Source: a virus
DNA length: 64,000 bases
Direction: 5' to 3' (one strand)
IMG/VR virus record: IMGVR_UViG_3300022821_000015
Coordinates: 1 to 64,000 of that record
Under the pieces are notes generated by a model. The model did not search any database. It saw nothing but the letters and a program-made list of their open reading frames with translations, and was not told the DNA's origin. Shown in pieces: positions 1 to 64,000 of the stretch (position 1 is its first letter; every line of letters starts with the position of its first letter). A program made the translations under genes and the position numbers.

Positions 1-556
1 GGACCAACTCATCAACCGTCTTCTTGTATGTGTCAATGGGCAGGATACCATCACTGTATCGGGTGTTTGCATTTAGTTTACATGCACCTTTTTCGGCAGC
101 AAGGTCTGCGCTTGCTTTGATAAGATAGTAACTCCACGCTTCGGCATACTCGTCAATCAACTCCAAGTTTGGTTCAGAATATGATGAGTCGTGCTTGGCA
201 AGGAAGTATGCTAGGTTGATGATCCCTACACCTAATGGTCTATAACCTTTTGAATGTAGTTCAGCAGCAAGCACTGGATACTTCTGGTAATCAAGTAATG
301 CGTCTAGTCCACGCACCGCAAGTTCACAAGGACGCTTGAAGTCTGATGGTTCTTTAACATTTCCCCAATTCATAGCCGACAATGTACATAAAGCAATCAA
401 TCCATCCTCGTCTTTTAAATCTATAAGTGGCTTAGTTGGTAGGGCAATCTCTTGACAGTTATGAACCAACACATCGTTAGCAAAAAAGTTTTCTGTGTCT
501 TTTACTGTTATGTCGTATACGGCTTCTCGTTTTGCTAATTTAGTTACTTTTGCCAT
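1..556 (-). CDS. nrdA: Ribonucleotide reductase large subunit, C-terminal trans-splicing fragment (partial)
   Basis: Class Ia ribonucleotide reductase alpha subunit, third reading frame of a fractured gene, running off the left edge. The ATG at 556 overlaps the end of the preceding nrdA frame. Residues 1-33 are a C-intein ending VLVHN; the extein restarts with CQEIALPTKP, equivalent to E. coli NrdA around thiyl-radical Cys439. Later extein motifs are LAVRGLDALLDYQ, LGVGIINLAYFLAKH and GILPIDTYKK, all typical of NrdA. The enzyme reduces ribonucleotides to deoxyribonucleotides for phage DNA synthesis. Activity should require trans-splicing to the product of the upstream frame. The radical-transfer tail of NrdA lies outside the window. 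Confidence 0.9.
   Translation of the reverse strand, partial: MAKVTKLAKREAVYDITVKDTENFFANDVLVHNCQEIALPTKPLIDLKDEDGLIALCTLSAMNWGNVKEPSDFKRPCELAVRGLDALLDYQKYPVLAAELHSKGYRPLGVGIINLAYFLAKHDSSYSEPNLELIDEYAEAWSYYLIKASADLAAEKGACKLNANTRYSDGILPIDTYKKTVDELV
458..556 (-). other. Split intein 3 of NrdA, C-intein half (33 residues)
   Basis: The sequence encodes MAKVTKLAKREAVYDITVKD followed by TENFFANDVLVHN, then Cys+1. Block F (YDITVKDTENFFAND) and block G (VLVHN) are clear. Size and split position match the classical split-intein layout, in which the short C-intein carries blocks F and G. The Cys+1 nucleophile is also the conserved NrdA active-site cysteine. Confidence 0.9.
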
Positions 557-2426
557 TTATCATTCTTCCTTGTTTCCATCCAGTTTCTAAATGTTTATTC
601 AACTTATCTTTATGAATTCTCTTGTTCTCATCGTCTTTAGTAACCCACGTATATTGCTTATTAGTATCCGAGGCATATTTATCCTTTATGTCTAGAAATG
701 ACAATAGAACATCAGTTTCCGTTAATTCCCTAGCAGCAACATACCCTCTGTTTTCTGTCCAAAACAAATGATCGCCCGTGCAGACAACTGACTGCATACC
801 ATCATCTGTTTCAACCTTATAAAGCTCCGCGTCTGGATTCGTCATACCAAACGCAGTTATAGATTGAAACTCAACGGTATTTGTCTTGGTATTATATGAC
901 TTAACCAAAACTGTTTCATATTTCTTAATGAATTTATCTACTTCGTGAATTTCGATTGAAAAGATTTCATTATCACATTTTACCGTTATCTTAGTATCTG
1001 CTACCAGACAAAGATTACTCATACGCACTGCGGCTACATCTGGTTTGAATGATGAATGGTCGTTGACGTTATCTACATTCATAAGATATATACGACCAGT
1101 ATTCTTTCGTTCTTCCATAAATGCAGAGAACAGTTCTGATGCTTTTACACGTTTCTTGCGAATGTAGTTATTCTTTTCAGCACGTTCGTATAGTTCTTTG
1201 AACTTATCTTGATCATTAAAGAAGGATTCGTATAGGCCCGGAACATCGCTTGGGCTGAATAATGTAATATCGGCATTTTGGATAAGGCGCTCATAAAACA
1301 ACTTACTGAACTGCACTGAGTAATCAATGTGGCGCACACGATTATCGTCGGTGCCTTTGTTGTTCTTTAGCACGAGTAGGTCTTCTACTTCATAATGCCA
1401 GATGGGATAATGAAGTGTTGCACTATTATGAACAACCATCATCTTATCTGGATTTTTCCCGGCGTAATAATTCTCGGTAACATCTACTGAAAAATCAGCA
1501 AATTCCGGGGTAATATTGGCAGGACGAAGTTTTGTGATTGTAGATTTTTCGGTGTTTGTCCAACAAATATCCCCAACTACAAGATGTTCGGCATCCACAT
1601 AATCCCAAATTTCGTTTCTAAAGACAAGGGTTGGATGAATCGTGCTTGTAATGACAGATGTGCCATTTTCAAGCATGATTTGTATTTGATTTGTTGATGG
1701 CACAAACGGTCGCATGGTGGCTTTAACAAAGTTATATTCATCCATGCCTGATTCAATATTTCGGGAGAGGACATACTCACCCTCACTGACATTTGTTATT
1801 TTTGTATTATTCGTTAATAAACGCATTTGCATTGATGCATTTTTTATTTCCTCATTTGTCATATTGGCCAATGTATCTATTAAATGTTTTACACTAACCT
1901 CATTGTTATTTATACGAATAGTGTCGGAAATATTATAAAATTTTCCTGCATGTTCTAACCCAGAACACGTTTTTACATAAGAATCTGCGCTAACACACCC
2001 ACCACGCACACCGCCTTGTGAATTATGAGTGAGTACCATTTCACCATCGTGTGTCTCGGACGCAAAGAAAGTGTGAGTGTCCTCTACTGTAATATCAATG
2101 TAATCTTCTGTTTGATTATCGTTTTCACATGAATAAAGATAGGTAACTCCGTTGTCAGTGATGATTTCATCAAGCTCTGTTATTTCATCTGGTTTCTTCT
2201 CTACCACATTGCTACCCAGTTGAATCATGATAGGGTGGTTTTCTGAACAGTGAATTACTGTTCCATTAGTAAATTCCAACTTTCGTTGGGCAGACTTTTG
2301 AACTATGGTGTTCCATACATCTGTAACTTGTTTGAAAACAATAATATCTTTATCTTTATCTTTTGTTTTTATTTTCATACCCGCCCGAAGGTCCGATAAT
2401 TTAATTCTCTTAGATTTTTTTGTCAT
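540..2426 (-). CDS. nrdA: Ribonucleotide reductase middle fragment: C-intein 1, complete intein 2, N-intein 3
   Basis: Middle piece of split NrdA. In order: C-intein 1 (ends VLTHN), 8-residue extein SQGGVRGG, a complete 191-residue mini-intein starting CVSADSY and ending VVHN, a 138-residue NrdA extein (SATLHYPIWH, DITLFSPSDVPGLY, GRIYLMNVDNVN, AAVRMSNL), then N-intein 3 starting CLVADTK. The start is taken at the ATG at 2426, which overlaps the small zinc-finger frame. The C-terminal ~50 residues lie beyond intein block B and resemble a homing-endonuclease DNA-binding tail (ENKRIHKDKLNKHLETGW). This polypeptide must splice three times: in trans at both ends and in cis once. Confidence 0.88.
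   Translation of the reverse strand: MTKKSKRIKLSDLRAGMKIKTKDKDKDIIVFKQVTDVWNTIVQKSAQRKLEFTNGTVIHCSENHPIMIQLGSNVVEKKPDEITELDEIITDNGVTYLYSCENDNQTEDYIDITVEDTHTFFASETHDGEMVLTHNSQGGVRGGCVSADSYVKTCSGLEHAGKFYNISDTIRINNNEVSVKHLIDTLANMTNEEIKNASMQMRLLTNNTKITNVSEGEYVLSRNIESGMDEYNFVKATMRPFVPSTNQIQIMLENGTSVITSTIHPTLVFRNEIWDYVDAEHLVVGDICWTNTEKSTITKLRPANITPEFADFSVDVTENYYAGKNPDKMMVVHNSATLHYPIWHYEVEDLLVLKNNKGTDDNRVRHIDYSVQFSKLFYERLIQNADITLFSPSDVPGLYESFFNDQDKFKELYERAEKNNYIRKKRVKASELFSAFMEERKNTGRIYLMNVDNVNDHSSFKPDVAAVRMSNLCLVADTKITVKCDNEIFSIEIHEVDKFIKKYETVLVKSYNTKTNTVEFQSITAFGMTNPDAELYKVETDDGMQSVVCTGDHLFWTENRGYVAARELTETDVLLSFLDIKDKYASDTNKQYTWVTKDDENKRIHKDKLNKHLETGWKQGRMINGKSN
543..1010 (-). other. Split intein 3 of NrdA, N-intein half (156 residues with extra tail)
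   Basis: Starts with Cys1 (CLVADTKITV, block A) directly after extein RMSNL. Block B is visible as VVCTGDHLF. Classical N-inteins are about 100 residues; this one continues for about 50 residues to GRMINGKSN. The extra segment carries the ENKRxxKxxLxxxLexGWxxGR pattern seen in phage homing endonucleases and is probably a relic of a lost endonuclease. Confidence 0.85.
1425..1997 (-). other. Intein 2 of NrdA, contiguous mini-intein (191 residues)
   Basis: Inserted between extein SQGGVRGG and SATLHYP, equivalent to GGVRGG/AATLFYP in E. coli NrdA. Begins with Cys1 (CVSADSYVKT). Block B is VITSTIHPTLVF, blocks F and G are FSVDVTENYYAG and MMVVHN, and +1 is Ser. No endonuclease motif was seen, so it is a mini-intein. 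It is the only non-split intein in the window. Confidence 0.88.
2022..2426 (-). other. Split intein 1 of NrdA, long C-intein half (135 residues)
   Basis: Contains LSDLRAGMKI, block B (IHCSENHPIMI), block F (YIDITVEDTHTFFAS) and block G (MVLTHN), with Ser+1 of SQGGVRGG. Block B lies on this half, so the split is between blocks A and B. That is the atypical position described for the TerL and UvsX split inteins. Confidence 0.87.
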
Positions 2427-2574
2427 TTTTTTTATACCTTTTGATTTCTTCTGTAGTCCATTCATGAATTTTTGTCATATGATTAGTAAAATTTCCAGCC
2501 ATAAATTTGTGACCATCTTTGCATCCAAAGGGACATGATATTTTATGTTTCTCTTGAACTCCGGGCATATTCAT
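2410..2574 (-). CDS. 54-residue zinc-finger microprotein between the halves of NrdA intein 1
   Basis: Short frame starting at the ATG at 2574, 5 bases after the N-intein 1 stop and behind an AGGGGGAG ribosome site inside the end of that frame. It ends overlapping the C-intein 1 start. It has CPFGC followed by HMTKIH, a C2H2-like finger, then WTTEEIKRYKK. The position matches that of the HEGs in the other fractured genes here, and a similar H-x-x-x-H segment opens the terL HEG. It may be the DNA-binding remnant of a decayed endonuclease or a small regulator. Coding is supported by precise packing between two frames. Confidence 0.6.
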   Translation of the reverse strand: MNMPGVQEKHKISCPFGCKDGHKFMAGNFTNHMTKIHEWTTEEIKRYKKNDKKI

Positions 2575-2579
2575 TGCAC

Positions 2580-3518
2580 TTACTCCCCCTTGCGTTCCAA
2601 ATCATCAGTTTCATCAAGAATTTCCACATAAGTATCTGGTTTTAGACAACATGATTTTACTGCGGTTTGGAAATGCTTAAAGAACGGAATGACACCTGTA
2701 TGATATGCATCGCCATTACGAATAGACGCACCGATAGCACGAATACTACCAGCGCCGATACCGATGCCAGCCTTTTGTGATACATATTTCACAATAGCGG
2801 AAGATGACGCATTAATGGAATCCAATGAATCGCCTGTTTCGATTAACACACACGAACTGAATTGTCGTTGCGGTGTTCGTACACCAGCCATAATAGGTGT
2901 AGGCAACGAGATATCAAATGTTGATATAGCATCGTAATAATCTTTTACCCATTGTAGTCTGTCTTTTTCATAATGACTGAATAGGCTCATTGCTACTAGC
3001 ATATAGCACATTTGTGGTGTTTCGAAGATTTCTTTAGTGACACGGTTTTGGACAAGATACTTGCCTCTAAACTGTTCCATAGCGGCGTATGTTAGGTCAT
3101 TATCTCGGACGTGTCGGATGTATGAGTTTAGTAGTTCATATTCTTTTTCATCGTATGCAGATAGAAGTTCGGGGTCATAAAAACCACTCTTAACATTCTT
3201 CTCTACCAGTTGACGCAATGCCCACGGTTCATATTGTCCGTATACTTGTTTACGTAGATGATAGTTAATCAGACGACCGCCAACATATTGGTAGTTTGGT
3301 GTCTCTTCGGAGATTAAATCTGCTGCTGATTTGATTAATGTTTCTTGAATGTCGGTTGATTTAATGCCATTATAGAATTGGATTTGGGAACGAATTTCTA
3401 CTTCTGAAGGCGACACTCCTGTAATGCCATCACACGCATTGAATACTACCTTATGTAGTTTTTCAATATCAAGTGTTTCTTTATCCCCTGTGCGTTTTGT
3501 TACAGTTATGTCTGTCAT
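2580..3518 (-). CDS. nrdA: Ribonucleotide reductase large subunit, N-terminal fragment with 22-residue N-intein
   Basis: First reading frame of NrdA. It opens with an ATP-cone-like regulatory domain (KRTGDKETLDIEKLHKVV) and continues through SLPTPIMAGVRTPQRQFSSC, equivalent to the conserved Cys462-pair region start, to FFKHFQTAVKSC, whose Cys matches active-site Cys225 of E. coli NrdA. The next residue is Cys1 of a very short N-intein (CLKPDTYVEILDETDDLERK), and the frame then stops. The product alone cannot be active; it should be ligated to SQGGVRGG of the next frame by trans-splicing. The start overlaps the stop of the methyltransferase gene by 4 bases, suggesting coupled translation. Confidence 0.9.
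   Translation of the reverse strand: MTDITVTKRTGDKETLDIEKLHKVVFNACDGITGVSPSEVEIRSQIQFYNGIKSTDIQETLIKSAADLISEETPNYQYVGGRLINYHLRKQVYGQYEPWALRQLVEKNVKSGFYDPELLSAYDEKEYELLNSYIRHVRDNDLTYAAMEQFRGKYLVQNRVTKEIFETPQMCYMLVAMSLFSHYEKDRLQWVKDYYDAISTFDISLPTPIMAGVRTPQRQFSSCVLIETGDSLDSINASSSAIVKYVSQKAGIGIGAGSIRAIGASIRNGDAYHTGVIPFFKHFQTAVKSCCLKPDTYVEILDETDDLERKGE
2583..2648 (-). other. Split intein 1 of NrdA, ultra-short N-intein half (22 residues)
   Basis: Cys1 follows extein AVKSC. Only block A (CLKPDTYVEI) is present before the stop codon, so this is an atypically split intein with a very short N-half. Confidence 0.85.
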
Positions 3519-4321
3519 ATTAATCCTATCTTTTTATATCGTTCTATTGTCATATCCAAATACTCAAGAGAGTTATCAATTCCAATATATTTTCTACCAT
3601 TATTTACGGCGGCGATCCCTGTCGTGCCACTACCAGAAAACGGGTCAAGAATAGTATCCCCTTCTACTGATACCAGCTTCAACATCCATTCTGCCAATGG
3701 CACTGGATATGCTGCTGGATGGCTATGTTCTTTTTTGGCATTATTTGATACAGAGATTTCAACATAATCTTTACATCGGGTAAACCCTGCCTGTGGTTCT
3801 TTATCATCGGTGAACCCACTGCCCCATTGTTTTAGTGATTGTCCAACATCTTGTTTACGAAACGAGATATTTTTGGAGAATGTGCCGTTAGCCTTTGGGT
3901 ATGCGTTCGGTTTGCCTGTGTTAGAAAACCACAGAATTCTTTCCCATGATCGTCTTGGTCGGTTGATATTGCCGACAGGGGGGCCATCTGGTTTGATCCA
4001 AATAAGTTCTTCACATTCTTTCCATCCACTTTCTCTAACAGCCAGTCGTGTTCTCAAAACGTAATCTGATATTTCGCCTTTTGAAATATTTTCACGAATG
4101 TTAATCAAACAACTTCCTGTGTCGGAAATCAACGGCTTTACCTTACTCATCCAATCGGTTGTCCATGCTGGATATTTATCTTCACTCACTCCATTATAGA
4201 ATTTTTTGCGCTGTTCGGCATAAGGCGGCGACGTTACCAACGAAGTGAAACTTACATCACTGATATCAGTAACATCGCCATGATAAAGTGTTATATTGTC
4301 CGTTTCGAATACTTTTCTCAT
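3515..4321 (-). CDS. Beta-class DNA methyltransferase (N4-cytosine or N6-adenine)
   Basis: SAM-dependent DNA methyltransferase of 268 residues. Catalytic motif IV is TSPPY (residues ~31-35), followed by a target-recognition stretch and a C-terminal SAM-binding motif DPFSGSGTTGIAA with YIGID. Motif IV before motif I is the beta-class order. TSPPY is commonest in N4-cytosine enzymes, but N6-adenine cannot be excluded. Its start codon overlaps the stop of the upstream candidate restriction nuclease (TAATG), so the two are co-translated. It may protect phage DNA or form half of a phage-borne restriction-modification pair. Confidence 0.88.
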   Translation of the reverse strand: MRKVFETDNITLYHGDVTDISDVSFTSLVTSPPYAEQRKKFYNGVSEDKYPAWTTDWMSKVKPLISDTGSCLINIRENISKGEISDYVLRTRLAVRESGWKECEELIWIKPDGPPVGNINRPRRSWERILWFSNTGKPNAYPKANGTFSKNISFRKQDVGQSLKQWGSGFTDDKEPQAGFTRCKDYVEISVSNNAKKEHSHPAAYPVPLAEWMLKLVSVEGDTILDPFSGSGTTGIAAVNNGRKYIGIDNSLEYLDMTIERYKKIGLI

Positions 4322-5082
4322 TATTTTTTCATCTTTGTTATAATCATTTTTAGATCATCTGGGTTGTCGAGATTGACGGTCGATTTATAGTTTTTCCAAT
4401 ATTTTTTGTCAGTAAGTCTATACTGAACCCTTAAACCGACTGACCGAACTTTTAAGTTTAATTTCTTGCTCAAGCGTGAACCACTAGGTCTTGTTTCAAT
4501 CTCAGATTTATTAGGACCATCAAAAAGCGGTGTCCCTAAATTTAATGTATCAGCACCGACGTGATACAGCCCAAGACCGCCGATTTGAATATAGTTATCG
4601 CCCTTTGACATCAAATAATTTCTGATGAATGTGCAATCTTCGTATTTCACGTGTGTAGTGCAATCTTTGCGAATTGGATTCTTATTGAACTTATCCCACG
4701 CTTCTACATCTACTGTAAACGGAAACCCGTCATTTTTGATTAGACTAACATCGTTGACGGATTCGACTAACTTTGCATAAGATTCAGTTTTATTATTTTC
4801 ATTAAGCACGGGCAACACGTTGTCACCAAGTGGATTGATTGCGTTTAATGAATTATCGCTGGTTTTGTATTGGATAGATGTTCCGCCCAACTGAGCATTC
4901 ATATTTAATTTAAGTTCTAGATTGAGAGCGTCGCCAGACTTGGTATTCATAATGGACAAGTCGTGGTTCTTAGAGTTGCCACCTGCGAGTATTGACATAT
5001 CGGTAGTTAAGCCCAAGCTAGAAATAAGCGAGGTGCCGCAAGCTACAACTGTATCTTCGTAAGTAAAACCTTTATTTTTCAT
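4321..5082 (-). CDS. Candidate type II restriction endonuclease partner
   Basis: 253-residue protein with no family recognised for certain. An Asp (KNHDLSIMN) followed by LELKL is compatible with a PD-(D/E)xK nuclease core, and the gene is translationally coupled to a DNA methyltransferase immediately downstream. That is the arrangement expected of a type II restriction-modification operon. It starts at the ATG at 5082 behind CAGGAAAA and an extended -10 promoter. The assignment rests on context and a weak motif. An alternative is an unrelated accessory protein. Confidence 0.45.
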   Translation of the reverse strand: MKNKGFTYEDTVVACGTSLISSLGLTTDMSILAGGNSKNHDLSIMNTKSGDALNLELKLNMNAQLGGTSIQYKTSDNSLNAINPLGDNVLPVLNENNKTESYAKLVESVNDVSLIKNDGFPFTVDVEAWDKFNKNPIRKDCTTHVKYEDCTFIRNYLMSKGDNYIQIGGLGLYHVGADTLNLGTPLFDGPNKSEIETRPSGSRLSKKLNLKVRSVGLRVQYRLTDKKYWKNYKSTVNLDNPDDLKMIITKMKK

Positions 5083-5113
5083 TTTTATTTTCCTGTAATT
5101 ATTTAATATAGTT

Positions 5114-5122
5114 ATTATACCA
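5114..5122 (-). promoter_or_regulatory. Extended -10 sigma70 promoter of the nuclease-methyltransferase pair
   Basis: The minus strand reads TGGTATAAT about 32 bases before the ATG at 5082. TG-n-TATAAT is the extended -10 form, which can work with a poor -35 box; none is obvious here. Confidence 0.55.
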
Positions 5123-5160
5123 CTCCTGATATACGTACTTCCATATAAAAATAAATTAGA

Positions 5161-5586
5161 TTATTGTTTGTCTATGTCTTTGGAATCGTATTGAAATAGT
5201 GGCAATATTTCAATTTGTTCTTTACTTATTACTTGCCCATAGTCATAATTTAGAACATAATCTTGAACCATTACTGTATTGGTTATTCCTTCTGGAAGCT
5301 TATAAACACTATATATTATATCATTTTTATCGAATAGTTCGCTATATAATATTGTATAAAATATACCAAGAGCCACGCCAACATCATCATAATGATTGTC
5401 ATTAATGAGTTCCCAAGCGGTTGGCCAAGTTTCTGGTAGGTCGCTTGCAAAGTATTGATTACTTAAAGGTGCGGTTGACCATAAAGTAGCAACATCCTGT
5501 AAGCATTGAAGTGTATCGGAGCCATCAAGGTCCATACGAAATCTACGCCAGTATTTAAGTCTTTCTTCCGAAGAAAGGTTGAACAT
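5161..5586 (-). CDS. Conserved-looking protein of unknown function (141 aa)
   Basis: No family recognised. The protein is Trp/Tyr rich (YWRRFRMDLDG, ETWPTAWELINDNHYDD) with an aromatic central segment (LGIFYTILYSELF). It lies just downstream of the fibre gene, whose stop is 28 bases before this start, so it may be a fibre accessory or assembly protein. It begins at the ATG at 5586. Confidence 0.6.
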   Translation of the reverse strand: MFNLSSEERLKYWRRFRMDLDGSDTLQCLQDVATLWSTAPLSNQYFASDLPETWPTAWELINDNHYDDVGVALGIFYTILYSELFDKNDIIYSVYKLPEGITNTVMVQDYVLNYDYGQVISKEQIEILPLFQYDSKDIDKQ

Positions 5587-5614
5587 AAAGGTATTTAGAC
5601 TTGTTTAAATGCGG

Positions 5615-7174
5615 TTATACAAATGTGCGGATGCTGTATGTCATAGTCGCATCGGCACCCGTATCAGTGTAGTAATATAATGTTGTTGTGCCAGCGGCAT
5701 TAACAAGGCTGAAGTTAAATCCAACATCGCCATTGTTTTCGTCATATTCTTCACTAAGCACTTGGTTTGAACTATCGTGTGTGATACGAAGGACACCATT
5801 GCGCACGGCTGAACCTCGTGTAATAGTATATTCAATCTCGACATACTTTTCGTTGGTATCACTGAACGACAACCCTGCGGTTACGATAGCTGATGCTGTA
5901 TCAACTAATGATATAGTTGCGCCCGGTGTTCTTTCTAGTTTACCAAACTTCATACGCTCTTGGTCAAATGACAACGATGCTGCGCCATTGTTTTCAATGC
6001 GAGCAAAGGTAGCGTCATCTGCGTTCGAACGTTCAAATATATCACCGATACTATAGCAATCGCCAGAAAGGAAATCAATAACAGGCGTGGCTGGTGAGCC
6101 AGCACCTGCGCCACTATTGCCAACGTCATTAAAGAAGTTGAATGCGGTGGAAACCTTGCCGTCATAAACGTGGATACCACGGTCATACACATTATCAAAG
6201 GTTGAGTTAATGATTTTAACACCCTTTGGGGTTGTACTTGAATCATCAAGTCCAATCACTGCGCCTTTGAATAAGTTTTCAAAGCGACATCCAGAAAACA
6301 CAACTGAACGAACTTCATCATCGATTTGTGCACCATACGAGTTATTTTCAAAAATACAGTTGTTGAACTTAATATTAGTGGAATACTTTGCGCCAAGGCT
6401 TTCTATGCGCACACATGCTTTGCCTGTACCTAGTGTCGTTGGAATAGATGCTGATTTATCACCAATGAATGTGCAGTTATCGAAATGCATATTATTAACT
6501 TGGTCTACAAGGAAGCAATCTGTATCGGCACCAGCTTCAAATACCATATTCATAATGGTAATATCACGTGGTTGTGTCGCACCAGCAGTAGCGATGTTTG
6601 CACCTATTTGGTTTTTACTATCGGCGGTTTGTGCTACATTAGTGATAGCCGAACCAGTTCTCTTAATAATAGATGAACGTGTTCCTTCGCCTACGAGTGT
6701 AGCATATGCTGGTATTCTGATTGCATCGGTTTGCACAATATATGTTCCTGCGGGAAAGAACAATCTGCGGCGTGTGGCTTGGAATGTTTGCGTAACGAAT
6801 ATATCGGTTAATGCACGGTTAATCGCATCAGTGTCGTCGGTAGCACCATCGCCCAGTGCGCCATAATCACGAACGGTAACGAAGTCGTCTAGTTTATCCT
6901 GTAATGAACGCACGGTAGGAGAACTAGAGCTTACGCCAGTTTGTGCTGTATATCCAATATCACTATCGGCATAGGTGTAACTTGATGTTTCACCGACACT
7001 TGAGTTTTCTGTTAGGATTTGAATGTTTTGAATCGAAGGAGCATCGTCGCCGCCGTTACCAATATATAACTGTCGTGTGTCCACAGACCATCCGAACTCG
7101 CCAACGGCAAGTTGTGGAAGGTTTTCGTTTGTACCTTTCCGATGCGTAATTCTTGAAATTTGCGTAATAGCCAC
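5615..7174 (-). CDS. Tail fibre or tailspike with pectate-lyase-like beta-helix
   Basis: Virion adhesin, probably receptor-binding. The N-terminal ~45 residues (GEFGWSVDTRQLYIGNG) match the trimerising repeat at the start of major tropism determinant-type fibres. At ~100, VRDYGALGDGATDDTDAINR is the signature of pectate_lyase_3/right-handed beta-helix proteins, followed by repeated beta-helix coils (FNNCIFENNSYGAQ, FSGCRFENLFKG). The C-terminal region looks like a beta-sandwich. The start is GTG at 7174 with GAGGA 8 bases upstream. A late promoter box precedes it. Polysaccharide depolymerase activity is possible but no catalytic residues could be fixed. Confidence 0.8.
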   Translation of the reverse strand: MAITQISRITHRKGTNENLPQLAVGEFGWSVDTRQLYIGNGGDDAPSIQNIQILTENSSVGETSSYTYADSDIGYTAQTGVSSSSPTVRSLQDKLDDFVTVRDYGALGDGATDDTDAINRALTDIFVTQTFQATRRRLFFPAGTYIVQTDAIRIPAYATLVGEGTRSSIIKRTGSAITNVAQTADSKNQIGANIATAGATQPRDITIMNMVFEAGADTDCFLVDQVNNMHFDNCTFIGDKSASIPTTLGTGKACVRIESLGAKYSTNIKFNNCIFENNSYGAQIDDEVRSVVFSGCRFENLFKGAVIGLDDSSTTPKGVKIINSTFDNVYDRGIHVYDGKVSTAFNFFNDVGNSGAGAGSPATPVIDFLSGDCYSIGDIFERSNADDATFARIENNGAASLSFDQERMKFGKLERTPGATISLVDTASAIVTAGLSFSDTNEKYVEIEYTITRGSAVRNGVLRITHDSSNQVLSEEYDENNGDVGFNFSLVNAAGTTTLYYYTDTGADATMTYSIRTFV

Positions 7175-7197
7175 TGATAAATCCTCGCTTTGAAGTA

Positions 7198-7205
7198 TTT
7201 ATCAA
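7198..7205 (-). promoter_or_regulatory. T4-type late promoter box of the fibre gene
   Basis: The minus strand reads GATAAATA, one base from TATAAATA, 23 bases before the GTG at 7174, leaving room for a Shine-Dalgarno leader (GCGAGGA). Confidence 0.65.
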
Positions 7206-7265
7206 AAAAGTTATTTAAAATCTGTATTTACTTTGCCAAATTTATAGTATGAAGGACACGACCCA

Positions 7266-7301
7266 CATACCACAATAATCGCATTATGTATATGTGGTAT
7301 G
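7266..7301. repeat. Perfect nested inverted repeat
   Basis: CATACCACA and TGTGGTATG are perfect 9-base arms enclosing a second hairpin, ATAAT-CGC-ATTAT. It lies in the 250-base gap between the fibre gene and the radical-SAM remnants and may be a rearrangement scar, or a terminator or processing hairpin without a T-run. Confidence 0.55.
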
Positions 7302-7454
7302 AAAAACTCGCATACTTTTTATGATGGGAAACTATACAAGTGCGGGTTTATGCCATCAGTAACCAACTATTTTGAACAATACGGGTATGGCGAGGATGGG
7401 ATAAACTATATCAATACATCCCCCACACAAGTATTGATGATATTGATAGATTAA
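7299..7454 (+). pseudogene. Inverted C-terminal fragment of a radical-SAM protein
   Basis: A 51-codon plus-strand frame containing HTFYDGKLYKCGFMPSVTNY. The pattern of a short polar lead, YxGKLYKCG and a following hydrophobic helix is what I expect at the C-terminal auxiliary-cluster end of radical-SAM proteins. The adjacent minus-strand radical-SAM frame ends abruptly without such a tail. The simplest reading is that a short segment carrying the 3' end of that gene was inverted. Confidence 0.4.
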
Positions 7455-8050
7455 AGAAGCCCGAAGTCGTACGGCATAGGTTTGCCGTTTACCCACTCTT
7501 TTATTTGTATATTTTGGAAGGTGTGTGCGTCAGTTATTTGAATTATAAATCCTTCATCGCACATTAATTGAGAATTAGCTAATTCTATTTCATTGCCATC
7601 TCGGTCAGGAAATTTATTAATCGTGTGGATTGTTTGCCAGTTAGTTCCGTGACGTTTGAACTTTTCTATTTCATCCCATATATACGCATCAACTTTTTCT
7701 TCGTGAAAACTTATCTCTAGTACGGCATTGTTCTTAATACAAAAATCGAATAAATCAGGATGTTTGTTTATTTGAGTACCGTTACTAGTGATAAGAATAG
7801 ATGGTTCACGCCATAGAGAACGTATACCTTCTACCCAATGTTTTAAGTTTGGATGCAGTAATGGTTCGCCACCGATAATACCGATATGCCCAAAGCTGAT
7901 TTGTTCAGACCAAGGCTTATATAAGTCGTATGCAAACTCAACTCGACCCTTGACGTTATTATTATTGAAGCGATTGCAGTTTACGCAAGTGAGAGTAATA
8001 TTGATCCACTCTATCCCACCACATATGCATATACTTGTCGTATTCGGCAC
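7451..8050 (-). pseudogene. Truncated radical-SAM gene lacking start and first cluster cysteine
   Basis: Encodes a radical-SAM-like core with IIGGEPLLHPNL and SILITSNGTQINKHP, the GGEPLL and strand-4 motifs of the family. The N-terminal cluster motif is incomplete: only TCVNCNRF is present, and the first Cys of CxxxCxxC would fall in sequence shared with the 3' end of the upstream nuclease gene. The only in-frame start is a GTG deep inside that gene, and no ribosome site precedes it. The 3' end stops at KPMPYDFGLL. The gene therefore looks broken at both ends and is unlikely to give an active enzyme. Confidence 0.6.
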
Positions 8051-8696
8051 CTGTCAGATCAAATCGCTGAAACATCAAATCCTTTGTACACATTAGAATG
8101 ACACCACTGCGAATATTCGTCCCGAACATATCGTTGTGGGCTTCTCCGTATGCACATAGTTGCATAAAGTAGTCGTCAATCCATTCACGTTTCTTTGGTT
8201 TGTTTGATTGTTTGAAGTCAACAATAGATTCAGTTCCTTCAAATATACCGACAGCATCGGTTGTACCAGCATATAATCCACTGTAATATAATGGTGCCTC
8301 TACTGCCCAGCATTCATCTAGTTTATTCAAGCCCTCATCAATGACGATATTCGCCATCTTATATCCTTGTGATGTTAGGATTGTTTCACGTGGTGATTTT
8401 TGTTTCTTGATTGTTTCTTCGATGCTATCATTGATACAATATTCTTCAAGATATGTGTGCATTTTAGTTCCACGGTCTGCTGCTTCCTTGGTAATTTTTT
8501 GTGCAGTGCCTTTGCCGTGAATAGCATCGGTTCTTTTTTTCCAATCGTTTAGCTTCTTCCAATCCGCTTGTGGTTTGGTAGCTGATAAGATGGTAGTTAC
8601 TGATGCAACGGGAGTACCGTCAGGCGTCACATAATGCCGCTTGCCGTTTACTGTCTTCCTATTGATGGGTTTGTAATTGTAAATTGATTTTAACAT
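7962..8696 (-). CDS. PD-(D/E)XK exonuclease, RecB/Cas4-like
   Basis: 244-residue nuclease-like protein. GTTDAVGIFEGTESIVDFKQ contains the Asp and D-x-K active-site residues of the PD-(D/E)XK fold, followed by YFMQLCAYGEAHNDM, the conserved Q-x-x-x-Y helix of RecB/Cas4 exonucleases. An N-terminal RG-x-x-MH (DRGTKMHTYLEEYC) is also typical. A DNA processing or recombination role is likely. It starts at ATG 8696, only 5 bases after a TATAAT box. Its 3' end overlaps the radical-SAM remnant by about 90 bases. Confidence 0.8.
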   Translation of the reverse strand: MLKSIYNYKPINRKTVNGKRHYVTPDGTPVASVTTILSATKPQADWKKLNDWKKRTDAIHGKGTAQKITKEAADRGTKMHTYLEEYCINDSIEETIKKQKSPRETILTSQGYKMANIVIDEGLNKLDECWAVEAPLYYSGLYAGTTDAVGIFEGTESIVDFKQSNKPKKREWIDDYFMQLCAYGEAHNDMFGTNIRSGVILMCTKDLMFQRFDLTGAEYDKYMHMWWDRVDQYYSHLRKLQSLQ

Positions 8697-8701
8697 AGAC
8701 T

Positions 8702-8732
8702 ATTATACCATATTTGGATATAGTCAAGTCAA
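8702..8732 (-). promoter_or_regulatory. sigma70 promoter abutting the exonuclease ATG
   Basis: The minus strand has TATAAT (8702-8707) 5 bases before ATG, with TTGACT upstream at 19-bp spacing (8727-8732). A transcript from here would begin at or within the start codon. Confidence 0.55.
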
Positions 8733-8740
8733 TATAATAA

Positions 8741-9118
8741 TCACCACGTCAGCTGCCAATAGAATGTTGTGCTATTAGATGACTTACGAGAAATAGTGTA
8801 GCCCTTACCTTCGAACCATACAATCACTTCACGCATTTGCTCTGTCTTTGCTGCATCAGTAATCGTGCCTTTCCATACATTGTAGTATGATTGACCCGTA
8901 GCATTCTCTGCTGTCATTGTGCTTGCAGATACTGATGTTCCGCTAATGGTTGTGGCTGATACTGATGAATCGGTTAGTGCGCCGCCGAAATCAATGGTTA
9001 GATTTCCTGCGACAATAGCTTCAGTTACTGCGATTTCGAGAAGCATAACTTCTTCGAGTATTACTCGATTGCCTTGTCCACGTTCTCTTGCTTGTGCTGC
9101 TGTAGGGAAAAATGTCAT
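8741..9118 (-). CDS. Small virion-like protein (125 aa), unknown
   Basis: Starts MTFFPTAAQARERGQGN and ends KSSNSTTFYWQLTW. The middle is Ser/Thr/Ala rich (SATTISGTSVSAST), a composition common in small decoration or fibre-associated proteins. No family recognised. SD AAGGAAGT precedes ATG 9118. It sits at the 3' end of a run of small late genes (8.7-13.1 kb). Confidence 0.6.
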   Translation of the reverse strand: MTFFPTAAQARERGQGNRVILEEVMLLEIAVTEAIVAGNLTIDFGGALTDSSVSATTISGTSVSASTMTAENATGQSYYNVWKGTITDAAKTEQMREVIVWFEGKGYTISRKSSNSTTFYWQLTW

Positions 9119-9121
9119 TGT

Positions 9122-9463
9122 TTACTTCCTTGATACTTCAAGAAAACTATTTACTGCGGATGCAATCTCTTGGTTTCCGAGTTCCATTGCGTATTTTTCA
9201 GCTTGCTCAAGGTGCCAGCGTAAGTTTGCGGCTGCTTCTTCATCGTCGCCAAACGCACTATCAGGTTTCATATTGCGAAAATCTGCTTCATCGATTTCTT
9301 CGTCGCACTTACACCCGTCCAACCCAAGCCCGCATTTAGGACATTCGTATTTGTCTTCACGTGATTTATAGAAATCACTGTCTCGCTTGTTGGATGCCGC
9401 AACATCTTCGTCGTGACCTTCTTCAATGTCATTAAATGATTCTAGTAGTTTTTTAAAGTTCAT
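9122..9463 (-). CDS. Small acidic protein with zinc-ribbon motif (113 aa)
   Basis: The N-terminus MNFKKLLESFNDIEEG is a short amphipathic helix like those of several neighbours. A central CPKCGLGLDGCKCDEE carries four cysteines suited to metal binding. Acidic overall. It overlaps the next gene by one base. Function unknown. It may be an internal head protein, given the shared N-terminal style and late position. Confidence 0.6.
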   Translation of the reverse strand: MNFKKLLESFNDIEEGHDEDVAASNKRDSDFYKSREDKYECPKCGLGLDGCKCDEEIDEADFRNMKPDSAFGDDEEAAANLRWHLEQAEKYAMELGNQEIASAVNSFLEVSRK

Positions 9464-9936
9464 TATGTTCTCCTTGAGAGTGCACGTTTAGCCATATTGG
9501 GAACTGCATTTTGCGATGCACCAGCTGCGTTACCGCCTTGCATCATCGGGTCTTCAAAATCGTCGGTGGTTGCACCAACATCATCATCCATTCCCATATC
9601 CATTCCCATATCATCTACTGGCTCTTCGTCACCTAGTTCCATATCCAAGTCGCCCATATCATCATCCATACCCATATCCATATCTGGCTCTTCGCCAGTC
9701 ATATTGAGTGTAAGGTATTGGTCGTCAACGGAAGTGACAAGTTTACCAAATGCTGGATCGGTTCCGACAAGTGATTCGAGTCCTTGATTACTCATAGAGA
9801 TGCCCATATTCTTCAGCATTTTCTTGAACGAACCCATACGGATTTTAGCGGACTCTTTGCCTTCCGCTTTCCGTTGTAGTTGCGATACAAGACTGATTAT
9901 TCTTGCATTCTTTGAGTTAAACTCGAATAGTCTCAC
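9463..9936 (-). CDS. Acidic Met/Asp-rich protein (157 aa)
   Basis: The N-terminal half is a helical domain (MRLFEFNSKNARIISLVSQL, MLKNMGISM). The C-terminal half is low-complexity Met-Asp-Gly repeats (DMDMGMDDDMGDLDM and similar). The same tail type occurs in the neighbouring gene and in the 653-residue protein near 58.5 kb. Scaffold or internal-head proteins of T4-like phages are often this acidic, but no family match can be claimed. Confidence 0.6.
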   Translation of the reverse strand: MRLFEFNSKNARIISLVSQLQRKAEGKESAKIRMGSFKKMLKNMGISMSNQGLESLVGTDPAFGKLVTSVDDQYLTLNMTGEEPDMDMGMDDDMGDLDMELGDEEPVDDMGMDMGMDDDVGATTDDFEDPMMQGGNAAGASQNAVPNMAKRALSRRT

Positions 9937-9946
9937 GTGATGCTCC

Positions 9947-10687
9947 TTATAGACCCGAAAGGTCTAGTTCAACATCATCACGCTTTTCACGTCCACCAAC
10001 TGCTTCTGGCTCTGGTTCAATATCATCGGTTGGTGCCATTTCTGGCTCCATTCCCATTCCATCATCCATGCCGTCCATATCGTCCATGCCCATTTCGCCG
10101 CCCATTGTCTGGTCTGCGTCTGGTGCTGGATCGCCACTAAGAATACGTGATGCGCTGTCTGCTTCGGTACGTGCTGTGCGAACTGCGTCCATTGCTGAGT
10201 TAATAGCATTTTGCATCGTTGATTCGAATGACATAGCTGTTTCTTCGCCCATTGTTTGACGAACAGAATCAACGAGTGGCTGTAACTGTTCGTTTTGCAT
10301 TGCGCCAAGGTCTTCAATCATCTTCTGAATACGGTCAACCATATCCTTTGATGCTAGAAGAACTTCAGCTTCCTGTGCTTCGGCTTCGTTTAGCTTACGC
10401 TTTAGAAGTGAACGGCGTCGTTCGATAATAATTTTCGATTTCTTTTCGCCGACAAATGCCGAAAGTGTTTCGGAAATAAGTTTCTTTTCAGCATATGTTT
10501 TAGAAGTGCGGGCTTTTTCGCCTTGCTTCTTAACTGCTGCTGCTAGGCTTTCATTTACCGAGATAAGCATCTTTTGTGCTTTATCTAGTGGGAGTGTGTC
10601 CAAGTTAACACGGTATCCGAACTTCTCTTTCAAGGAGTTGTTAAGTGTTTCGCTTGTCATAGTCTTGTTAAAGTTTTTAAGTTTCAT
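9947..10687 (-). CDS. Helical protein with acidic tail, scaffold-like
   Basis: A coiled-coil-rich N-terminal two thirds (RRSLLKRKLNEAEAQEAEVL, MIEDLGAMQNEQLQPLVDSV) is followed by an acidic Met/Asp tail (MGMDDMDGMDDGMGMEPEM) and a short charged end. The start is put at ATG 10687, behind AGAGGACT and a late box GCATAAATA. Helical-plus-acidic architecture suits a prohead core or scaffold protein, but that is inference only. Confidence 0.55.
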   Translation of the reverse strand: MKLKNFNKTMTSETLNNSLKEKFGYRVNLDTLPLDKAQKMLISVNESLAAAVKKQGEKARTSKTYAEKKLISETLSAFVGEKKSKIIIERRRSLLKRKLNEAEAQEAEVLLASKDMVDRIQKMIEDLGAMQNEQLQPLVDSVRQTMGEETAMSFESTMQNAINSAMDAVRTARTEADSASRILSGDPAPDADQTMGGEMGMDDMDGMDDGMGMEPEMAPTDDIEPEPEAVGGREKRDDVELDLSGL

Positions 10688-10714
10688 TTGCAAAGAGTCC
10701 TCTGTTTTATATAT

Positions 10715-11149
10715 TTATGCGAAATCTATATTTTTTATTTCACGAAGCAATGATTGTTTTGCTCTGGCTAAGTCGGTAAATGCACTTTCTAGGCGATTCG
10801 CCATAACATCTTCCTTAAAGCTATCCTTGTGTTTTTGCGCATTAACGACGCCGCGGCGATAGAACATAATATCATCACGATATTTACCTATTTTAATGTC
10901 GTATTGTTTTATTGTATCTGATTTGGTCTTATGTTTGTTATAGATAGTAATGGCATATGCAATCGCCGCCTTCTTACTATTGAACTCGTCAAACACGATA
11001 TCATTGCGGGTGATGGCGAACATTGCATCATCTTCCTTGATTAGATAAGGTCCGACCTTAACCGTGTCACCAGTCTGACTAATAATAAGATAATCGCTTG
11101 CTTCCATAAGCAAACGTTGAATGACGTTATTCAGATTTGTTTCTGACAT
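10715..11149 (-). CDS. Unknown protein (144 aa)
   Basis: Starts MSETNLNNVIQRLLMEASDY with SD GAAAGGA just upstream; the start lies 23 bases inside the 3' end of the preceding gene. ISQTGDTVKVGPYLIKEDDA could form a small beta domain, followed by helices (KRxxAITIYNKHKTKSD-like). No family recognised. It belongs to the late small-gene cluster. Confidence 0.55.
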   Translation of the reverse strand: MSETNLNNVIQRLLMEASDYLIISQTGDTVKVGPYLIKEDDAMFAITRNDIVFDEFNSKKAAIAYAITIYNKHKTKSDTIKQYDIKIGKYRDDIMFYRRGVVNAQKHKDSFKEDVMANRLESAFTDLARAKQSLLREIKNIDFA

Positions 11150-11339
11150 AGTAAACATCCTTTCCATTTCTGCGACGAGTTAATACATTTTTGCTAACCA
11201 AACGATTAACAACATCTAAATATTGCTCGCTTAATCCACTTTGAGTAACCTTTCCTAATCTGTCAACATCGGCTGACACACTAGCCTCTTCATTAGTTAT
11301 GTAAGCTGGAATCCCGTTTGAAATTTCCACGAAACGCAT
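11127..11339 (-). CDS. Unknown small protein (70 aa)
   Basis: Start placed at ATG 11339 (MRFVEISNGIPAYITNEEAS) behind GGGAGTATGAT. The C-terminal NRLVSKNVLTRRRNGKDVYY resembles a winged-helix tip (helix, then basic wing), so DNA binding is possible. The start touches the stop of the preceding gene. Confidence 0.5.
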   Translation of the reverse strand: MRFVEISNGIPAYITNEEASVSADVDRLGKVTQSGLSEQYLDVVNRLVSKNVLTRRRNGKDVYYVRNKSE

Positions 11340-11340
11340 A

Positions 11341-11703
11341 TCATACTCCCGTGGTTGTAGATTGCTGTTGTGTTTGATTCTGCACTCGTCTGGCATTCAG
11401 CGTTGCTTTTTGTGCTTCACGCTCTTGTTCTTTCTTTTGCTTTTCAAGTTCGACTTGGACTTGCTTTTGCTTTTGCTCATCGCCATCGTCTACATTATCA
11501 TACTGTGCTTTATTGGCAGTTTGACCCGGCTCAATCACTTCTAACTTCTTTGTCTGTTTATTACGGACAAGCGTTGACGTTGATGGGTCATCCATATTAG
11601 TGTTGATTTCATTGCCATTCTGTTTCATAGTAGTTGTTTGTGTCGGCTGAAACTCGACATCATCCAAGCTTTCACGGAACTTTAACACTTCATTAATCTT
11701 CAT
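11341..11703 (-). CDS. Charged, Gln-rich coiled-coil protein (120 aa)
   Basis: MKINEVLKFRESLDD opens the protein, then a polar disordered region, then a Lys/Gln/Glu coiled coil (DEQKQKQVQVELEKQKKEQE), ending with Gln/Thr (QQQSTTTGV). No catalytic motif. Probably a structural or internal late protein. Confidence 0.55.
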   Translation of the reverse strand: MKINEVLKFRESLDDVEFQPTQTTTMKQNGNEINTNMDDPSTSTLVRNKQTKKLEVIEPGQTANKAQYDNVDDGDEQKQKQVQVELEKQKKEQEREAQKATLNARRVQNQTQQQSTTTGV

Positions 11704-11705
11704 TT

Positions 11706-12074
11706 TTAACCCCTATCGAACGGATATACTTGACCCGACAGACTATCATAAGATATTCCATCAAGTAGCTTAATCCACTCATCTACGTAAAACACTTTAT
11801 CAGCGCCTGTTTTGTGCATAATATGCGCAATCTGTTCTTTATTCTGCTGTGCCCATACGACCAACGCTTGCATGGCATCTTCGTCGCCCGTGATTGCAAC
11901 ATCAAGTGGTGACTTTTGTTGTGCTTTAAAAAATAATGTAGCCGCCTGTTCAGGGGTTGAAGCTTCAGGCGTACTGTATAAATCACTTACGCCACCGCCA
12001 ATCATAACCATATACGGCTCACGGTCTTCATTGATTCTATCCATACGTTCCATTAATTTTCTTAAATCACTCAT
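11706..12074 (-). CDS. Unknown protein (122 aa)
   Basis: Begins MSDLRKLMERMDRINEDREP, an amphipathic helix like those of neighbouring small genes. A compact alpha/beta-like region follows (YMVMIGGGVSDLY, LDVAITGDEDAMQALVVWAQ, TGADKVFYVDEWIKLLDG). No family recognised. SD AGGAAATAC precedes ATG 12074. Confidence 0.55.
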   Translation of the reverse strand: MSDLRKLMERMDRINEDREPYMVMIGGGVSDLYSTPEASTPEQAATLFFKAQQKSPLDVAITGDEDAMQALVVWAQQNKEQIAHIMHKTGADKVFYVDEWIKLLDGISYDSLSGQVYPFDRG

Positions 12075-12082
12075 TGTATTTC

Positions 12083-12553
12083 CTATTTCTTATTTAATGC
12101 CTGTACTCGTTTTGATGCGGCGTTTGTTCTCATTGTTTTTTTACGCTTACGTGCCATCTTAGCACCTTTTGCAGCTCTTGTCTGCTTTAGTTTCATACGT
12201 TTCTTAATATCAGGTGGCGCAAAACATTGTGCTGGTTTACTTACAACCCGTCCGTGCCTTGGTCCACCAGTGCAACGAAACTTACGAACTACCTTGTTGC
12301 CACTTTTAGCCCAAGCCATTCCTTCATCAACACTACTAGATACTTCAGTATACCATTGTGCTAGACCTCGGCGGTCGTTGCGTAATAGTAAATCGGCTAG
12401 TTTTTCACCATCTACATCTTGTAAACGGTTAACCACGATGTGTGCTGCCTCTGCCGTCGTATTAAACATATCCACTACGGTCTTAACCATATCATAGTTA
12501 AAATCCTGTAACGCTTCATCTATGCGATATTCTAATAGTTGTCGTAATAACAT
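12083..12553 (-). CDS. Basic C-terminal-tail protein (156 aa), predicted leaderless
   Basis: Start placed at ATG 12553 (MLLRQLLEYRIDEALQDFNY); a longer reading would need TTG inside the promoter. GATAAATA lies 5 bases before ATG. The N-terminal half is helical with WYTEVSSSVDEGMAWAKSGN; the middle has FRCTGGPRHGRVVSKPAQCF; and the tail is very basic (KKRMKLKQTRAAKGAKMARK). The basic tail suggests nucleic-acid or head-interior association. Confidence 0.6.
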   Translation of the reverse strand: MLLRQLLEYRIDEALQDFNYDMVKTVVDMFNTTAEAAHIVVNRLQDVDGEKLADLLLRNDRRGLAQWYTEVSSSVDEGMAWAKSGNKVVRKFRCTGGPRHGRVVSKPAQCFAPPDIKKRMKLKQTRAAKGAKMARKRKKTMRTNAASKRVQALNKK

Positions 12554-12558
12554 ACTGG

Positions 12559-12566
12559 TATTTATC
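12559..12566 (-). promoter_or_regulatory. Late promoter box 5 nt before ATG (12553)
   Basis: Minus strand GATAAATA followed by CCAGT then ATG. It overlaps the 3' end of the upstream gene. Confidence 0.7.
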
Positions 12567-13071
12567 AAAAAGAAACTTTTTCAAAATAGAGATTGATATT
12601 ACCACTTGTGTTGAACATCGGTACTGCAAAATCTACTGTTTCTTTTAATCCTACTACTACGGGTATTTTATGACACATTTCAGCCAATCGCCCTGCTGGA
12701 AACTTATTATCGAATACGCTCGTCTGCTCGGCACCAAGGATGAACTCCCATACCATCGCCGTCCCGTTATACGAAAATGAATGGGCAGATAAGTCTTGCA
12801 TCGACGAACTAGGTGTTTTGAGTATTGTTGGTTGGGTAATCATAGATGCCAACTGAACGAATGTTTCCCAGTTACGTTGTTGGTTTCTTGATCGTTCCCA
12901 CGACTCTTTCTCAGTGACTACCTGATTAGCATTATCCATAAACGCACCAGTTTTGCGATATTGCGCCAATACGCCAGTGTTAGTAATATCAACAAGCGTA
13001 TACCCACGTATATAATCACGCAATCCCTGCCGATTAGCTTCAGATAAGCCGTGCGATCTAGAATCATCCAT
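12565..13071 (-). CDS. Probable structural protein (168 aa), predicted leaderless
   Basis: The start is put at ATG 13071 (MDDSRSHGLSEANRQGLRDY), 4 bases after GATAAATA; an ATG 18 bases upstream (MSDKYDMDD) is the alternative. Contains TGVLAQYRKTGAFM, QQRNWETFVQLASMI and AMVWEFILGAEQTSVF, ending NTSGNINLYFEKVSF. The beta-rich C-terminal half suggests a virion component. No family recognised. Confidence 0.55.
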   Translation of the reverse strand: MDDSRSHGLSEANRQGLRDYIRGYTLVDITNTGVLAQYRKTGAFMDNANQVVTEKESWERSRNQQRNWETFVQLASMITQPTILKTPSSSMQDLSAHSFSYNGTAMVWEFILGAEQTSVFDNKFPAGRLAEMCHKIPVVVGLKETVDFAVPMFNTSGNINLYFEKVSF

Positions 13072-13075
13072 ATCG

Positions 13076-13083
13076 TATTTATC
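13076..13083 (-). promoter_or_regulatory. Late promoter box 4 nt before ATG (13071)
   Basis: Minus strand GATAAATA-CGAT-ATG. This spacing recurs throughout the window and supports the internal ATG as the start. Confidence 0.6.
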
Positions 13084-13101
13084 GGACATTATATGGGTCT
13101 T

Positions 13102-13175
13102 CAGTTTTAATACGCTGATTGAACTCTATAAGGTCTTTCAGTTTTAATACGCTGATTGAACTCTATAAGGTCTTT
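13102..13175. repeat. 37-bp exact tandem duplication at a gene 3' end
   Basis: Two direct copies (13102-13138 and 13139-13175). 37 is not a multiple of three, so the duplication shifted the frame of the ParB-like gene: the downstream copy still encodes the original end IKTEDPYNVR in phase, whereas the current gene reads IKTERPYRVQSAY. Confidence 0.9.
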
Positions 13176-13523
13176 AAGGATTGGAAAGTATATGCCATCA
13201 ATAGCATCATACTCAAGATGCTCGGCTACCTGTATGCGATTATTACCGATACGAATCAAATAAATGAAACCATCCGAATGAATGGTAGGCGGATTAATGA
13301 ACTTCCAGTCTTCTCTGTAACTAAAGCAACCAGTAAATGTATTATCCCACCATTCAGGTGTCACTCGGTCGTACAATACGGGATACCACATACCATCATT
13401 TGTTATACTCGGAAGGTCACGATGTTTCCACCGTTCATCCATATGATAACTAGCCAATGATACTTGCGATAATGGAACAGGCTTTATATCGAGATGTTGG
13501 TAAAGACAATGAAGGGTTTTCAT
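13107..13523 (-). CDS. ParB-like domain protein (138 aa) with altered C-terminus
   Basis: Start at ATG 13523 (MKTLHCLYQHLDIKPVPLSQ), overlapping the HEG stop as ATGA. The motif YLIRIGNNRIQVAEHLEYDA matches the conserved G-N-x-R-x-x-x-A signature of ParB/Srx-type domains, so nucleotide-dependent DNA binding or nuclease activity is conceivable. The C-terminal 9 residues were replaced by the 37-bp tandem duplication. Confidence 0.55.
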   Translation of the reverse strand: MKTLHCLYQHLDIKPVPLSQVSLASYHMDERWKHRDLPSITNDGMWYPVLYDRVTPEWWDNTFTGCFSYREDWKFINPPTIHSDGFIYLIRIGNNRIQVAEHLEYDAIDGIYFPILKDLIEFNQRIKTERPYRVQSAY

Positions 13524-15265
13524 AAATTCAAAACCCACACACCGTTCCCACAGTCCCATATACGATCATACCCATGTGCCCTCATATTTTCCCATTCGGT
13601 TTGTGCTGGATTAAAGTTTGCTAATATATTTGACAATTTATGCTTTTGAAATACATGACGGCTGTATAGACTTTTATAATCATTTGTATATCTATAATTC
13701 GGCGATGAATTGTTAATAAATGTGAAGCCCAATGATTCATATAATCCACCATTAGACCATCTTCTATCACTATATGATATAATAGACTTAGGTGTATAAC
13801 TATTAATAAAGCTCTTTAAAAGCTTTCCCGCACCACCAACAACAGTCATATCACAAATTGTACAAAATCTCAGCATTTCATAATCATATTTTTTATTAAA
13901 CCTAGATTTACCAAAAGTCATCAATGATACAAGTTTGTCATCATAATACAGCCCAATACGTACTGATGATCTAACATTTCCCTGCAAATGATTATCGTTT
14001 AAAAAGACCTTTGACTCACGCGAAGATACTTGTTTAATATTGCATTTTCTCGCATATATAACACTCTGTCTCCCCATAATAGAATTTAATCTAGATTTAA
14101 CTATATGTTTATTGTCATTCCATTCATTGTCTAAAATATGAATAAGACGGATTCCTTTTTTGGAACATTCTTCAGTTTTGCTTAAATGATATTTTCTATT
14201 TTTGCCATTATTTTCAGAATGCCAGTATATACCATTGCATTCGATTGCTATATTATGTTCTGGGATAAAAATATCTATTTCCAATGGTGGTATTAAATAT
14301 CTATTGTTCAAACTACCATCCACAAATTCTCTTACTTCGGATTCCCACATAGATGATGTAATAGGAAAACATTGTGTACATCTTGGCATTTTACCAGAAA
14401 TTAAATTATCAACGAATATATTACTACATTCAATACATTCCCATTCATACTGATGATGCACCCCTTCAAATTCAGTAAACCGTGGGCGTAATTTACCTTT
14501 CACCCTATCACCAATAGTTGTCATGAAGTCAGATTTCTGTTTAGTTAAATATACATCTGATGAAAAATAGTTATCGGCATTATAACGATTATTGATTGTT
14601 TCTTTAATTTTATCTTGTATGGCGGGTGACTGACTTGGCCACATCGTTCCGAATCTTTCTTGATTAGTGTTCATACTCTTTTCTTGAACACTAATCAATG
14701 ATTGTGGATTTGGTATTCCGTATCTTTCAATGGATGTTTGTCGTTTTTTATTTTTAATAGTTTCGAGTTGCGATGGATTATTCACTCCGTGCGTGTCAAT
14801 AAATGATTTTTTAATTTTCTCTTTTATTTTTTCCGACTGAAAAGGGTTATCAACTCCATATTTAGATTGAACGGTCGCTGTTCGTTTTTGCTGAACGTCG
14901 ATAGATTTAGATGGATTATCAACCCCGTATTTTTCACGACATGACTTTAATCGTTTGTTTCGGGTTGGGGTCGCTGCCGCTCCGCATTTCACCGAACAAT
15001 AATCGTTAAATTTTTTTGATTTGAATTTAACGGGGGCGGCACATACCCCACATACCGGGCGGGTCGTTATATTATGTTCCACACAATATACCCGAACGGC
15101 AAGAGAATCATTGGATTCAAGAAATGAGGTTGCTGAATATATAGATTTATATAAATCGGTTTCCAGAAACGAACCTTTTGAAATATTCCCATTAATTTTA
15201 CCAGCGGCATTTATTAAACCGGGATATTCTTTTATTTTCTCTATCAAACTGGTTGATGGTGTCAT
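13520..15265 (-). CDS. Free-standing homing endonuclease, VSR-like (EDxHD-type)
   Basis: The start is taken at ATG 15265 (MTPSTSLIEKIKEY). Domains in order: a Cys cluster (CGVCAAPVKF, YCSVKCGA), four or more NUMOD-like repeats of the form KYGVDNPFQSEKIKEK, a second zinc-finger-like segment (WECIECSNIF, CTQC), then the nuclease core PLEIDIFIPEHNIAIECNGI followed by YWHSE, fitting the EDxHD/VSR-like homing nucleases. A further C-terminal domain (~180 residues) resembles acetyltransferase-type or DNA-binding extensions of such proteins. It interrupts no gene visibly; it lies between two late genes behind a terminator. Confidence 0.82.
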   Translation of the reverse strand: MTPSTSLIEKIKEYPGLINAAGKINGNISKGSFLETDLYKSIYSATSFLESNDSLAVRVYCVEHNITTRPVCGVCAAPVKFKSKKFNDYCSVKCGAAATPTRNKRLKSCREKYGVDNPSKSIDVQQKRTATVQSKYGVDNPFQSEKIKEKIKKSFIDTHGVNNPSQLETIKNKKRQTSIERYGIPNPQSLISVQEKSMNTNQERFGTMWPSQSPAIQDKIKETINNRYNADNYFSSDVYLTKQKSDFMTTIGDRVKGKLRPRFTEFEGVHHQYEWECIECSNIFVDNLISGKMPRCTQCFPITSSMWESEVREFVDGSLNNRYLIPPLEIDIFIPEHNIAIECNGIYWHSENNGKNRKYHLSKTEECSKKGIRLIHILDNEWNDNKHIVKSRLNSIMGRQSVIYARKCNIKQVSSRESKVFLNDNHLQGNVRSSVRIGLYYDDKLVSLMTFGKSRFNKKYDYEMLRFCTICDMTVVGGAGKLLKSFINSYTPKSIISYSDRRWSNGGLYESLGFTFINNSSPNYRYTNDYKSLYSRHVFQKHKLSNILANFNPAQTEWENMRAHGYDRIWDCGNGVWVLNL

Positions 15266-15296
15266 ATATTTTATCTGCTTCTTTGAAATGAACAAA

Positions 15297-15321
15297 CAAA
15301 AATCCCATTATGGGATTTTTG
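15297..15321. terminator. Bidirectional factor-independent terminator
   Basis: Perfect 11-base arms CAAAAATCCCA and TGGGATTTTTG with a 3-base loop; A and T tracts on both sides. It ends transcription from the 15338-15745 gene before the homing endonuclease gene. Confidence 0.85.
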
Positions 15322-15337
15322 CATGTTATAGTTAGAG

Positions 15338-15745
15338 TTAAGCTAGGTCAAAGCCCGGTGCTGTTACAAGCGCACCAGAAACGTCAAGCGAGTTCGGCGT
15401 TGTAGCACGAATTGCCGTCTGAAGTGCTGCTGCTGTCCAAGCACCTGTTGGGTAAACAGCTACTGAAATCTGACCAGTTGCGTCACCTTCAACTTGGTAC
15501 ATAGCAAGAGTACCTTTTGTTTGAACCGTGCGAAGAATATCTTCAACTGCTTCAGTTGCGCCCATTTCTCCAGTAATGTCGGTTACTGTATCAGAACCGT
15601 TTGCTACGATAACTTTGAAGAAGTCAAGTGCTGGACCTTCAAAGATTACTGTTTCGTCAGCTGTGATTGGATCAGCGCCTTTAGCGGACGTGTCCTTGTA
15701 TACTACTGCATATGCATCACCATTTGTACGTGTGATTGTTGCCAT
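15338..15745 (-). CDS. Small virion-like protein (135 aa)
   Basis: Starts MATITRTNGDAYAVVYKDTS. Rich in Ala, Thr and Gly with alternating hydrophobics (VAVYPTGAWTAAALQTAIRA), like small decoration proteins. Its own late promoter, leader hairpin and terminator make a single-gene late unit, which suggests strong expression. Family not recognised. Confidence 0.6.
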   Translation of the reverse strand: MATITRTNGDAYAVVYKDTSAKGADPITADETVIFEGPALDFFKVIVANGSDTVTDITGEMGATEAVEDILRTVQTKGTLAMYQVEGDATGQISVAVYPTGAWTAAALQTAIRATTPNSLDVSGALVTAPGFDLA

Positions 15746-15776
15746 TTTATTAATTCCTATCTAAAATATATATATT

Positions 15777-15810
15777 GTGAAACACTTCGTTTCACTTACT
15801 TTTATTTATG
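15777..15810 (-). promoter_or_regulatory. Late promoter plus leader hairpin of the 135-aa protein gene
   Basis: Minus-strand CATAAATA (15803-15810), then a 19-base hairpin GTGAAACGAAGTGTTTCAC (15777-15795) in the transcribed leader, then ATAGGAAT before ATG 15745. A 5' stem-loop directly after a late start site could stabilise an abundant mRNA. Confidence 0.6.
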
Positions 15811-15834
15811 CAAATAAGCAAAAAACTTATTTTT

Positions 15835-16629
15835 TTACATCATAATACTGCCAAGCTTATGCCCTACATAATAAGCACCAGCCATGGCGGCGGCGGTTTT
15901 AACCCATCCGGGGATTTTGTGACCTTGTTTTTCTGCTGATTTTACGGTTTCAGAACTTGGCACCATATTTTTAGTGGTTTCTTTCCAAGGCTTGAAAATA
16001 TCACTCATAAATCGTCTATCTTGACGAAAATGCAGTGTCAGTCGTGTCGCAATCATATTACGCTCAGAAGGGGTTGCCATCGTATAATCTTGTGCAATAC
16101 GACGCATACGTTTCAGAATACCGTTCTTAATACCAAGTGACTTTTCCATCTTCAAGAAGAACTGACGGTCTAAACCGGGATTGGCATTTCCTGCCTTAAC
16201 GTCACGCAAGTAACGCTTAAACGCTAGTTCAGGAATATTGATATTTTCGCCAGTACCCACGGTATCTGCAAATTTGGATGGATTCATAATAATAGATGCA
16301 ATATTATGAAGGTCGGTTGCGCCACTACGTACGTTACTAAAGTCAAAGAACTTCAGGGTTTCTTGTGCGTACTTTGCGGCAGCTTCTGGATTTTCGTACC
16401 GTAATTGTTGAAGCATGATCATATGTTCGAAGAATGTTTCGCCCATATCAGCCATAGTATGCCCAGCAGCGTTTCTAGGAATACGAATATAACGTGCTTC
16501 CTGTAACTCACCACCGATAAACTTTAGTTTACGGTCGTCTGTGATTTCAAGACTAGTGAAGGTGCGGTGTTCCAACCATTTGTCTTCTAGTCCTTCAAAA
16601 ATATCATTCTTCGGAAATACATAATCCAT
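15835..16629 (-). CDS. Probable structural protein (264 aa)
   Basis: No family recognised. Mostly helical: MDYVFPKNDIFEGLEDKWLE, ETFFEHMIMLQQLRYENPEA, LKRMRRIAQDYTMATPSERN. The C-terminal 20 residues form a Gly/Ala hydrophobic segment (WVKTAAAMAGAYYVGHKLGS) that could insert in a membrane. The late cluster position suggests a virion or assembly role. Confidence 0.55.
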   Translation of the reverse strand: MDYVFPKNDIFEGLEDKWLEHRTFTSLEITDDRKLKFIGGELQEARYIRIPRNAAGHTMADMGETFFEHMIMLQQLRYENPEAAAKYAQETLKFFDFSNVRSGATDLHNIASIIMNPSKFADTVGTGENINIPELAFKRYLRDVKAGNANPGLDRQFFLKMEKSLGIKNGILKRMRRIAQDYTMATPSERNMIATRLTLHFRQDRRFMSDIFKPWKETTKNMVPSSETVKSAEKQGHKIPGWVKTAAAMAGAYYVGHKLGSIMM

Positions 16630-16633
16630 AATA

Positions 16634-16870
16634 TTATCTACTTAGCTTATTCGAAATCGAACTTTTAATACTATCCAATGTATAAATTTCGTCGTTGATA
16701 TCAGATTGTAAATTGATATTATGCTTGTTCTTGATATAAAAATCAATGAAATCACTTAGCTTCACGGATAAATCTGCCCACTGCTCGCTCATCATATCGT
16801 TTTTGTCATACTGTGGATTTTCATTAATAATATCATCCATTTTGCCGATTAGGTCTGTCATTTCGCTCAT
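16634..16870 (-). CDS. Small helical protein (78 aa)
   Basis: MSEMTDLIGKMDDIINENPQ then a charged helical body, no Cys, no motif. It overlaps the upstream gene stop by 4 bases (ATGA type), so it is co-translated. Unknown function. Confidence 0.5.
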   Translation of the reverse strand: MSEMTDLIGKMDDIINENPQYDKNDMMSEQWADLSVKLSDFIDFYIKNKHNINLQSDINDEIYTLDSIKSSISNKLSR

Positions 16871-17106
16871 TTCATTTTCCTTATACCACGTGTAAACTTT
16901 TTTGGATCGTGTGTGCGTATAGCATTTACAAGACGTTTCTCCAAATCTACTGCTGTTTCTTGATCGTAACTCTCGTGAATCATATTGATAAGGTTCATAG
17001 CCGAATCGATAATGTTAGTGGCACGATTCTCCAATACGTGAACTCTATCACGTGATGTAGCTAGTTGATCTAGTTCTTCTAAGATGCTTCTTGTTTTTTT
17101 ACGCAT
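16867..17106 (-). CDS. Small helical protein (79 aa), predicted leaderless
   Basis: Start at ATG 17106 (MRKKTRSILEELDQLATSRD), 4 bases after CATAAATA; the longer reading would start inside the promoter. A heptad-like helix (RVHVLENRATNIIDSAMNLI) suggests a coiled coil. Unknown function. Confidence 0.55.
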   Translation of the reverse strand: MRKKTRSILEELDQLATSRDRVHVLENRATNIIDSAMNLINMIHESYDQETAVDLEKRLVNAIRTHDPKKFTRGIRKMK

Positions 17107-17110
17107 ACAG

Positions 17111-17118
17111 TATTTATG
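17111..17118 (-). promoter_or_regulatory. Late promoter box 4 nt before ATG (17106)
   Basis: Minus strand CATAAATA-CTGT-ATG. Confidence 0.65.
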
Positions 17119-17144
17119 GCTTTCAAACATTTATATAAACAAAA

Positions 17145-17987
17145 TCAAATAACATATACGGACTGAACATGATTGTATTTTGATAATGTGTCGAGGATGT
17201 CTTCTTGTGACTGTGTGGAATCTAGTTGTGCTATCTTTATGTTGCCCGTGGTTAGCCTAGGGTCGCCAATATCGTAACCTTTGTCTATAAAATACTCTGA
17301 GTTATCTATCTTATACTGTTCATACAAGGCTGAGTTATCCTTAGTATCTGAAAAGCTGATTATGAAATCGGAGCTATAGTGTAGGTTAGGAACAAAGTCA
17401 TGGTGATGATCGTCGTTGTCCTTTGCTAAACTCTCAACGTTCTTACCCACGTCTGCATACATAACGTATACACCGCCGAACTCTTTGGTGTTTTGGAACA
17501 GCTTATAATCTTCGATGTCATAGGTCTTTGTTTTTGGTAAATCAAACCACACAACCCTGATTCTTTTGTCGGCACCAAAGTTCTCTGCACGATGTACGAG
17601 TTGGTTTACCTTGCTCAGTCTTTGCTGTTCCTCTAATGTCAATCCACTTCCTTGCCATGCGTCTAAGCTACCATGGTAAATCTCAAATACGCTATGGATG
17701 TGATTTAGGGTGTCTTGATCGTCGGTGCTGCCTAGTTCGACGCCACCAAACATATTAGGCATCTGCCTAATCAACTCATTTATATTATCCAATATACGAT
17801 TTTCAGACCAATCCATATTGAGGTTGTAGAATGCATCCGGCTCGCTTATCGGATACCCACGCTGTTGTGCTTCTTTGTATCTTGATAACCACTTTTTCAC
17901 GAAGTGGTTACTCTCTAGCCTAAAGTTGAAATCACAGGTAGTCTCGTAATCATTGCGAGTGCTAAGTCTTACTTTTATTGTGTCCAT
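17145..17987 (-). CDS. Unknown protein (280 aa)
   Basis: MDTIKVRLSTRNDYETTCDF opens it. It contains a His-rich stretch (DNDDHHHDFVPNLHY) and aromatic strands (RIRVVWFDLPKTKTYDIEDY, GGVYVMYADVGKN). No family recognised. It follows the helicase unit and precedes late genes. A metal site in the His cluster is possible. Confidence 0.55.
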   Translation of the reverse strand: MDTIKVRLSTRNDYETTCDFNFRLESNHFVKKWLSRYKEAQQRGYPISEPDAFYNLNMDWSENRILDNINELIRQMPNMFGGVELGSTDDQDTLNHIHSVFEIYHGSLDAWQGSGLTLEEQQRLSKVNQLVHRAENFGADKRIRVVWFDLPKTKTYDIEDYKLFQNTKEFGGVYVMYADVGKNVESLAKDNDDHHHDFVPNLHYSSDFIISFSDTKDNSALYEQYKIDNSEYFIDKGYDIGDPRLTTGNIKIAQLDSTQSQEDILDTLSKYNHVQSVYVI

Positions 17988-17989
17988 CG

Positions 17990-18215
17990 TTATCGGTTCA
18001 ACTTCGATATCATATCTTTGAGTTCTTGACGCTTTGTATCGTCGTTTATCTTCATCGGTTCCATCGGTTCTGCTTCTTGTACACCGTCACCATTCTGTCG
18101 GCTCTTGATCTTCTTCAATCTTACAACGGATACATCCACTATGCCATGGTGAAATTTCACCAGACGGGGATATATCAATATTAGTCCATGGAGCAAAACA
18201 TTTAGGGGCTATCAT
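17990..18215 (-). pseudogene. Remnant of a SPASM/twitch radical-SAM protein
   Basis: From ATG 18215 (overlapping the helicase stop as TAATG) the frame reads KCFAPWTNIDISPSGEISPW then GCIRCKIEEDQE, and stops at 18087. C-x-x-PW-x-x-x-x-x-SP-x-G-x-x-x-P and GCxRCKxEE are hallmarks of twitch/SPASM modules. A neighbouring frame continues with SRQNGD and ends KDMISKLNR at 17990. One-base loss after DQE plus loss of the middle would explain this. A short real gene in either frame cannot be excluded. Confidence 0.4.
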
Positions 18216-19615
18216 TAACTTTTTCCACTCAGCGCTTGCAGCATATCTGTAAGTTTGGATGACTGAACATCCGCTTTGACATGCATTGGTTCTATTAACG
18301 TAGGTTCATCATTGTCCTCGTTGCCTTCTTGACGGGTTTTAATACGTTGCATGATGTCACTGGACGGCTCGGTTCCGAGGACTTGAGCTTCCTCGCCTAT
18401 GTCAGTAATGCGAAGTGTTTCGGTATCAAACCCAAGGTCAATCGTTTGCCCAACACCACCCGATGATCTTGTCTTCATAAGCTGGATTTGATAGCGTCCT
18501 AGTTCTCGCATTTTGCGTGTGGTACGAATACCAAACAGGTTGTCCGCCGTATTAATCTTTGAAATACCGCCCGAAATCATCGAATGATCGAATTCAACTT
18601 CATCGACCGCCGTGCGGTTTAGCTGGGATGCCGTAACAAATAATATATCAAGTTCCTTGGCAAAGTTGCGCAATTCTTCCGACACATACTTGTCCTTAAC
18701 AAACAAGTCACTAGGAGATACCTTTGCAGAAACCGGCATCAACAAATCAAGATAGTCAACCATAAGGAAGTCAATCTTTCGTCCCGTTCTTACTTGCAAC
18801 TCTTTAAGATACGAACGCATATTGTTGACAGTGCTTTGCGATGGCATATATTTGATCTGAAGACTACCTGATTTCGTACCCGCACTCTTAACTTTCCACT
18901 CAACGTCATCGAGGTTCCTGAAGATTTCACGCGAATGTGTGCCAGTGACCATACTATCAATACGCATCGCACATAGCTCTTCAGCCAATTCCAGCGATAT
19001 ATACACGCCATTCAAACCATTAAATACCCAGTTCACGGCAATATTCTGCATAAACAGTGACTTCCCCGATCCTGATCCACCAGCGAAAATGTTTAGTTCA
19101 CCTTTGTTAAATCCGCCATATAGGCGACGGTCAAGCGTCGGCCAGCCCGTAGAATTTTGTCCATTGCTATCTCTCAACTTCAGTAGGCGGGCGCGGGGAT
19201 TATCAAAATAATCCGTCCCAATATCCTTAGTCAATGATATTTGCACTGCGTCTTTAATTAGCTTTTCGATTGGCTCGTATTCTTGCTTTTCAATCATATC
19301 TGCTGCTGTCAAGATAGCACGATTCAACTCGCTAAATTTAGTGAATCCTTCAAATTCCTTCAAAAACCAATCGTAATGTTCCTCTGTTAGTTCTGGAACG
19401 GGTTCTAATTGTGTTCCGGTCTTAGCTTTGATTTGTTCTCTGGTAGGCAGTGTGCTATGCGCCTCTGCGTGTTCAGCCATAAACTCAGCAGCCTTGCGCA
19501 ATGATCTATCAAAGTTGCTTACATTGTAAATATCTTGTACTCGCACATAACTTTGTGCATCTTCTAGCATCATTTCTAAAAATAGTCGTTGTAAATCTGG
19601 TGTATATTCGCTCAA
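18215..19615 (-). CDS. 41: Replicative DNA helicase, gp41/DnaB type
   Basis: 466-residue hexameric helicase that unwinds DNA at the fork and recruits primase. Walker A is GGSGSGKS at ~198, in the context GGFNKGELNIFAGGSGSGKS; the Walker B region is IDFLMVDYLDLL; and the Q-loop/arginine-finger region is DILFVTASQLNRTAVDE. The N-terminal helical domain (residues 1-150) matches the DnaB layout. The start overlaps the primase stop by 4 bases (ATGA), so helicase and primase are coupled as in T4 41/61. Confidence 0.92.
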   Translation of the reverse strand: MSEYTPDLQRLFLEMMLEDAQSYVRVQDIYNVSNFDRSLRKAAEFMAEHAEAHSTLPTREQIKAKTGTQLEPVPELTEEHYDWFLKEFEGFTKFSELNRAILTAADMIEKQEYEPIEKLIKDAVQISLTKDIGTDYFDNPRARLLKLRDSNGQNSTGWPTLDRRLYGGFNKGELNIFAGGSGSGKSLFMQNIAVNWVFNGLNGVYISLELAEELCAMRIDSMVTGTHSREIFRNLDDVEWKVKSAGTKSGSLQIKYMPSQSTVNNMRSYLKELQVRTGRKIDFLMVDYLDLLMPVSAKVSPSDLFVKDKYVSEELRNFAKELDILFVTASQLNRTAVDEVEFDHSMISGGISKINTADNLFGIRTTRKMRELGRYQIQLMKTRSSGGVGQTIDLGFDTETLRITDIGEEAQVLGTEPSSDIMQRIKTRQEGNEDNDEPTLIEPMHVKADVQSSKLTDMLQALSGKS

Positions 19616-20649
19616 TACTTCTTCCTCGTCAATTCAATCTTCAATCTCGTATCATACTTATGTGCCATAATATGCTGGAATGTATATAGTTTTCCATACT
19701 TACATACAGCGGCATTGACATCATCGATATCGGGGTCTTCCCAATCTGGAAAGCTTACATTCCAGCCACATTCCAATGCCACGTCTACAAGCTTTTGTCC
19801 CGGTGCGCCCCGATCTGGCACCACTATAACTTCTCGGTTTAGCATATCGATGATTTCCGCTTTTGTTTCACTAACTTCATTACCAAGCATCGCCACCCCG
19901 TTAATAGCCAAAGCATCAAATGGACCCTCGGTAACAAGCACAACTTTTGCATCGGGCATCTGTGCGTCAGTATTGAATACATAGTTGGAATCCGATTTGT
20001 TGTAATATTTCATTTGCTTGTTGTCATCAATACAACGAGCAGTATATCCGATGATTTCATTATTCCACTTATACGGGATAATAAGTCGGCGATTCATTTT
20101 TTGTGCTATGGAAACTTTTTCAGGTGTCCAATACATATCAGAAACTTGTTCGTGTGTGAGTCCACGTTTTTCAACTGCGTATGCAACAACATCCATTAAA
20201 TCGTCGGGTATTGTTTCAAAGTCGGCGATAGCATAAAATGTCAATAGTTCTTCAATGCGTTTCGCCTTTTCTGGCAACGGTTCCGGTTCAAAGTGAATAT
20301 TGATTTCTTCCTTATCGGTTTCAACAACACCCTCTTCGTCACGAATGCGCATTGATTCAAAAACTAATCGCTTAATTACGCCTTCGTCGATACCAATCCA
20401 AGACATAAACTTCCGCATCTTGTAACTAAGATGCCATCCGGGTTGCCAACCAGTCTTAAAGTTGCAGTTAAAGCAATGATATGATACCATATCGCCATTA
20501 AGGATTAGTCCACCCCGACCTCGTTTGTCAGGAGTTTCCCCGTTATGGACACAACACACGCCATTTGACGTGATCCAACCTTTACTGGATTTACGTGTTT
20601 TGCGCCCCATTGTCCAAGCAGACGATACGGCATCTTGAATTTTATTCAT
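19612..20649 (-). CDS. 61: DNA primase with zinc domain and TOPRIM (gp61-like)
   Basis: 345-residue primase making RNA primers for lagging-strand synthesis. The N-terminal zinc-binding region has CCVHNGE and YHCFNC; the TOPRIM domain is VVLVTEGPFDALAING with a later VIVVPDRGAPGQ, where the acidic residues bind metal. It pairs with the downstream helicase by overlapping stop and start. It begins at ATG 20649, 5 bases after a TATAAT box, which predicts a leaderless early transcript. Confidence 0.88.
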   Translation of the reverse strand: MNKIQDAVSSAWTMGRKTRKSSKGWITSNGVCCVHNGETPDKRGRGGLILNGDMVSYHCFNCNFKTGWQPGWHLSYKMRKFMSWIGIDEGVIKRLVFESMRIRDEEGVVETDKEEINIHFEPEPLPEKAKRIEELLTFYAIADFETIPDDLMDVVAYAVEKRGLTHEQVSDMYWTPEKVSIAQKMNRRLIIPYKWNNEIIGYTARCIDDNKQMKYYNKSDSNYVFNTDAQMPDAKVVLVTEGPFDALAINGVAMLGNEVSETKAEIIDMLNREVIVVPDRGAPGQKLVDVALECGWNVSFPDWEDPDIDDVNAAVCKYGKLYTFQHIMAHKYDTRLKIELTRKKY

Positions 20650-20654
20650 AGTAT

Positions 20655-20660
20655 ATTATA
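20655..20660 (-). promoter_or_regulatory. -10 box 5 nt before the primase ATG
   Basis: Minus-strand TATAAT-ATACT-ATG. An upstream TAGACA at 18-bp spacing lies within the preceding gene. Confidence 0.5.
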
Positions 20661-21294
20661 TCAAATTGGGGTAAGCCGTGTCTATAAATTCTTTTACTCT
20701 TTCGGCTATCCATATATGACCTTCTTCATTCGGATGCCCGCCACTTGCGAAATGATTGGGCAATAGATGGTCTTTCATACAAGTGCCTGACCAAAACATA
20801 TTTTTATCATTGATTGAATAAGCGGGCAACGAATTGAAGCCAATATATTTGAAACCTTTTGCTTTCGCCGTGTTCATCATAGCTGATGCCATTGTTACAT
20901 ATTGCATACGTTCATATTCTTCTGACCACGTATGTGTAACATAATCTTTATACGAGTTATCGAAACGATTTACATTATTTGCATTTGTTCCGTTTGTTAT
21001 CCAAGATGAATGTTTCCATTCACGGTCAGTGCTATCGTACCAGCTTTCACGGGATGGGTCGGTGAATGCGAACACATAGAATGTATCAGGGGATGCTGTC
21101 TCGGCATGGTTCATAAACGCATAAAACATTGACTTCATTGTTCCGCCGGGGTGTGCTAAGTTTTCGTTTGGTCCAAGTAATCCAAGGAAACATTTATCGT
21201 GTTGATATTTTATTGTGTCGTGCCACGTGGTTGCATTAGGCGGTACAAGCTCTGAACCATACATCCAAGAGCAACCAAATCCTACATACTTCAT
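20656..21294 (-). CDS. SGNH-like hydrolase/esterase family protein
   Basis: 212 residues. VGFGCSWMYG gives the block-I nucleophile context (GxSx form GCSW), and GGHPNEEGHIWIAERV gives the block-V catalytic His environment (HPNxxGH). These are features of SGNH/GDSL-type proteins found in T4-like aquatic phages near glycan genes. The substrate is unknown; deacylation of surface sugars is one guess. A second SGNH-like gene lies at 30.5-31.2 kb. Confidence 0.65.
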   Translation of the reverse strand: MKYVGFGCSWMYGSELVPPNATTWHDTIKYQHDKCFLGLLGPNENLAHPGGTMKSMFYAFMNHAETASPDTFYVFAFTDPSRESWYDSTDREWKHSSWITNGTNANNVNRFDNSYKDYVTHTWSEEYERMQYVTMASAMMNTAKAKGFKYIGFNSLPAYSINDKNMFWSGTCMKDHLLPNHFASGGHPNEEGHIWIAERVKEFIDTAYPNLI

Positions 21295-21300
21295 ACTCTA

Positions 21301-21654
21301 TTAATCTACCTCATCAACTTGTTCAACGTTTATCGCAGAAGAAGGAATATCCCCGTAATAAACACACTGGTCTGTCTCGGACAAGCTTTCAACCCAATCA
21401 TTAGCAGAGTTTGTATGGTCGTCGTCTGGTTGCATCAAACTCATATCAAGTTGGGTAATATCAATACTCAATAGATATATAACATCACTGCCAGTTCTTT
21501 CAGCATCAGTCATCGCGTATTCAAAAGCAAGGTCGGGGTTATCTGTAAGATAAACGCCATTTAGCCTACCACCCATACGAAGACCTTTAGATTTCACATC
21601 TGAAGAAGTTCCGTGCCATAATATAGTGTGATTCTCAAACTCATACAATCGCAT
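21301..21654 (-). CDS. ADP-ribosyltransferase-fold-like protein (117 aa)
   Basis: ILWHGTSSDVKSKGLRMGG followed by VYLTDNPDLAFEYA is the pattern of small ART-like proteins (LxHGT, then GL, then hYLTxxxxxAxxYA), as in RNA 2'-phosphotransferase and related toxin folds. VIYLLSIDITQLD and VYYGDIPSSAI fit later strands. It could modify a host target, or only share the fold; the catalytic Glu was not fixed. Confidence 0.45.
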   Translation of the reverse strand: MRLYEFENHTILWHGTSSDVKSKGLRMGGRLNGVYLTDNPDLAFEYAMTDAERTGSDVIYLLSIDITQLDMSLMQPDDDHTNSANDWVESLSETDQCVYYGDIPSSAINVEQVDEVD

Positions 21655-21659
21655 ATTAT

Positions 21660-22421
21660 TTAATGCCTATAAAGAACGCTGGATACCGTATTGGTTGTAT
21701 CTGCCTTAACGAATCTAATAGCACTAAAAACACCAGTCCAGTTAACATAAGCATTACCCGTCTGTGCAGTATAACTCACCGTATTAATATCAACCCAGTT
21801 GAATGTGGTTTGGTTAGCAACATCGTCCATTGTTCCTTGAATAGTCACGCTTCCCGTATATGGCTCAGTGAAATAGAACTGTGCGGTATGAAGTGCGTTA
21901 TTATTATTGTTCAAACGTGGATATGCTTGTGCTGCTGATGTTACTGTGCCGCCAGTGAATGCTAATGACACACTTTCACGAAACTCTGGAAATACACCGT
22001 GCTTAACTTGTAACTGACCTGCTGCACTATAGTTGTCGTCGGTATACGCTACGTGCTGAACGTTTTCGCCGTCCACCACTTTAACACTCCACGTGTAATA
22101 CTGCTCATTAATATCAAGTAAGTCGGATTCACTGATAACCAACTTGGCTATACCATTCGGACCATCTTCAAGTGTCATCGGTCGGGTAAGGTGTGTAATA
22201 TGGCTTTCGTTATCGATAATATTAAAAGTGATTACCTTATCTAACATATTCACCTTCTTTTGGTCGTTGTTTCTAAAGTTGAAGGAAACGGTGTTATCGA
22301 TTCCTCTATACAATGTCATATTTCTACTATACACGTTTTCCTGTCTCCCTGCTGTCAATACACTGGTAGTTAGATTGATATCCATAGTTTGTTTGTAAAG
22401 GTAAATGTATTGTTTATTCAT
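21660..22421 (-). CDS. Virion structural protein, BppU/fibre-like (253 aa), predicted leaderless
   Basis: Beta-rich protein. The N-terminal half (YRGIDNTVSFNFRNNDQKKV, LTLEDGPNGIAKLVISESDL-like) resembles baseplate or fibre-associated beta-sandwich domains; the C-terminal half (GSVTIQGTMDDVANQTTFNW, NAYVNWTGVFSAIRFVKADT) looks like a second beta domain. It starts at ATG 22421, 4 bases after TATAAATA. Probably a late virion protein. Confidence 0.6.
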   Translation of the reverse strand: MNKQYIYLYKQTMDINLTTSVLTAGRQENVYSRNMTLYRGIDNTVSFNFRNNDQKKVNMLDKVITFNIIDNESHITHLTRPMTLEDGPNGIAKLVISESDLLDINEQYYTWSVKVVDGENVQHVAYTDDNYSAAGQLQVKHGVFPEFRESVSLAFTGGTVTSAAQAYPRLNNNNNALHTAQFYFTEPYTGSVTIQGTMDDVANQTTFNWVDINTVSYTAQTGNAYVNWTGVFSAIRFVKADTTNTVSSVLYRH

Positions 22422-22445
22422 ATGGTATTTATACTAAATACTCGT
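22422..22445. promoter_or_regulatory. Compact divergent late promoter pair
   Basis: Only 24 bases separate the two divergent ATGs. Minus strand: TATAAATA (22426-22433) then CCAT-ATG. Plus strand: ACTAAATA (22433-22440) then CTCGT-ATG. The two boxes touch. Confidence 0.7.
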
Positions 22446-22970
22446 ATGAAAGCATTTGAGATTATCGCCGCAATAGCCCAACAGAAATCCGAAAAGGATA
22501 GCCCAATGATGCAAGCTGATTGGAATAAGATTGATGATACGCTCATCAATGCCGATAATGGCTTCGTCAACCCTAAAAAAAGAATAAAAGAAAACGTACT
22601 GACCGAACTTCACGATAAGGTTTTACGATGGGAATGGGGCGATACAAATAATGACGGCGAGGTTAGTGCCTACTTCCACACCCCGAAAGGTCAGGAAATA
22701 ATAGTAGTGTTCTCCGAAACGAATGAAGGAGATTGGGATGCTACGTTTACTACCGGTGAAAGTTACGAGGTAACCGGCGATGGTGAGAACTTCATTATTT
22801 TCTCCACGGTACTTAGAATATTGAAAGACTTTGCTTATGGCTATCAGCCAACATATATAAGGTTTGAGGCTGACGAACCAAATAGACAGAGACTATATGC
22901 AAAGATGCTGGACAGACAGCACATACGATATGATAACGACAATGGTACATTTAAATTGCATCTGATGTGA
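22446..22970 (+). CDS. Unknown protein (174 aa), predicted leaderless
   Basis: Starts MKAFEIIAAIAQQKSEKDSP at ATG 22446. The middle is beta-rich (VSAYFHTPKGQEIIVVFSET, WDATFTTGESYEVTGDGENF) and the C-terminal part helical with QPTYIRFEADEPNRQRLYAK, a pattern of small phage proteins with a central sheet. No family recognised. It is the first of a two-gene plus-strand insertion. Confidence 0.6.
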   Translation: MKAFEIIAAIAQQKSEKDSPMMQADWNKIDDTLINADNGFVNPKKRIKENVLTELHDKVLRWEWGDTNNDGEVSAYFHTPKGQEIIVVFSETNEGDWDATFTTGESYEVTGDGENFIIFSTVLRILKDFAYGYQPTYIRFEADEPNRQRLYAKMLDRQHIRYDNDNGTFKLHLM

Positions 22971-22973
22971 TAC

Positions 22974-22981
22974 ACTAAATA
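22974..22981 (+). promoter_or_regulatory. Late promoter box 5 nt before ATG (22987)
   Basis: ACTAAATA-AACCT-ATG. The box overlaps the stop region of the preceding plus-strand gene. Confidence 0.55.
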
Positions 22982-22986
22982 AACCT

Positions 22987-23370
22987 ATGGAAGATGCAAA
23001 TCTATTCGCTAAAATCGCAAAAAAGTATCCATTTATCAGTCATATAACCTATGGCGGGAATGAGTTCATCGGTATTATTCAAAATAAGGATAAGATGATA
23101 ACATCATTATATGATTATTCCAAGATTAAATCTATGGAAGAAAAGACATCGTTTATCGAACTGGGCGATACTTGGTGGTGGGAATCGAATCGTCAAATCC
23201 CAATAAATATCTTTCTCAAGAATCTATGGGATTTTAAAGACGTTCTAGTAACTATGAATAGCAAGGACTGTGACATTATCAACGGTCCATACGTAAGTCT
23301 ATCCGAAATATCATCAAAGCGTATTAAACGCACCAACATTCAGCTGGTGCGCCGTGTCAAGCCGAAATAG
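22987..23370 (+). CDS. Unknown protein (127 aa), predicted leaderless
   Basis: MEDANLFAKIAKKYPFISHI, YGGNEFIGIIQNKDKMITSL, TWWWESNRQIPINIFLKNLW. A compact protein with a WWW cluster, ending basic (VRRVKPK). No family recognised. Its 3' end converges on and overlaps the minus-strand gene by 14 bases. Confidence 0.6.
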   Translation: MEDANLFAKIAKKYPFISHITYGGNEFIGIIQNKDKMITSLYDYSKIKSMEEKTSFIELGDTWWWESNRQIPINIFLKNLWDFKDVLVTMNSKDCDIINGPYVSLSEISSKRIKRTNIQLVRRVKPK

Positions 23371-23941
23371 TTTCATCAAGCAAGTTCATGTGCACTTTAA
23401 CCAGTTCTGCGTAACTGATTGCGTGACTATGTTTAAATGCATAGCCATCGTCTGTCTTATCCCATACCGTTTGTGATATTTCTTTCCAAGGTTTATCTTG
23501 AAGATGTTTCTTTCCGGGACGAATAACTGATATAAACATAGCCATTCGGGCTACGCTATCTGGTTTCATTTTGATAAGTAAATCAAAGTAGTTACCAATA
23601 TGTATTATTTTACCACAAAAGTCTTTGTCAGTCCATATTCTTTTCCAGTTAGGTTCACGTGCCATCAACTCGTTCAAGTGTTCTTCATCTCGCACAAGTT
23701 CATATACATGCACGTTCAGAATATCAAGCTTGATATAGCCAAGGGTTTCTGCTTCTTTATAATCAATCGCCGCCATTTTCGTGCGGGGGTCGAAGCCAAT
23801 ATCGGTGACGTATATACCAGTATTGTGCTTGACCATTTTCCCTTCACGATTGATAGAAGCGTTGACATAGGAAATATGCTCTAGAACTTTTGTTCTGTCG
23901 GCTGTATCTATGTCAACGTCTGGTAAATCAAAGTGTGCCAT
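23357..23941 (-). CDS. DnaE-like (polymerase III alpha) fragment protein
   Basis: Start at ATG 23941 (MAHFDLPDVDIDTADRTKVL), overlapping the upstream stop. Several segments read like bacterial DNA polymerase III alpha in order: LPDVDIDTADR (the DIDID active-site region), HNTGIYVTDIGFDP, LGYIKLDILNV, MAMFISVIRPGKK and YAFKHSHAISYAELV. The protein is under 200 residues against more than 1000 for DnaE, so it is a reduced derivative, not a polymerase. The role is unknown; it is co-translated with an adenylyltransferase-like gene. Confidence 0.6.
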   Translation of the reverse strand: MAHFDLPDVDIDTADRTKVLEHISYVNASINREGKMVKHNTGIYVTDIGFDPRTKMAAIDYKEAETLGYIKLDILNVHVYELVRDEEHLNELMAREPNWKRIWTDKDFCGKIIHIGNYFDLLIKMKPDSVARMAMFISVIRPGKKHLQDKPWKEISQTVWDKTDDGYAFKHSHAISYAELVKVHMNLLDETISA

Positions 23942-24299
23942 CTTTACGCATTTGTTCCCTGATTTTGGTTGCACTGATTTCTTGGGTTGCTTCATCTAAT
24001 ACTTCTTCGGTAATAGCATACCCTACCCCACGACCATAAACGATTTCTGTAATATTCGGCACTAACATAATATCATATTGCTTACCGATATGAAAACTGT
24101 GACTATTCAAACCTTCAATAATATTTGCCTTAACGGTATTGAAATCAAATGGGTTGTCTTCGACACCGTTCACATCACGTATTTGAATCATTACCTGACC
24201 CGTCTTGGCATAGGCTCGCTTGAATAGTTCAAGGTGACCATCATGCCATGGCTGAAATCTCCCCAATAGTTGCACTGTCGGCTTTTTCCAATCAAACAT
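23928..24299 (-). CDS. Nucleotidyltransferase (cytidylyl/NMN-adenylyltransferase-like)
   Basis: 123 residues with GRFQPWHDGHLELFKRA, the HxGH nucleotide-binding motif, and EISATKIREQMRKDG, the ISxTxxR motif. These two motifs define the cytidylyltransferase-like superfamily, which includes NMN adenylyltransferases used in NAD salvage. The short length is usual for phage versions. The start codon overlaps the stop of a 57-residue gene. Confidence 0.82.
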   Translation of the reverse strand: MFDWKKPTVQLLGRFQPWHDGHLELFKRAYAKTGQVMIQIRDVNGVEDNPFDFNTVKANIIEGLNSHSFHIGKQYDIMLVPNITEIVYGRGVGYAITEEVLDEATQEISATKIREQMRKDGTL

Positions 24300-24465
24300 T
24301 TTTTGTTTCCTCGTACATCCGTATTACTACCTCGTGTGTTTCACGTACACGATAGTCAACGCCTTGCGTGCGTACAAGCGTGTTTGCCCCTAAGTGTTCA
24401 ATCGATTGGATATGCTCGGGTATCACATAAACTTCTACATTTGTTTCTGATAAGTGTAATCTCAT
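24292..24465 (-). CDS. Small unknown protein (57 aa)
   Basis: From ATG 24465: MRLHLSETNVEVYVIPEHIQ, then DYRVRETHEVVIRMYEETKN. It overlaps both neighbours by a few bases (ATG inside the upstream gene end, stop inside the downstream start), which strongly supports real coding despite its size. Unknown function. Confidence 0.55.
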   Translation of the reverse strand: MRLHLSETNVEVYVIPEHIQSIEHLGANTLVRTQGVDYRVRETHEVVIRMYEETKNV

Positions 24466-25154
24466 AATCTTGCTTCCTTTAACATTGTCTTCATATATTC
24501 TACATCTGATATGTAGTTATCAAATCGTTTCATCCAATAATCTGGATCAATATAACGAAACACCATTCCAACGTGGTCTGCATTAAAACTTCCCAAACAT
24601 TCCTGTCCACTATCACAGTTATATAATACCCACGGCGATATATCACCACGTAATATATCATTACAAATAACCGATGGTGCCGCATATTTAAAATAGTGAT
24701 ACCATTCACCTTCGTGCGTATCTGCCCATCTAATCATAGTCTCAAATGCCCGATGTAAGGTATCGCTTGGATTTTCTTTACGAAGCATATCAATAAGATA
24801 GTCTTCATATAATGCATCACTACACCATTTGTCTAATTTTTTTCCACTGTTGATTACGAAATCAATATACTTCTCTGGCTTTTTAGCACTAATCATTTTG
24901 ATATGGCGTCCAAATTTTACGAACGCTATGTAGAATTGTGACTCCATAAATTCCTGATAGGTTGGCGGGGTTTGCTTGTTTTGCTTTATCTTATAAAATC
25001 GCAGATAGGTTCGATAACCAAGCTGGACACCTCGCTCGTTTTCTTGTTCTTTGCGACGTTTCTTTTCACAGGAATGCGCAAATAATGTTGTTTCCCTGCG
25101 GTATGATTTACCACAAAAGTTGCACTTAAATTGCGGACTTAATTCGCTTTGCAT
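24462..25154 (-). CDS. Zinc-finger protein of unknown function (230 aa)
   Basis: The N-terminal FKCNFCGKSYRRETTLFAHS followed by CEKKRRKEQ is a C2H2-like finger (C-x2-C, H-x-C), so nucleic-acid binding is likely. The remaining ~190 residues are helical and Trp/Tyr rich (GEWYHYFKYAAPSVICNDIL, DPDYWMKRFDNYISDVEYMK). It lies in an early-type cluster next to a possible clamp-loader gene. It could act in transcription or replication control. Confidence 0.6.
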   Translation of the reverse strand: MQSELSPQFKCNFCGKSYRRETTLFAHSCEKKRRKEQENERGVQLGYRTYLRFYKIKQNKQTPPTYQEFMESQFYIAFVKFGRHIKMISAKKPEKYIDFVINSGKKLDKWCSDALYEDYLIDMLRKENPSDTLHRAFETMIRWADTHEGEWYHYFKYAAPSVICNDILRGDISPWVLYNCDSGQECLGSFNADHVGMVFRYIDPDYWMKRFDNYISDVEYMKTMLKEARL

Positions 25155-25587
25155 CCCATCCCCTATCTAGTAGCATCTGTTTAACATCTTCCTTAGTATA
25201 TATCACATCTAGCGTTTCCAATTCCATGTCACCCAGATTGGGAAATATTTCTTCAAGGACTGCAATTTTCTTGTTCTTAGTCTTCTTCGCCATAGGCACC
25301 CATTCGTGAAATTGTTTACCCATATTCGGACTAATATCACATAGCATATTCCACATTAACTTCTTGTGTTTGCTATTCAAATCCCAAAATCCTGTATTCA
25401 CAAACTCATTGGTAGCACGGAAATACCATTCTTTAAGGTCTTTGCCGCCACCTTTACAAAATGCCATATACCGTATTAGCACATACGGCTGGATTTCCTT
25501 TTGTTCTTCTTCGTTCAGATTATCAAAGAACGCTCGGTCTTTACGATCCAGTGCGGATAATACTGATGATAATGCTAGTTTAGCCAT
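25126..25587 (-). CDS. Possible sliding-clamp-loader small subunit (gp62-like)
   Basis: Start at ATG 25587 (MAKLALSSVLSALDRKDRAF), overlapping the upstream stop. An all-helical protein with IQPYVLIRYMAFC, FWDLNSKHKKLMWNMLCDIS and KKTKNKKIAVLEEIFPNL. Size, helical character and the YxxxRYM segment recall small clamp-loader subunits of T4-like phages, but no motif is decisive. Confidence 0.4.
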   Translation of the reverse strand: MAKLALSSVLSALDRKDRAFFDNLNEEEQKEIQPYVLIRYMAFCKGGGKDLKEWYFRATNEFVNTGFWDLNSKHKKLMWNMLCDISPNMGKQFHEWVPMAKKTKNKKIAVLEEIFPNLGDMELETLDVIYTKEDVKQMLLDRGWDAKRIKSAI

Positions 25588-25849
25588 AGTTGTCGTATAC
25601 CTGTTTAATTTCATTTGCGAACATAAGATCGAAAAAGAACGTATCTTTTAGTTCCTTAAAGTGTAACACATAAATGGTAGTAGAATTAATTTTCATAACT
25701 ACTATTTCAGTTCTGAATTCAATCCGTTCAATCATTCCCGACCGTTTAATGAATTCACTTATCTCGTCAACTATTTGGGTGTTGCGTAGATTATAGTGAT
25801 AAACTCTCGGCTCCACTTTTAAAATCGTTGCTGTATTACTGCTCATACT
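25580..25849 (-). CDS. Unknown protein (89 aa)
   Basis: Start at ATG 25849 (MSSNTATILKVEPRVYHYNL), overlapping the preceding stop. Beta-rich with IERIEFRTEIVVMKINSTTI. No family recognised. Part of a run of tightly overlapping genes (24.3-27.7 kb). Confidence 0.5.
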   Translation of the reverse strand, partial: SMSSNTATILKVEPRVYHYNLRNTQIVDEISEFIKRSGMIERIEFRTEIVVMKINSTTIYVLHFKELKDTFFFDLMFANEIKQVYDNYG

Positions 25850-26234
25850 TTTGTTCGGTTGCGTAAACCTTGTCGTCATCTGGACCTACATAGGCGTGAT
25901 TGATTAGGGCACGATTAGTAGACTTGGATAACCCATCAATCATTGCTTGTTTGTCAAACTCAACGAACTCTTTTTTATCTACTTTAATACCTTTTGATTG
26001 TAACTTGCCAATCACGTCATTATATTCTTCTACTAAAAGCTTATAGATTTCCGAAGCGATAATATATTCAACTCGATTAATAGAATCGTGAATAGCCTTG
26101 CGACATTTTAATCTACCTGATACTTTTACAGACGCACATCTAAATTCATTAAAATTAAGATTATCAAGTGATTTCATAATCGCAAGTCGTTCGTCTAATA
26201 AGTCGTCAATCTCTTTTATGTCGCACAATTCCAT
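25836..26234 (-). CDS. Unknown helical protein (132 aa)
   Basis: MELCDIKEIDDLLDERLAIM then long helices (RKAIHDSINRVEYIIASEIY, LLVEEYNDVIGKLQSKGIKV). Helical bundle expected. No family recognised. It directly follows the stop of the 166-residue gene. Confidence 0.5.
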   Translation of the reverse strand: MELCDIKEIDDLLDERLAIMKSLDNLNFNEFRCASVKVSGRLKCRKAIHDSINRVEYIIASEIYKLLVEEYNDVIGKLQSKGIKVDKKEFVEFDKQAMIDGLSKSTNRALINHAYVGPDDDKVYATEQKYEQ

Positions 26235-26735
26235 CTACCATACCTTACTGATATCTACGACTTCACATTGTCTCGTAATATCTTTAACGAAGTATACACA
26301 ATCTGGACTGTCGCCACCTTCAAGTGGTATAGCTAATAGTTGACCCGGCTTTAACTTCGGAAAGAACCAGCGGACTTCAGTATATACATCTGCCAACTCA
26401 ATAAGATGATATTGCGGTGTCTTTTTGCCGATAGGATTAAAGACAAATGCTTTGAATCCACGGTCATTGATGCTGGTTAATGGCACAACTTCAAGGTCGC
26501 CGAAATCTGGTTCACCGATTAATATTTGCCAATCCACTGGCATCTTGATACGCTTGTCGCCAATCTGCATAACTAGTGCGGGGGCGTTGAATGATTCAAG
26601 AAAGATTAGTGGTGAAAAGTAATAGTCAGGGTCGGACGGATCACTGTTATCAAGGACACAAAAACGCATATCATCGATTTCTTCTGGTAGCTCATCAATC
26701 TCAAATGTGCTATTTTCGTTTGTTAAAATTCTCAT
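26235..26735 (-). CDS. Unknown protein (166 aa)
   Basis: MRILTNENSTFEIDELPEEI; beta-rich body with APALVMQIGDKRIKMPVDWQ, DLEVVPLTSINDRGFKAFVF and PGQLLAIPLEGGDSPDCVYF. It reads like a small all-beta intracellular protein. No family recognised. It overlaps the upstream gene stop by 4 bases. Confidence 0.55.
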   Translation of the reverse strand: MRILTNENSTFEIDELPEEIDDMRFCVLDNSDPSDPDYYFSPLIFLESFNAPALVMQIGDKRIKMPVDWQILIGEPDFGDLEVVPLTSINDRGFKAFVFNPIGKKTPQYHLIELADVYTEVRWFFPKLKPGQLLAIPLEGGDSPDCVYFVKDITRQCEVVDISKVW

Positions 26736-27196
26736 TTGTTATCCTTTTTATATGGATTATCACTATCAGCACACATTTCCAATGTAAACTGATAGTGTTC
26801 CCATGCTTTCTGTGCCACTGGATAGTTTGCTCTTGTCCACGTTTCGAACCGTTCGTTTGCAAGAACTTCTTCTGCTCGGCGTTTTCTATCGTATTCTTGA
26901 TATTGATCAAAGTCGCTGCGCTTTTTATCAATTTCTAACATAATATTTTCACGATCTAATTCGGAAATATATAATAAAGCATCGAGTGGCATTGTTGCCC
27001 TAACATTAGACACTTCTTCAACTTCGTGTTCGATCATAACAGACGCATCCATTGGGTTGACCGCATAAAAATTTTCTGGAAGCGTGGCTCGGATATATTT
27101 ACGAGTATCATCCATGCGAATATTTGTTATGGAATTTCGATGAAAAAATTCTTCGAGTTTGAATTTGTCCCGTGATCGTAGTTTTTCAAAAATCAT
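26732..27196 (-). CDS. Unknown protein (154 aa) with AQKAWEHYQFT motif
   Basis: Helical C-terminal half ends NYPVAQKAWEHYQFTLEMCA. The same motif closes the next two upstream genes, so these three are diverged paralogues or share one interaction peptide. The N-terminal half (FHRNSITNIRMDDTRKYIRA) is unrelated to them by eye. Unknown function. Confidence 0.5.
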   Translation of the reverse strand: MIFEKLRSRDKFKLEEFFHRNSITNIRMDDTRKYIRATLPENFYAVNPMDASVMIEHEVEEVSNVRATMPLDALLYISELDRENIMLEIDKKRSDFDQYQEYDRKRRAEEVLANERFETWTRANYPVAQKAWEHYQFTLEMCADSDNPYKKDNK

Positions 27197-27492
27197 TTAC
27201 TTACCATTTGTTTTGTGAATTGATAATGTTCCCACGCTTTTTGTGCTGCTGGAAAATCTTCACGGATTTTATTTTCTTCTTCTTTTTCAGCTTTCAATAT
27301 GCTAATTTCTGTCGCCAATCTTTTAATTTCGTCTTGCATCATTGTTAACTGATATCCGATATGGTTATTGCCAAGTTCTTTCGGTTGGGAGTTTCCACTT
27401 GAAATATAGCAATCCGTAATATAATTACGATTTGAATAATCATCGGGGTCATAATAAATGTTAGATGCTTGTAGTGTTGTTACTGGTTTCAT
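27193..27492 (-). CDS. Unknown protein (99 aa), second AQKAWEHYQFT protein
   Basis: MKPVTTLQASNIYYDPDDYS, a coiled-coil centre (TMMQDEIKRLATEISILKAE-like), ending DFPAAQKAWEHYQFTKQMVS. It overlaps both neighbours, with 4 bases at the 3' end. The motif is nearly identical to that of the downstream gene. Confidence 0.5.
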   Translation of the reverse strand: MKPVTTLQASNIYYDPDDYSNRNYITDCYISSGNSQPKELGNNHIGYQLTMMQDEIKRLATEISILKAEKEEENKIREDFPAAQKAWEHYQFTKQMVSK

Positions 27493-27709
27493 TACATAAT
27501 CCTTTTACAAATTCATATTTCTTATGTGCTTCTTCAACAGCTGGATACTCTGTTCGCATTCGTTGATCTTCTTTAATATCTTCAATCAATGGCATTATAT
27601 AGTTTATTGCCGCAATCATATGATTGATTTGTTCAATGTCTATTCGGTCGTGGGGGCTGATGTGCGGAATAGGGACAAACGGTTTACCATAAGTGGATAT
27701 TGCTGTCAT
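27461..27709 (-). CDS. Unknown protein (82 aa), third, diverged motif copy
   Basis: MTAISTYGKPFVPIPHISPH, a hydrophobic helix (IDIEQINHMIAAINYIMPLI), and ending EYPAVEEAHKKYEFVKGLCN, a diverged version of the YPxAxxAxxxYxF motif of the two downstream genes. It follows the UvsW C-terminal fragment by 10 bases. Confidence 0.5.
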   Translation of the reverse strand: MTAISTYGKPFVPIPHISPHDRIDIEQINHMIAAINYIMPLIEDIKEDQRMRTEYPAVEEAHKKYEFVKGLCNETSNNTTSI

Positions 27710-27719
27710 TTACTTAAAC

Positions 27720-28571
27720 CTATTGCCAGTCCACTTTTTCGATTGAATATTCATATTGCGCTTCTTTGTAGAATTTCTTCCTTTGGGTAAGATGCCGCTT
27801 CGCAAACTTACACGTTGACGTAACGTCCCAAATCTGCACGAAATCCTTGTCTTCCGCTTTACGGATACCCCGCCCAATACTCTGGATAACACGAATGAAA
27901 CTCTTGCCCGGTTCCAACAACATAAGATTAAAGATGCGAGGTATGTTGATACCCACAGCAGCAACGCCATAGGTGGCAACGATAATCTTATTAGTTCCTG
28001 TTTTAATCTCGTCATAGGTTTCCTTTCGCTTATCGCCTTTTGTAGCACCACTTACGAACATAGCATCAAAGCCGTTATCGTTTAGTTTTACTACAATATC
28101 TTTACCCGCCTGAACACGGTCTACAAGGACAAGCATATTACCACTTTTACTTACCGTTGCAATAAGACCCGCCAAATAGTTCTGACGTTCGTTATCTGTT
28201 AACAAATATTTCAGTTCGCTTTGGTAGTTCGGGTATTCTTTAATGTCTATTAATTGTACCACATTTACATGGCAATTTGCAAGCACTCCTTTCTCCTGAA
28301 GTGATTTTGCTGATACCTCATTCAATACAGGACCGATAGCACATAGGATACCAGCCTTTGCTAACTCTTCTTTCGGAACGGTTCCCGTCAATCCCCAACG
28401 AACAGGAATATGTGCCATTGGACCCGTTAGAATATTTTTCAGCATATCAGCTTTTGCACCGTGACAGTTCGATACGACTACGTTGTTCGCCACATAATTG
28501 TGGTTATTCTCCACATGAAGATTGTATGTTATTGCTGGCTTTTTTATTATTATCTTAGATTTCATTTTCAT
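27720..28571 (-). CDS. uvsW: UvsW-type helicase, C-terminal trans-splicing fragment
   Basis: Residues 1-35 are a C-intein (ITYNLHVENNHNYVANNVVV then SN). The extein starts CHGAKADMLKNIL, completing the DExH box whose DE is on the N-terminal fragment. Later superfamily 2 motifs: WGLTGTVP (III), NMLVLVDRVQ (IV), AMFVSGATK, IIVATYGVAAVGINIPR (V) and RVIQSIGRGIRK (VI, arginine fingers). It works as a recombination and fork-remodelling helicase once spliced. The start overlaps the HEG stop as ATGA. Confidence 0.9.
   Translation of the reverse strand: MKMKSKIIIKKPAITYNLHVENNHNYVANNVVVSNCHGAKADMLKNILTGPMAHIPVRWGLTGTVPKEELAKAGILCAIGPVLNEVSAKSLQEKGVLANCHVNVVQLIDIKEYPNYQSELKYLLTDNERQNYLAGLIATVSKSGNMLVLVDRVQAGKDIVVKLNDNGFDAMFVSGATKGDKRKETYDEIKTGTNKIIVATYGVAAVGINIPRIFNLMLLEPGKSFIRVIQSIGRGIRKAEDKDFVQIWDVTSTCKFAKRHLTQRKKFYKEAQYEYSIEKVDWQ
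28467..28571 (-). other. UvsW split intein, C-intein half (35 residues)
   Basis: Block F (YNLHVENNHNYVANN) and block G (VVVSN) with Cys+1. The residue before the terminal Asn is Ser instead of the usual His, which normally assists Asn cyclisation. Confidence 0.88.
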
Positions 28572-29440
28572 CGTATATTACTCACCTTATCCTTTATGCT
28601 GTCTGGTAAATCAGTTAGCATTATCTCATCTATATTATGCTTGAACCACGACTGCGATACAATAGCGTATCCCCATCCCATCTGATTAGCCCATTCCGTA
28701 GCATATTTTTCCTTGGCACGGGATTTATCATTCATACACTCGGTAGGCTTTATCTCTATCAGTATACCAAGTGCTTCATTGTGAAAGTCAACTATGTAAA
28801 TGTGCTCTACACCATCATGCATATATGGTATTCTAATTTTCTCGTATTCATAATCACTGTTAATCGAGTGCCATGCAGCCTCCCACGATGATCTATATTT
28901 CATTCCGTTGTATTCTACTTGCCAGTGTGTCCAACTATTATGAATATTAGGAGTGAATTTCCCAGTCCTAATATTTTCCTTGACGCGAACAGATGATGCG
29001 TGTCGCTGTGCGATGGTAGGTGAAATACCGTACATCGGATTACCTTTCCCGATTCTATCGGTGGATAATTTCATCAACCTATCATCATTCTCCTTCGTCA
29101 ATCCTTTATTCCACGGAACAGTCCCGGTATGGCTATCCTTATTCCACGGCGTACCAGTGTTAAGGTTTTTTCTTATCTTGTCGCCGTGCTGTCTCTGACA
29201 TTCACTTCCGCCAAGGTTTGCCGCCGAAGACTTGCGTTTAGAAATATATTCGGCACGCAATGTTTGATTTTGGTGATATGCAATATCAATGTCCCAACCT
29301 GCTCGGAATCTATTCCATAGCAGGTAACCCTTCTCTACAATACCGGTGGACGTTTCGAACAACCCATCTGCCATCTGTGTCACTGTAATCTCAAATCCTG
29401 CGTCTTCCAACCTTTTGTTCCAATCAACTTTTTTTGCCAT
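28568..29440 (-). CDS. Homing endonuclease in the uvsW split intein (NUMOD3 + PD-(D/E)XK)
   Basis: 290 residues lying between the two intein halves. NUMOD3-type DNA-binding modules are visible at TGTVPWNKGLTKENDDR and GKGNPMYGISP. The C-terminal core is YRSSWEAAWHSINSDYEYEK then YIVDFHNEALGILIEIKPTE, giving the Glu, Asp and E-x-K of a PD-(D/E)XK nuclease. The core has the same motif order and wording as the gp4-like protein at 60.7 kb. It likely cuts intein-free uvsW alleles to spread the cassette. ATG 29440 lies behind a structured late promoter. Confidence 0.8.
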   Translation of the reverse strand: MAKKVDWNKRLEDAGFEITVTQMADGLFETSTGIVEKGYLLWNRFRAGWDIDIAYHQNQTLRAEYISKRKSSAANLGGSECQRQHGDKIRKNLNTGTPWNKDSHTGTVPWNKGLTKENDDRLMKLSTDRIGKGNPMYGISPTIAQRHASSVRVKENIRTGKFTPNIHNSWTHWQVEYNGMKYRSSWEAAWHSINSDYEYEKIRIPYMHDGVEHIYIVDFHNEALGILIEIKPTECMNDKSRAKEKYATEWANQMGWGYAIVSQSWFKHNIDEIMLTDLPDSIKDKVSNIR

Positions 29441-29450
29441 CTAAATATCC

Positions 29451-29494
29451 CATAAATACACCCGCTTTAGTGCGGTGTGTTCATAGTATTTATG
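29451..29494 (-). promoter_or_regulatory. Late promoter inside a hairpin upstream of the uvsW HEG
   Basis: Perfect 9-base arms CATAAATAC (29486-29494, minus reading) and GTATTTATG (29451-29459) enclose an inner ACACC/GGTGT stem. The 5' arm is itself a late box and includes the UvsW N-fragment stop codon TAA. Read-through transcripts would fold this region; late transcripts start inside it. Confidence 0.65.
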
Positions 29495-30512
29495 CAAAGT
29501 ACGAAATTATATCATGATTAATAGTCAGATGCTTCGCCTGAACCCATCCTTCAGTAGTTTTTATTTTATGATTACCAGTTATCTCCAACACGGTATCATC
29601 GTCCATCGTAATCTCGTACATGTCTTCCGCATTAGACGATGCGAGGTTCTCGTGTCGTTTCATAACGCGATTGTACTCCATGGCACCGGTTTGTTCGTTG
29701 AGTGTCAGCACAATATCGCCTACGCTAATATCTTTAATCATCACATTCCCCTTCGATGTGCTCACTAATGTTTTTTCATCCAAACATTCATCAACAATAA
29801 CCGCCACTACCCCGTATAAAAACTCTTCGATAGTAATGCCTTCGGTTTTGGCAGCTGTCTTCTTCATAAGTGCACCAAGGCTTTGCCAAGTGCATATAGT
29901 ATGCTGAAATCCGATGTCTTTACGATCACCGTAATAGACGCCCACGTTTAGACCCATATTGATATAGTCTTCTTCCGTTTGCGTGACCAATGACTTATTC
30001 GGGACAATAACAATGGTTCGCCCTCGGTCTTCACACTTATGCGATAGAATAGCGGTTATAAGCGTTTTTCCAGCCCCTGTGGCGATTTCTTGGACACCTT
30101 GGGGGTTTTCTAGGAAACCATTGATAATCTCTACCTGATAGTCACGAACCGCCACGGGTGTTCCAGCTACGGGATGACCCTCTGGCCAGATGAAATCTTT
30201 ATATGAATCTTCTTTTACTTTTTCAAATGGTTCAACATATGAATCGTATTTGCGGCGGTCATCAAGATCGACTGTATATCCTTCTTTCTCAATATCTTCA
30301 AGAATATCAGGAAGCAGATTGATATATGTTCCGCCACCCATTTGAAAGAATGCAATCTTCCCATCCCACCGACCTAGTTTGACCGAAGGGATATGGAACG
30401 CACCCGGTACTTCATATTTGAACTTGTTGTATAACTTTTTTCGTATAGAGGTATCTAAACCAGTAACCTTACAATTGCATTCATCGTTTACTATAATTTT
30501 CGCTTTTGGCAT
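29490..30512 (-). CDS. uvsW: UvsW-type helicase, N-terminal fragment with N-intein
   Basis: The N-terminal UvsW domain (residues 1-110; VPGAFHIPSVKLGRWDGKIA) is followed by the helicase Q/I motifs: VRDYQVEIINGF and GVQEIATGAGKTLITAILSH (Walker A). RTIVIVPNKSLVTQTEEDY is motif Ia. The extein ends GVVAVIVDE, and the next residue is Cys1 of a 98-residue N-intein (CLDEKTLVSTSKG). The helicase motif II DExH is therefore cut between E and C. ATG 30512 overlaps the SGNH gene. Confidence 0.9.
   Translation of the reverse strand: MPKAKIIVNDECNCKVTGLDTSIRKKLYNKFKYEVPGAFHIPSVKLGRWDGKIAFFQMGGGTYINLLPDILEDIEKEGYTVDLDDRRKYDSYVEPFEKVKEDSYKDFIWPEGHPVAGTPVAVRDYQVEIINGFLENPQGVQEIATGAGKTLITAILSHKCEDRGRTIVIVPNKSLVTQTEEDYINMGLNVGVYYGDRKDIGFQHTICTWQSLGALMKKTAAKTEGITIEEFLYGVVAVIVDECLDEKTLVSTSKGNVMIKDISVGDIVLTLNEQTGAMEYNRVMKRHENLASSNAEDMYEITMDDDTVLEITGNHKIKTTEGWVQAKHLTINHDIISYFA
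29493..29786 (-). other. UvsW split intein, N-intein half (98 residues)
   Basis: Block A CLDEKTLVST, a central region with ISVGDIVLTLNEQ, and block B VLEITGNHKIKTTEG. Classical split position, between blocks B and F, with a homing endonuclease gene in the gap. Confidence 0.9.
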
Positions 30513-31173
30513 TTAAATCCTTGTATATCAAATCTGTCCAGACTGTATGCCCTTCGATATCAGGATGCCCGTAATCATCGGCTTTTGGATATGTCTCTAA
30601 GTATTGCTCCATACTTGAACCCCACATTAACCACTTATCATTGTTTATCTTATCGATGCCCATATAAGGTGGTTGCATTTGTTTAGTAATAGGATGATTA
30701 TCATCTTCAAACTGATGCAAGTAGTCATTTTCTAAAGCATTAAACATCAGATAATGGATATCTCTGTCTTCTAACATACGCTGTACAGTCCTTATATAAT
30801 ACACGGTTTGGTATAGTAAAGTCAAGTTATTATAACAGTTTTTATAATAAAACTCACGCATCTCAACTATATCGCCAAATGCTTCTCTCTCCGGTAATGC
30901 CATTGAATGCATAATGCGTATCATATCCCCATCGTGATACGGTAGCTCATATCTTTCGTGCTGTGTCCATCCGATAACAACCATATCGGGATCATTATCC
31001 AAAAGATATTCAATCGTTGTTCTAAATATTCGGGCGTTTGAACCACCGCCTTTTGCTAGTTGGTCTAAATCGCAATCATATTTTCGCTGTAACTGATATG
31101 GCCATGAATCCGATTTATTAAAGTTATCATAAACCCCTTCGGTAAAACTACAACCGTTTGTCATTAAAAGCAT
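30481..31173 (-). CDS. SGNH-like hydrolase family protein (230 aa)
   Basis: MLLMTNGCSFTEGVYDNFNK gives the block-I GCSFTxG; LAKGGGSNARIFRTT matches the conserved GGSN block II; MVVIGWTQHER is block III; and DDYGHPDIEGHTVWTDLIY is the block V His region (HPxxxGH). It is a closer match to the phage SGNH family than the 20.7 kb gene. Likely an esterase or acyl hydrolase acting on surface glycan or lipid, substrate unknown. It overlaps both neighbours slightly. Confidence 0.7.
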   Translation of the reverse strand: MLLMTNGCSFTEGVYDNFNKSDSWPYQLQRKYDCDLDQLAKGGGSNARIFRTTIEYLLDNDPDMVVIGWTQHERYELPYHDGDMIRIMHSMALPEREAFGDIVEMREFYYKNCYNNLTLLYQTVYYIRTVQRMLEDRDIHYLMFNALENDYLHQFEDDNHPITKQMQPPYMGIDKINNDKWLMWGSSMEQYLETYPKADDYGHPDIEGHTVWTDLIYKDLNAKSENYSKR

Positions 31174-32204
31174 TGGATTTCCATCCCTTGCTCAACGCCA
31201 CCCGTGCCATCCGCACACCGACCGCACTCATGCCCACACCGTGTAAGTGATTTTGAATCCCATGCATTATTAATCTTTAAAAACTCATTCATTATTTCTA
31301 CCATCGATCTTTTATATCCATTGATATTAAGTTTCAAATCCTTTAATTCATATCCAAAGTCGCTGTCGTATGTATGCGGGAATGATCCACCAAGCCAACA
31401 GCAAGGCCACACGTCACCGTTCGCCGCCACATATATCATTTTACTATCGATTGATTTGCATTGGATTGTTTCATAGTCAACCGATGTTGACAATATCATT
31501 TGATTGTCTATTTCGTAGTTTTGTTGCATTTGTTTTTCTAGTTTAAGATATTCATCTAGTGGAACAAGTGGTTCGGGATTGTCGCCAATCCAAAAAGGTT
31601 CACCCATGGGCGTATATGCCGCACCTTCGTTTCGGTTATCATCAAACACTTTGAATTCACTGAACCCATATTTCTCTGCTAATATTTTACAATCATTGCG
31701 TTGGTGTCGATTATGGGCAAACTCAATAAACTGCCAAGTTGCATATCCGCCAGCATCATTGAACGCACGTGCATTTTCAATGATTTTATTCCAGAATGTT
31801 TGCTGTCTATAAATCTTATGAGTATCTTCAAGCCCATCGATACCAAATGTCACTTTAAGGTTTTTACTGGCTAAGTTTTTCCACCAGTCAGGCGAACGTA
31901 ACGATCCATTGGTATGAACTTCTATTTCAACATGCGGATATTTTTCGTTTACATATTCCACAATCTCCACAAAATATGGCGATACACATGGATCGCCGTA
32001 TGTTCCACACATATCCAATACCATATTTTCATTGGAAAGTATCTGATCGAATATTGTTTTAAATTGATCCAATGTCATATCCATTATAGGGAAACCATCT
32101 CGAACACCGTATCCATTAAAGTTACGGGGGCAAAATGGACAGGCTGCATTGCACCTTGATGTTATCTCAACGTTGGCGTATTTAATATTTTGTACTGGGA
32201 ACAT
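31164..32204 (-). CDS. Radical SAM/SPASM protein, predicted leaderless
   Basis: 346 residues from ATG 32204 (MFPVQNIKYANVEITSRCNA); longer readings would start in a terminator. The radical-SAM cluster is CNAACPFC; glycine and strand motifs are CGTYGDPCVSPYF and VEIEVHTNGS. The C-terminal SPASM-like cysteines are MIYVAANGDVWPCCWLGGSF and CGHECGRCADG, which would bind auxiliary clusters. Such enzymes modify peptides or sugars. The substrate is unknown, but the gene adjoins an SGNH gene and the glycan island. Unlike two other radical-SAM pieces in the window, it looks intact. Confidence 0.82.
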   Translation of the reverse strand: MFPVQNIKYANVEITSRCNAACPFCPRNFNGYGVRDGFPIMDMTLDQFKTIFDQILSNENMVLDMCGTYGDPCVSPYFVEIVEYVNEKYPHVEIEVHTNGSLRSPDWWKNLASKNLKVTFGIDGLEDTHKIYRQQTFWNKIIENARAFNDAGGYATWQFIEFAHNRHQRNDCKILAEKYGFSEFKVFDDNRNEGAAYTPMGEPFWIGDNPEPLVPLDEYLKLEKQMQQNYEIDNQMILSTSVDYETIQCKSIDSKMIYVAANGDVWPCCWLGGSFPHTYDSDFGYELKDLKLNINGYKRSMVEIMNEFLKINNAWDSKSLTRCGHECGRCADGTGGVEQGMEIQCF

Positions 32205-32208
32205 ATAG

Positions 32209-32216
32209 TATTTACC
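32209..32216 (-). promoter_or_regulatory. Late promoter box 4 nt before ATG (32204)
   Basis: Minus strand GGTAAATA-CTAT-ATG, directly after the AAA+ gene terminator. Confidence 0.55.
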
Positions 32217-32227
32217 ATACATAAGAA

Positions 32228-32252
32228 AGGGGCAGCATTTCTGCCACCCCCT
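32228..32252 (-). terminator. Factor-independent terminator after the AAA+ ATPase gene
   Basis: The minus strand has GGCAG-AAATG-CTGCC within G/C flanks, followed by CCTTTCTTAT. Confidence 0.65.
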
Positions 32253-32276
32253 CAAGGCTCAGTGTAAGTTGACGCC

Positions 32277-33329
32277 TTAATCCCTCATACAAGTGTTACG
32301 AACGAATGTTGTCCAATCCTTGTCACTGGTTTCCGCAAGGATGCGGCAATCTGCGATTTTCAAAGCCATCCGAAGTGAAACCTCACGTAGTTTATCTTTA
32401 TTCTCATACATAAACTCTAAGATTTCGTTTTGTTCTTCTTCAGTCAGCGTATACTTGGCTGGATTAAACAACTTGCCCGTTGCGGCGATTTGCTTTACCC
32501 GCAAGATTTTGTCTCGCATCGTGTTCAGCGTCAGGTCAAGATAATGGCACCGTGACATAAGCGCATCAAGGTGTGGCTTGATTTTTGGTGCTTTGACTTT
32601 CTCGAAGTTGACGTTCGTAATAAACATAACCGAACCTTGAAACTTGAACTTCGATGGTGCTTCTGCTTTATCCTTGCGCCCCATACGGTCACTATTCCAA
32701 GACAACCAACGTGCATCACTTGAGTCCAGTGCGGCTTTCAAGAGGTTCAACGCTTGTACATCTTCGAGAACGGTATCACAATCATCAAATACCAGAACCG
32801 AACCTTTGTCTGAGAACTCATAAAGTTTCTCGTAAAGACCTCGTGGCGACATTGCACCCTTTACCATTTCGGCTTTATGGGTTGCACCAAGATCAGTGAA
32901 CATTTGCATCTTGGATAACTCACGCTCAACACCGTATGACTTACCAACGCCCGGTGGTCCCGACACAACCACGCCGCGGATTTTACGTGCCATCATTGCT
33001 TTGGTCATTGAATCCAGCATTTCAAAGCGGGTGCTGATTTCTTCGATGCGTTCTTCATCAGTTTTATCTAGAACGATTTTCTTGTTTGGTGTGGATGCAC
33101 CAGAAAAGGCAACAGTTGAATGATACTCGTCTTCATCAACGAACTGCACATTATCGGGGGCAGTATACAAGCGGACCTTACCGAAGCTTGCGCCCAATAC
33201 TTGTGTTGCATCAACGGTTAGGAATGTTCCTTGTGTACCGTTATTAAAATTCTTTATGACAGGGAAAACCTTGTCGCTGATAATGGTCTGGCGAACCCGA
33301 CCTGTAGATACTCTTGCGTATGCAGTCAT
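32277..33329 (-). CDS. AAA+ ATPase (350 aa)
   Basis: Walker A GPPGVGKS at ~122 (GVVVSGPPGVGKSYGVE), Walker B SVLVFDDCD, sensor 1 GSVMFITNVNF, and an Arg-rich sensor 2 region (LREVSLRMALKIADCR). A MoxR/CbbX-like single-domain AAA+ protein of a type common in large aquatic phages. The N-terminal ~90 residues are a beta-rich substrate or partner domain. It forms a one-gene early unit with its own sigma70 promoter, long leader with GGAG, and terminator. The substrate is unknown. Confidence 0.8.
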   Translation of the reverse strand: MTAYARVSTGRVRQTIISDKVFPVIKNFNNGTQGTFLTVDATQVLGASFGKVRLYTAPDNVQFVDEDEYHSTVAFSGASTPNKKIVLDKTDEERIEEISTRFEMLDSMTKAMMARKIRGVVVSGPPGVGKSYGVERELSKMQMFTDLGATHKAEMVKGAMSPRGLYEKLYEFSDKGSVLVFDDCDTVLEDVQALNLLKAALDSSDARWLSWNSDRMGRKDKAEAPSKFKFQGSVMFITNVNFEKVKAPKIKPHLDALMSRCHYLDLTLNTMRDKILRVKQIAATGKLFNPAKYTLTEEEQNEILEFMYENKDKLREVSLRMALKIADCRILAETSDKDWTTFVRNTCMRD

Positions 33330-33365
33330 TTGTAAACTCCGTGTATGTATTGACTTACTTTAAGC

Positions 33366-33394
33366 ATATTAAACGAAACGATTGGGTTTGTCAA
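33366..33394 (-). promoter_or_regulatory. sigma70 promoter of the AAA+ ATPase gene
   Basis: TTGACA (33389-33394), 17-bp spacer, TAATAT (33366-33371) on the minus strand. Confidence 0.8.
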
Positions 33395-33570
33395 CTGTTA
33401 TTTCGAAATTTGTCCAGTTCAATGCTGATTCCTTCACAAAGTGTTGCACACGTTAGCACCACCGCAAGTCCTAACATTACTCCAGTAGCCGTACCTGATG
33501 CACCCGTATCATGCATACCATAAAACATTGTCCAACTAATAATCGTGGTTATCATATATACATATATCAT
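33391..33570 (-). CDS. Small membrane protein (59 aa)
   Basis: MIYVYMITTIISWTMFYGMH and TATGVMLGLAVVLTCATLCE form two hydrophobic segments separated by a Gly/Thr turn, followed by a charged end (GISIELDKFRNNS). The start overlaps the upstream stop as ATGA. Candidate inner-membrane protein such as a holin-like or superinfection factor, but nothing specific. The stop overlaps the -35 of the next promoter. Confidence 0.55.
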   Translation of the reverse strand: MIYVYMITTIISWTMFYGMHDTGASGTATGVMLGLAVVLTCATLCEGISIELDKFRNNS

Positions 33571-33931
33571 GATACAAGTATTCCTTTTTCTTTGATTAGT
33601 TTTCGACCTTCAGCGGTCATTGCAAATTCTTCAAACTCTTTTTCAGTGAACATATCACGTTCTGTGGTCAATGCATATAATCCGTGATTGTCAGGCGAAT
33701 ATCTGCCCCGCATCAACATAGCGTTAACCATATGTTCAATGCTCTTCCATTGTGCAGTGGATCGTAGTTCATCACCAGTCAGAGTATCCCAAAAATCGTC
33801 CTTCGGGTCTGGAAGGTCAATCTTGACCAGCATATCAATACCGAACGAAATCACTTCAGTATCGTAGTCAACTTTCGGTCGCATGCTATCAAGAAATAAT
33901 CAGTGTTAGGAAGAACAGTAGGTATTTTCAT
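33567..33931 (-). pseudogene. Small early protein, probably frameshifted near its start
   Basis: The open part from ATG 33884 gives 105 residues (MRPKVDYDTEVISFGIDMLV, DDFWDTLTGDELRSTAQWKS, EFEEFAMTAEGRKLI). Just upstream, in another frame, ATG 33931 reads MKIPTVLPNTDYF. Adding one T to a T3 run would join them as DYFLDSMRPKVDYD. Either a one-base deletion (real or sequencing error) shortened the gene, or the internal ATG is the true start. It is preceded by a good sigma70 promoter. Family unknown. Confidence 0.5.
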
Positions 33932-33971
33932 TTTAATACTCGGTCAATGACGCTAGGATTGCTGTTAATGT

Positions 33972-33999
33972 ATTCTACCATACCTTCCACATTTGTCAA
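33972..33999 (-). promoter_or_regulatory. sigma70 promoter, early minus-strand unit
   Basis: TTGACA (33994-33999), 16-bp spacer, TAGAAT (33972-33977). Its -35 abuts the plus-strand late box for the 34012 gene, forming a divergent early/late control region. Confidence 0.75.
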
Positions 34000-34007
34000 G
34001 ATAAATA
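34000..34007 (+). promoter_or_regulatory. Late promoter box 4 nt before GTG (34012)
   Basis: GATAAATA-TTAT-GTG. Confidence 0.6.
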
Positions 34008-34011
34008 TTAT

Positions 34012-35004
34012 GTGTTCATAGAAAAAATAAGACAAATATTCCCCGACAGTCTAATAGTAGACGCCGCACTGAAGTATCCAATCACCGAAGATGGATGGGA
34101 AGTCGATATGCCCGAAATAGAAGATTGTCGGTTTCATTTAAAAGACTTTCGACTTATATTAATATTACAAGATATGCTTACTATAGATGACACAAGTTTA
34201 TTTCCACGTGAACTAACCCAAATACACAGTCATTATTTTAACAAGGTTGATTTAAATCAACTCATTGTGATTACTTGGCCATGTGGGTTAGCTGCCGATT
34301 GGAACCAAACAAACAGCTTTACAGTCGTGGAGTTTAGTTCGCACCAATATAACTTATGGGAAGCATATAAGCAATCTGAAGATGTATTACGTGAAGAATT
34401 CAAACACAAAGATTATGAAGATAATTTCCTTTGCATGAATAGGATTGATAAGCCTCATCGACGAGCGATATACGGTGCGATTAAAGATTGTCCCGGCAAT
34501 AGTAGCTATCAGCATATGGGAATCGAGTTAAAGTATCCCGGCTTTTCCTATACCGAATACAACAAGCATTACGATAATCTATTGAACTTACTCACGTTAA
34601 AGAAGAACTTCAATACCAGTCTATTCAGTATCATTTGTGAATCACAATACTATGAACGCTACGGTATTATTACTGAAAAAACTTTTAATGCTATGGTGGC
34701 GGGTCATCCATTTATTATGATAGGTCACCAATCCGCATTACAAGATATAAAGAGTTACGGGTTTAAAACGTTTGACAATATGTTCAATGAAGATTATGAT
34801 GCTGAAGATAATAGCAAACGTGGGGTCGATGCGCTTCACGCTAACTGGCTGATGATTGGCAAAACGATGGCAGCGAAGTCTATGTATGAACTACAGCACT
34901 ATTGCCATGATGATATTGAATATAACCGTGACTATTTCTTTAACGAGTTTGGAAACTATCTTATCAATAGTCTTCAACAGCAGTTACTCAAATCTTGGTC
35001 TTAA
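34012..35004 (+). CDS. Glycosyltransferase-like protein, exostosin/GT10-like C-terminus (330 aa)
   Basis: GTG start at 34012, no in-frame ATG upstream. Key segment at ~215-250: FSIICESQYYERYGIITEKT then FNAMVAGHPFIMIGHQ and LKSYGF-type sequence. The Sx-x-E-x-x-x-x-x-x-x-TEKxxxAxxxGxPFI pattern is that of nucleotide-sugar binding in exostosin and fucosyltransferase-like GT-B enzymes. It opens the glycan island and may glycosylate host-like surface sugars, phage DNA or virion proteins. Acceptor unknown. Confidence 0.6.
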   Translation: MFIEKIRQIFPDSLIVDAALKYPITEDGWEVDMPEIEDCRFHLKDFRLILILQDMLTIDDTSLFPRELTQIHSHYFNKVDLNQLIVITWPCGLAADWNQTNSFTVVEFSSHQYNLWEAYKQSEDVLREEFKHKDYEDNFLCMNRIDKPHRRAIYGAIKDCPGNSSYQHMGIELKYPGFSYTEYNKHYDNLLNLLTLKKNFNTSLFSIICESQYYERYGIITEKTFNAMVAGHPFIMIGHQSALQDIKSYGFKTFDNMFNEDYDAEDNSKRGVDALHANWLMIGKTMAAKSMYELQHYCHDDIEYNRDYFFNEFGNYLINSLQQQLLKSWS

Positions 35005-35420
35005 ACGGCATTGTAATCATATGGTGTGGTAAACGTAAACTTAGCTTCGGCGTTGTGGGTAATAACAAACTTCCACCAGCTCCCAGTAGCTTCATTATCA
35101 ATATCAGCCGTATGAATAACACCGCCAAAATCAATAGTTCTCCAACGCATAGCATTGCCATCGATTCGGGTTCCAAGCCATTCCACATTTCTGTCGTTAT
35201 CGGAATCGGTATACTCATCATTCATAAATGTGACTGCAAGGGTATGTGCGCCATCCGCCAAATCAAGCGTAATGGAAATAGTGGTTGGATTTAACGGATC
35301 AATCGAGGTGATATCCGTGTTCAGTGAATGCCACACATCGTCAATCATAACACATACCATTGGATTGGTTGCATCTATTTTAACGGCGGTGAAGTCAAGT
35401 TCAAAAGTGTGTTCGGTCAT
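35001..35420 (-). CDS. Calcium-dependent carbohydrate-binding-module-like protein (139 aa)
   Basis: Beta-sandwich look: TISITLDLADGAHTLAVTFM then NDEYTDSDNDRNVEWLGTRI. 'G-x-H-x-L-x-V-x-F-x-ND...D-x-DRN' is the signature of xylan-binding CBM36/60-type modules, where the Asp cluster binds calcium. It could be a fibre-tip or secreted lectin-like protein. A late box overlapping the upstream stop and SD AGAAGGA precede ATG 35420. Confidence 0.55.
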   Translation of the reverse strand: MTEHTFELDFTAVKIDATNPMVCVMIDDVWHSLNTDITSIDPLNPTTISITLDLADGAHTLAVTFMNDEYTDSDNDRNVEWLGTRIDGNAMRWRTIDFGGVIHTADIDNEATGSWWKFVITHNAEAKFTFTTPYDYNAV

Positions 35421-35435
35421 TATAATATCCTTCTT

Positions 35436-36200
35436 TTACTTATTTATCCAATACTTTTTTATTTTTTCATCAATCTCGTGGGGTTTTGGGTCGCCATGAC
35501 ACACGACAACAGCACAATCTTCTGGTAATATGAAAGGAATATCTGGCTGCAAATACGACGAACGTTCAGTTCCGTTGTTTATCTTGCCGCCTTTTTCAAG
35601 TTCCCATTTCCAAGACATTGCCCATTCACGTGGCCACCACGCCTTTTGATCTGGATTATTGTCAAAATATTGTGTTAGAAAATCTTGGTCGCCTCGGAAT
35701 CGGGTTATGATTCCTTGAATATTATTGCTCCATTCTTTCCATATACCCGTAACTTGTTCTGGACTAAACTTCATAATAGAACTGTTGCTTACCCGATAGT
35801 CACTAACATACTGGCGATTGAAGTCTTGGCAAATACTAAACTTATCTTGTTGATGATCGAAGAACTTATCGATGCTATTAATGATTACTAAATCTAGATC
35901 AAAATATAAAGTATTATCACCAAAGCCATTGGTGGGATCGAACATACACATTTTGAACCACCACGCCTTACGATGATCAAACATCTTGATACCGATATTA
36001 GACCAGTCGGGAATAGGAATAACACGACAAGGTATTTTACTTGCAATGCTGCTGTTATCAGTTATTACATTAAATCTTATTTCGTGTGTTGTATTACGAA
36101 CGACAGCGTTGTAAAGATTGATTACATAATCTTCACTGTATTTGTCGCCAACCCATACACAAACAACGTCAAGGGTCTTAATCGGGTGTTCCGCCAACAT
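35436..36200 (-). CDS. GT-A-type glycosyltransferase (254 aa)
   Basis: Start at ATG 36200 (MLAEHPIKTLDVVCVWVGDK), within the 3' end of the cupin gene. NTLYFDLDLVIINSIDKFFD supplies the DxD metal/nucleotide-sugar motif; HRKAWWFKMCMFDP and FRGDQDFLTQYFDNNPDQKA match later GT8-like acceptor-site segments. Probably transfers a hexose during phage or host glycan modification. Confidence 0.7.
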   Translation of the reverse strand: MLAEHPIKTLDVVCVWVGDKYSEDYVINLYNAVVRNTTHEIRFNVITDNSSIASKIPCRVIPIPDWSNIGIKMFDHRKAWWFKMCMFDPTNGFGDNTLYFDLDLVIINSIDKFFDHQQDKFSICQDFNRQYVSDYRVSNSSIMKFSPEQVTGIWKEWSNNIQGIITRFRGDQDFLTQYFDNNPDQKAWWPREWAMSWKWELEKGGKINNGTERSSYLQPDIPFILPEDCAVVVCHGDPKPHEIDEKIKKYWINK

Positions 36201-36528
36201 CTTTTCTTTGAATATCTGCTGATAAAGGTTCTGGGTAATATACTTCAAAACATACTACATCGGTTAGTGCCCTGAACCGATGATACTCGTTCGGCTTGCA
36301 TATAGTGATGTCGCCAGCTTTTAATAAGGTAGTATCAACTAAGTCATAATCATTCTTATGAACTTCAATCTCAAGCTCGCCTTCTACTACATAAAAAGCA
36401 TTATGTTTATACGAGTGTTTATGCAGTGAACAGAATCCACCAGCCTTAATATCAATGCGGTGAAACTCCACAAATGGCGTTTCTAACAGGAGTTCAGTCT
36501 GACCCCATACTTTTCCTTGCTTGCTCAT
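36178..36528 (-). CDS. Cupin, mannose-6-phosphate isomerase/epimerase-like (116 aa)
   Basis: A single cupin barrel: FCSLHKHSYKHNAFYVVEGE (motif 1 with HxHxxxxE-like metal ligands) and LKAGDITICKPNEYHRFRAL (motif 2). Small stand-alone cupins of this type act in sugar-nucleotide pathways or bind sugars. It lies among glycosyltransferases. The start overlaps the stop of the 45-residue portal-like gene. Confidence 0.78.
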   Translation of the reverse strand: MSKQGKVWGQTELLLETPFVEFHRIDIKAGGFCSLHKHSYKHNAFYVVEGELEIEVHKNDYDLVDTTLLKAGDITICKPNEYHRFRALTDVVCFEVYYPEPLSADIQRKDVGGTPD

Positions 36529-36662
36529 TTTTTATTCTTTTTCATTTGCTTCTTTACAAAGGATACCGATTTCTCCGGTGGCATATTACCAACATCAATA
36601 TAATAAACCTTACGTGTCGGGGCACTCTGAATACGCTTTACAATAATATCATCTTCGCTCAT
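36525..36662 (-). CDS. 45-residue microprotein resembling a gp20 portal segment
   Basis: Reads MSEDDIIVKRIQSAPTRKVY then YIDVGNMPPEKSVSFVKKQM and KKNKK. RAPxRRVFYIDVGNLPKxKAExYL is a conserved internal segment of T4-type portal protein gp20. This free frame, with ATG 36662 and a stop overlapping the next start (ATGA), encodes only that piece. Packing between genes supports expression. It may be a captured portal fragment that regulates or mimics portal assembly, or a fossil. Confidence 0.55.
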   Translation of the reverse strand: MSEDDIIVKRIQSAPTRKVYYIDVGNMPPEKSVSFVKKQMKKNKK

Positions 36663-36671
36663 TTTTATTTC

Positions 36672-36992
36672 CTATCTATATGGTTGATAATATTCATACC
36701 CGTATCCCCAACGCCAAGGAAATGGTAATCGTGGATGCCCGCCTATACGAACACCGTAATACATTAATGCGGCGATTATTGGATAACCTTGACGGGTAAC
36801 AGATGATGCCAATATTAAATCAGCACGTTTTCTTTCTTCTGCTGTGCCGCCAGCCCAATAGGATTTATCATGTTCAACACAATGTCCTTCCCATGGTGGC
36901 GGGCGTCTAAGAAACGTTTTCCAAAACCAAGACATTCCGCCAGAACATCCATCGGTCGTAAAGGGTTTAGATGGTAAGTTGCTATTATTCAT
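36672..36992 (-). CDS. Small Cys/His protein with phospholipase A2-like CxxHD motif (106 aa), predicted leaderless
   Basis: FTTDGCSGGMSWFWKTFLRR then WEGHCVEHDKSYWAGG and RADLILASSVTRQGYPIIAA. Cys-x-x-His-Asp followed by Tyr is the catalytic helix pattern of secreted phospholipases A2, and DGCSGG could be the calcium loop. The C-terminal half has a hydrophobic helix and a Pro/Trp/Tyr-rich end (PRLPFPWRWGYGYEYYQPYR). Possible membrane-active lysis or entry enzyme; tentative. TATAAATA lies 5 bases before ATG 36992. Confidence 0.45.
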   Translation of the reverse strand: MNNSNLPSKPFTTDGCSGGMSWFWKTFLRRPPPWEGHCVEHDKSYWAGGTAEERKRADLILASSVTRQGYPIIAALMYYGVRIGGHPRLPFPWRWGYGYEYYQPYR

Positions 36993-36997
36993 AGTTA

Positions 36998-37005
36998 TAT
37001 TTATA
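36998..37005 (-). promoter_or_regulatory. Late promoter box 5 nt before ATG (36992)
   Basis: Perfect minus-strand TATAAATA-TAACT-ATG. Confidence 0.75.
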
Positions 37006-37035
37006 TGTGTATATTACTAGGATATTATTTTCCTG

Positions 37036-37043
37036 TATAAATA
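37036..37043 (+). promoter_or_regulatory. Late promoter box 4 nt before ATG (37048)
   Basis: Perfect TATAAATA-CATT-ATG on the plus strand. With the minus box at 36998 it forms a divergent pair 55 bases apart. Confidence 0.78.
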
Positions 37044-37047
37044 CATT

Positions 37048-37800
37048 ATGTCCACATATTATTTTGATAGATTAGAAGAAGCAAAAGACGCAGAATACGT
37101 GGTTTTCATCGGGTATGACCCACTCGAAGACCAATGCGCCAAAATGTTAGCACATAGCATTCGTTCCAAAACCACAATGGATTTAAAAATCATTCCGATT
37201 GTGCGTGACGAACTGTTAGCGTATGGTATATTTGAACGTCCCGTTGATCCGAATGGTTCTACACAGTTTTCAATCACACGGTTCATGGTGCCAACATTAA
37301 TGGGATTTACAGGTATCGGGATTTTCTTTGATTGTGATATGCTGATTACACGTGATATTCATGAAATGTTTAACTTATATGATTCAAACTATGCAGTGCA
37401 ATGCGTCCGACACGATTACATACCGAAAGCTGATCCGAAGATGGGTGGCAAACCGCAGTCAACATATCCACGTAAAAACTGGTCAAGTGCGGTTATATAT
37501 AACTGCGCACATCCGTCCAATAGTGTGTTAACGAAAGGCAGCGTAGAACAATCAACGCCGCAGTTCCTTCATCGTTTTGAATGGTTAGAGGATTCCGAGA
37601 TTGGTGCATTGCCGATTGAGTTTAACTTTTTAGTTGAAGAATACGAGTTGGCTAAATCAATGCCATTCAATCTTCATCATACGTTGGGTCCGATGATATA
37701 CCGTGAAAAACTTTATGCGGATTACTCAGAGTATTGGAAGGCTCAATACCATCACACGTTCGGGAAGCCGTTTGATCCAGACATTGACTGCGTTGGGTAA
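37048..37800 (+). CDS. GT8-like glycosyltransferase (250 aa), predicted leaderless
   Basis: EYVVFIGYDPLEDQCAKMLA starts a GT-A fold; FTGIGIFFDCDMLITRDIHE contains the DxD (DCD) motif of GT8-type enzymes; PRKNWSSAVIYNCAHPSNSV and FNLHHTLGPM match later acceptor and metal-His segments. It transfers a sugar from a UDP-sugar. The target may be lipopolysaccharide-like surface glycan or a virion component. Confidence 0.75.
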   Translation: MSTYYFDRLEEAKDAEYVVFIGYDPLEDQCAKMLAHSIRSKTTMDLKIIPIVRDELLAYGIFERPVDPNGSTQFSITRFMVPTLMGFTGIGIFFDCDMLITRDIHEMFNLYDSNYAVQCVRHDYIPKADPKMGGKPQSTYPRKNWSSAVIYNCAHPSNSVLTKGSVEQSTPQFLHRFEWLEDSEIGALPIEFNFLVEEYELAKSMPFNLHHTLGPMIYREKLYADYSEYWKAQYHHTFGKPFDPDIDCVG

Positions 37801-37805
37801 TAATA

Positions 37806-37930
37806 TCATTGCCACGATTGTTTGTTCCAAGCTTTACGGGCGTTTTCAATATATCGTCCATAGTCTGTCGCCATGATCGGGGTGGCGGGGCTTTTAACGC
37901 ATCCCAAAACTTTTCTTTATCTTTATTCAT
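37806..37930 (-). pseudogene. FW-motif microprotein, one-base frameshift
   Basis: From ATG 37930 (overlapping the upstream stop as ATGA): MNKDKEKFWDALK, then the frame is lost at an A4 run. One extra A would continue SPATPIMATDYGRYIENARK then AWNKQSWQ, stopping at 37806, just 6 bases from the convergent plus-strand gene end. This neat fit suggests a 41-residue gene of the KDxFWxxL family hit by a homopolymer indel, natural or technical. Confidence 0.45.
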
Positions 37931-38739
37931 CGGATTCCGCACATTTCATATGCAAATCCACTATACATTTCCTTTGACGTAAACTGTGAATATGCCAACG
38001 TATTACATATATTTTTAGCTTCATCGGGATACCAGTCAACAGCTTCAATGCATGATATCCCTAAACTAGTAACTGGATTATGATTAGACGTAGTTACCAC
38101 CGGCACACCATTAATGATGGCTTCAACGCTTGCCATGCTTGCTGATGCTACTACACAATATGCGTTTTTTATATCCTCTGCAAATGGAATATCAGCGACG
38201 TGCGGACCACTAGTTCCGTTCTTACGTGGCTTATGCCGCACACGGATTGGTCTATCTGTAATCTTTTGTATAGTTTCGATAGTTGATAATATCCAATCCC
38301 GTTGGGTCATATTACCGACCAGTATATGCATATTATTAGAACTTGGGCAAAGTATTATTTCATCGCCTTTTACTCTTTTCTTAGCAATACTAATACCAAA
38401 CTTGTCAAATCGATCAGGTGGATCATTTCGGAAAATATCTCGTTGATGAACTGAGTTTTTGCAAATGCGCCAATAACATTCATCATCAGGTCTATGTGGA
38501 TTCCAGCGTCCGAAATATGGCATATCACTGAACAGCCAAGAACCATGTTTTGCATCATAAGTCTTAATCATCTGATGATTTTGACCGACCAATCCCCAAA
38601 ACATACCCATTCCGCCCTGATATTCGTAATCGTGTTCGATATGCGTGTCACCACCTTTCCAGCCCTGCATAAAGGGTGAAAAAACGTGCCAACACTTACT
38701 ATCTTCTTTGTTTCGGGGAACGTATATATTTAAATTCAT
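37927..38739 (-). CDS. GT-B-like surface-polysaccharide protein, paralogue 1 (270 aa)
   Basis: MNLNIYVPRNKEDSKCWHVF; the core has GDEIILCPSSNN, PIRVRHKPRKN, VVASASMASVEAIINGVPVV and a C-terminal YSQFTSKEMYSGFAYEM. It is the first of five diverged paralogues (with 38774, 39559, 42618 and 43510) that share the order: strand-hILCP, RPKP/RPHP loop, Ser-rich helix plus GVP, closing YxxWTxxEMxxG. The fold resembles capsule or Kdo-type GT-B transferases. It has its own sigma70 promoter 5 bases before ATG. Confidence 0.6.
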   Translation of the reverse strand: MNLNIYVPRNKEDSKCWHVFSPFMQGWKGGDTHIEHDYEYQGGMGMFWGLVGQNHQMIKTYDAKHGSWLFSDMPYFGRWNPHRPDDECYWRICKNSVHQRDIFRNDPPDRFDKFGISIAKKRVKGDEIILCPSSNNMHILVGNMTQRDWILSTIETIQKITDRPIRVRHKPRKNGTSGPHVADIPFAEDIKNAYCVVASASMASVEAIINGVPVVTTSNHNPVTSLGISCIEAVDWYPDEAKNICNTLAYSQFTSKEMYSGFAYEMCGIR

Positions 38740-38744
38740 ACGTA

Positions 38745-38773
38745 ATATTAAATCATCTTAATCATTTTGTCAA
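38745..38773 (-). promoter_or_regulatory. sigma70 promoter abutting ATG (38739)
   Basis: TTGACA (38768-38773), 17-bp spacer, TAATAT (38745-38750), then TACGT-ATG. A leaderless early transcript is predicted. Confidence 0.8.
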
Positions 38774-39562
38774 CTATAAAATGTTATGCAGAATGCCTTC
38801 GTCCATTTCACGAACACTGTATTGGTCGTATGCCACCGATTGAAGCCACGCTTGATATAGATTATCGTCGGGATATTTCAATGGTTGTGTGAAGTCTGTT
38901 TGAAATACAGGGGCGGCGGCATTTTCTGGGTCTACATAACAAGCAACGCCTTCTAATGCTGCTTCGACTGCCACACCACCAGCAAACGATGCGATGGCAA
39001 ATACATCATTATCAGCGATAGATTTTTGCAATGTATCGCCCGCAAATCTTTCATCCTTTGGTGGTTTTGGTCGCAACACGATATTCTTTGTTGGATGGGT
39101 TTCCTTTAGCTGTTGCATCGTGCGGTCGGTCCATTCAGGGGATGTGATATCATACGAAAGCATTGTTTTATCGGTAGGCGGGCATACCATAATGGTTGAG
39201 CCATCCTTTTTCCAAGGCTTTGCTTCGATGCCATTCTGTTGAAACATTTTCCATCTGTCGTCTGGTCGGTCAATGATTTTATTGTTTTGATAATGGTTTA
39301 ATGTTACCCGATGATAAAACTTACTTGCAGGACGATTAAAGTATCCCGTATCAATAAAGATAAAGTCTGTGCTTTTATTCCAACACGATCTTACGTGGTG
39401 ACAAATCTTACGTGAACGTGACCTAAAAACATAATAATCATTTATACCGATTGTTGGCATAGGGTCTTCAAATGTCAAATCTATTTTTGTGCTTCTTCGA
39501 AACATAGCTTCGTAAATAGCTGTCGTATTTTTGTTATCATTATTCAGGCAATAAAATGTCAT
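38774..39562 (-). CDS. GT-B-like surface-polysaccharide protein, paralogue 2 (262 aa)
   Basis: WKKDGSTIMVCPPTDKTMLS, NIVLRPKPPKDERFAGD, DVFAIASFAGGVAVEAALEG, and C-terminal YDQYSVREMDEGILHNI. These align in order with the other paralogues of the island. Substrate unknown. The start overlaps the previous stop (ATGA), and it ends just inside the promoter region of paralogue 1. Confidence 0.6.
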   Translation of the reverse strand: MTFYCLNNDNKNTTAIYEAMFRRSTKIDLTFEDPMPTIGINDYYVFRSRSRKICHHVRSCWNKSTDFIFIDTGYFNRPASKFYHRVTLNHYQNNKIIDRPDDRWKMFQQNGIEAKPWKKDGSTIMVCPPTDKTMLSYDITSPEWTDRTMQQLKETHPTKNIVLRPKPPKDERFAGDTLQKSIADNDVFAIASFAGGVAVEAALEGVACYVDPENAAAPVFQTDFTQPLKYPDDNLYQAWLQSVAYDQYSVREMDEGILHNIL

Positions 39563-40509
39563 GCGTTATATTCCTTAAATCTATTCCATAGTTCACCAGT
39601 TGCCAGTTCGTTGGCTGACCACATCGTATGCGACAAGTCGTGTATCCACTGATTACGGTCAAAGATTTCATAGTTTGATACTGCGTTGTTTACATTATTA
39701 TGGCACACGGGATAAGCGTGTGACAAGCTATCCATTGCTATCGTCGGGATTCCATATAACGCACTTTCTACTGCTACGGTAGAGTTGAATGTTACCGTAA
39801 GACATACATCATCAAACGTTTCATATAACGGCGTTTCTTTTGGGATTAACGTTATTTTTTTAGTATCACAAAACTTACTAATCTCATCATATTCAGCACG
39901 TTTGGTATTGGGGTGCGGTTTTATTTGAACTTGTTTGCCTAGTTTTTGAAACAACGTTACGGGTCTTTCAAAAATGTCGGTCATTTTTACCATATTCATC
40001 GAGAAGCCTTCGAACGGTTGTGCCAAAATAAGAACACGATTGCCACTACGACGATCCATATTATATGGAATATTGAACTCTTTCTGTAGCATATTCCAGC
40101 GGTCAGGTGTGCTATTTTCATTTAAGAACACGCCGTTACGCAGCGGACTATTCATTCCAAATCTAAAATACTTGAAGTTGCGTAGGCTTTTAAAAAATCC
40201 ACCATCCCAACAAAAAACCTTACCGCCGCGTGCTTCTACTTTAGTGATGATACTGTGCTTCCAGTTTTGTAACCAATGCTTGGGATTATTATCTTCTCGT
40301 CTACCGTATCCAAATATAACTACATTATTTTCTTGTGGAATAATAAACTTATCGTCGTATATAACGGGGGTATCGCCCGCTGCTTTAATCCCATCTTCAA
40401 TACCTTGAAATACTTCTTCGATAATATTTCCTGCGTGAACTTTCCATATTCCTTGATGTTTGGAATCTTTCGGTTTACCCGTTCGTCGCATTATGGCTAC
40501 CTTTGCCAT
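39559..40509 (-). CDS. GT-B-like surface-polysaccharide protein, paralogue 3 (316 aa)
   Basis: The longest paralogue, with an extra N-terminal 50 residues. RSGNRVLILAQPFEGFSMNM, VQIKPHPNTKRAEYDEISKF, CLTVTFNSTVAVESALYGIP and MWSANELATGELWNRFKEYN mark the shared core. KPHP with S-x-x-x-x-E-x-x-x-x-GIP is the typical nucleotide-sugar site of capsule-type GT-B enzymes. The start overlaps the FkbM stop (TAATG). Confidence 0.65.
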   Translation of the reverse strand: MAKVAIMRRTGKPKDSKHQGIWKVHAGNIIEEVFQGIEDGIKAAGDTPVIYDDKFIIPQENNVVIFGYGRREDNNPKHWLQNWKHSIITKVEARGGKVFCWDGGFFKSLRNFKYFRFGMNSPLRNGVFLNENSTPDRWNMLQKEFNIPYNMDRRSGNRVLILAQPFEGFSMNMVKMTDIFERPVTLFQKLGKQVQIKPHPNTKRAEYDEISKFCDTKKITLIPKETPLYETFDDVCLTVTFNSTVAVESALYGIPTIAMDSLSHAYPVCHNNVNNAVSNYEIFDRNQWIHDLSHTMWSANELATGELWNRFKEYNA

Positions 40510-41165
40510 TAACCTCTCCGATATAAATGATCGCTGCCTTTTTTAATAGCGTGTTCGTATCCCCAAGATTTTAACAGTTGAAGCGGGTCATCGCCGCCGA
40601 AACGGTTAATAAGTTTTACCTTATATTCGATCATAATATATGGATTGCTTTTTGCGGTTTCTTTTAATCCCACAAGTGTTCTATATTCATAACCCTCAAC
40701 ATCAAGTTTAATAAATGATGCGTCTTTGATTTCCATTGAATCAACAGGAACAACATCAAGGTCACCTTCGCAACCTACATTGACGTGATATGATCCAGTG
40801 CATTCATTCCATATATCATCTTTTGTGATTGATACTTGCTCGTTAACGTCGCCGACGCCTTTGTTTAATAACGTCACATTGGTTAATCCCCAATCTGTAA
40901 TATTACGTTCAAGACATTCAAATGTATCGGGGTTCAACTCGAATGCGTATACATGGTCAAAGTTCTCTGCCAACACTTTTGTCCAAGAACCAACGTGTGC
41001 GCCGCAATCGATGGCTACTTTAAATGGGGCATTGTTAGCTTTCATAGTGTCTATAAATAGATGTAGTTTATTCAACTGCCATCCACCTTTATTCTCAAAC
41101 TCGGTTAAAAAATGTGGGGTATTTTCCTCATCGGGCATCCAATAGTTACCAACTCTTTTCATCAT
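40509..41165 (-). CDS. FkbM-family SAM-dependent methyltransferase (218 aa)
   Basis: VAIDCGAHVGSWTKVLAENF is SAM motif I; HVYAFELNPDTFECLERNI is motif II; FIKLDVEGYEYRTLVGLKET is the conserved FkbM motif. These enzymes O-methylate sugars or small molecules and commonly sit in glycan clusters. It probably methylates a product of the surrounding glycosyltransferases. SD TAGGAGA lies upstream, and either of two adjacent ATGs could be used. Confidence 0.88.
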   Translation of the reverse strand: MMKRVGNYWMPDEENTPHFLTEFENKGGWQLNKLHLFIDTMKANNAPFKVAIDCGAHVGSWTKVLAENFDHVYAFELNPDTFECLERNITDWGLTNVTLLNKGVGDVNEQVSITKDDIWNECTGSYHVNVGCEGDLDVVPVDSMEIKDASFIKLDVEGYEYRTLVGLKETAKSNPYIMIEYKVKLINRFGGDDPLQLLKSWGYEHAIKKGSDHLYRRG

Positions 41166-41170
41166 ATCTC

Positions 41171-41807
41171 CTAAAACTTAAAATCAAATCGTTCTATATC
41201 TTTGGCGTAATACTTTTCGATAAAACGCTTACTATTGTCGTTATATTCATCTCGGTATGGCTTCAGCTTACGGGATCGGTTAGCCGTTGTCATATTAGTA
41301 AGATTATATTCATTATTCGTAATCATATTTAGGTAATCAATAATTCCATCCATTTTATCCATTTGGAATATTTGCTTAATATGGATATTACCATCTCGGC
41401 TACGTAGATTATCACACTGACTTATACGTGTTTCTGAAACTGTTTCGTGTACATTATTTGGATTAATATAGTTGGATTGAACTAACCAATCGGAAAAACT
41501 TAGGCGTTTGGCTTCTTCGTATTGTTTCGCATAAAATACGTTTAGACTGCCCCGTGCCGTTAATCGTTGCAAATCTTGTATGAATATCACAATACAATGA
41601 ATACATACGTTCCCACGGATTTCTCACTACCGTAAAACTATTCTTAAACTTACTAACATCGTATTCATATTCAATCATCGAAACCTTCGAATGTTTATAC
41701 AATCGATATTTCTCTACGCCTGTTCCTGCCAACATTTCACGGATGCTTGTGCCGCCGCATTTCATCATATGATAAAAAAAGAAATCGTGATGTCGATTAA
41801 CAATCAT
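41171..41807 (-). pseudogene. Sulfotransferase, interrupted by a one-base frameshift
   Basis: The first frame (from ATG 41807) encodes FFFYHMMKCGGTSIREMLAG (5'-phosphosulfate loop) and FTVVRNPWERMYSLY (3'-phosphate site), the two PAPS-binding motifs of sulfotransferases. The second frame, to 41171, continues NVFYAKQYEEAKRLSFSDWL and the C-terminal half. The switch is in or near ACGGGGCAG, where one extra G would explain it. If intact it would sulfate a glycan using PAPS. As read, the protein is broken, unless the base is a sequencing error or a frameshift is programmed. Confidence 0.7.
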
Positions 41808-42628
41808 TTCCAGTAATCCTGTTTTTTAGCGGCAACAATATCATTCTTATGTGATTTACCATTTTGCTTACGCTTACCTTTTAGATGGTCAACATAGTCA
41901 CCGATAATACTATTCACAAATGGATGTCCTTTTACATTGTCTGGATTCAAATCGAAGTTGACAATCTTTTCTTCTGCTTCCATTTCATTACGGACAAGAT
42001 CAAATGCATGACAATCCGTCCACTGACGAACATCAAAAATAGCATCGGACGTATACAATAACTCAAACCTATTCATAAACTCACGAAAGTATGGATGGTT
42101 CATATCGTATCCAAGGAATCCACATTCCGAATATGTAATACGTCCAAGATATGAACAGAAGTAATCCGTTGGTAATAGTTTTTTCATTGCGGATTCATTA
42201 ACAGGCGCAAATGTAACGGTATCGGCATCGAACCAAAACATAACATCGCCATCGACCACTGTGGCTGCGTGTGTCTGTGCAAATACCTTATGACAAAATC
42301 TTACAGCATTCCATAAGTAACTTTCGCTTTGTTCCCATTTCGGCTTGATAATACCTTTGCGTTCAACGCCGCCTTCAATCTTATGCGTGTTAGGCATACC
42401 ATTAGCAACTGGATCGTTTTGGTGACGGTGCTTGAAATCAATTATTTTATCATACGCCATTAAGTCGTGATACACAACGTTATCATAATCGATGGTTGGT
42501 CGTGTGCCTTCGTAATATGCGTGAATAGTTACATCACCTTTCCAGTTTGCGGCAAATGTTTCAATCATTCGTTTGCCATATACATTATATCCATCGTCGT
42601 TAAATGTTGTTACAATATTATATTTCAT
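41804..42628 (-). CDS. GT-A-type glycosyltransferase (274 aa)
   Basis: MKYNIVTTFNDDGYNVYGKR, SYLWNAVRFCHKVFAQTHAA, DVMFWFDADTVTFAPVNESA (DxD motif), YSECGFLGYDMNHPYFREFM, TDCHAFDLVR. The layout is that of a nucleotide-diphospho-sugar transferase. The C-terminus is basic (KGKRKQNGKSHKNDI). It overlaps the sulfotransferase start by 4 bases, so sulfation and glycosylation may act on one product. Confidence 0.7.
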   Translation of the reverse strand: MKYNIVTTFNDDGYNVYGKRMIETFAANWKGDVTIHAYYEGTRPTIDYDNVVYHDLMAYDKIIDFKHRHQNDPVANGMPNTHKIEGGVERKGIIKPKWEQSESYLWNAVRFCHKVFAQTHAATVVDGDVMFWFDADTVTFAPVNESAMKKLLPTDYFCSYLGRITYSECGFLGYDMNHPYFREFMNRFELLYTSDAIFDVRQWTDCHAFDLVRNEMEAEEKIVNFDLNPDNVKGHPFVNSIIGDYVDHLKGKRKQNGKSHKNDIVAAKKQDYWK

Positions 42629-43481
42629 TTTTCATTCTTTCCCAAGGTAATCCCTGTTTCATTTCTTCCATTGTCCACTGCATATACGATACCTTTTGAA
42701 ATAATGCTAATCTATCGGTATCCGACATACTCGGATTTTCTATATTATTCAAATCGGTGTTTCCTAACTCCCAACTGAATGATCGTTCATTCGTTACAAA
42801 TACAGGATATCCCAACTGTATTATTTTTAAGTCAACCGTCGATATTATAGCCACACCAGCCCAACAGTTTTGAAGGTCTTCTTCTAATGTATTCTTCCTT
42901 GATATGGTCACACCAGTTAATGTGTCTAAAAATACATTCATTTCAAGGTCGTCTGGTTTTGGTCTGACTACTATATCACGGTCAGTAACTGATTTTATTT
43001 TTGATATTGTTTTGTTTATCCATTGATATTTATCAAAATCCAAAGCCGAAAAAGCATTTGCTCGTTGTAGACATAATAGTATATGATTGCCATTTTTACG
43101 CCAAGGTTTCATATTCAAATGAAGTCGGCTACCATCAATATTGCCCAACGCAAAGTTTCCTAGATTGGGTAAATGACTGGATAACGATACTCGATAATGG
43201 TCTTCACCTATTAATGGCGATTCGATAATGATTACGTTTTTATGCTTTTCTTGAACTCGCAATCTTTCGGATTTCAATGTATTGGCAATAAATCCATCAC
43301 GATTACCCGTAGGCATTGCCCCTAGAATAATCGCACATGCATTGGGGTCGCCGTCGCCTACGTCATCACATACAGTGAAATCATCACCGCATTTAATGAT
43401 ACCTTGTTTAAAAGATTCTACGATTTCTTGCTTTCGTTTTTTTATTCCAATAGTTTTGCGATAAAACACGGCTTTATTCAT
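42618..43481 (-). CDS. GT-B-like surface-polysaccharide protein, paralogue 4 (287 aa), predicted leaderless
   Basis: WRKNGNHILLCLQRANAFSA, DIVVRPKPDDLEMNVFLDTL, WAGVAIISTVDLKIIQLGYP, and C-terminal YMQWTMEEMKQGLPWERMKN. Its closest by eye is the divergently transcribed paralogue 5 across a 28-bp promoter. It starts at ATG 43481, 4 bases after AATAAATA. Confidence 0.62.
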   Translation of the reverse strand: MNKAVFYRKTIGIKKRKQEIVESFKQGIIKCGDDFTVCDDVGDGDPNACAIILGAMPTGNRDGFIANTLKSERLRVQEKHKNVIIIESPLIGEDHYRVSLSSHLPNLGNFALGNIDGSRLHLNMKPWRKNGNHILLCLQRANAFSALDFDKYQWINKTISKIKSVTDRDIVVRPKPDDLEMNVFLDTLTGVTISRKNTLEEDLQNCWAGVAIISTVDLKIIQLGYPVFVTNERSFSWELGNTDLNNIENPSMSDTDRLALFQKVSYMQWTMEEMKQGLPWERMKNEI

Positions 43482-43509
43482 ATGATATTTATTTGAAATA
43501 AATACCTTT
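43482..43509. promoter_or_regulatory. 28-bp divergent late promoter between two paralogues
   Basis: Minus strand AATAAATA (43486-43493) then TCAT-ATG; plus strand AATAAATA (43497-43504) then CCTTT-ATG. The whole interval is a near palindrome (GATATTTATTT / AAATAAATACC). Confidence 0.78.
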
Positions 43510-44358
43510 ATGAAAATAGCAGTATTCCCTGAACACTCAAGTATGGCTGGGCGACCAGTATTTGACGCATTTATTAAGTCGCTAAAAGGCGAAGATGTCG
43601 TTCATAACAATATGGATGCGGACGTTGCTGTTATATGGTCGCAACTATGGAACGGCAGAATGAAACCAAATGAACAGATTTGGAAACATTATCGTTCACA
43701 GAAAAAGCCGGTTATTGTATTGGAAGTCGGGTGCTTGAAACGTAATGAAACGTGGAAGGTCGGGATTAATGGCATTAATGCCGATGCTATTTGGGCTACG
43801 GCTAATGGACCAACACGCCTTGGACTTGAAGCCAAACCTTGGTCAACTGGCGACAATATTATTATTTGTGGTCAGCACGGGTTTAGTGAACAATGGAAAG
43901 GTATGCCGCCTATGGACGAATGGATGATTAGTATATGTCGCAAGGTTCGTGCACATACTGACCGCAAGATTATACTACGACCCCATCCACGTTTTCACGT
44001 ATCACCACATTATATAAAAGAGTTTAACGATGTTATTATTGATAAACCGAAACATTTAAAAGGATCGTATGATGACTTTGATTTTGAAGATACTTTGGGC
44101 AATGCTCACTGTGTCATTTGCCATAGTAGTGGTCCTGCTGTGGTTAGTGTTCTTAATGGTGTTCCCGCTTTTGTCTCACATCATAATATGGCTTATCCTG
44201 TCGCTATGGATATTACTGAGTTGGAACACATAGAGACACCGTTATTGTTTCCACGTGATAAGTGGATAAATAAGATTAGTTACACTGAGTGGACAATAGA
44301 CGAGATTGCTGCTGGTGAACCTTGGAATCGATTAAAGGAAAAACTATGCACGGATTAG
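43510..44358 (+). CDS. GT-B-like surface-polysaccharide protein, paralogue 5 (282 aa), predicted leaderless
   Basis: WSTGDNIIICGQHGFSEQWK, KIILRPHPRFHVSPHYIKEF, AHCVICHSSGPAVVSVLNGV then PAFVSHHNMAYPVAMDI, and C-terminal YTEWTIDEIAAGEPWNRLKE. Motif order is the same as in paralogues 1-4 but on the opposite strand, suggesting duplication with inversion. RPHP and HSSGPAV-x-x-x-x-x-GVP are the clearest GT-B-type signature of the set. Confidence 0.68.
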   Translation: MKIAVFPEHSSMAGRPVFDAFIKSLKGEDVVHNNMDADVAVIWSQLWNGRMKPNEQIWKHYRSQKKPVIVLEVGCLKRNETWKVGINGINADAIWATANGPTRLGLEAKPWSTGDNIIICGQHGFSEQWKGMPPMDEWMISICRKVRAHTDRKIILRPHPRFHVSPHYIKEFNDVIIDKPKHLKGSYDDFDFEDTLGNAHCVICHSSGPAVVSVLNGVPAFVSHHNMAYPVAMDITELEHIETPLLFPRDKWINKISYTEWTIDEIAAGEPWNRLKEKLCTD

Positions 44359-44471
44359 ACCCTGTTATGATATTATCAATGCTTGCTGGCGTAGCTGCTA
44401 TCGGATTGGCTGCACTTGGCGCATTGGCTTGGTTTGGATATTATATTTGGAAAAAGAATATCAAACGTTAA
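44346..44471 (+). CDS. Single-span membrane microprotein (41 aa)
   Basis: MHGLDPVMILSMLAGVAAIG then LAALGALAWFGYYIWKKNIK: one Gly/Ala-rich membrane helix with a basic end, so N-out/C-in topology is likely. The ATG lies inside the last codons of the glycosyltransferase gene (13-base overlap). Holin-like or a membrane anchor of the glycan enzymes; unknown. Confidence 0.55.
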   Translation: MHGLDPVMILSMLAGVAAIGLAALGALAWFGYYIWKKNIKR

Positions 44472-44695
44472 TCGCTAACTTCGTTCCATTCCCATAGACA
44501 TTCTGCGTCATTGCTAACGTTCACGTTAATATTACACACGTCTATCGGCGGGAAGTGTACCCTGCACACGGTATGTATATACTCTGGATTATCATGGTGG
44601 TGTGAATAGCTGAACGCCTGATATCCCATACTATGCTTGCAGTTATCACACGATTTTTCTTGTGAAAGTAGAAACCAAAATTCGTCTTTATCCAT
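44468..44695 (-). CDS. Small Cys-motif protein, KDxFWxxL family (75 aa)
   Basis: MDKDEFWFLLSQEKSCDNCK, later CRVHFPPIDVCNINVNVSND, ending CLWEWNEVSD. Several paralogues here share K/D-x-x-FW-x-x-L, then C-x-x-C, further Cys and an aromatic W/YW end, suggesting a tiny metal-binding fold. Function unknown. It overlaps the upstream paralogue by 8 bases. Confidence 0.55.
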   Translation of the reverse strand: MDKDEFWFLLSQEKSCDNCKHSMGYQAFSYSHHHDNPEYIHTVCRVHFPPIDVCNINVNVSNDAECLWEWNEVSD

Positions 44696-44921
44696 CGATA
44701 TGTCGCCAATATTTATAGTTATTCATAACACATCGAAACTCACTGGCATCGGAAGGCAGTTCGCCTTCCGCAGAAAATGGTATTAAGCATTTTGTTTTAT
44801 TACGTAGTTCAAGTGTGTCACTATTCGGTTCGTGATACTTACAGGTTTTGCAACTTTTTTTTGAGATATCATATTTGATACTTATCCAGAACTCTTCTTT
44901 GGCTTTTTCTTCATCAGTCAT
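44688..44921 (-). CDS. Small Cys-motif protein, KDxFWxxL family (77 aa)
   Basis: Start at ATG 44921 (MTDEEKAKEEFWISIKYDIS). CKTCKYH, CLIPF and FRCVMNNYKYWRHIDG follow. It is the same family as 44468 and 46074. Four cysteines could form one metal site. Confidence 0.55.
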   Translation of the reverse strand: MTDEEKAKEEFWISIKYDISKKSCKTCKYHEPNSDTLELRNKTKCLIPFSAEGELPSDASEFRCVMNNYKYWRHIDG

Positions 44922-45010
44922 TCTTCCCATTCCCAATAATCTGCTTGCAGTTGCCGCAATGTCTTTTGACTGGTTCACGCAAACTATTCCAAAAGTCATC
45001 TTTATCCTTA
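44914..45010 (-). pseudogene. Startless KDxFWxxL-family remnant
   Basis: The frame reads HKDKDDFWNSLREPVKRHCG then NCKQIIGNGKND and stops. No ATG or GTG precedes it in frame after the upstream gene stop, only a TTG further inside that gene. It has the FW and C-x-x-C motifs but is shorter than its paralogues. Confidence 0.4.
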
Positions 45011-45397
45011 TGTAAGGATTTTCTTACCTGTTCCAAAATCTTTGCCTTCGTTAATAATAGCGTGGGAGAACGCTTCCTTGGAATCGCCTAGCACCTTATA
45101 TGCACTTACCTTCGTGCCGTTAAGTCGATACATCGGTTTTCCATTTTTGTCAAAAGATGCAGGACCATCTTCACGATGTAGCATACCGTTACGATAATAC
45201 TTTTCAACACCATTTTTGATAGTGGCTGGACCGTCTTCTCGGTGCGTTTTCCACGATGCCCAACTCCAGTTGCCGCCGACTAGAGCAGTATATCGAACAT
45301 CGTTACCACCCTCTTTTACGGTAACCTTTTTGTTACCATCTTCTGATGTATATGTTGCTTCGGTTAACGTGTAACCTTTTTCAATCTTGTAATCCAT
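45008..45397 (-). CDS. HREDGPA-repeat protein (129 aa)
   Basis: KTHREDGPATIKNGVEKYYR and NGMLHREDGPASFDKNGKPM are two copies of the (L)HREDGPA-x-x-x-x-NG repeat, a MORN-like beta-hairpin element found in many phage and bacterial proteins. SD AAGGGATAAAA lies before ATG 45397. Role unknown; binding to a surface or peptide is plausible. Confidence 0.7.
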   Translation of the reverse strand: MDYKIEKGYTLTEATYTSEDGNKKVTVKEGGNDVRYTALVGGNWSWASWKTHREDGPATIKNGVEKYYRNGMLHREDGPASFDKNGKPMYRLNGTKVSAYKVLGDSKEAFSHAIINEGKDFGTGKKILT

Positions 45398-45674
45398 TTT
45401 TATCCCTTACTATAATATAAACGTTCCCCAGTTCTGTGGGCTGATATCGGTATACACCAGATGGTGAAAGACGTTTAATGATGTGAATAATATCTACTAC
45501 CACAACTTCCCATATTCTACAAAAATTCGGTTTATCTTTTTCCACAGCCTGTATTTCATCGGGCTTATCGATCCATAAAGTTTCACCGATGCGTGGAATA
45601 ACCGAATGGAAATATTGACCAAGATCAATATCTTCGTTATCTTCGTATTCTAACTGTATTCTTACTTCGTTCAT
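45381..45674 (-). CDS. Unknown protein (97 aa)
   Basis: MNEVRIQLEYEDNEDIDLGQ, IPRIGETLWIDKPDEIQAVE, YRYQPTELGNVYIIVRDKNG: an all-beta small protein. No family recognised. It overlaps both neighbours. Confidence 0.5.
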   Translation of the reverse strand: MNEVRIQLEYEDNEDIDLGQYFHSVIPRIGETLWIDKPDEIQAVEKDKPNFCRIWEVVVVDIIHIIKRLSPSGVYRYQPTELGNVYIIVRDKNGLQD

Positions 45675-46012
45675 AATCCCATTAATCCCGCCATCATGAT
45701 ATGTTTACCCAGCGTTTCTTTTGCTTCTTCAAATCGTTTATATAAATGCGGCTGACGTTTCTTAAACCGCAATGACGCCGATGAATATTCAATCCACGTC
45801 CGTTGAACATTTTCAAAAAGTATCTTCAAGTCTTTACGGGTATTGATATCGTGAACGTGTTCAATCGTTTCCCGTACTTCATAGAAGTATCGCTGCCACT
45901 CCCCATAATCAACTATTCCGGGACCAGCGGCGACTGTTGACGACGATTTTGGAAATGCTGCTTTTAACTCGGTGCGAACTGCTTTTGCGTCGTCTTTGGT
46001 GAAATATGCCAT
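45671..46012 (-). CDS. Unknown helical protein (113 aa), early unit
   Basis: MAYFTKDDAKAVRTELKAAF, YGEWQRYFYEVRETIEHVHD, RTWIEYSSASLRFKKRQPHL. Helical, no motif. It is preceded by one of the best sigma70 promoters in the window and SD AGGAGT. Confidence 0.55.
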   Translation of the reverse strand: MAYFTKDDAKAVRTELKAAFPKSSSTVAAGPGIVDYGEWQRYFYEVRETIEHVHDINTRKDLKILFENVQRTWIEYSSASLRFKKRQPHLYKRFEEAKETLGKHIMMAGLMGL

Positions 46013-46048
46013 TTGTATAAACTCCTGTTTGAATCAACTTACAAATAC

Positions 46049-46077
46049 AATATACCCCATCAGTCAGGATATGTCAA
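46049..46077 (-). promoter_or_regulatory. sigma70 promoter (early)
   Basis: TTGACA (46072-46077), 17-bp spacer, TATATT (46049-46054) on the minus strand, then a 36-base leader. Confidence 0.82.
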
Positions 46078-46277
46078 CTGTTATTCCATTCCCAATGCCG
46101 TGGTTGAATATCATTACCATAATCATCCGAACAATCACTGTATATGCTATCGGCATAATATTTACTATCGTTTCCGTTGGATTCACAACCTTCATTGGAA
46201 TGAAGACAGTTGTTACATACACGGGTTTTCAATGCGGGTAGCGATAGACTGTCCCAAAACTGTTGTTTATCAATCAT
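46074..46277 (-). CDS. Small Cys-motif protein, KDxFWxxL family (67 aa)
   Basis: Start at ATG 46277 (MIDKQQFWDSLSLPALKTRV), overlapping the upstream stop. CNNCLHSNEGC and YSDCSDDYGNDIQPRHWEWN follow. Member of the paralogous family at 44.5-45.0 kb. Its stop lies in the -35 region of the next promoter. Confidence 0.55.
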   Translation of the reverse strand: MIDKQQFWDSLSLPALKTRVCNNCLHSNEGCESNGNDSKYYADSIYSDCSDDYGNDIQPRHWEWNNS

Positions 46278-46503
46278 CTTCGGCATCGGCGGTTACGGCA
46301 AATCCTTCACGATCAGTATCGGCTTCGGTGCGTGTGCCAAATGTCGTGTCTACTGACGCAATAAAAATACCATCTTCTAATGATACGTCATACAGTGTAT
46401 AGTGACATTCCGCTTCGTTTATCAGGACTATCCGTGCTATCAGTTCCGGTAAATGGACCGAACACCGTATCAACGACCACGACCAAACACACAATACCCA
46501 CAA
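46270..46503 (-). CDS. Possible small acidic protein, start uncertain
   Basis: The reliable part is YDVSLEDGIFIASVDTTFGT then RTEADTDREGFAVTADAEDD, ending coupled to the next gene (stop inside ATGATTGA). The only upstream starts are TTG codons within the overlapping membrane-protein gene. It may be a second frame joined to that gene by a lost or slipped base. Confidence 0.3.
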   Translation of the reverse strand: MWVLCVWSWSLIRCSVHLPELIARIVLINEAECHYTLYDVSLEDGIFIASVDTTFGTRTEADTDREGFAVTADAEDD

Positions 46504-46552
46504 TCATCATCATTCGATTAAGCGTCTGGGCTAACTTCTCTACTTCACTCAT
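46388..46552 (-). CDS. Single-span membrane protein (54 aa)
   Basis: MSEVEKLAQTLNRMMMIVGI then VCLVVVVDTVFGPFTG: a short amphipathic helix, one membrane helix, then a polar tail. Start at the second of two adjacent ATGs, behind AAAAGGAGAAAA. A 38-bp tandem duplication and a sigma70 promoter lie just upstream. Unknown function. Confidence 0.5.
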   Translation of the reverse strand: MSEVEKLAQTLNRMMMIVGIVCLVVVVDTVFGPFTGTDSTDSPDKRSGMSLYTV

Positions 46553-46560
46553 CATTTTTC

Positions 46561-46635
46561 TCCTTTTGTTATGATGCATAGTAGCACATCCAAAGGACTC
46601 CTTTTGTTATGATGCATAGTAGCACATCCAAAGGA
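46561..46635. repeat. 38-bp tandem duplication in an early leader
   Basis: Copies at 46561-46597 and 46599-46635, identical over 37 bases (tccttttgttatgatgcata then gtagcacatccaaagga). It duplicates the -10 region and the ribosome-site stretch. Confidence 0.9.
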
Positions 46636-46643
46636 TATGTCAA
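46616..46643 (-). promoter_or_regulatory. sigma70 promoter (early) overlapping the duplication
   Basis: TTGACA (46638-46643), 16-bp spacer, TACTAT (46616-46621). The -10 also exists in the second repeat copy (46578-46583), but without a -35. Confidence 0.6.
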
Positions 46644-47104
46644 TAGGTTTTTTGAATCTCTACATCTTCCATCCCTGCGCTGCGCAGTCGGGTAATATGA
46701 CCAAGCATAAAGTTCTTTGATTCCAATGCTTTCATAATACTAAGGAACTTATTTCTGATAAGGGCAACCTCGTTGATTACCATATCCATTTCAGTTACAT
46801 CATCCTCGCCATCAACATATTTTTCAATCTCTCGGGATGATAATGCTTTTTGGTATCGTTCATATTTGATGTATTCACCCTTGCGGATTTTTCTCATTTC
46901 GATATTAAGAAGGTTTAGCACAGCCTCAACTTCTTGAAGCTGGCTAAATCTTACTTCGGTAATAGCTGGAAGTTGGGCTAGATTCTTTTCCAAGTTACCA
47001 GATGTGTCAATGTCTTCCCTTGCTTCAAGGAGTTCTTTTTCACAATATCTGATAAAACCGGGGATTTCCCCGAGGTCTTTTGTAATACGTCCATACCAAC
47101 TCAT
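46640..47104 (-). CDS. uvsY: UvsY-like recombination mediator (154 aa)
   Basis: Helical protein with YERYQKALSSREIEKYVDGE, MDMVINEVALIRNKFLSIMK and FMLGHITRLRSAGMEDVEIQ. Size, helical layout, the terminal F-x-x-x-HITRLR segment and the position two genes downstream of uvsX all resemble T4 UvsY, which loads UvsX on gp32-coated DNA. Sequence similarity to T4 UvsY is weak by eye, so the call leans on context. Confidence 0.5.
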   Translation of the reverse strand: MSWYGRITKDLGEIPGFIRYCEKELLEAREDIDTSGNLEKNLAQLPAITEVRFSQLQEVEAVLNLLNIEMRKIRKGEYIKYERYQKALSSREIEKYVDGEDDVTEMDMVINEVALIRNKFLSIMKALESKNFMLGHITRLRSAGMEDVEIQKTY

Positions 47105-47107
47105 ATT

Positions 47108-47332
47108 CTATTCCCAATCTTCGTCTTCGGTTTCGTCTTCATCTTCGGGGAAATGGTCTAACACAGCGTCCTTCATATGTGAATCCAATGCTTTTAATAC
47201 CATTGCAGTTTCTTCATCCAATCCGGAATCAATCAAGTTTGTAACAACGTGGTCCGCTGCGACTTGACGATCCTTGGCTGGAACATATTCTTTAACTGTT
47301 TCCCAAAAGATTTCTAGTAGTTCTGTATCCAT
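47108..47332 (-). CDS. Small acidic protein (74 aa)
   Basis: MDTELLEIFWETVKEYVPAK, DEETAMVLKALDSHMKDAVL and acidic tail FPEDEDETEDEDWE. It lies between uvsX and the uvsY-like gene. SD GAGGATA, with a late box (AATAAATA) fused to the uvsX stop codon upstream. Possibly a UvsX/UvsY accessory. Confidence 0.55.
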   Translation of the reverse strand: MDTELLEIFWETVKEYVPAKDRQVAADHVVTNLIDSGLDEETAMVLKALDSHMKDAVLDHFPEDEDETEDEDWE

Positions 47333-47354
47333 TTGTTATCCTCGTTTCGTGTAT

Positions 47355-48608
47355 TTATTCAACTTCTTCTACGACGACTTCTTCTGGTTCGATTTCTTCA
47401 ACCACCGGCTCTGGATTATCAAGTGTATCCATATACTCGTTCATAACGATTTGAAGTTTATCGTTAGACCAGTTTTTACGGAACTCAATGATTTCTTCAC
47501 CAGCTTTGGTTTCATATTTAAGGCGATTTCCTTGCTTAACAAGAATACCCTTTTCCTCAAACATATCCAACATACCCGAATACGGGTCCATGCCTGTTTC
47601 GTATGGGATTTGAAGTTCTGCATCCTCAAAAGGTTTGTTGTATCGTGTTTTCATAATCTTACACTTAGCACGAATACCGTGAACCTTTGAAGTCTTTACG
47701 CCATCAGCATCAGTTTTCAACTTCAGCTTTTTCATAGCGATAACAATAGATGCCGCATAGATTGGACCTGAACCGCCACTGATTTTATCATCTGGATCAA
47801 ACATATCCTGTGATGCATATGTGTGGTTTGTAGCCACTAGACCGACATTGTAGTTACCGAACATATTAACACAGTTCATAACCAATGACTTTAATGCACG
47901 TGGTTTGTGTCCAAAGTCACCTTTCATATTACCAGCAGTAAACTGGTCAATCTGAATGTCAGTAAGCAATGCACCTAAAGAATCAATAACAAATAGAATC
48001 TTCGGACGTTCTGCTTCATCCATTTCTTTATAATCTTTCATAAACGATGCGATAGTTTTTGCTACATCGTCTACTTTACTCATTGACAAACGTAGTAGTT
48101 TATCTTCACTTGTATCTACGTTTAGTGCGTGTAGCCAAGATTCATCAAGTGCGTTTTCGCTGTCAATAAGGACAACATAGATGCCTTGATCTTGTGCATT
48201 TTTTACTACGTTACCCGATGCGATAAATGATTTACCAGAATTATGACTGGAAATGCCATCTCCCCAATATCGATGATTAGCATGATTGACCTCAAAATCA
48301 AAACATTCAGCATCATCAATTGTGGATACTAAGATAATTTTCTCGGGGCCTGAAGTAGTCAAAATCACATCACCATAGCTTAATTCAGACGCAAGTAACC
48401 ATTTACCGCTTTCAAGCTGAACTAAATGGTTTTCAGCACACTCAGTCTGATGATTTTCAGTTCCAATTTTAACCATCCCCATAACGCCCTTATCAAACCA
48501 GCTGACTATTGATTGATAACCGTCCGGTGTATCAATCTCAATATCATAACTATTTGACTTATACAGCTGTTCTAATTCTTCAACTGATACTGTTTTTTCA
48601 GTAAACAT
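47355..48608 (-). CDS. uvsX: UvsX/RecA-type recombinase, C-terminal trans-splicing fragment
   Basis: Residues 1-123 are a long C-intein ending GISSHN. The extein starts SGKSFIASGN, completing the P-loop GESG/SGKS. Then VVLIDSENALDESWL (the conserved E/D region), PKILFVIDSLGALLTDIQID (Walker B), VNMFGNYNVGLVATNHTYAS (L1/L2 region) and GGSGPIYAASIVIAMKK. It catalyses strand exchange in recombination-dependent replication once spliced. The acidic C-terminus (EEVVVEEVE) is typical. SD AGGAGAA lies inside the end of the HEG, one base gap. Confidence 0.93.
   Translation of the reverse strand: MFTEKTVSVEELEQLYKSNSYDIEIDTPDGYQSIVSWFDKGVMGMVKIGTENHQTECAENHLVQLESGKWLLASELSYGDVILTTSGPEKIILVSTIDDAECFDFEVNHANHRYWGDGISSHNSGKSFIASGNVVKNAQDQGIYVVLIDSENALDESWLHALNVDTSEDKLLRLSMSKVDDVAKTIASFMKDYKEMDEAERPKILFVIDSLGALLTDIQIDQFTAGNMKGDFGHKPRALKSLVMNCVNMFGNYNVGLVATNHTYASQDMFDPDDKISGGSGPIYAASIVIAMKKLKLKTDADGVKTSKVHGIRAKCKIMKTRYNKPFEDAELQIPYETGMDPYSGMLDMFEEKGILVKQGNRLKYETKAGEEIIEFRKNWSNDKLQIVMNEYMDTLDNPEPVVEEIEPEEVVVEEVE
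48240..48608 (-). other. UvsX split intein, long C-intein half (123 residues)
   Basis: Contains block B (QTECAENHLVQLESG), ELSYGDVILTT, block F (FDFEVNHANHRYWGD) and block G (GISSHN), with Ser+1. Carrying blocks B to G makes this the atypical split. Confidence 0.9.
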
Positions 48609-48609
48609 A

Positions 48610-49737
48610 TTATTCTCCTATTTCAGTTACGCATTTTTTAATAATTATATCAGGGGTTGATCGGTATTCTGATTCCCAAATAATAACTAATTTTTTTACT
48701 AGTTCGCAATCTCGTATTCTATTTTCCCGGATAAAATCCGAGTCCCATTTCTCTTTGGACGTATACCCGAATGACTTCATATCTGCTTCATACATTAATG
48801 GATTACGATGAAAGTAATCACCATGAAATTCAATAACCGTCCCTGAATCTTTATGAAAGAAATCAACACGCAAGCCATCAATTAAATATTCATAATTTCT
48901 CGTTTCATAATACATATTTCCCTGAACATACTTCGTTATAGCATCAAATAAATGCTGGGAAATCTTTGAAAACCGTTGCGTTGGTTTACTTTTCATTTTT
49001 TCACAATAATCATTGTATTTATTTAAAGCTTCCTCATATGATAAACCACGGGCCATGCCCCCTTTTATACTATGTGATTTTTTTAAATTAAAGAGAGCGT
49101 TATCTTCTTTTGATTTATTTGAAAGAGTTTGTTGCCATTGTTTAATTCTAGCTTCGTATTTTACACGCCCTATATCTTCGCCATATTTCTTTGTATAATA
49201 TATCAATCCGTTGGTTGTTTGAATATTTGAAACCTCTGCTTTAGCTTCAAGCTCAGTATAACCTTGTTTTAGCCAAAAAGCTACTGACCTACATGTATAT
49301 TCACTAGTTCCTTTTGTTTTCTCAACTGACAACATATTTCGGGCTTTCTGTATTTTAATTACTTCCTGCTTGGCGGCTTCTTCAGTATATCCAAGATTAA
49401 TCCAGTATTCTGAGCAATTTTTAAACCCTGCTTTCTTCCGGGTTGTTTGCGTTTTATATATTTCTTTAAAATTAGCTTTGCCATAACGCAAGACTTGCGT
49501 ATATATTGAAGTGCCTGAAATCCCTTTGAGCCGCCTATATCTCCCTTTATAATTATTCAAATCATATAACACAAAACATGCAATAGTGGCTAACATATTT
49601 TCTACTTTTTTCGGGGTTCCATAATGATCAAAGAAATCATTCAGTCGTTCATAATGACATGAAGTTAAAACCTTACTTAATAAAATATCCCTTACGTGCT
49701 TTCTTTTTAAAAATCGCTCTGTTTGTTTGGTTATCAT
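48610..49737 (-). CDS. Homing endonuclease in the uvsX split intein, VSR-like (EDxHD)
   Basis: 375 residues. An N-terminal helical region, then repeats of the form YWINLGYTEEAAKQEVIKIQ (three copies of x-WhxxGYTExxAxxEVxxxQ) that probably bind DNA, then the nuclease core YLIDGLRVDFFHKDSGTVIE followed by FHGDYFHRNP and VIIWESEYR. D...E-F-H-G-D-x-F-H fits the EDxHD family related to very-short-patch repair nucleases, known from phage recA and split-intein loci. It should cut intein-free uvsX. Confidence 0.85.
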   Translation of the reverse strand: MITKQTERFLKRKHVRDILLSKVLTSCHYERLNDFFDHYGTPKKVENMLATIACFVLYDLNNYKGRYRRLKGISGTSIYTQVLRYGKANFKEIYKTQTTRKKAGFKNCSEYWINLGYTEEAAKQEVIKIQKARNMLSVEKTKGTSEYTCRSVAFWLKQGYTELEAKAEVSNIQTTNGLIYYTKKYGEDIGRVKYEARIKQWQQTLSNKSKEDNALFNLKKSHSIKGGMARGLSYEEALNKYNDYCEKMKSKPTQRFSKISQHLFDAITKYVQGNMYYETRNYEYLIDGLRVDFFHKDSGTVIEFHGDYFHRNPLMYEADMKSFGYTSKEKWDSDFIRENRIRDCELVKKLVIIWESEYRSTPDIIIKKCVTEIGE

Positions 49738-49739
49738 TA

Positions 49740-49780
49740 TACCAGTCTCCTTTTATAGTATTTAGCATAGAAGACTGGTA
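49740..49780 (-). promoter_or_regulatory. Hairpin with late promoter in its loop upstream of the uvsX HEG
   Basis: Perfect 9-base stem TACCAGTCT (49772-49780) / AGACTGGTA (49740-49748). The loop holds GCTAAATACTATAAAAGG, a late-type box. The HEG ribosome site GGAGA overlaps the 3' arm, 10 bases before ATG 49737. Read-through mRNA would hide the ribosome site; a late transcript starting in the loop would not. Confidence 0.75.
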
Positions 49781-49788
49781 AGATACAT

Positions 49789-50028
49789 TTATTTCGGCTT
49801 ATATCTGATTTTTATTGATGCGGTTTTAGGCAAGCACCCAGATTCACCGGCAAGAATGGTTACTTTACCAAGCGGGATACCTTTATTGAAATCACCACTA
49901 ATACGATAGTTTAGTAGATAGTTTCCTGTTGAAATCCAATCGGTAGGATCGTGGAAACCAAAGCTGATTCCCTCAATAGATTTAGTTAAGTCTTTTCGAA
50001 ATTTGCTCACATCGAAGGGACGGGGCAT
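49789..50028 (-). CDS. uvsX: UvsX/RecA-type recombinase, N-terminal fragment with 15-residue N-intein
   Basis: 79 residues: MPRPFDVSKFRKDLTKSIEG, FHDPTDWISTGNYLLNYRIS, GIPLGKVTILAGESG, then Cys1 and CLPKTASIKIRYKPK. The extein stops in the middle of Walker A. RecA-family proteins carry this N-terminal stretch directly before the P-loop. ATG 50028 lies behind TTAGGAGAATAATA and a terminator. Without trans-splicing neither half can bind ATP. Confidence 0.92.
   Translation of the reverse strand: MPRPFDVSKFRKDLTKSIEGISFGFHDPTDWISTGNYLLNYRISGDFNKGIPLGKVTILAGESGCLPKTASIKIRYKPK
49792..49836 (-). other. UvsX split intein, 15-residue N-intein
   Basis: CLPKTASIKIRYKPK is the whole N-intein: block A only. 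This matches the ultra-short type known from UvsX split inteins found in metagenomic data. Confidence 0.9.
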
Positions 50029-50040
50029 TATTATTCTCCT

Positions 50041-50076
50041 AAAAAAGATGTGATGCTATCCCTGCATTCGCATCAC
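50041..50076 (-). terminator. Terminator between gp32 and uvsX
   Basis: GTGATGC / GCATCAC stem (50070-50076 and 50050-50056) followed on the minus strand by ATCTTTTTT. It is 12 bases before the uvsX start, so a fraction of read-through must feed uvsX. A second inverted repeat (CTTAAAC / GTTTAAG) lies between it and the gp32 stop. Confidence 0.65.
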
Positions 50077-50166
50077 TATTGGACTCTGTAACGCTATATC
50101 TAATAGCGAAAAGATATATCGGCGGGGTCCAAAAAGATTACTTAAACGTCACAGCCACGTGGGGGT

Positions 50167-51195
50167 TTAAGCTTCCTGTTGTTTACGTGAACGAATTTTT
50201 GATAGAATGTCCGCCGCACGATCAGATGAGTCGCCTTTAGATTCAGCTACTGGAGCTTCTTTCTTTGGTTCTTCAACGTCGAACGGTGGCTTTTCGTCAT
50301 CATTCGTAGTTTTTGTTGGAGTTGATGTTGTCGTTGATGATGTTGTATCATCACGTGTCGCACCTTCTGGTTTGTCTACTCCCCAAGGACGGTAATATGC
50401 CGCCCACTTTTCTGGGTCATATTTTTCACCGTCAACTGACGCTTCAAACATTTCCATAATAACCTTCAAATCAACATCAGAAGGTTTGCGTGGTAGGAAG
50501 TCACTTAGTGTACTCAAACCGTATTCTTCAATAGCCGCAAGTTGCTCTGCTGTTAATGCAGATTCCTTACGTGCCCACGAAGATTGATCGTAAGAAGCCC
50601 ATTTACCATCCTGTGTTTTGCGGATGTTAAAATCAAGACCTGCTTCATAATCATCTGGCCACGCATCCAAGTCGTCTAAAAGAATAGAACGTGCTTTTTT
50701 GTGTAAGCCGGGGTTCATTACAAACCTACGGATTGGGTTTTCTGGGGTATTATCTTCCATCGCATTGTTGTTGCGATCAACAAATCCCGGATGCTCAAGT
50801 ACAAATCCCTGATAGATATAAGAACGCTTCTTCCAGTATTTATTAGCTTGCGCTTCCATTGCTGGGTCTTTATACCAAGGCTTGATTTCAGCCTGAACCG
50901 GGCAGCTAGACCCATCGTTATACATCTCCACGCAAGGAACTTGTAGTTTTACAAACTCTTTGGTTGGATCGCCCACAACGCCTGAAAACTCAAGATTGAT
51001 CATAAGACGCTCAACGTGAAAACCTTCAACGTTAGCTTCGTCGCCGTCTGGGCAAAATCTTACTTTTGCTGTGGTATCTACTGGGATTTGCCAAAATGGA
51101 TAACTTGCGTTATCGTTCACAAAGGTTGATTTACCTTCGTTTGCTGCTTCTTTTTTTAGTTGGTCGCGGATGTCCGCTAATGATTTACGTGCCAT
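50167..51195 (-). CDS. 32: Single-stranded DNA-binding protein gp32
   Basis: 342 residues. The N-terminal cooperativity (LAST-like) segment is MARKSLADIRDQLKKEA. The OB-fold core contains YPFWQIPVDTTAKVRFCPDG and the zinc-type Cys/His region around VPCVEMYNDGSSCPVQAEIK, with WKKRSYIYQGFVLEHPGF. The acidic, Ser/Thr-rich C-terminal tail (DDTTSSTTTSTPTKTTNDDE) recruits replication proteins. It protects ssDNA and works with UvsX, UvsY and helicase. The long structured leader with repeats suggests autogenous control. Confidence 0.9.
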   Translation of the reverse strand: MARKSLADIRDQLKKEAANEGKSTFVNDNASYPFWQIPVDTTAKVRFCPDGDEANVEGFHVERLMINLEFSGVVGDPTKEFVKLQVPCVEMYNDGSSCPVQAEIKPWYKDPAMEAQANKYWKKRSYIYQGFVLEHPGFVDRNNNAMEDNTPENPIRRFVMNPGLHKKARSILLDDLDAWPDDYEAGLDFNIRKTQDGKWASYDQSSWARKESALTAEQLAAIEEYGLSTLSDFLPRKPSDVDLKVIMEMFEASVDGEKYDPEKWAAYYRPWGVDKPEGATRDDTTSSTTTSTPTKTTNDDEKPPFDVEEPKKEAPVAESKGDSSDRAADILSKIRSRKQQEA

Positions 51196-51345
51196 GTTTA
51201 TGCTCCTATGCCTTTATGCCGTATATGCCTTGGCTACTATGTGTAGCCTATTGTAGTCTATGCCTTGATCACTTTGTGCGATCTATCGTTGCAATGCTTA
51301 TTCAATATAACCATTATAACGCATTGTATTTATCAAATACTATAT
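51196..51345 (-). promoter_or_regulatory. gp32 promoter region and repeat-bearing leader
   Basis: Late box GATAAATAC and a TATAAT box lie around 51315-51340. The ~110-base leader then contains two short hairpins (one GGCTAC/GTAGCC) and four GGCATA repeats up to GGCATAGGAGCATAAACATG. T4 gp32 represses its own translation by binding an upstream pseudoknot and repeats, and this leader has the same general plan. Confidence 0.5.
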
Positions 51346-51370
51346 AAAAATAAAAAAAGTTTGGGTATTA

Positions 51371-51604
51371 TTACTTACTGGTTACTGGTTTTTTCAACCA
51401 TCCGTAACCATCGATCTTCGGTGGGGGTAGTTCCGTTACAGTATGCTGTTCGACTTCCGACATTTTTTGACGCATTTCTTCAGCTGCTACTTTACGTGCA
51501 TTCAATGAACGGGGGGTTGTATCCGTGAATGATGCTGGTAGTTGTCCATTAACCGTTGGTTCACCGATCCCAGCCAGTTTTCTCATATAATCCAAATCAT
51601 TCAT
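51371..51604 (-). CDS. Small protein with DYMRKLAGI motif (77 aa)
   Basis: MNDLDYMRKLAGIGEPTVNG then a helical middle and LPPPKIDGYGWLKKPVTSK. The D-x-x-YMRKLAGI start is nearly the same as the C-terminal end of the preceding gene product (DDMEYMKKIAGLK), pointing to a shared interaction or head-targeting peptide. Unknown function. Confidence 0.55.
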   Translation of the reverse strand: MNDLDYMRKLAGIGEPTVNGQLPASFTDTTPRSLNARKVAAEEMRQKMSEVEQHTVTELPPPKIDGYGWLKKPVTSK

Positions 51605-53536
51605 TTATTTTAATCCTGCAATCTTTTTCATATATTCCATGTCGTCGTCCGCTTCGTCACTTTCGTTAAAGCGTTCAGGTTTATCGTGGGCGAAATAGTC
51701 TTCGTCACTCATAAAGAAATCACTATCTGGGTCATAGTATTTTCCTGCTTGCTTGTCATAATAAACAAACTTGCCTGACTTCAATCGGAATGGACCTTCA
51801 AGACCTTCTGCGTCACGATTTTTATAGCGTTCTTTCTCGTGGTCAGTAAGTTCTGGGAATACAGTATAGCCTTCTTCGACATCCATATCTTCATCACCTG
51901 TTTCTACGTCAGCTTCTGGATCATTTTCCCAAGCCTGAACCATATCAGAAAGATTTGTTCCAGCGTCCATCATGACATCGATAGCTTTGTCTCGTGCTTC
52001 TTCATCTGCACTCATTACATAATCTTCTAGTGCATCAAACTCATTGTCACGTAGTAGCTCACCCGTGTGCATGATAAAATCATAATGTGCGTGTGTGTTA
52101 CCAATATCGTAACCGAACTGCATTAGTTCGTCGGCAGCATTTTCGGTTTCTGATGAAATATCATCGTCGTTGCCGCCCAGTTCGTCAACCCAGTTTTCAA
52201 ATACACCAAGTTCACTTTCCGTTACAGTAGGTTGATTGTATCCAACCGAACCATTATTCCATAGCATAAACATATGCTTCGCCATGCCTTCGTCAACACG
52301 GTTTTCAAGGTCCAATGCTTCATTGAACTCATCCGTGCGTGATAATACGTTTTCATTAAAGAACTCAAGGACGGTCTTTTGTGTTTCTTTTACTGCTGTT
52401 TTTTTAGCATCCTCTGATTCAAACTGCATCATTTGCATTTCTTCAATCATTTCGGATACCTGTGCACGTAGGCTTTCGTCAATATCTGGATTACCGTCTA
52501 GTGTTAGGCTTTCCATACGCAATACGTTTTGCGCTCTTTCTTCGATTTTCTTTTCGTTTTCAGCAACATCCATTTCTTGTTTTTCTGCGATTGCACGATT
52601 AAGATATGGAAGAACATCATCAAACTCTTCATTGTATATTTTCTTTGTAAGTGTGTCACGAAGACTTTCGAATGTGTCTTCTTCGTCTAGCTGTGAACTT
52701 ACTGCAAAACTTTCGGCGAATGTTGAATACCCTTTTTGCTTCTGGAGAGATTCTAGTGTATTCTTTACTTTTTTGTAACGGCATTTAGATGCTTCAAGAA
52801 CTTCGGCTGCGCCTTCCATCATATTTGATGTGTCACGAGCTTTGCGATTAAACTTACTAAGCGCCTTCATTTCGTCGTGCATTTCAACGATTGCTTCCGC
52901 AATATCATCATTGATTGCTCCTTCATTTGCTACATGTCGTGCCATTGCACGGGCGGTAGGCATATGATTACGAGGCACCAAGAAACGTTCACCAGCAGCA
53001 TTCTCAATATAAATGCTTTTGATATTTCTTGAACGTGAACCTTGAACTTCTTCATCAATCGGTCTATTATGACGAACGATTAATCGTGTATTTGCTTGTT
53101 CTGTATAAGAACTGCGTCTTGAACCGTACATTTTACTCTCCATTCTTGCATCTTTATGATCATAGGTGCTGTTGTTACGTTTTAAATCAAAATCGTTCTT
53201 ATCAAATCGAGCCTTGGTGTATGGCTCAACAGTCCAGTTCATCATTCTTGTATTAGCAAAGTCGCGCATTTCGTCTACAAAGCTATAGAATTTTTTACGT
53301 TCATCGCCTCGCATACCATCAGTAATATTATCACTATATAGCATTTCAAGAACTTCTGGATCAAACATATTAAATGTGATGATTTTGGTATTAGTGGTTG
53401 TTCCGTAGTTTACTTCAAAGATTACAGCTTCATCGATAGTATCAGTAACATTACCTTCACTATCCATCATATGTAGGTCTGCAAACTTACTCAGCTTATA
53501 ATAAAGTTCGTCGGCGATTGTTTCTCTGTTTTTCAT
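51605..53536 (-). CDS. Large acidic virion-type protein (643 aa)
   Basis: No enzymatic motif. The N-terminal ~130 residues (KLSKFADLHMMDSEGNVTDT, IITFNMFDPEVLEMLYSDN) form a globular part, then long helices with many Glu/Lys, an acidic stretch (DPEADVETGDEDMDVEEGY), FRLKSGKFVYYDKQAGKYYD, and the C-terminal motif DDMEYMKKIAGLK. Late promoter GATAAATA and SD AAAGGTG precede ATG 53536. It is probably an abundant internal or prohead protein. Name unknown. Confidence 0.6.
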   Translation of the reverse strand: MKNRETIADELYYKLSKFADLHMMDSEGNVTDTIDEAVIFEVNYGTTTNTKIITFNMFDPEVLEMLYSDNITDGMRGDERKKFYSFVDEMRDFANTRMMNWTVEPYTKARFDKNDFDLKRNNSTYDHKDARMESKMYGSRRSSYTEQANTRLIVRHNRPIDEEVQGSRSRNIKSIYIENAAGERFLVPRNHMPTARAMARHVANEGAINDDIAEAIVEMHDEMKALSKFNRKARDTSNMMEGAAEVLEASKCRYKKVKNTLESLQKQKGYSTFAESFAVSSQLDEEDTFESLRDTLTKKIYNEEFDDVLPYLNRAIAEKQEMDVAENEKKIEERAQNVLRMESLTLDGNPDIDESLRAQVSEMIEEMQMMQFESEDAKKTAVKETQKTVLEFFNENVLSRTDEFNEALDLENRVDEGMAKHMFMLWNNGSVGYNQPTVTESELGVFENWVDELGGNDDDISSETENAADELMQFGYDIGNTHAHYDFIMHTGELLRDNEFDALEDYVMSADEEARDKAIDVMMDAGTNLSDMVQAWENDPEADVETGDEDMDVEEGYTVFPELTDHEKERYKNRDAEGLEGPFRLKSGKFVYYDKQAGKYYDPDSDFFMSDEDYFAHDKPERFNESDEADDDMEYMKKIAGLK

Positions 53537-53588
53537 AGCGCACCTTTTCTATTAATGGTATTTATCACTGACAGATTATTAAGTCAGC

Positions 53589-54689
53589 TTATCTCCAGCC
53601 ACTCATTCCAGATATAGATGAGAAAAACGGCAATGGTGCCACCATTTGCTCATTATGGTCCCGCATATGCTTTTCTAACGTGGGATTATAGTCTTTTAAT
53701 ACCGTTGCCATACGCACTACAAGCAATGAAGCCATTACCAAGTCGTCGTTTTCACCTTCCTTTGATGAATATGACCGTCCCTTTGCAACAAACGTTTTCA
53801 TTTCAGATATAAGTGGTTTGCTATAAACAATCATTCGTTCTGATTCAATCATTACTTTAAACTTAGCGCAAGCCGCAATCTTAGAGTTCTCAGTCGTGTT
53901 AAATCCTTTGCGGAACTTCCTAACATTACCAAGTTTCTTCGGTTCTGACAGGAATATACCATCGATATTTTCCTCACCAAGTTCGGCAATATTGATTAAT
54001 GCAGCTTCTCCGATTGAGTTATTTTCAACAGAATAATATACATCATTTTTTGTCCCTGTAACATCGGTTAGGTGGGCACAAATAGATTTCATTACTCTCA
54101 CTTGTGTTGGAATATCGGACTTATTATGCATCCATTCACCGCATTGAATCATTTCAGGTAGTTCATATATTTGGATGGCTGCGTTGTCGCCGCCTGTTCC
54201 CATAGCGGGGTCCAATCCAACAAGATATACATGACCTTTTGATGGTTCTTTATACCATCGCACCTGACCATCCACTCTTACTGGCGTAACACCTTCCATA
54301 TCAACTAGCTTCAACCCGCTAATCAAAGTTTCTTCGTGAATAATAAACTCACAGTTTGATGCCAATACTGTATTAGCATAATATCGGTGGCCATCTTCGA
54401 CTTCTACCAAATCAAACACAGCCCGAACACCAATATATTCTCGTGCAATAAGTGCAAGATGTCCCTCTGAACTTAATACCACATCTCCTATATCAAAATC
54501 CTTTGCCTCTTTATAGTCAATCAAGTTTTGATATAATTTATGATCTTCTGTGCATTCCAATATTACACCTTGTTCAAAAGTCAGCTTCCATACTGCCTTA
54601 TCTCCCATAAAAGATACTCCGGAAAAATCCTTATAGCCATCCGGCGTCAATACTTTATAGTTTTTTATGTTTGGAGCTAAATCACCCAT
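53589..54689 (-). CDS. 17: Terminase large subunit, C-terminal trans-splicing fragment
   Basis: Residues 1-112 are a C-intein ending YYANTVLASN. The extein starts CEFIIHEETLISGL. The nuclease domain is marked by VYLVGLDPAMGTGGDNAAIQ (first catalytic Asp), YSVENNSIGEAALINIAEL and EGENDDLVMASLLVVRM (last catalytic Asp pair), the RNase H-like packaging nuclease of T4 gp17. It cuts and packages concatemeric DNA after splicing to the ATPase half. The start overlaps the HEG stop by 13 bases. Confidence 0.93.
   Translation of the reverse strand: MGDLAPNIKNYKVLTPDGYKDFSGVSFMGDKAVWKLTFEQGVILECTEDHKLYQNLIDYKEAKDFDIGDVVLSSEGHLALIAREYIGVRAVFDLVEVEDGHRYYANTVLASNCEFIIHEETLISGLKLVDMEGVTPVRVDGQVRWYKEPSKGHVYLVGLDPAMGTGGDNAAIQIYELPEMIQCGEWMHNKSDIPTQVRVMKSICAHLTDVTGTKNDVYYSVENNSIGEAALINIAELGEENIDGIFLSEPKKLGNVRKFRKGFNTTENSKIAACAKFKVMIESERMIVYSKPLISEMKTFVAKGRSYSSKEGENDDLVMASLLVVRMATVLKDYNPTLEKHMRDHNEQMVAPLPFFSSISGMSGWR
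54354..54689 (-). other. TerL split intein, long C-intein half (112 residues)
   Basis: Contains YKVLTPDGYKDFSGV, block B (VILECTEDHKLYQNL), FDIGDVVLSSEG, block F (FDLVEVEDGHRYYAN) and block G (VLASN), with Cys+1. The penultimate residue is Ser, not His. It aligns in layout with the known atypical TerL split inteins. Confidence 0.88.
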
Positions 54690-55702
54690 TTTTCAAAATC
54701 ATCCTTCGTTTTTAGTATTTGATAATTGGTTTTAGTCGTGAAGAGCCATACCTCATACGAATATCCTTGTTTTATAACTGCTTCCCTTTTACGAAGATTA
54801 TTTACTATTCTACCATCATAACCATCACGGCCATTGGCATTCCACCACCACATTGATTTAACTTCAATGATACGATTTTCATCTGGAATAAAAATATCTG
54901 GATAATATTTCTTTACTCGGTTTTTTTCATATGAATTATATTGAAAGACTTCTATTACATATTCTTCATAATCGTTATGTACACTAATAGAATCTTCTGT
55001 ATATGTTTCTAGTAAAGCATCGATCACCATATTTTCATAGCCTCGAATACCAATAATTTTACCGCTCGGGAGTTCATAATCTTTTACCGAAGAGTTACCT
55101 TTTCCAGACTTTTTTGAAATGTTTGGAAGTAAAAAGGTATTACCCACACCGAACTTTTCAATGTTTGTCTTGCGACGTTTTTCATTTATTTCATTCTGTT
55201 CGTCAGAAGATTTGGCCCCATTGGTCGCCGCCGATGCTTTCCAGTTAGAATAGTATTCATTGCCATATCTATCCAGTTTGGTCTTCTTGGCCTTATCCTT
55301 AAATTCGTCGCTTTGTGTCGCCCATTCTGTGCCATATTTTGCACGGAAGGTTTCTCTGGATTTTTCCACTTGTTCTTGGATTTGCTCGGGTGTTCTCTTT
55401 GATGCAGCATTGGATTTGTTCTCAGAATCCGAGTGTCGTTGCTCATCTGTCCAGTTTTGTTTGGTTTCCGACACACTTTTTCCAACACATTTTGGTGCGC
55501 CACAACTATTAGCATATGTATGTGTATGTTGATAAAATGTTAAAGATAATCCACATCTACATTTTGGAGAAATACCCGTGATGTATTCTTCATAATAGGA
55601 CTGATATGTATAACTATGTTGTTTAAGATGTTTCGTGAATTGCCCATTTGATTTACAATATTTTTCATTGTCAATTTTTGATGTTTCGTATGTAGCACTC
55701 AT
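54677..55702 (-). CDS. Homing endonuclease in the terL split intein, PD-(D/E)XK-like
   Basis: 341 residues. N-terminal finger-like part (YCKSNGQFTKHLKQHSYTYQ then SYYEEYI, CRCGLSLTF, CGAPKC), NUMOD-like repeats (KYGTEWATQSDEFKDKAKKT, KFGVGNTFLLP) shared in style with the 13.5 kb endonuclease, and a C-terminal core KKYYPDIFIPDENRIIEVKS then MWWWNANG and YSYEVWLF. D...E-V-K suggests a PD-(D/E)XK catalytic site. It lies exactly between the intein halves. Confidence 0.82.
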   Translation of the reverse strand: MSATYETSKIDNEKYCKSNGQFTKHLKQHSYTYQSYYEEYITGISPKCRCGLSLTFYQHTHTYANSCGAPKCVGKSVSETKQNWTDEQRHSDSENKSNAASKRTPEQIQEQVEKSRETFRAKYGTEWATQSDEFKDKAKKTKLDRYGNEYYSNWKASAATNGAKSSDEQNEINEKRRKTNIEKFGVGNTFLLPNISKKSGKGNSSVKDYELPSGKIIGIRGYENMVIDALLETYTEDSISVHNDYEEYVIEVFQYNSYEKNRVKKYYPDIFIPDENRIIEVKSMWWWNANGRDGYDGRIVNNLRKREAVIKQGYSYEVWLFTTKTNYQILKTKDDFEKWVI

Positions 55703-55710
55703 TTATATTC

Positions 55711-55744
55711 TCCTTGAAATCGTTTCATACTTATTTATCAAGGA
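55711..55744 (-). promoter_or_regulatory. Hairpin hiding the ribosome site of the terL HEG, late box in its loop
   Basis: Perfect 7-base stem TCCTTGA (55738-55744) / TCAAGGA (55711-55717). The 3' arm contains the AAGGA ribosome site, 9 bases before ATG 55702. A late-type TGATAAATAAG lies at the 5' arm and loop and includes the TerL N-fragment stop codon. Confidence 0.7.
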
Positions 55745-56657
55745 AATCATCATCTCTAAATTTTTTATACAGTGTTCCTATATCAACAATACTAGTGGCA
55801 CCATTTTCATCTTGAATAGTTATCAAAGAAGAGTGTACCACGCAACAGTGTTCCCGCCTGAATTTTTCAGTACCAATAGCCTGTTCTTCGTCGTCTGCCC
55901 ATTTTTGGTCACGGTCTGGATGTTCGTGCCAGAATGATCTGAATGCTTTAAATCCATTCGTTCCAATACCCGTATCATTTCCAAAATCATCTACAGTTTT
56001 GTTTGCCATTTTCCATTCTAGGGCAAACTGATCTTCATCGGAGTTTGGCGTTGATGTGATAATACATTTACCACCTGTTGCTAACGTAGGACGCATTGAA
56101 GTCCAGAATTCACTGGCGATTGTATTACGAACGAATGCAAATTCGTCTAGATATAATAACGTGATTGACATACCACGACCCGTGTTTTCTGTCGTAGCTT
56201 GTGCCACCAATCTTGAACCGTTATCAAACTCCAATGAGTTTTTGTTATATGTAGTTGCGCCGCATCTAATGAAATCGGGACATAGTTCGTAAGCGTATCG
56301 CACACGTTGCATAATCTCAGCTGCACCTGATTGTTTATGTGCTGCTACAAGAATAATACTATCAGGCTTGAACATAGCAAACCATAATAGGTATCCCGCT
56401 GCTGTTGTCGATTTTCCCGTCTGTCGTGGCATAAGCGCAATGGCAAAACGATTGTGGTGATATGTATCCACCAGTCTTTCTTGAAACTCGAACGGTGAAT
56501 ATTTAAGTTGACCCTTGGTAGGGTGCTGAATATAGAAATAATTTTCCAGAAAATATTTATGACCAGTTATCGGATCAGCACATTTTGCAAACTCTATCAT
56601 TTGCTCACGTGTATATACCATTTTCATATTTGGTTTTTTAACTAGTTCTTCTGACAT
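55731..56657 (-). CDS. 17: Terminase large subunit, N-terminal ATPase fragment with 37-residue N-intein
   Basis: The ATPase half of gp17: HNRFAIALMPRQTGKSTTAA is Walker A (RQTGKST type), ITLLYLDEFAFV is Walker B with the catalytic Glu, and KCIITSTPNSDEDQF is the coupling motif. The extein ends EKFRREHC; the next Cys starts the N-intein CVVHSSLITIQDENGATSIV. ATG 56657 is preceded by TAGGGAGAT. It powers DNA translocation when joined to the nuclease fragment. Confidence 0.93.
   Translation of the reverse strand: MSEELVKKPNMKMVYTREQMIEFAKCADPITGHKYFLENYFYIQHPTKGQLKYSPFEFQERLVDTYHHNRFAIALMPRQTGKSTTAAGYLLWFAMFKPDSIILVAAHKQSGAAEIMQRVRYAYELCPDFIRCGATTYNKNSLEFDNGSRLVAQATTENTGRGMSITLLYLDEFAFVRNTIASEFWTSMRPTLATGGKCIITSTPNSDEDQFALEWKMANKTVDDFGNDTGIGTNGFKAFRSFWHEHPDRDQKWADDEEQAIGTEKFRREHCCVVHSSLITIQDENGATSIVDIGTLYKKFRDDDFLDK
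55734..55844 (-). other. TerL split intein, N-intein half (37 residues)
   Basis: CVVHSSLITIQDENGATSIV then DIGTLYKKF and an acidic end. It carries block A only. The spacing C-V-x-x-x-x-x-x-x-x-x-DG...LYKK resembles the 25-residue N-intein of the Ace Lake TerL intein. Confidence 0.87.
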
Positions 56658-56666
56658 TTTATCTCC

Positions 56667-56918
56667 CTATCTAGGCTGAAACCAATCAACCCGTTGTATT
56701 TTTTCTGCACCATATTTAGTAGTGTGGGCGAGTAAAATTTCAGAAATAACGGCGTCGATGTTGATGTGCCAATAATTGAGAAATTGGTGTGTTCGTGGGT
56801 ATTGTGGCTGACAGTCTTCATATTGCCAGACAAACTCTTGGATTAACGAAGTGTAATCCGGCACATAATAATATATTTGCAAGGTGGTTAATCGGTTATT
56901 GGTGTATTCAACCGTCAT
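56667..56918 (-). CDS. Unknown protein upstream of terL (83 aa), predicted leaderless
   Basis: MTVEYTNNRLTTLQIYYYVP, LIQEFVWQYEDCQPQYPRTH, NIDAVISEILLAHTTKYGAE. Ends 9 bases before the terL start. GATAAATA lies 4 bases before ATG 56918. Unknown; possibly a packaging accessory, given its position. Confidence 0.55.
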   Translation of the reverse strand: MTVEYTNNRLTTLQIYYYVPDYTSLIQEFVWQYEDCQPQYPRTHQFLNYWHINIDAVISEILLAHTTKYGAEKIQRVDWFQPR

Positions 56919-56922
56919 ATGA

Positions 56923-56930
56923 TATTTATC
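56923..56930 (-). promoter_or_regulatory. Late promoter box 4 nt before ATG (56918)
   Basis: Minus strand GATAAATA-TCAT-ATG. Confidence 0.65.
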
Positions 56931-56937
56931 TTTTATA

Positions 56938-56984
56938 TTGACTTTAAGTTATATTATGATATAATAGCAGACGGGGCATAAATA
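56938..56984 (+). promoter_or_regulatory. Tandem early and late promoters of the HNH gene
   Basis: TTGACT (56938-56943), 16-bp spacer, TATAAT (56960-56965), followed by the late box CATAAATA (56977-56984), then TAGGAGAAAG before ATG 57005. The gene can be expressed both early and late. Confidence 0.72.
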
Positions 56985-57004
56985 CCCTTAATAGGAGAAA
57001 GAAA

Positions 57005-57550
57005 ATGACCGATTGTTTGGTCCTTAACGCATCATATGAGCCAATGTCAGTAATACCACTGAGCGCAATTTCGTGGCAACGTGTAATGAAACTGCTCGTC
57101 CTAGATCGTGTCAAAACAATAGCACACTATGACGATTGGGTTGTGCACAGTCAAAAGCTTGCATTCCCTGTACCAGCGTTGGTTATCACTACTGAATACT
57201 TTGATTTCAAGAAGGCTGTTAGATACAGCAAGGATAATATTTTCTTGCGTGATCTATATCAGTGTCAGTATTGCAGTGATACTTTTGAAAAAGGCGAACT
57301 AACGATTGACCACGTGCGTCCTCGTGCGTTGGGTGGGAAAACATCGTGGGAAAACTGTGCCACTGCATGTAAGATGTGTAATGAACAGAAGGCTGACCGT
57401 ATGGAAATGCATCCTATTCGTGAACCTTATAAACCTGATCCACATCAGATGATGTTCGCTATGCGTGATAAGCCACTGATGATTAAGCATCCTAGTTGGG
57501 CTAAGTATCTTGAACCATACCGAAAGGTGGTTTATAAAAAAGCTGTTTAA
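57005..57550 (+). CDS. HNH endonuclease (181 aa)
   Basis: CQYCSDTFEKGELTIDHVRP, RALGGKTSWENCATACKMCN: Cys-x-x-Cys, the DH of the HNH motif, the Asn, and a second Cys-x-x-Cys. The N-terminal domain MTDCLVLNASYEPMSVIPLS is typical of the McrA-like HNH group. It may degrade host DNA, act in packaging, or be mobile; phage packaging sites often lie beside such genes. A plus-strand single-gene unit with its own early and late promoters and a strong terminator. Confidence 0.88.
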   Translation: MTDCLVLNASYEPMSVIPLSAISWQRVMKLLVLDRVKTIAHYDDWVVHSQKLAFPVPALVITTEYFDFKKAVRYSKDNIFLRDLYQCQYCSDTFEKGELTIDHVRPRALGGKTSWENCATACKMCNEQKADRMEMHPIREPYKPDPHQMMFAMRDKPLMIKHPSWAKYLEPYRKVVYKKAV

Positions 57551-57552
57551 AG

Positions 57553-57586
57553 AAAAAACCCCAGACTTCAAAATCTGGGGTTTTTT
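57553..57586. terminator. Strong bidirectional terminator
   Basis: AAAAAACCCCAGA / TCTGGGGTTTTTT perfect 13-base stem, 8-base loop. It ends the HNH gene and the convergent 653-residue protein gene. Confidence 0.92.
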
Positions 57587-57610
57587 ATTGATTATATTTT
57601 TTTAGTAACG

Positions 57611-59572
57611 TTATTTATGATTAACAGTTGCTTTCATTTGATTTAGAATAGCATGGTAATGTGATTCTTCAATTTTAGCACCTTGTGCGAAAAAATCGGC
57701 CATTGCCTGTGCATCAGAAAAGAACTCTTGTCCTTGCTGACCATCAATATTCATAAACCAGCCATCGGCTCCTCGATCAAAATCACCAGTAGAAATTACG
57801 TTATCTCTAAATGTAACAGTTGTAATACGGCTTCCGTCAGATGAAGGTCCAGAACTAACTACATACTGGCCATTAGTGGCAAGAATCTTTTGTTCATGAG
57901 ATTCGTTAGTTTCTTCTTTAGATTTTTGATCTCTTAACTTTTTAGAATGATCGCGTGCATACTGGCGTTTTTGCGCATCCATTCCGTCAGGGTCTTCTTC
58001 GAATGCCTCGTCTACTTCTTCTTTATCATCATCGGAATCGTCTTTTTTGTCAGATTTCTTACCGAAGAACTCTTTTTGCTTATCGGTCATTTCTGCTTCT
58101 TCAAGCTTATCTTCCTCTTCCTCTTCTGAATTTTTGGTTCTATAGGAATCGGAATCATCTTTCTTGGTCCATTGTTTGCGGGACCATGCTTCTTTTGCCT
58201 TATCGGTCATTTCTGCTTCGTCAAGTTCAACTTCTTCAATCGTTGTTTCTTGTTCTTCAATAGCTTCCGCTTCAAGAGTATCGATAGCTTCCATTAATTT
58301 TTTAATATCGCTCATAGTGTATGTATCCTTATAGTTTTTTAGTTTATTGCGCAAAGAGTTTGCACGTTCTACAACTTTAACTGCGTGTGGTGCACCAGCT
58401 CGCTTAGACTTCTTCATATTTGGTCCGCCGCTAGGCATATTACTATATTCGCTTGATGTTTCTTCGTCTGGCTCATTATCCCAAACTTTTTCATCTTCGG
58501 GTAGTCTTTCCATTCCAGCAAGTTGAAGAAGATCGTTCATATTGAAATCATCTTCTAGTTCTTCTGGACTATCCATTTCTCCATCCATTTCAGCTGAATC
58601 ATTATCCCATGTGTTGGCAACAGCCATATCATCGTCTGCTGACATTGGACCCAAATCATCTAATGGTTCAATCTCCATACCAGCATCATCAGCACCCATT
58701 TCGGCATCAAATCCACCTTCATAATCACCGCCAATTTCTGGTTCCATGCCCATTTCTGGTTCCATGCCCATTTCTGGTTCCATGCCCATTTCTGGTTCCA
58801 TGTCCATTTCTGGTTCTTGATCAAGTGCAGCCATATCATCAACACCGATAGTATCTCCGCCCATTGGTGGAAGATCGCCGGGAACTCCACCTATAGGTTC
58901 CATTCCCATATCATCGCCACCCATTGGATCACCCATTGGATCGCCCATCATATCATCTACTGGCTGGTCAAAACTAACGCTTTTTGTCTGTGCAATACCA
59001 GCAAGGTGCAGTAGTTGCGACAATGATTCTGCATCAGTTGACGACAAATCCGTAATAGATAGATTAATCTGAGCTTCTTCATAAAGTTTGCTGTTTTTTC
59101 TTTTCATCTTTGCTGACTCTGGAATCTGTTCTGCCCATTTACGTGATTGTTCTGGGTATTGCTTATAATATTTGCTCAATAGTTGGTTGATAGCAGTCTT
59201 GATTTTCGTGCTTGGTAGCTGCTGAACGATTTCAGCATCGCTATACTTGCCAGTTTTTTCTAGCTCACGATATGACTGTCTACGAGTTTCCTGTGCTTTC
59301 TTATACTTCTGAATCAACTCCACAAGTTCTGGTGGCATCTTACTACTGTTTTCGGAAACTTTTTCGCCCGATTTGCCCGAACCCTTACGTTCGTCTGCAA
59401 AATAGGATTCGTTAGTTTTATTACCAGTGTTATCACCGCATTCACAAGGGCAGTTACCGTCGCCGCATTTGCCGCCACATTTACCGCCGCACTTACATTC
59501 AGGTCCACATTCACAGCCTTCGCCTTCAGTTTCTAGAAGTGCAATCTTCTTATATACGTCATTAAAGTTCAT
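57611..59572 (-). CDS. Large acidic protein with Cys-rich N-terminus and Met-Glu-Pro repeats (653 aa)
   Basis: The N-terminus MNFNDVYKKIALLETEGEGC is followed by a metallothionein-like cluster (CECGPECKCGGKCGGKCGDG then NCPCEC, 12 cysteines within about 30 residues). The centre has MGD/PMGG and tandem MEPEMG units; later repeats EAEMTDKAKEAW and EAEMTDKQKEFF. The C-terminal ~90 residues are a globular beta domain (NGQYVVSSGPSSDGSRITTV). Extremely acidic. It is likely an internal or scaffold-type virion protein that may bind metal. No family name can be given. Confidence 0.6.
   Translation of the reverse strand: MNFNDVYKKIALLETEGEGCECGPECKCGGKCGGKCGDGNCPCECGDNTGNKTNESYFADERKGSGKSGEKVSENSSKMPPELVELIQKYKKAQETRRQSYRELEKTGKYSDAEIVQQLPSTKIKTAINQLLSKYYKQYPEQSRKWAEQIPESAKMKRKNSKLYEEAQINLSITDLSSTDAESLSQLLHLAGIAQTKSVSFDQPVDDMMGDPMGDPMGGDDMGMEPIGGVPGDLPPMGGDTIGVDDMAALDQEPEMDMEPEMGMEPEMGMEPEMGMEPEIGGDYEGGFDAEMGADDAGMEIEPLDDLGPMSADDDMAVANTWDNDSAEMDGEMDSPEELEDDFNMNDLLQLAGMERLPEDEKVWDNEPDEETSSEYSNMPSGGPNMKKSKRAGAPHAVKVVERANSLRNKLKNYKDTYTMSDIKKLMEAIDTLEAEAIEEQETTIEEVELDEAEMTDKAKEAWSRKQWTKKDDSDSYRTKNSEEEEEDKLEEAEMTDKQKEFFGKKSDKKDDSDDDKEEVDEAFEEDPDGMDAQKRQYARDHSKKLRDQKSKEETNESHEQKILATNGQYVVSSGPSSDGSRITTVTFRDNVISTGDFDRGADGWFMNIDGQQGQEFFSDAQAMADFFAQGAKIEESHYHAILNQMKATVNHK
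58737..58815. repeat. 21-bp tandem repeat, about four units, coding MEPEMG
   Basis: Near-identical units of ttctggttccatgcccat type in tandem, in frame within the acidic gene; the last unit differs by one base. Length variation between isolates is expected. Confidence 0.88.
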
Positions 59573-60150
59573 TATTTTTTCCCCGAGTTGTATTCGCCAC
59601 GATCACTCATAACTGCTTTTGTATTTATAGGATCATCGTTAGTTGTTTTTGCTGCTGGTGTTTTACCTGCATCGAATTCATACTGACGGGTTTCAAGCTC
59701 TTTCAACATATTACCATTATATGCATCACCATATTCAATCTCATATGCATCTTGTTCATATTCTGAATCCAATAATGGCACATAAGGCTCTTCACCTTTG
59801 GAAATTTTTTCTTCACGTGAAATTTCTTCTGGATGAGATGAATTAATCACAACAACCTGCTTACCCGTAAGCCCTGATTGTTCTTGAATGTAATGGTAAA
59901 GTTCATTTGAAGTTACTGGGTAATCAAAAGATACTTCTGAAATATATACATCACTATTTGTGATATTATAAAAGTCCATCGGGTGTTCCTGAATTGGGGT
60001 TTGTTTGAAATTTGACATGCTTTTCAAGCCATACTTCTCAAACATTGTCTCAAAATGGTCCATATCCGGCGCTTCATCAAGCCCAGCTAATTTTACACAG
60101 AAGTTATATTCTTTAACACTTTCTGTTAAATAGTTCTTAAAGGTTTTCAT
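59572..60150 (-). CDS. Unknown protein (192 aa) with KLAGL motif
   Basis: MKTFKNYLTESVKEYNFCVK then LAGLDEAPDMDHFETMFEKY. The N-terminal MKTFxxYLxE resembles the head-targeting peptides of T4 internal proteins. The middle is an alpha/beta domain (SDVYISEVSFDYPVTSNELY, GKQVVVINSSHPEEIS). It sits between gp16 and the acidic protein and could be an internal head protein. Late box and SD GAGGATATC upstream. Confidence 0.55.
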   Translation of the reverse strand: MKTFKNYLTESVKEYNFCVKLAGLDEAPDMDHFETMFEKYGLKSMSNFKQTPIQEHPMDFYNITNSDVYISEVSFDYPVTSNELYHYIQEQSGLTGKQVVVINSSHPEEISREEKISKGEEPYVPLLDSEYEQDAYEIEYGDAYNGNMLKELETRQYEFDAGKTPAAKTTNDDPINTKAVMSDRGEYNSGKK

Positions 60151-60178
60151 TTAACGATATCCTCACTTATTGTATTTA

Positions 60179-60670
60179 TCATTGTTCGTCTTTTTTATTA
60201 GCTAACAACTCACGCAGAAACTCATTACGATCTACTACTTCACCGCTTGACTTAATAGTATCATCATCGATACCAGCATCACGGTCTTGTTTTTGCTTTT
60301 TAAGCTGTAAATCAAGCATTTTTAGCTTCTTATCAATCTTACTATTCTTTGCAGAAATAGAATGACCTAGCATAGATGCCGCAATCTCAAAAATACGCCC
60401 CGATGAACGTGTATCTACATTCATTCCAAGGTTTATTAGATCGTCATATGCCTCTTCTGCTTTTTTTGCCAAACTATCCATTTCTCTGGCGTGTTCATCA
60501 AGACCATCTACTGGCGGTAATGCTGCATCAATATGGTCGGCATTGCCCGATGCTTTTTGGTATTCTTCAATGTCGTGTTTTGCTTTTTCCGTATCAACTT
60601 CTACGTATTCTTCGATATCATCATCGGCTTCGGCAGGGGCAAGGTTCAAAATATCTTCTAACTGTTTCAT
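60179..60670 (-). CDS. 16: Small terminase subunit gp16-like (163 aa), predicted leaderless
   Basis: Start at ATG 60670 (MKQLEDILNLAPAEADDDIE), 4 bases after AATAAATA. Acidic N-terminus, then coiled-coil helices (MDSLAKKAEEAYDDLINLGM, GRIFEIAASMLGHSISAKNS, KIDKKLKMLDLQLKKQK). Length, acidic start, the central EIAxxMLGH helix and position next to gp4 and upstream of terL match T4-type gp16, the ring that recognises DNA for packaging. Confidence 0.75.
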   Translation of the reverse strand: MKQLEDILNLAPAEADDDIEEYVEVDTEKAKHDIEEYQKASGNADHIDAALPPVDGLDEHAREMDSLAKKAEEAYDDLINLGMNVDTRSSGRIFEIAASMLGHSISAKNSKIDKKLKMLDLQLKKQKQDRDAGIDDDTIKSSGEVVDRNEFLRELLANKKDEQ

Positions 60671-60674
60671 ATTA

Positions 60675-60682
60675 TATTTATT
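60675..60682 (-). promoter_or_regulatory. Late promoter box 4 nt before ATG (60670)
   Basis: Minus strand AATAAATA-TAAT-ATG. Confidence 0.65.
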
Positions 60683-61118
60683 TACGTTTTTTTCCGTTAA
60701 GAAATAAATCATCCTCTGTTAAAATGCGGAATATAATACCCATTCTATCACAAAATGCGACTGCACTTTTCCATTTGGCTTCGTTAAGTATAACGGCTTC
60801 CTGTGCTTTCTTAGAACGACCAGCTTCTTTCAAGGTTGTTTGTTTCTTTGGTTTTATTTCAATCAGTTCAGTATGCGCTTTACCGTTTTTATCGTGATAT
60901 TGTATTAAGAAATCTGGAATGTATTTTCTGCGGCGACCATCGATTGGATCAAGGTATGGTATTTTTATAGACTCACTAGCCCACTGAACAATATGCGGAT
61001 TTTGGTCGCAGAAACCCATAAAACTCATTTCCCATGATGATCTATACGTAGGGACTTTATTACCTACATATTTTTGTGGATTTTTGGGATAAAACTTACC
61101 TCTTGCAAAGTTAGGCAT
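60678..61118 (-). CDS. 4: Head completion protein gp4-like, PD-(D/E)XK fold
   Basis: 146 residues: FARGKFYPKNPQKYVGNKVP, TYRSSWEMSFMGFCDQNPHI, IKIPYLDPIDGRRRKYIPDF, AHTELIEIKPKKQT. The FARGKxxPxNPxKYxG start, RSSWE and the DF...IEIKP nuclease-type motif identify the T4 gp4 family, needed for head completion after packaging. It lies in the expected order beside gp16 and the tail genes. A late-type box overlaps the end of the upstream gene. Confidence 0.85.
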   Translation of the reverse strand: MPNFARGKFYPKNPQKYVGNKVPTYRSSWEMSFMGFCDQNPHIVQWASESIKIPYLDPIDGRRRKYIPDFLIQYHDKNGKAHTELIEIKPKKQTTLKEAGRSKKAQEAVILNEAKWKSAVAFCDRMGIIFRILTEDDLFLNGKKRK

Positions 61119-61497
61119 CTATATTTCGTGATACATATTTATTGGGAACGATAGGGTTGGAATAACCTAATAAACTTGTGCCCCTGCGTGTTTCATTGAA
61201 ATACAATGCCAGCACTTGATCCAAATGTAAACTATCGTATTTTTTTAACTCATTGATTACATCGGTTGTATTAACTTCCTGTGCATCAGCACTAGCAATG
61301 ATAGCTTCCGATAACGATGTTGCTTGATCTTCATTTCCTGTTTTATTAAGAGAAAATGCATATACCACATCCCATTCTGCACCAGTAATAGTTACCGACT
61401 GTTCAAAATATCCGTCAAAGAATGTTCTGGTTTTATCTTCCTGTGATTGTTCAACAGATAAGTCTGTATTTGGTAAGTTTGTATATCGGACTGCCAT
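61111..61497 (-). CDS. Structural-cluster protein (128 aa)
   Basis: MAVRYTNLPNTDLSVEQSQE, TRTFFDGYFEQSVTITGAEW, VVYAFSLNKTGNED and DSLHLDQVLALYFNETRRGT then SLLGYSN. A position between gp4 and the tail-tube-like gene suggests a neck, baseplate or tail assembly protein. T4 has gene 53 in the equivalent place, but similarity is not evident. It overlaps neighbours by a few bases at both ends. Confidence 0.65.
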   Translation of the reverse strand: MAVRYTNLPNTDLSVEQSQEDKTRTFFDGYFEQSVTITGAEWDVVYAFSLNKTGNEDQATSLSEAIIASADAQEVNTTDVINELKKYDSLHLDQVLALYFNETRRGTSLLGYSNPIVPNKYVSRNIDA

Positions 61498-62705
61498 TAA
61501 AAACTCCCTTCAGTATCGCTCAAGTTTCTATTAGGAGTATTTATAAGTGTAACTTTAGACCGCCCTCTATTTATAGGTGGCATAGTAGATACAGGAGTTG
61601 AACGTTTCTGGATTACTTGCTTTTGAGATATCACTGTATTACTATTTACCGTTCTATTGGGCGGCGGTGAGTTTCCTTGGGCACTATTAGATTTTACTAT
61701 ATTCGACATTCTTGGAAATACAGAGTTTGAAAGTGGATTTTTACCACGTAAAAAATCTTTTCCAGCTTGTTTCAGTTCATCAGTGATAATGCTTTTAAAA
61801 TCCGAGTTACGATTATTAAATACTGTTCTACCAAGACCAAATATTCCACCGAGTATATTGCCCGATGAAAATGATTCAACAACACCAAGACCGGCATCGA
61901 GTAATCCACCTTGCCCGAATACAGAATTAGTTCCGCCGCCCAATGGAGTTATTGGACTAGGTGTTCTATCATAATGATCAATGGCGAAGTTTTTAGGAGA
62001 ATCATCATTGACAAGACCCGTGGCATACACCACTGTTTCATACTGGACTTGCATATTATGTTCCATAAATGTTCCATCTGCATAATCGTGTCTGTCGTGA
62101 CCGAAAGATGTAATAACAGGATTAACCAATGTATGTTCAACAAATTTCTTCTGCCACATAGAATATACACGAATATCAGTAAAAAACTGTTTTGCGGATG
62201 ATGCATTACGTGGTCCACGATCCATACCCCATGAAATATGTTCACGATTTGAATAAACATCATTCACCGTATACGCACGGTCCAATGTTGATGAATTTGT
62301 TGAATATTCAGGGTCTTGATAAAAGAAGCTATAATATGCATACCAAAGTTTACGAATAATGTCACTCTGATCATCATGAAATGTTATTCCAACTGGCTGA
62401 TAGTTTATTCTATGCTGTGTTGTTCTATGTCGGTTGTACTGATTGCGGTCTTCGATATCAATGTTGAACTGCGGTAAGTCGCATCCTTTTACAAATAAAT
62501 GCAAGTCGCCTTTTTCGTTGGTGGTGATTTTACCATCAAGGTATGGTTTAGCTTCAGGAGAAAAGTTAAACACAACATGAAACAGATGCTTATATCTGGG
62601 TTGATAAGCATATGTATCAGCAACGAAAGCTTGGGAGCCGTGAGCATAATCCCTCACGGTATCTCCCTGCACAATCTGCTTTAGGAATTTGTTTACACTA
62701 CTCAT
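61497..62705 (-). CDS. Tail-tube-fold protein, tube-initiator (gp54/gp48)-like (402 aa)
   Basis: RYKHLFHVVFNFSPEAKPYL, LHLFVKGCDLPQFNIDIEDR, NRHRTTQHRINYQPVGITFH, DIIRKLWYAYYSFFYQDPEY, MQVQYETVVYATGLV: the order (FxVxF, VKxxxLP, ITFxDD, hxLWxxY, YETVxY) is that of T4 gp19/gp54-type tail tube folds. The C-terminal third is Gly/Pro-rich. It probably caps or starts the tube on the baseplate. Co-transcribed with gp19. Confidence 0.7.
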   Translation of the reverse strand: MSSVNKFLKQIVQGDTVRDYAHGSQAFVADTYAYQPRYKHLFHVVFNFSPEAKPYLDGKITTNEKGDLHLFVKGCDLPQFNIDIEDRNQYNRHRTTQHRINYQPVGITFHDDQSDIIRKLWYAYYSFFYQDPEYSTNSSTLDRAYTVNDVYSNREHISWGMDRGPRNASSAKQFFTDIRVYSMWQKKFVEHTLVNPVITSFGHDRHDYADGTFMEHNMQVQYETVVYATGLVNDDSPKNFAIDHYDRTPSPITPLGGGTNSVFGQGGLLDAGLGVVESFSSGNILGGIFGLGRTVFNNRNSDFKSIITDELKQAGKDFLRGKNPLSNSVFPRMSNIVKSNSAQGNSPPPNRTVNSNTVISQKQVIQKRSTPVSTMPPINRGRSKVTLINTPNRNLSDTEGSF

Positions 62706-62717
62706 ACGAGTATCCTA

Positions 62718-63335
62718 TTAGCCTGTAAAGACTGTTCCGAGTGTTCTACCGATATCCACACCAACTCCAGTGCCAAGTGGTGTTTGAACTGCGTTATCAA
62801 AACGAAGTGTAACATCAACTGTCATTGGTTCAGATGAAGCATAATCACCGTCACTATAAGCAACGTTTGTGATAAAGCAACCATACATTTCCCAAGTTTC
62901 AAGAACGTTGGCATCGAACTGTCCGTTACCACCATCAAGAACTTCGAAGCGGGAAATAAACTTATAGTCAATACCAGAAGAAGCACGGCTTTGTTCCATC
63001 ATATCAAACTGCTTTTGAACCTGTTCACCAACCAAGCGTGTTACTGCACCAGATACATCATCACGGAATGATACTGTGATATCTTCCCAAGTGTGCTTAC
63101 CAGCAAAGTGTACCTTTGAGTTGTATACATCAACTGTTAGTGGTTCAAATGCTAGCTTCGGACGAGCAAATGTTTTGATTTGTTTTGTTAGTTCGGTTCT
63201 TGGAGAACTGATACCAAAGTTTTCAAATGTAGCACGAAAACCGTATGCTAATTTTGGGAATAGTAATCCCTGTTGATTTGCGCTTTGGTCATTATCCAAA
63301 GGAACTGTGAATTTGTTCAATGAAGAAACTGACAT
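62718..63335 (-). CDS. 19: Tail tube protein gp19
   Basis: 205 residues. PKLAYGFRATFENFGISSPR, ELTKQIKTFARPKLAFEPLT, VHFAGKHTWEDITVSFRDDV, LETWEMYGCFITNVAYSDGD, SEPMTVDVTLRFDNAVQTP. These match T4-type gp19, which polymerises into the inner tail tube around the tape measure. Late box AATAAATAC and SD AGGAGT precede ATG 63335. It follows the sheath gene terminator and so forms its own strong late unit. Confidence 0.9.
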   Translation of the reverse strand: MSVSSLNKFTVPLDNDQSANQQGLLFPKLAYGFRATFENFGISSPRTELTKQIKTFARPKLAFEPLTVDVYNSKVHFAGKHTWEDITVSFRDDVSGAVTRLVGEQVQKQFDMMEQSRASSGIDYKFISRFEVLDGGNGQFDANVLETWEMYGCFITNVAYSDGDYASSEPMTVDVTLRFDNAVQTPLGTGVGVDIGRTLGTVFTG

Positions 63336-63380
63336 ATTATATAACTCCTGTTTGTTATTAGTATTTATTAAATTTTAGAC

Positions 63381-63407
63381 AAAAAAACGGGGGTATAAAA
63401 CCCCCAT
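63381..63407 (-). terminator. Terminator after the tail sheath gene
   Basis: The minus strand has GGGGG-TTTTATA-CCCCC followed by GTTTTTTTG, 25 bases after the sheath stop. Confidence 0.88.
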
Positions 63408-63429
63408 TTCTTCATTTATAATGGCTATA

Positions 63430-64000
63430 TTAGCCGTTTGCCGCTGCTACATTTCCAGAAGATATTTCACCAGTGTTTTTCAAGCGAACTGGAACAAATA
63501 TAAATTCAGCTGCTTTAACTGGCTCAATCGCCACATCAACGTAAAGTTCATTACGATCAATGCGTGTTGGTGTGTTATTAGTCGTATCACATACAACCAA
63601 GTAGTCATAGATACCACGTTTTGCAACCAAATCATTCATTAACTGTTCAACTGCTTGCTTTAGTTCATCACGTGTGATCTTATCATTTGGTTCAAATACG
63701 AACGGCTTTGATATTGCATCAAGTTCTCTACGAACATATGCCATCAAACGTGCCACGTTAATGCGATCAAGGGCGGATGATGTACTATGGCGTGTTTTGT
63801 TACCATAGTTAACAAGACCTGTTCCATTAATGAATGTCAATGCGTTGATGTCATTTTCATACAATGTGTCACGGGTTCCTTTACCAACGTTAGTTCCTAC
63901 GAACTCGCCATTGATATCCACATAACCTAGACCAGATGCATTGTCGATCTGTCCACGCTGAACACCAGCTGGTGCCATCCAAGGATATGAACGATCATCT
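63430..64000 (-). CDS. 18: Contractile tail sheath protein gp18, C-terminal part (partial)
   Basis: The reading frame runs off the right edge (DDRSYPWMAPAGVQRGQ). Sheath C-terminal motifs: VNYGNKTRHSTSSALDRINV, ARLMAYVRRELDAISKPFVF, EPNDKITRDELKQAVEQLMN, YDYLVVCDTTNNTPTRIDRN, ELYVDVAIEPVKAAEFIFVP. This is the conserved T4 gp18-type inner domain that contracts around the tube. It is followed by a strong terminator and then gp19, the usual T4 order. Confidence 0.93.
   Translation of the reverse strand, partial: DDRSYPWMAPAGVQRGQIDNASGLGYVDINGEFVGTNVGKGTRDTLYENDINALTFINGTGLVNYGNKTRHSTSSALDRINVARLMAYVRRELDAISKPFVFEPNDKITRDELKQAVEQLMNDLVAKRGIYDYLVVCDTTNNTPTRIDRNELYVDVAIEPVKAAEFIFVPVRLKNTGEISSGNVAAANG

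What the first reader, a model, noticed from the sequence alone, without database searches (positions are those of the whole stretch)
1..56657. Four essential genes fractured by split inteins, with homing endonuclease genes between the halves
nrdA, uvsW, uvsX and terL are each broken into separate frames, and at every break the upstream frame ends in an N-intein (Cys1) and the downstream frame starts with a C-intein ending in Asn followed by Cys or Ser. Six inteins are present, five of them split. In uvsW, uvsX and terL an HEG fills the gap exactly. Replication, recombination, nucleotide supply and packaging would all depend on protein trans-splicing. Split inteins of this fractured type are known mainly from metagenomic fragments, so their co-occurrence in one phage backbone is unusual.
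Basis: partly seen in the sequence, partly recalled or inferred. Interest (0 to 1): 0.95.

Follow-up and report, generated by a model that had tools for sequence, protein, structure and literature searches.

The report
Phage genes fractured by split inteins
An uncultivated T4-like phage has four essential genes broken into pieces that end in halves of self-splicing protein elements, and the breaks hold intact or decayed DNA-cutting genes that probably caused them; the kind is known, but this phage and its relatives together show many of the steps by which it may arise.

Summary
In a 77,972-bp uncultivated T4-like phage record, nrdA, uvsW, uvsX and terL are interrupted by six inteins, five split, each with Cys1, terminal Asn and a Cys/Ser +1 residue. 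Records from two other metagenome assemblies repeat it. Most readable relatives lack the interruptions at the same codons, and a sister record has all four genes uninterrupted. Two split inteins match solved, characterised ones (uvsX: VidaL; nrdA-c: NrdJ-1). Trans-splicing is very likely, but not shown. Relatives show uninterrupted, cis mini-intein, split, split-plus-endonuclease and decayed states. In terL a 99%-identical endonuclease block was exchanged with another phage, one edge lying inside the intein. All three endonuclease leaders fold into a hairpin near the start codon (terL weaker) and hold a late-promoter-like motif. Best reading: endonuclease cassettes invade mini-inteins, split them, then decay, leaving permanently split genes.

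The parts
2580..3518 (-). nrdA extein 1 plus IntN-a (22 aa, codons 2583-2648)
   Evidence: ends SC|CLKPDT...*
2410..2574 (-). 54-codon zinc-finger ORF in the nrdA-a seam; read as the remnant of a homing endonuclease C-terminus
   Evidence: 52% identity over 42 aa to residues 255-296 of 299 of KARL1_59 (DUF7487, homing-endonuclease phrogs), which lies between the halves of nrdA in phage KARL-1; no phrog or significant Pfam match of its own
540..2465 (-). nrdA middle frame: IntC-a (2022-2465, likely start ATG at 2426), extein 2 SQGGVRGG (1998-2021), contiguous intein b (1425-1997), extein 3 (1011-1424), IntN-c (540-1010)
   Evidence: IntN-c matches NrdJ-1 intein E 9.7e-14
543..677 (-). 45-aa tail of IntN-c resembling the C-terminal motif of an endonuclease-like ORF; probable second remnant
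   Evidence: motif found in 2 distinct places of 2.59 Mb scanned, the other the C-terminus of a NUMOD3-bearing ORF in L171; phage hits weak
2..556 (-). IntC-c (458-556) plus nrdA extein 4, cut by the record end
29490..30512 (-). uvsW extein N plus IntN (98 aa, 29493-29786)
29441..29489 (-). leader with hairpin before the uvsW endonuclease start; contains CATAAATACT
   Evidence: z -3.63, 0 of 200 shuffles as stable. No clear Shine-Dalgarno by eye
28568..29440 (-). endonuclease gene in uvsW, TnsA-like nuclease domain
   Evidence: PF08722 E 4.2e-6; phrog_22417 and endonuclease phrog_15427
27720..28571 (-). uvsW IntC (35 aa, 28467-28571) plus extein C
49789..50028 (-). uvsX extein N plus IntN of 15 aa (49792-49836)
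   Evidence: junction GESG|SGKS
49738..49788 (-). leader hairpin closing over the Shine-Dalgarno of the uvsX endonuclease; CTAAATACT in the loop
   Evidence: z -5.08, 0 of 200 shuffles as stable
48610..49737 (-). endonuclease gene in uvsX (phrog_22677, unknown function; distant relatives annotated as VSR-type)
47355..48608 (-). uvsX IntC (123 aa, 48240-48608) plus extein C
   Evidence: IntC matches solved VidaL intein, E 8.4e-42; RecA PF00154
55731..56657 (-). terL extein N plus IntN (37 aa, 55734-55844)
54677..55702 (-). homing endonuclease gene in terL (DUF7487)
   Evidence: PF24308 E 3.4e-35; phrog_12131 and phrog_3339 homing endonuclease
53589..54689 (-). terL IntC (112 aa, 54354-54689) plus extein C
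   Evidence: matches engineered consensus intein CatC E 3.4e-8
54660..55772 (-). block about 99% identical to L008 (another phage): last 13 codons of IntN, leader, endonuclease, first 10 codons of IntC
   Evidence: HEG 1014/1023, IntN codons 1-24 only 28/72, extein N 444/556, most of extein C 441/700

Best explanation
The four genes make their proteins by protein trans-splicing: each pair of split-intein halves associates, excises itself and joins the extein pieces, giving full-length NrdA, UvsW, UvsX and TerL. The breaks were made by homing-endonuclease cassettes that inserted into the coding sequence of pre-existing mini-inteins, at internal places the protein tolerates being cut in. Such a cassette carries a stop codon, a leader hairpin with a late-promoter-like motif, and the endonuclease gene. 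After splitting, the endonuclease can spread, be exchanged between phages, or decay, leaving a permanently split intein. In this genome terL, uvsX and uvsW are at the stage with an endonuclease; nrdA-a and probably nrdA-c are at the remnant stage; nrdA-b is still contiguous. Shown by sequence: anatomy, uninterrupted relatives, the range of states, the exchanged block, purifying selection on terL IntC in one comparison. Inferred: splicing, the order of the stages, endonuclease activity, late expression.
For: Anatomy and motifs. Separate records with the same arrangement at 99.96-100% identity. Junctions uninterrupted in readable loci: uvsX 65 of 67 (the 2 others are copies of this phage), terL 25 of 31, uvsW 68 of 76, nrdA a+b 77 of 79, nrdA c 74 of 74. 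Sister record G004 has long open nrdA (773 aa) and uvsW (490 aa), adjoining uvsX and terL exteins, and 0 intein_Cterm matches. Same-site cis mini-inteins: uvsW in L083 and L096, nrdA-a in L171, Thanatos-2 and SUMAE; split without endonuclease: uvsW in L087, nrdA-c in L171; split with an endonuclease-family gene: nrdA in KARL-1, uvsW in S16, uvsX in MIJ3; decaying: frameshifted endonuclease in L047, L057 and L075, identical there. VidaL and NrdJ-1 matches. terL IntC dN/dS 0.060. Block exchange. Hairpins and motif.
Against: No splicing data. The stages come from different phages; their order is inferred, and no rooted tree was made. The nrdA-c tail match is weak (best E 0.03). uvsX has Ala at the block B position where the terL inteins have Thr (usual Thr recalled). 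Selection is not uniformly tight: dN/dS 0.639 for terL IntN and 0.360 for uvsW IntN (dS 1.87, near saturation); uvsW IntN and IntC diverge more than the exteins against L081 (38% and 60% identity against 64-66%). The terL, L008 and L091 leader hairpins are weak (z -2.13, -1.97, -1.25), and the TAAATA motif was picked after looking. Exact TATAAATA is not enriched in the window (9 matches, 8.3 expected).
Confidence: 0.8

Rival explanations
1. Intein and endonuclease home together as one cassette into the empty gene; the endonuclease recognises the empty extein site and the intein was already split when it arrived.
For: Same insertion codons in distant phages (uvsX in MIJ3, uvsW in S16); endonuclease and IntC diverge similarly in L047 and L050 (48-56%); most readable relatives are uninterrupted.
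Against: The exchanged terL block starts inside IntN, and IntN codons 1-24 did not move with it (28/72 identical); cis mini-inteins and split inteins without an endonuclease occupy the same sites.
Confidence: 0.3
2. The halves work as separate polypeptides that assemble without splicing, as reported for a nrdA split by a homing endonuclease (phage Aeh1).
For: Such a split RNR that keeps its function is cited in PMC10448857 and PMC3653736 (passages).
Against: All five pairs keep the splicing residues; the uvsX break lies inside the nucleotide-binding P-loop; terL IntC shows purifying selection (dN/dS 0.060); relatives of two of the inteins are characterised as splicing.
Confidence: 0.07
3. The genes are decaying pseudogenes or assembly errors.
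For: Many frames are broken; one relative's endonuclease is frameshifted.
Against: Matching contigs from other metagenome assemblies; no other copies in the record; exteins and terL IntC conserved at protein level; breaks coincide with intein seams.
Confidence: 0.03
4. Self-splicing introns carrying endonucleases interrupt the genes, and the RNA is spliced.
For: Introns with endonucleases are known in T4-like phages (PMC2988022, passages).
Against: No Rfam family reaches its gathering score in the window; the pieces bear intein halves in frame with the exteins.
Confidence: 0.02

Closest known systems
'Fractured genes' (Dassa et al. 2009, NAR 37:2560; paper not held; content recalled)
   Same: Conserved phage enzyme genes broken by split inteins with a free-standing endonuclease gene between the halves (recalled); 7 nrdA and 2 nrdJ interrupted by inteins in ocean metagenomes, as cited in PMC3653736 (passages).
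   Different: Here five split inteins in four genes of one phage record, seams with only endonuclease remnants, and same-site cis, split and remnant states in relatives. Whether Dassa et al. show any of these I could not check.
VidaL split intein (PDB 6vgv, 6vgw)
   Same: uvsX IntC matches it at E 8.4e-42 over residues 1-122 of 123; very short IntN (16 aa in VidaL, PMC13014065 passages; 15 aa here).
   Different: Different sequence; splicing untested here.
NrdJ-1 split intein (PDB 8ubs)
   Same: nrdA-c IntN matches at E 9.7e-14.
   Different: Carries a 45-aa tail resembling an endonuclease C-terminus.
AceL-TerL and GOS-TerL atypical split inteins
   Same: In terL by name, with a short IntN (AceL 25 aa; natural atypical range 15-37 aa; PMC13014065 passages); 37 aa here. 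terL IntC matches the engineered CatC at E 3.4e-8.
   Different: Insertion site and split position were not compared; the last 13 codons of IntN here moved with the endonuclease block.
Fractured genes in cultivated phages S16 (uvsW), MIJ3 (uvsX), KARL-1 (nrdA), SEA1 and kaaroe (terL)
   Same: Broken extein, intein halves and an endonuclease-like gene; uvsW and uvsX at the same site as here; nrdA-a shifted by one codon in KARL-1.
   Different: The terL cases sit at another site (YIDE|C); in kaaroe the N part and the endonuclease-like part are one ORF.

Membership tests
Split intein | N half with Cys/Ser1 and C half with terminal Asn plus +1 nucleophile, in separate frames | tested here: met
   five of five pairs
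Split intein | intein domain by profile or structure-sequence match | tested here: met
   profile matches for nrdA a and c, uvsW, terL, some under the curated cut-off; uvsX through VidaL; nrdA-a profile A2 matches a gp41-1-like intein at E 0.00022 while its single sequence finds nothing convincing
Split intein | trans-splicing activity | not testable with these tools
   needs co-expression
Fractured gene arrangement | endonuclease gene between the intein halves | tested here: met
   3 of 5 split inteins have an endonuclease gene (for uvsX by distant relation only); 1 a clear remnant; 1 a probable remnant
Fractured gene arrangement | junctions correspond to an uninterrupted gene in relatives | tested here: met
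Vsr-type homing endonuclease (uvsX endonuclease) | sequence relation to phage Vsr-type endonucleases | tested here: inconclusive
   27.9% over 58% to phage proteins annotated putative VSR endonuclease; no Pfam match above cut-off
T4-type control of homing endonucleases | hairpin hiding the ribosome-binding site with a late promoter in or beside it | tested here: inconclusive
   predicted in 3 of 3 leaders, z -5.08, -3.63, -2.13 (terL: 6 of 200 shuffles as stable; uvsW without a clear Shine-Dalgarno); five C-half starts z -0.98 to +0.98; TAAATA in 3 of 3 leaders, 0 of 5 C-half starts; arrangement described in PMC2988022 (passages)
T4-type control of homing endonucleases | late-only expression | not testable with these tools
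   needs infection RNA and protein data
Group I or II intron | intron RNA structure | tested here: not met
   no Rfam match at gathering score
Homing mobility | recent exchange of the endonuclease gene between phages | tested here: met
   terL HEG 1014/1023 identical, dS 0.02 against 1.43 in the adjoining extein N; shown for terL only

The most novel reading that the evidence does not exclude
The endonuclease cassette is an autonomous parasite of inteins: it targets intein-coding DNA at the seam, travels with its own stop codon, hairpin, promoter-like motif and IntN tail, makes cis inteins split irreversibly, and swaps between different intein alleles so that chimeric split inteins arise. Repeated invasion and loss would ratchet a phage towards many obligately trans-spliced essential genes.
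Probability: 0.4. Interest if true: 0.72.

Novelty: new member of a known kind. Interest (0 to 1): 0.6.

Why it matters
How natural split inteins arise is an open question, and Dassa et al. proposed fractured genes as a missing link (recalled). This genome and its relatives show many of the predicted states at the same codons, including remnants after loss of the endonuclease, so the order can be tested with cultivated phages. It also means that replication, recombination, nucleotide supply and packaging in one phage would depend on five trans-splicing reactions that must not cross-react; the opposite charge of the uvsX and nrdA-a halves suggests one way. Very short natural IntN pieces (15 aa here, 12 aa in KARL-1) are of use in protein chemistry.

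Tried and rejected
Group I/II intron: no Rfam match. Assembly error or pseudogene: rejected by separate contigs and conservation. A second uninterrupted gene copy: none in the record. Exact TATAAATA as late promoter: not enriched; the shorter TAAATA occurs in the 60 nt before 13 of 40 ORFs that I picked by hand, against 4.8% of random 63-nt stretches of the window; the motif was chosen after seeing the leaders, and intergenic stretches may be AT-richer than random ones. Scans of viral contigs for the terL and uvsX endonucleases gave 5 and 2 loci, mostly this phage again. No structure was predicted, because solved relatives were found by sequence. Paper searches; none of the listings or passages that I saw describes several split inteins in one phage (PMC3653736 mentions two putative inteins in one Campylobacter phage nrdA), but most subscription papers are not held. 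The nrdA-c remnant rests on a motif and stays probable only.

Limits of the counts. Loci whose junction was not readable were dropped: 6 of 73 uvsX, 47 of 78 terL, 4 of 80 uvsW, 1 of 80 nrdA a+b, 6 of 80 nrdA c. The four dropped uvsW loci (L086, L088-L090) carry IntC, so they are interrupted ones; L171 and L172, which carry inteins at nrdA-c (read by eye), are also among the dropped. uvsW junctions in the uvsX scan: 8 of 8 readable uninterrupted. The fetched stretches L267 and L268 were not used.


Full report
What is there. The window is bases 1-64,000 of a 77,972-bp virus record. Read on the minus strand, four genes are interrupted. nrdA: extein 1 and a 22-aa IntN (2580-3518), then a frame (540-2465) with IntC-a, the eight-residue extein SQGGVRGG, a contiguous 191-aa intein b, extein 3 and IntN-c, then IntC-c and extein 4 (2-556), which runs off the record. 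uvsW: 29490-30512, endonuclease 28568-29440, 27720-28571. uvsX: 49789-50028 with an IntN of only 15 aa, endonuclease 48610-49737, 47355-48608. terL: 55731-56657, endonuclease 54677-55702, 53589-54689. Cys1, terminal Asn and the +1 Cys or Ser are present in all six inteins.

It is real. Record G001 from another assembly matches the window at 99.96-100% identity in four overlapping stretches (16,334, 10,001, 4,360 and 2,633 bp); record G002 is 100% identical over the 15,412 bp read, and a further contig of the same metagenome as G002 over 4,138 bp. Each extein long enough to search occurs once in the whole record.

The genes are normally whole. With a fixed rule on loci from four scans, the junction is uninterrupted in 65 of 67 readable uvsX loci (the other two are copies of this phage), 25 of 31 terL, 68 of 76 uvsW, 77 of 79 nrdA a+b and 74 of 74 nrdA c. 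The sets held 73, 78, 80, 80 and 80 loci; the rest were not readable, among them known intein bearers (see Tried and rejected). Many loci are near-duplicates and two scans kept only the best 80, so these are counts of loci, not of independent phages. A sister record, G004 (90,574 bp, uvsX extein 87% identical), has adjoining uvsX and terL exteins, open frames of 773 and 490 aa for nrdA and uvsW, and no intein C-terminal match.

The inteins are of types known to splice. The uvsX IntC matches the solved VidaL intein at E 8.4e-42; nrdA-c IntN matches NrdJ-1 at E 9.7e-14; terL IntC matches the engineered consensus CatC at E 3.4e-8. uvsW IntN matches a DnaX mini-intein only at E 0.00014; nrdA-a IntC and intein b find nothing convincing as single sequences, nrdA-a as a profile a gp41-1-like intein at E 0.00022. 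VidaL is reported with t1/2 of about 1 min, Nrd-J of 7 s, and natural atypical IntN lengths of 15-37 aa (PMC13014065, passages). terL IntC compared with L008 has dN/dS 0.060; IntN values are higher, 0.639 in terL and 0.360 in uvsW.

The seams. Three seams hold genes of three families: DUF7487 in terL, a TnsA-like nuclease in uvsW and a family whose distant phage relatives are annotated VSR in uvsX. The nrdA-a seam holds a 54-codon zinc-finger ORF (2410-2574) that is 52% identical over 42 aa to residues 255-296 of KARL1_59 (299 aa), the DUF7487 protein, matching homing-endonuclease phrogs, that lies between the halves of nrdA in cultivated Acinetobacter phage KARL-1. It is best read as what is left of such a gene. 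The nrdA-c IntN has a 45-aa tail whose motif I found in only one other distinct place of 2.59 Mb, the C-terminus of a NUMOD3-bearing ORF in L171; database support is weak, so this remnant is probable only.

States at the same sites. nrdA-a: uninterrupted in most; cis mini-intein in L171, Thanatos-2 and SUMAE; split with a full endonuclease-family gene in KARL-1; split with remnant here. In KARL-1 and Thanatos-2 the intein sits one codon earlier (S|C...HN|CSQGG against SC|C...HN|SQGG). uvsW: uninterrupted; cis in L083 and L096; split without endonuclease in L087; split with endonuclease here, in L081, L082, L085 and L091 (IntN frames end in a stop after about 100 residues), and in Salmonella phage S16. 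terL: uninterrupted; split with endonuclease here, in L008 and L050; split with a frameshifted endonuclease in L047, L057 and L075, which look like one phage. uvsX: uninterrupted; split with endonuclease here and in Pseudomonas phage MIJ3 at the same GESG|SGKS. The MIJ3 paper, of which I saw passages, reports its PolB split intein; the passages found did not mention uvsX.

Exchange. Window and L008 share 1014 of 1023 endonuclease bases, 41 of 42 in the last 13 IntN codons plus stop and 30 of 30 in the first ten IntC codons, but only 28 of 72 in IntN codons 1-24, 444 of 556 in extein N and 441 of 700 in most of extein C; IntC declines gradually (277/306). dS is 0.02 in the endonuclease, 0.42 in IntC and 1.43 in extein N. 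Three contigs of metagenome 3300035698, two of this phage and one of L008's phage, break in this shared gene, so both were in one sample. The sharp left edge inside IntN shows that the unit moved most recently was the endonuclease with its leader and parts of both intein halves, not the intein as a whole.

Control. The leaders of the three endonucleases fold into hairpins near the start codon: z -5.08 (uvsX), -3.63 (uvsW), -2.13 (terL); MIJ3 -4.36, L008 -1.97, L091 -1.25; the five C-half starts of this window range from -0.98 to +0.98. In uvsX and terL the stem covers the Shine-Dalgarno; uvsW has no clear one. All six leaders contain TAAATA; none of the five C-half starts does. The motif also precedes 13 of 40 other ORFs, several of which look structural to me. 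This resembles the late-only control described for T4 endonucleases (PMC2988022, passages), but expression was not measured.

Charge. uvsX IntN is +5 and the first 35 residues of its IntC are -6; nrdA-a is the reverse, -5 and +13. Opposed polarity would help keep pairs from mixing; this is inference.

Verdict. The class is known since 2009 (recalled; the paper is cited in papers seen) and exists in cultivated phages, so it is a new member of a known kind. One other record, G015, has as many intein C-terminal matches (five, in 251 kb). What lifts it is that remnants, cis forms and an exchange block together make the origin of split inteins by endonuclease invasion directly testable.

Noticed in passing
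L280:1343-2239 (KARL-1): nrdA IntN of only 12 aa (CLTPDTKVEILV), shorter than the 15-37 aa range given for natural atypically split inteins in PMC13014065.
   Followed up: partly
L008:640-1623: A second, contiguous intein of about 325 aa with a LAGLIDADG domain (PF14528 E 2.2e-11) sits in the terL P-loop region of the phage that shares the terL endonuclease.
   Followed up: partly
L047:1200-2640: By eye, terL carries a further split intein with another endonuclease-like ORF at a different site, so that terL is split twice.
   Followed up: no
L169:7311-7666 and L171:8225-8499: nrdA is broken again near extein 4 residues 13-18 without a clear intein (by eye); possibly a gene in pieces.
   Followed up: no
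L082, L083, L157: uvsW has a second interruption of about 1.6 kb at extein N residue 149/150; L050, L056 and L069 have one of about 1.1 kb there.
   Followed up: no
window 13520-15295: Free-standing 591-aa homing endonuclease (phrog_3339, E 3.4e-139; DUF7487), distantly similar to the terL endonuclease.
   Followed up: no
window 60678-61118: Head-closure protein whose family (phrog_218, TnsA-like PF08722) also matches the nuclease domain of the uvsW endonuclease.
   Followed up: no
window 37927-44358: Five ORFs (37927, 38774, 39559, 42618, 43510) are paralogues of one unidentified family: most pairs match at 21-28% identity, E 1e-4 to 7e-17.
   Followed up: partly
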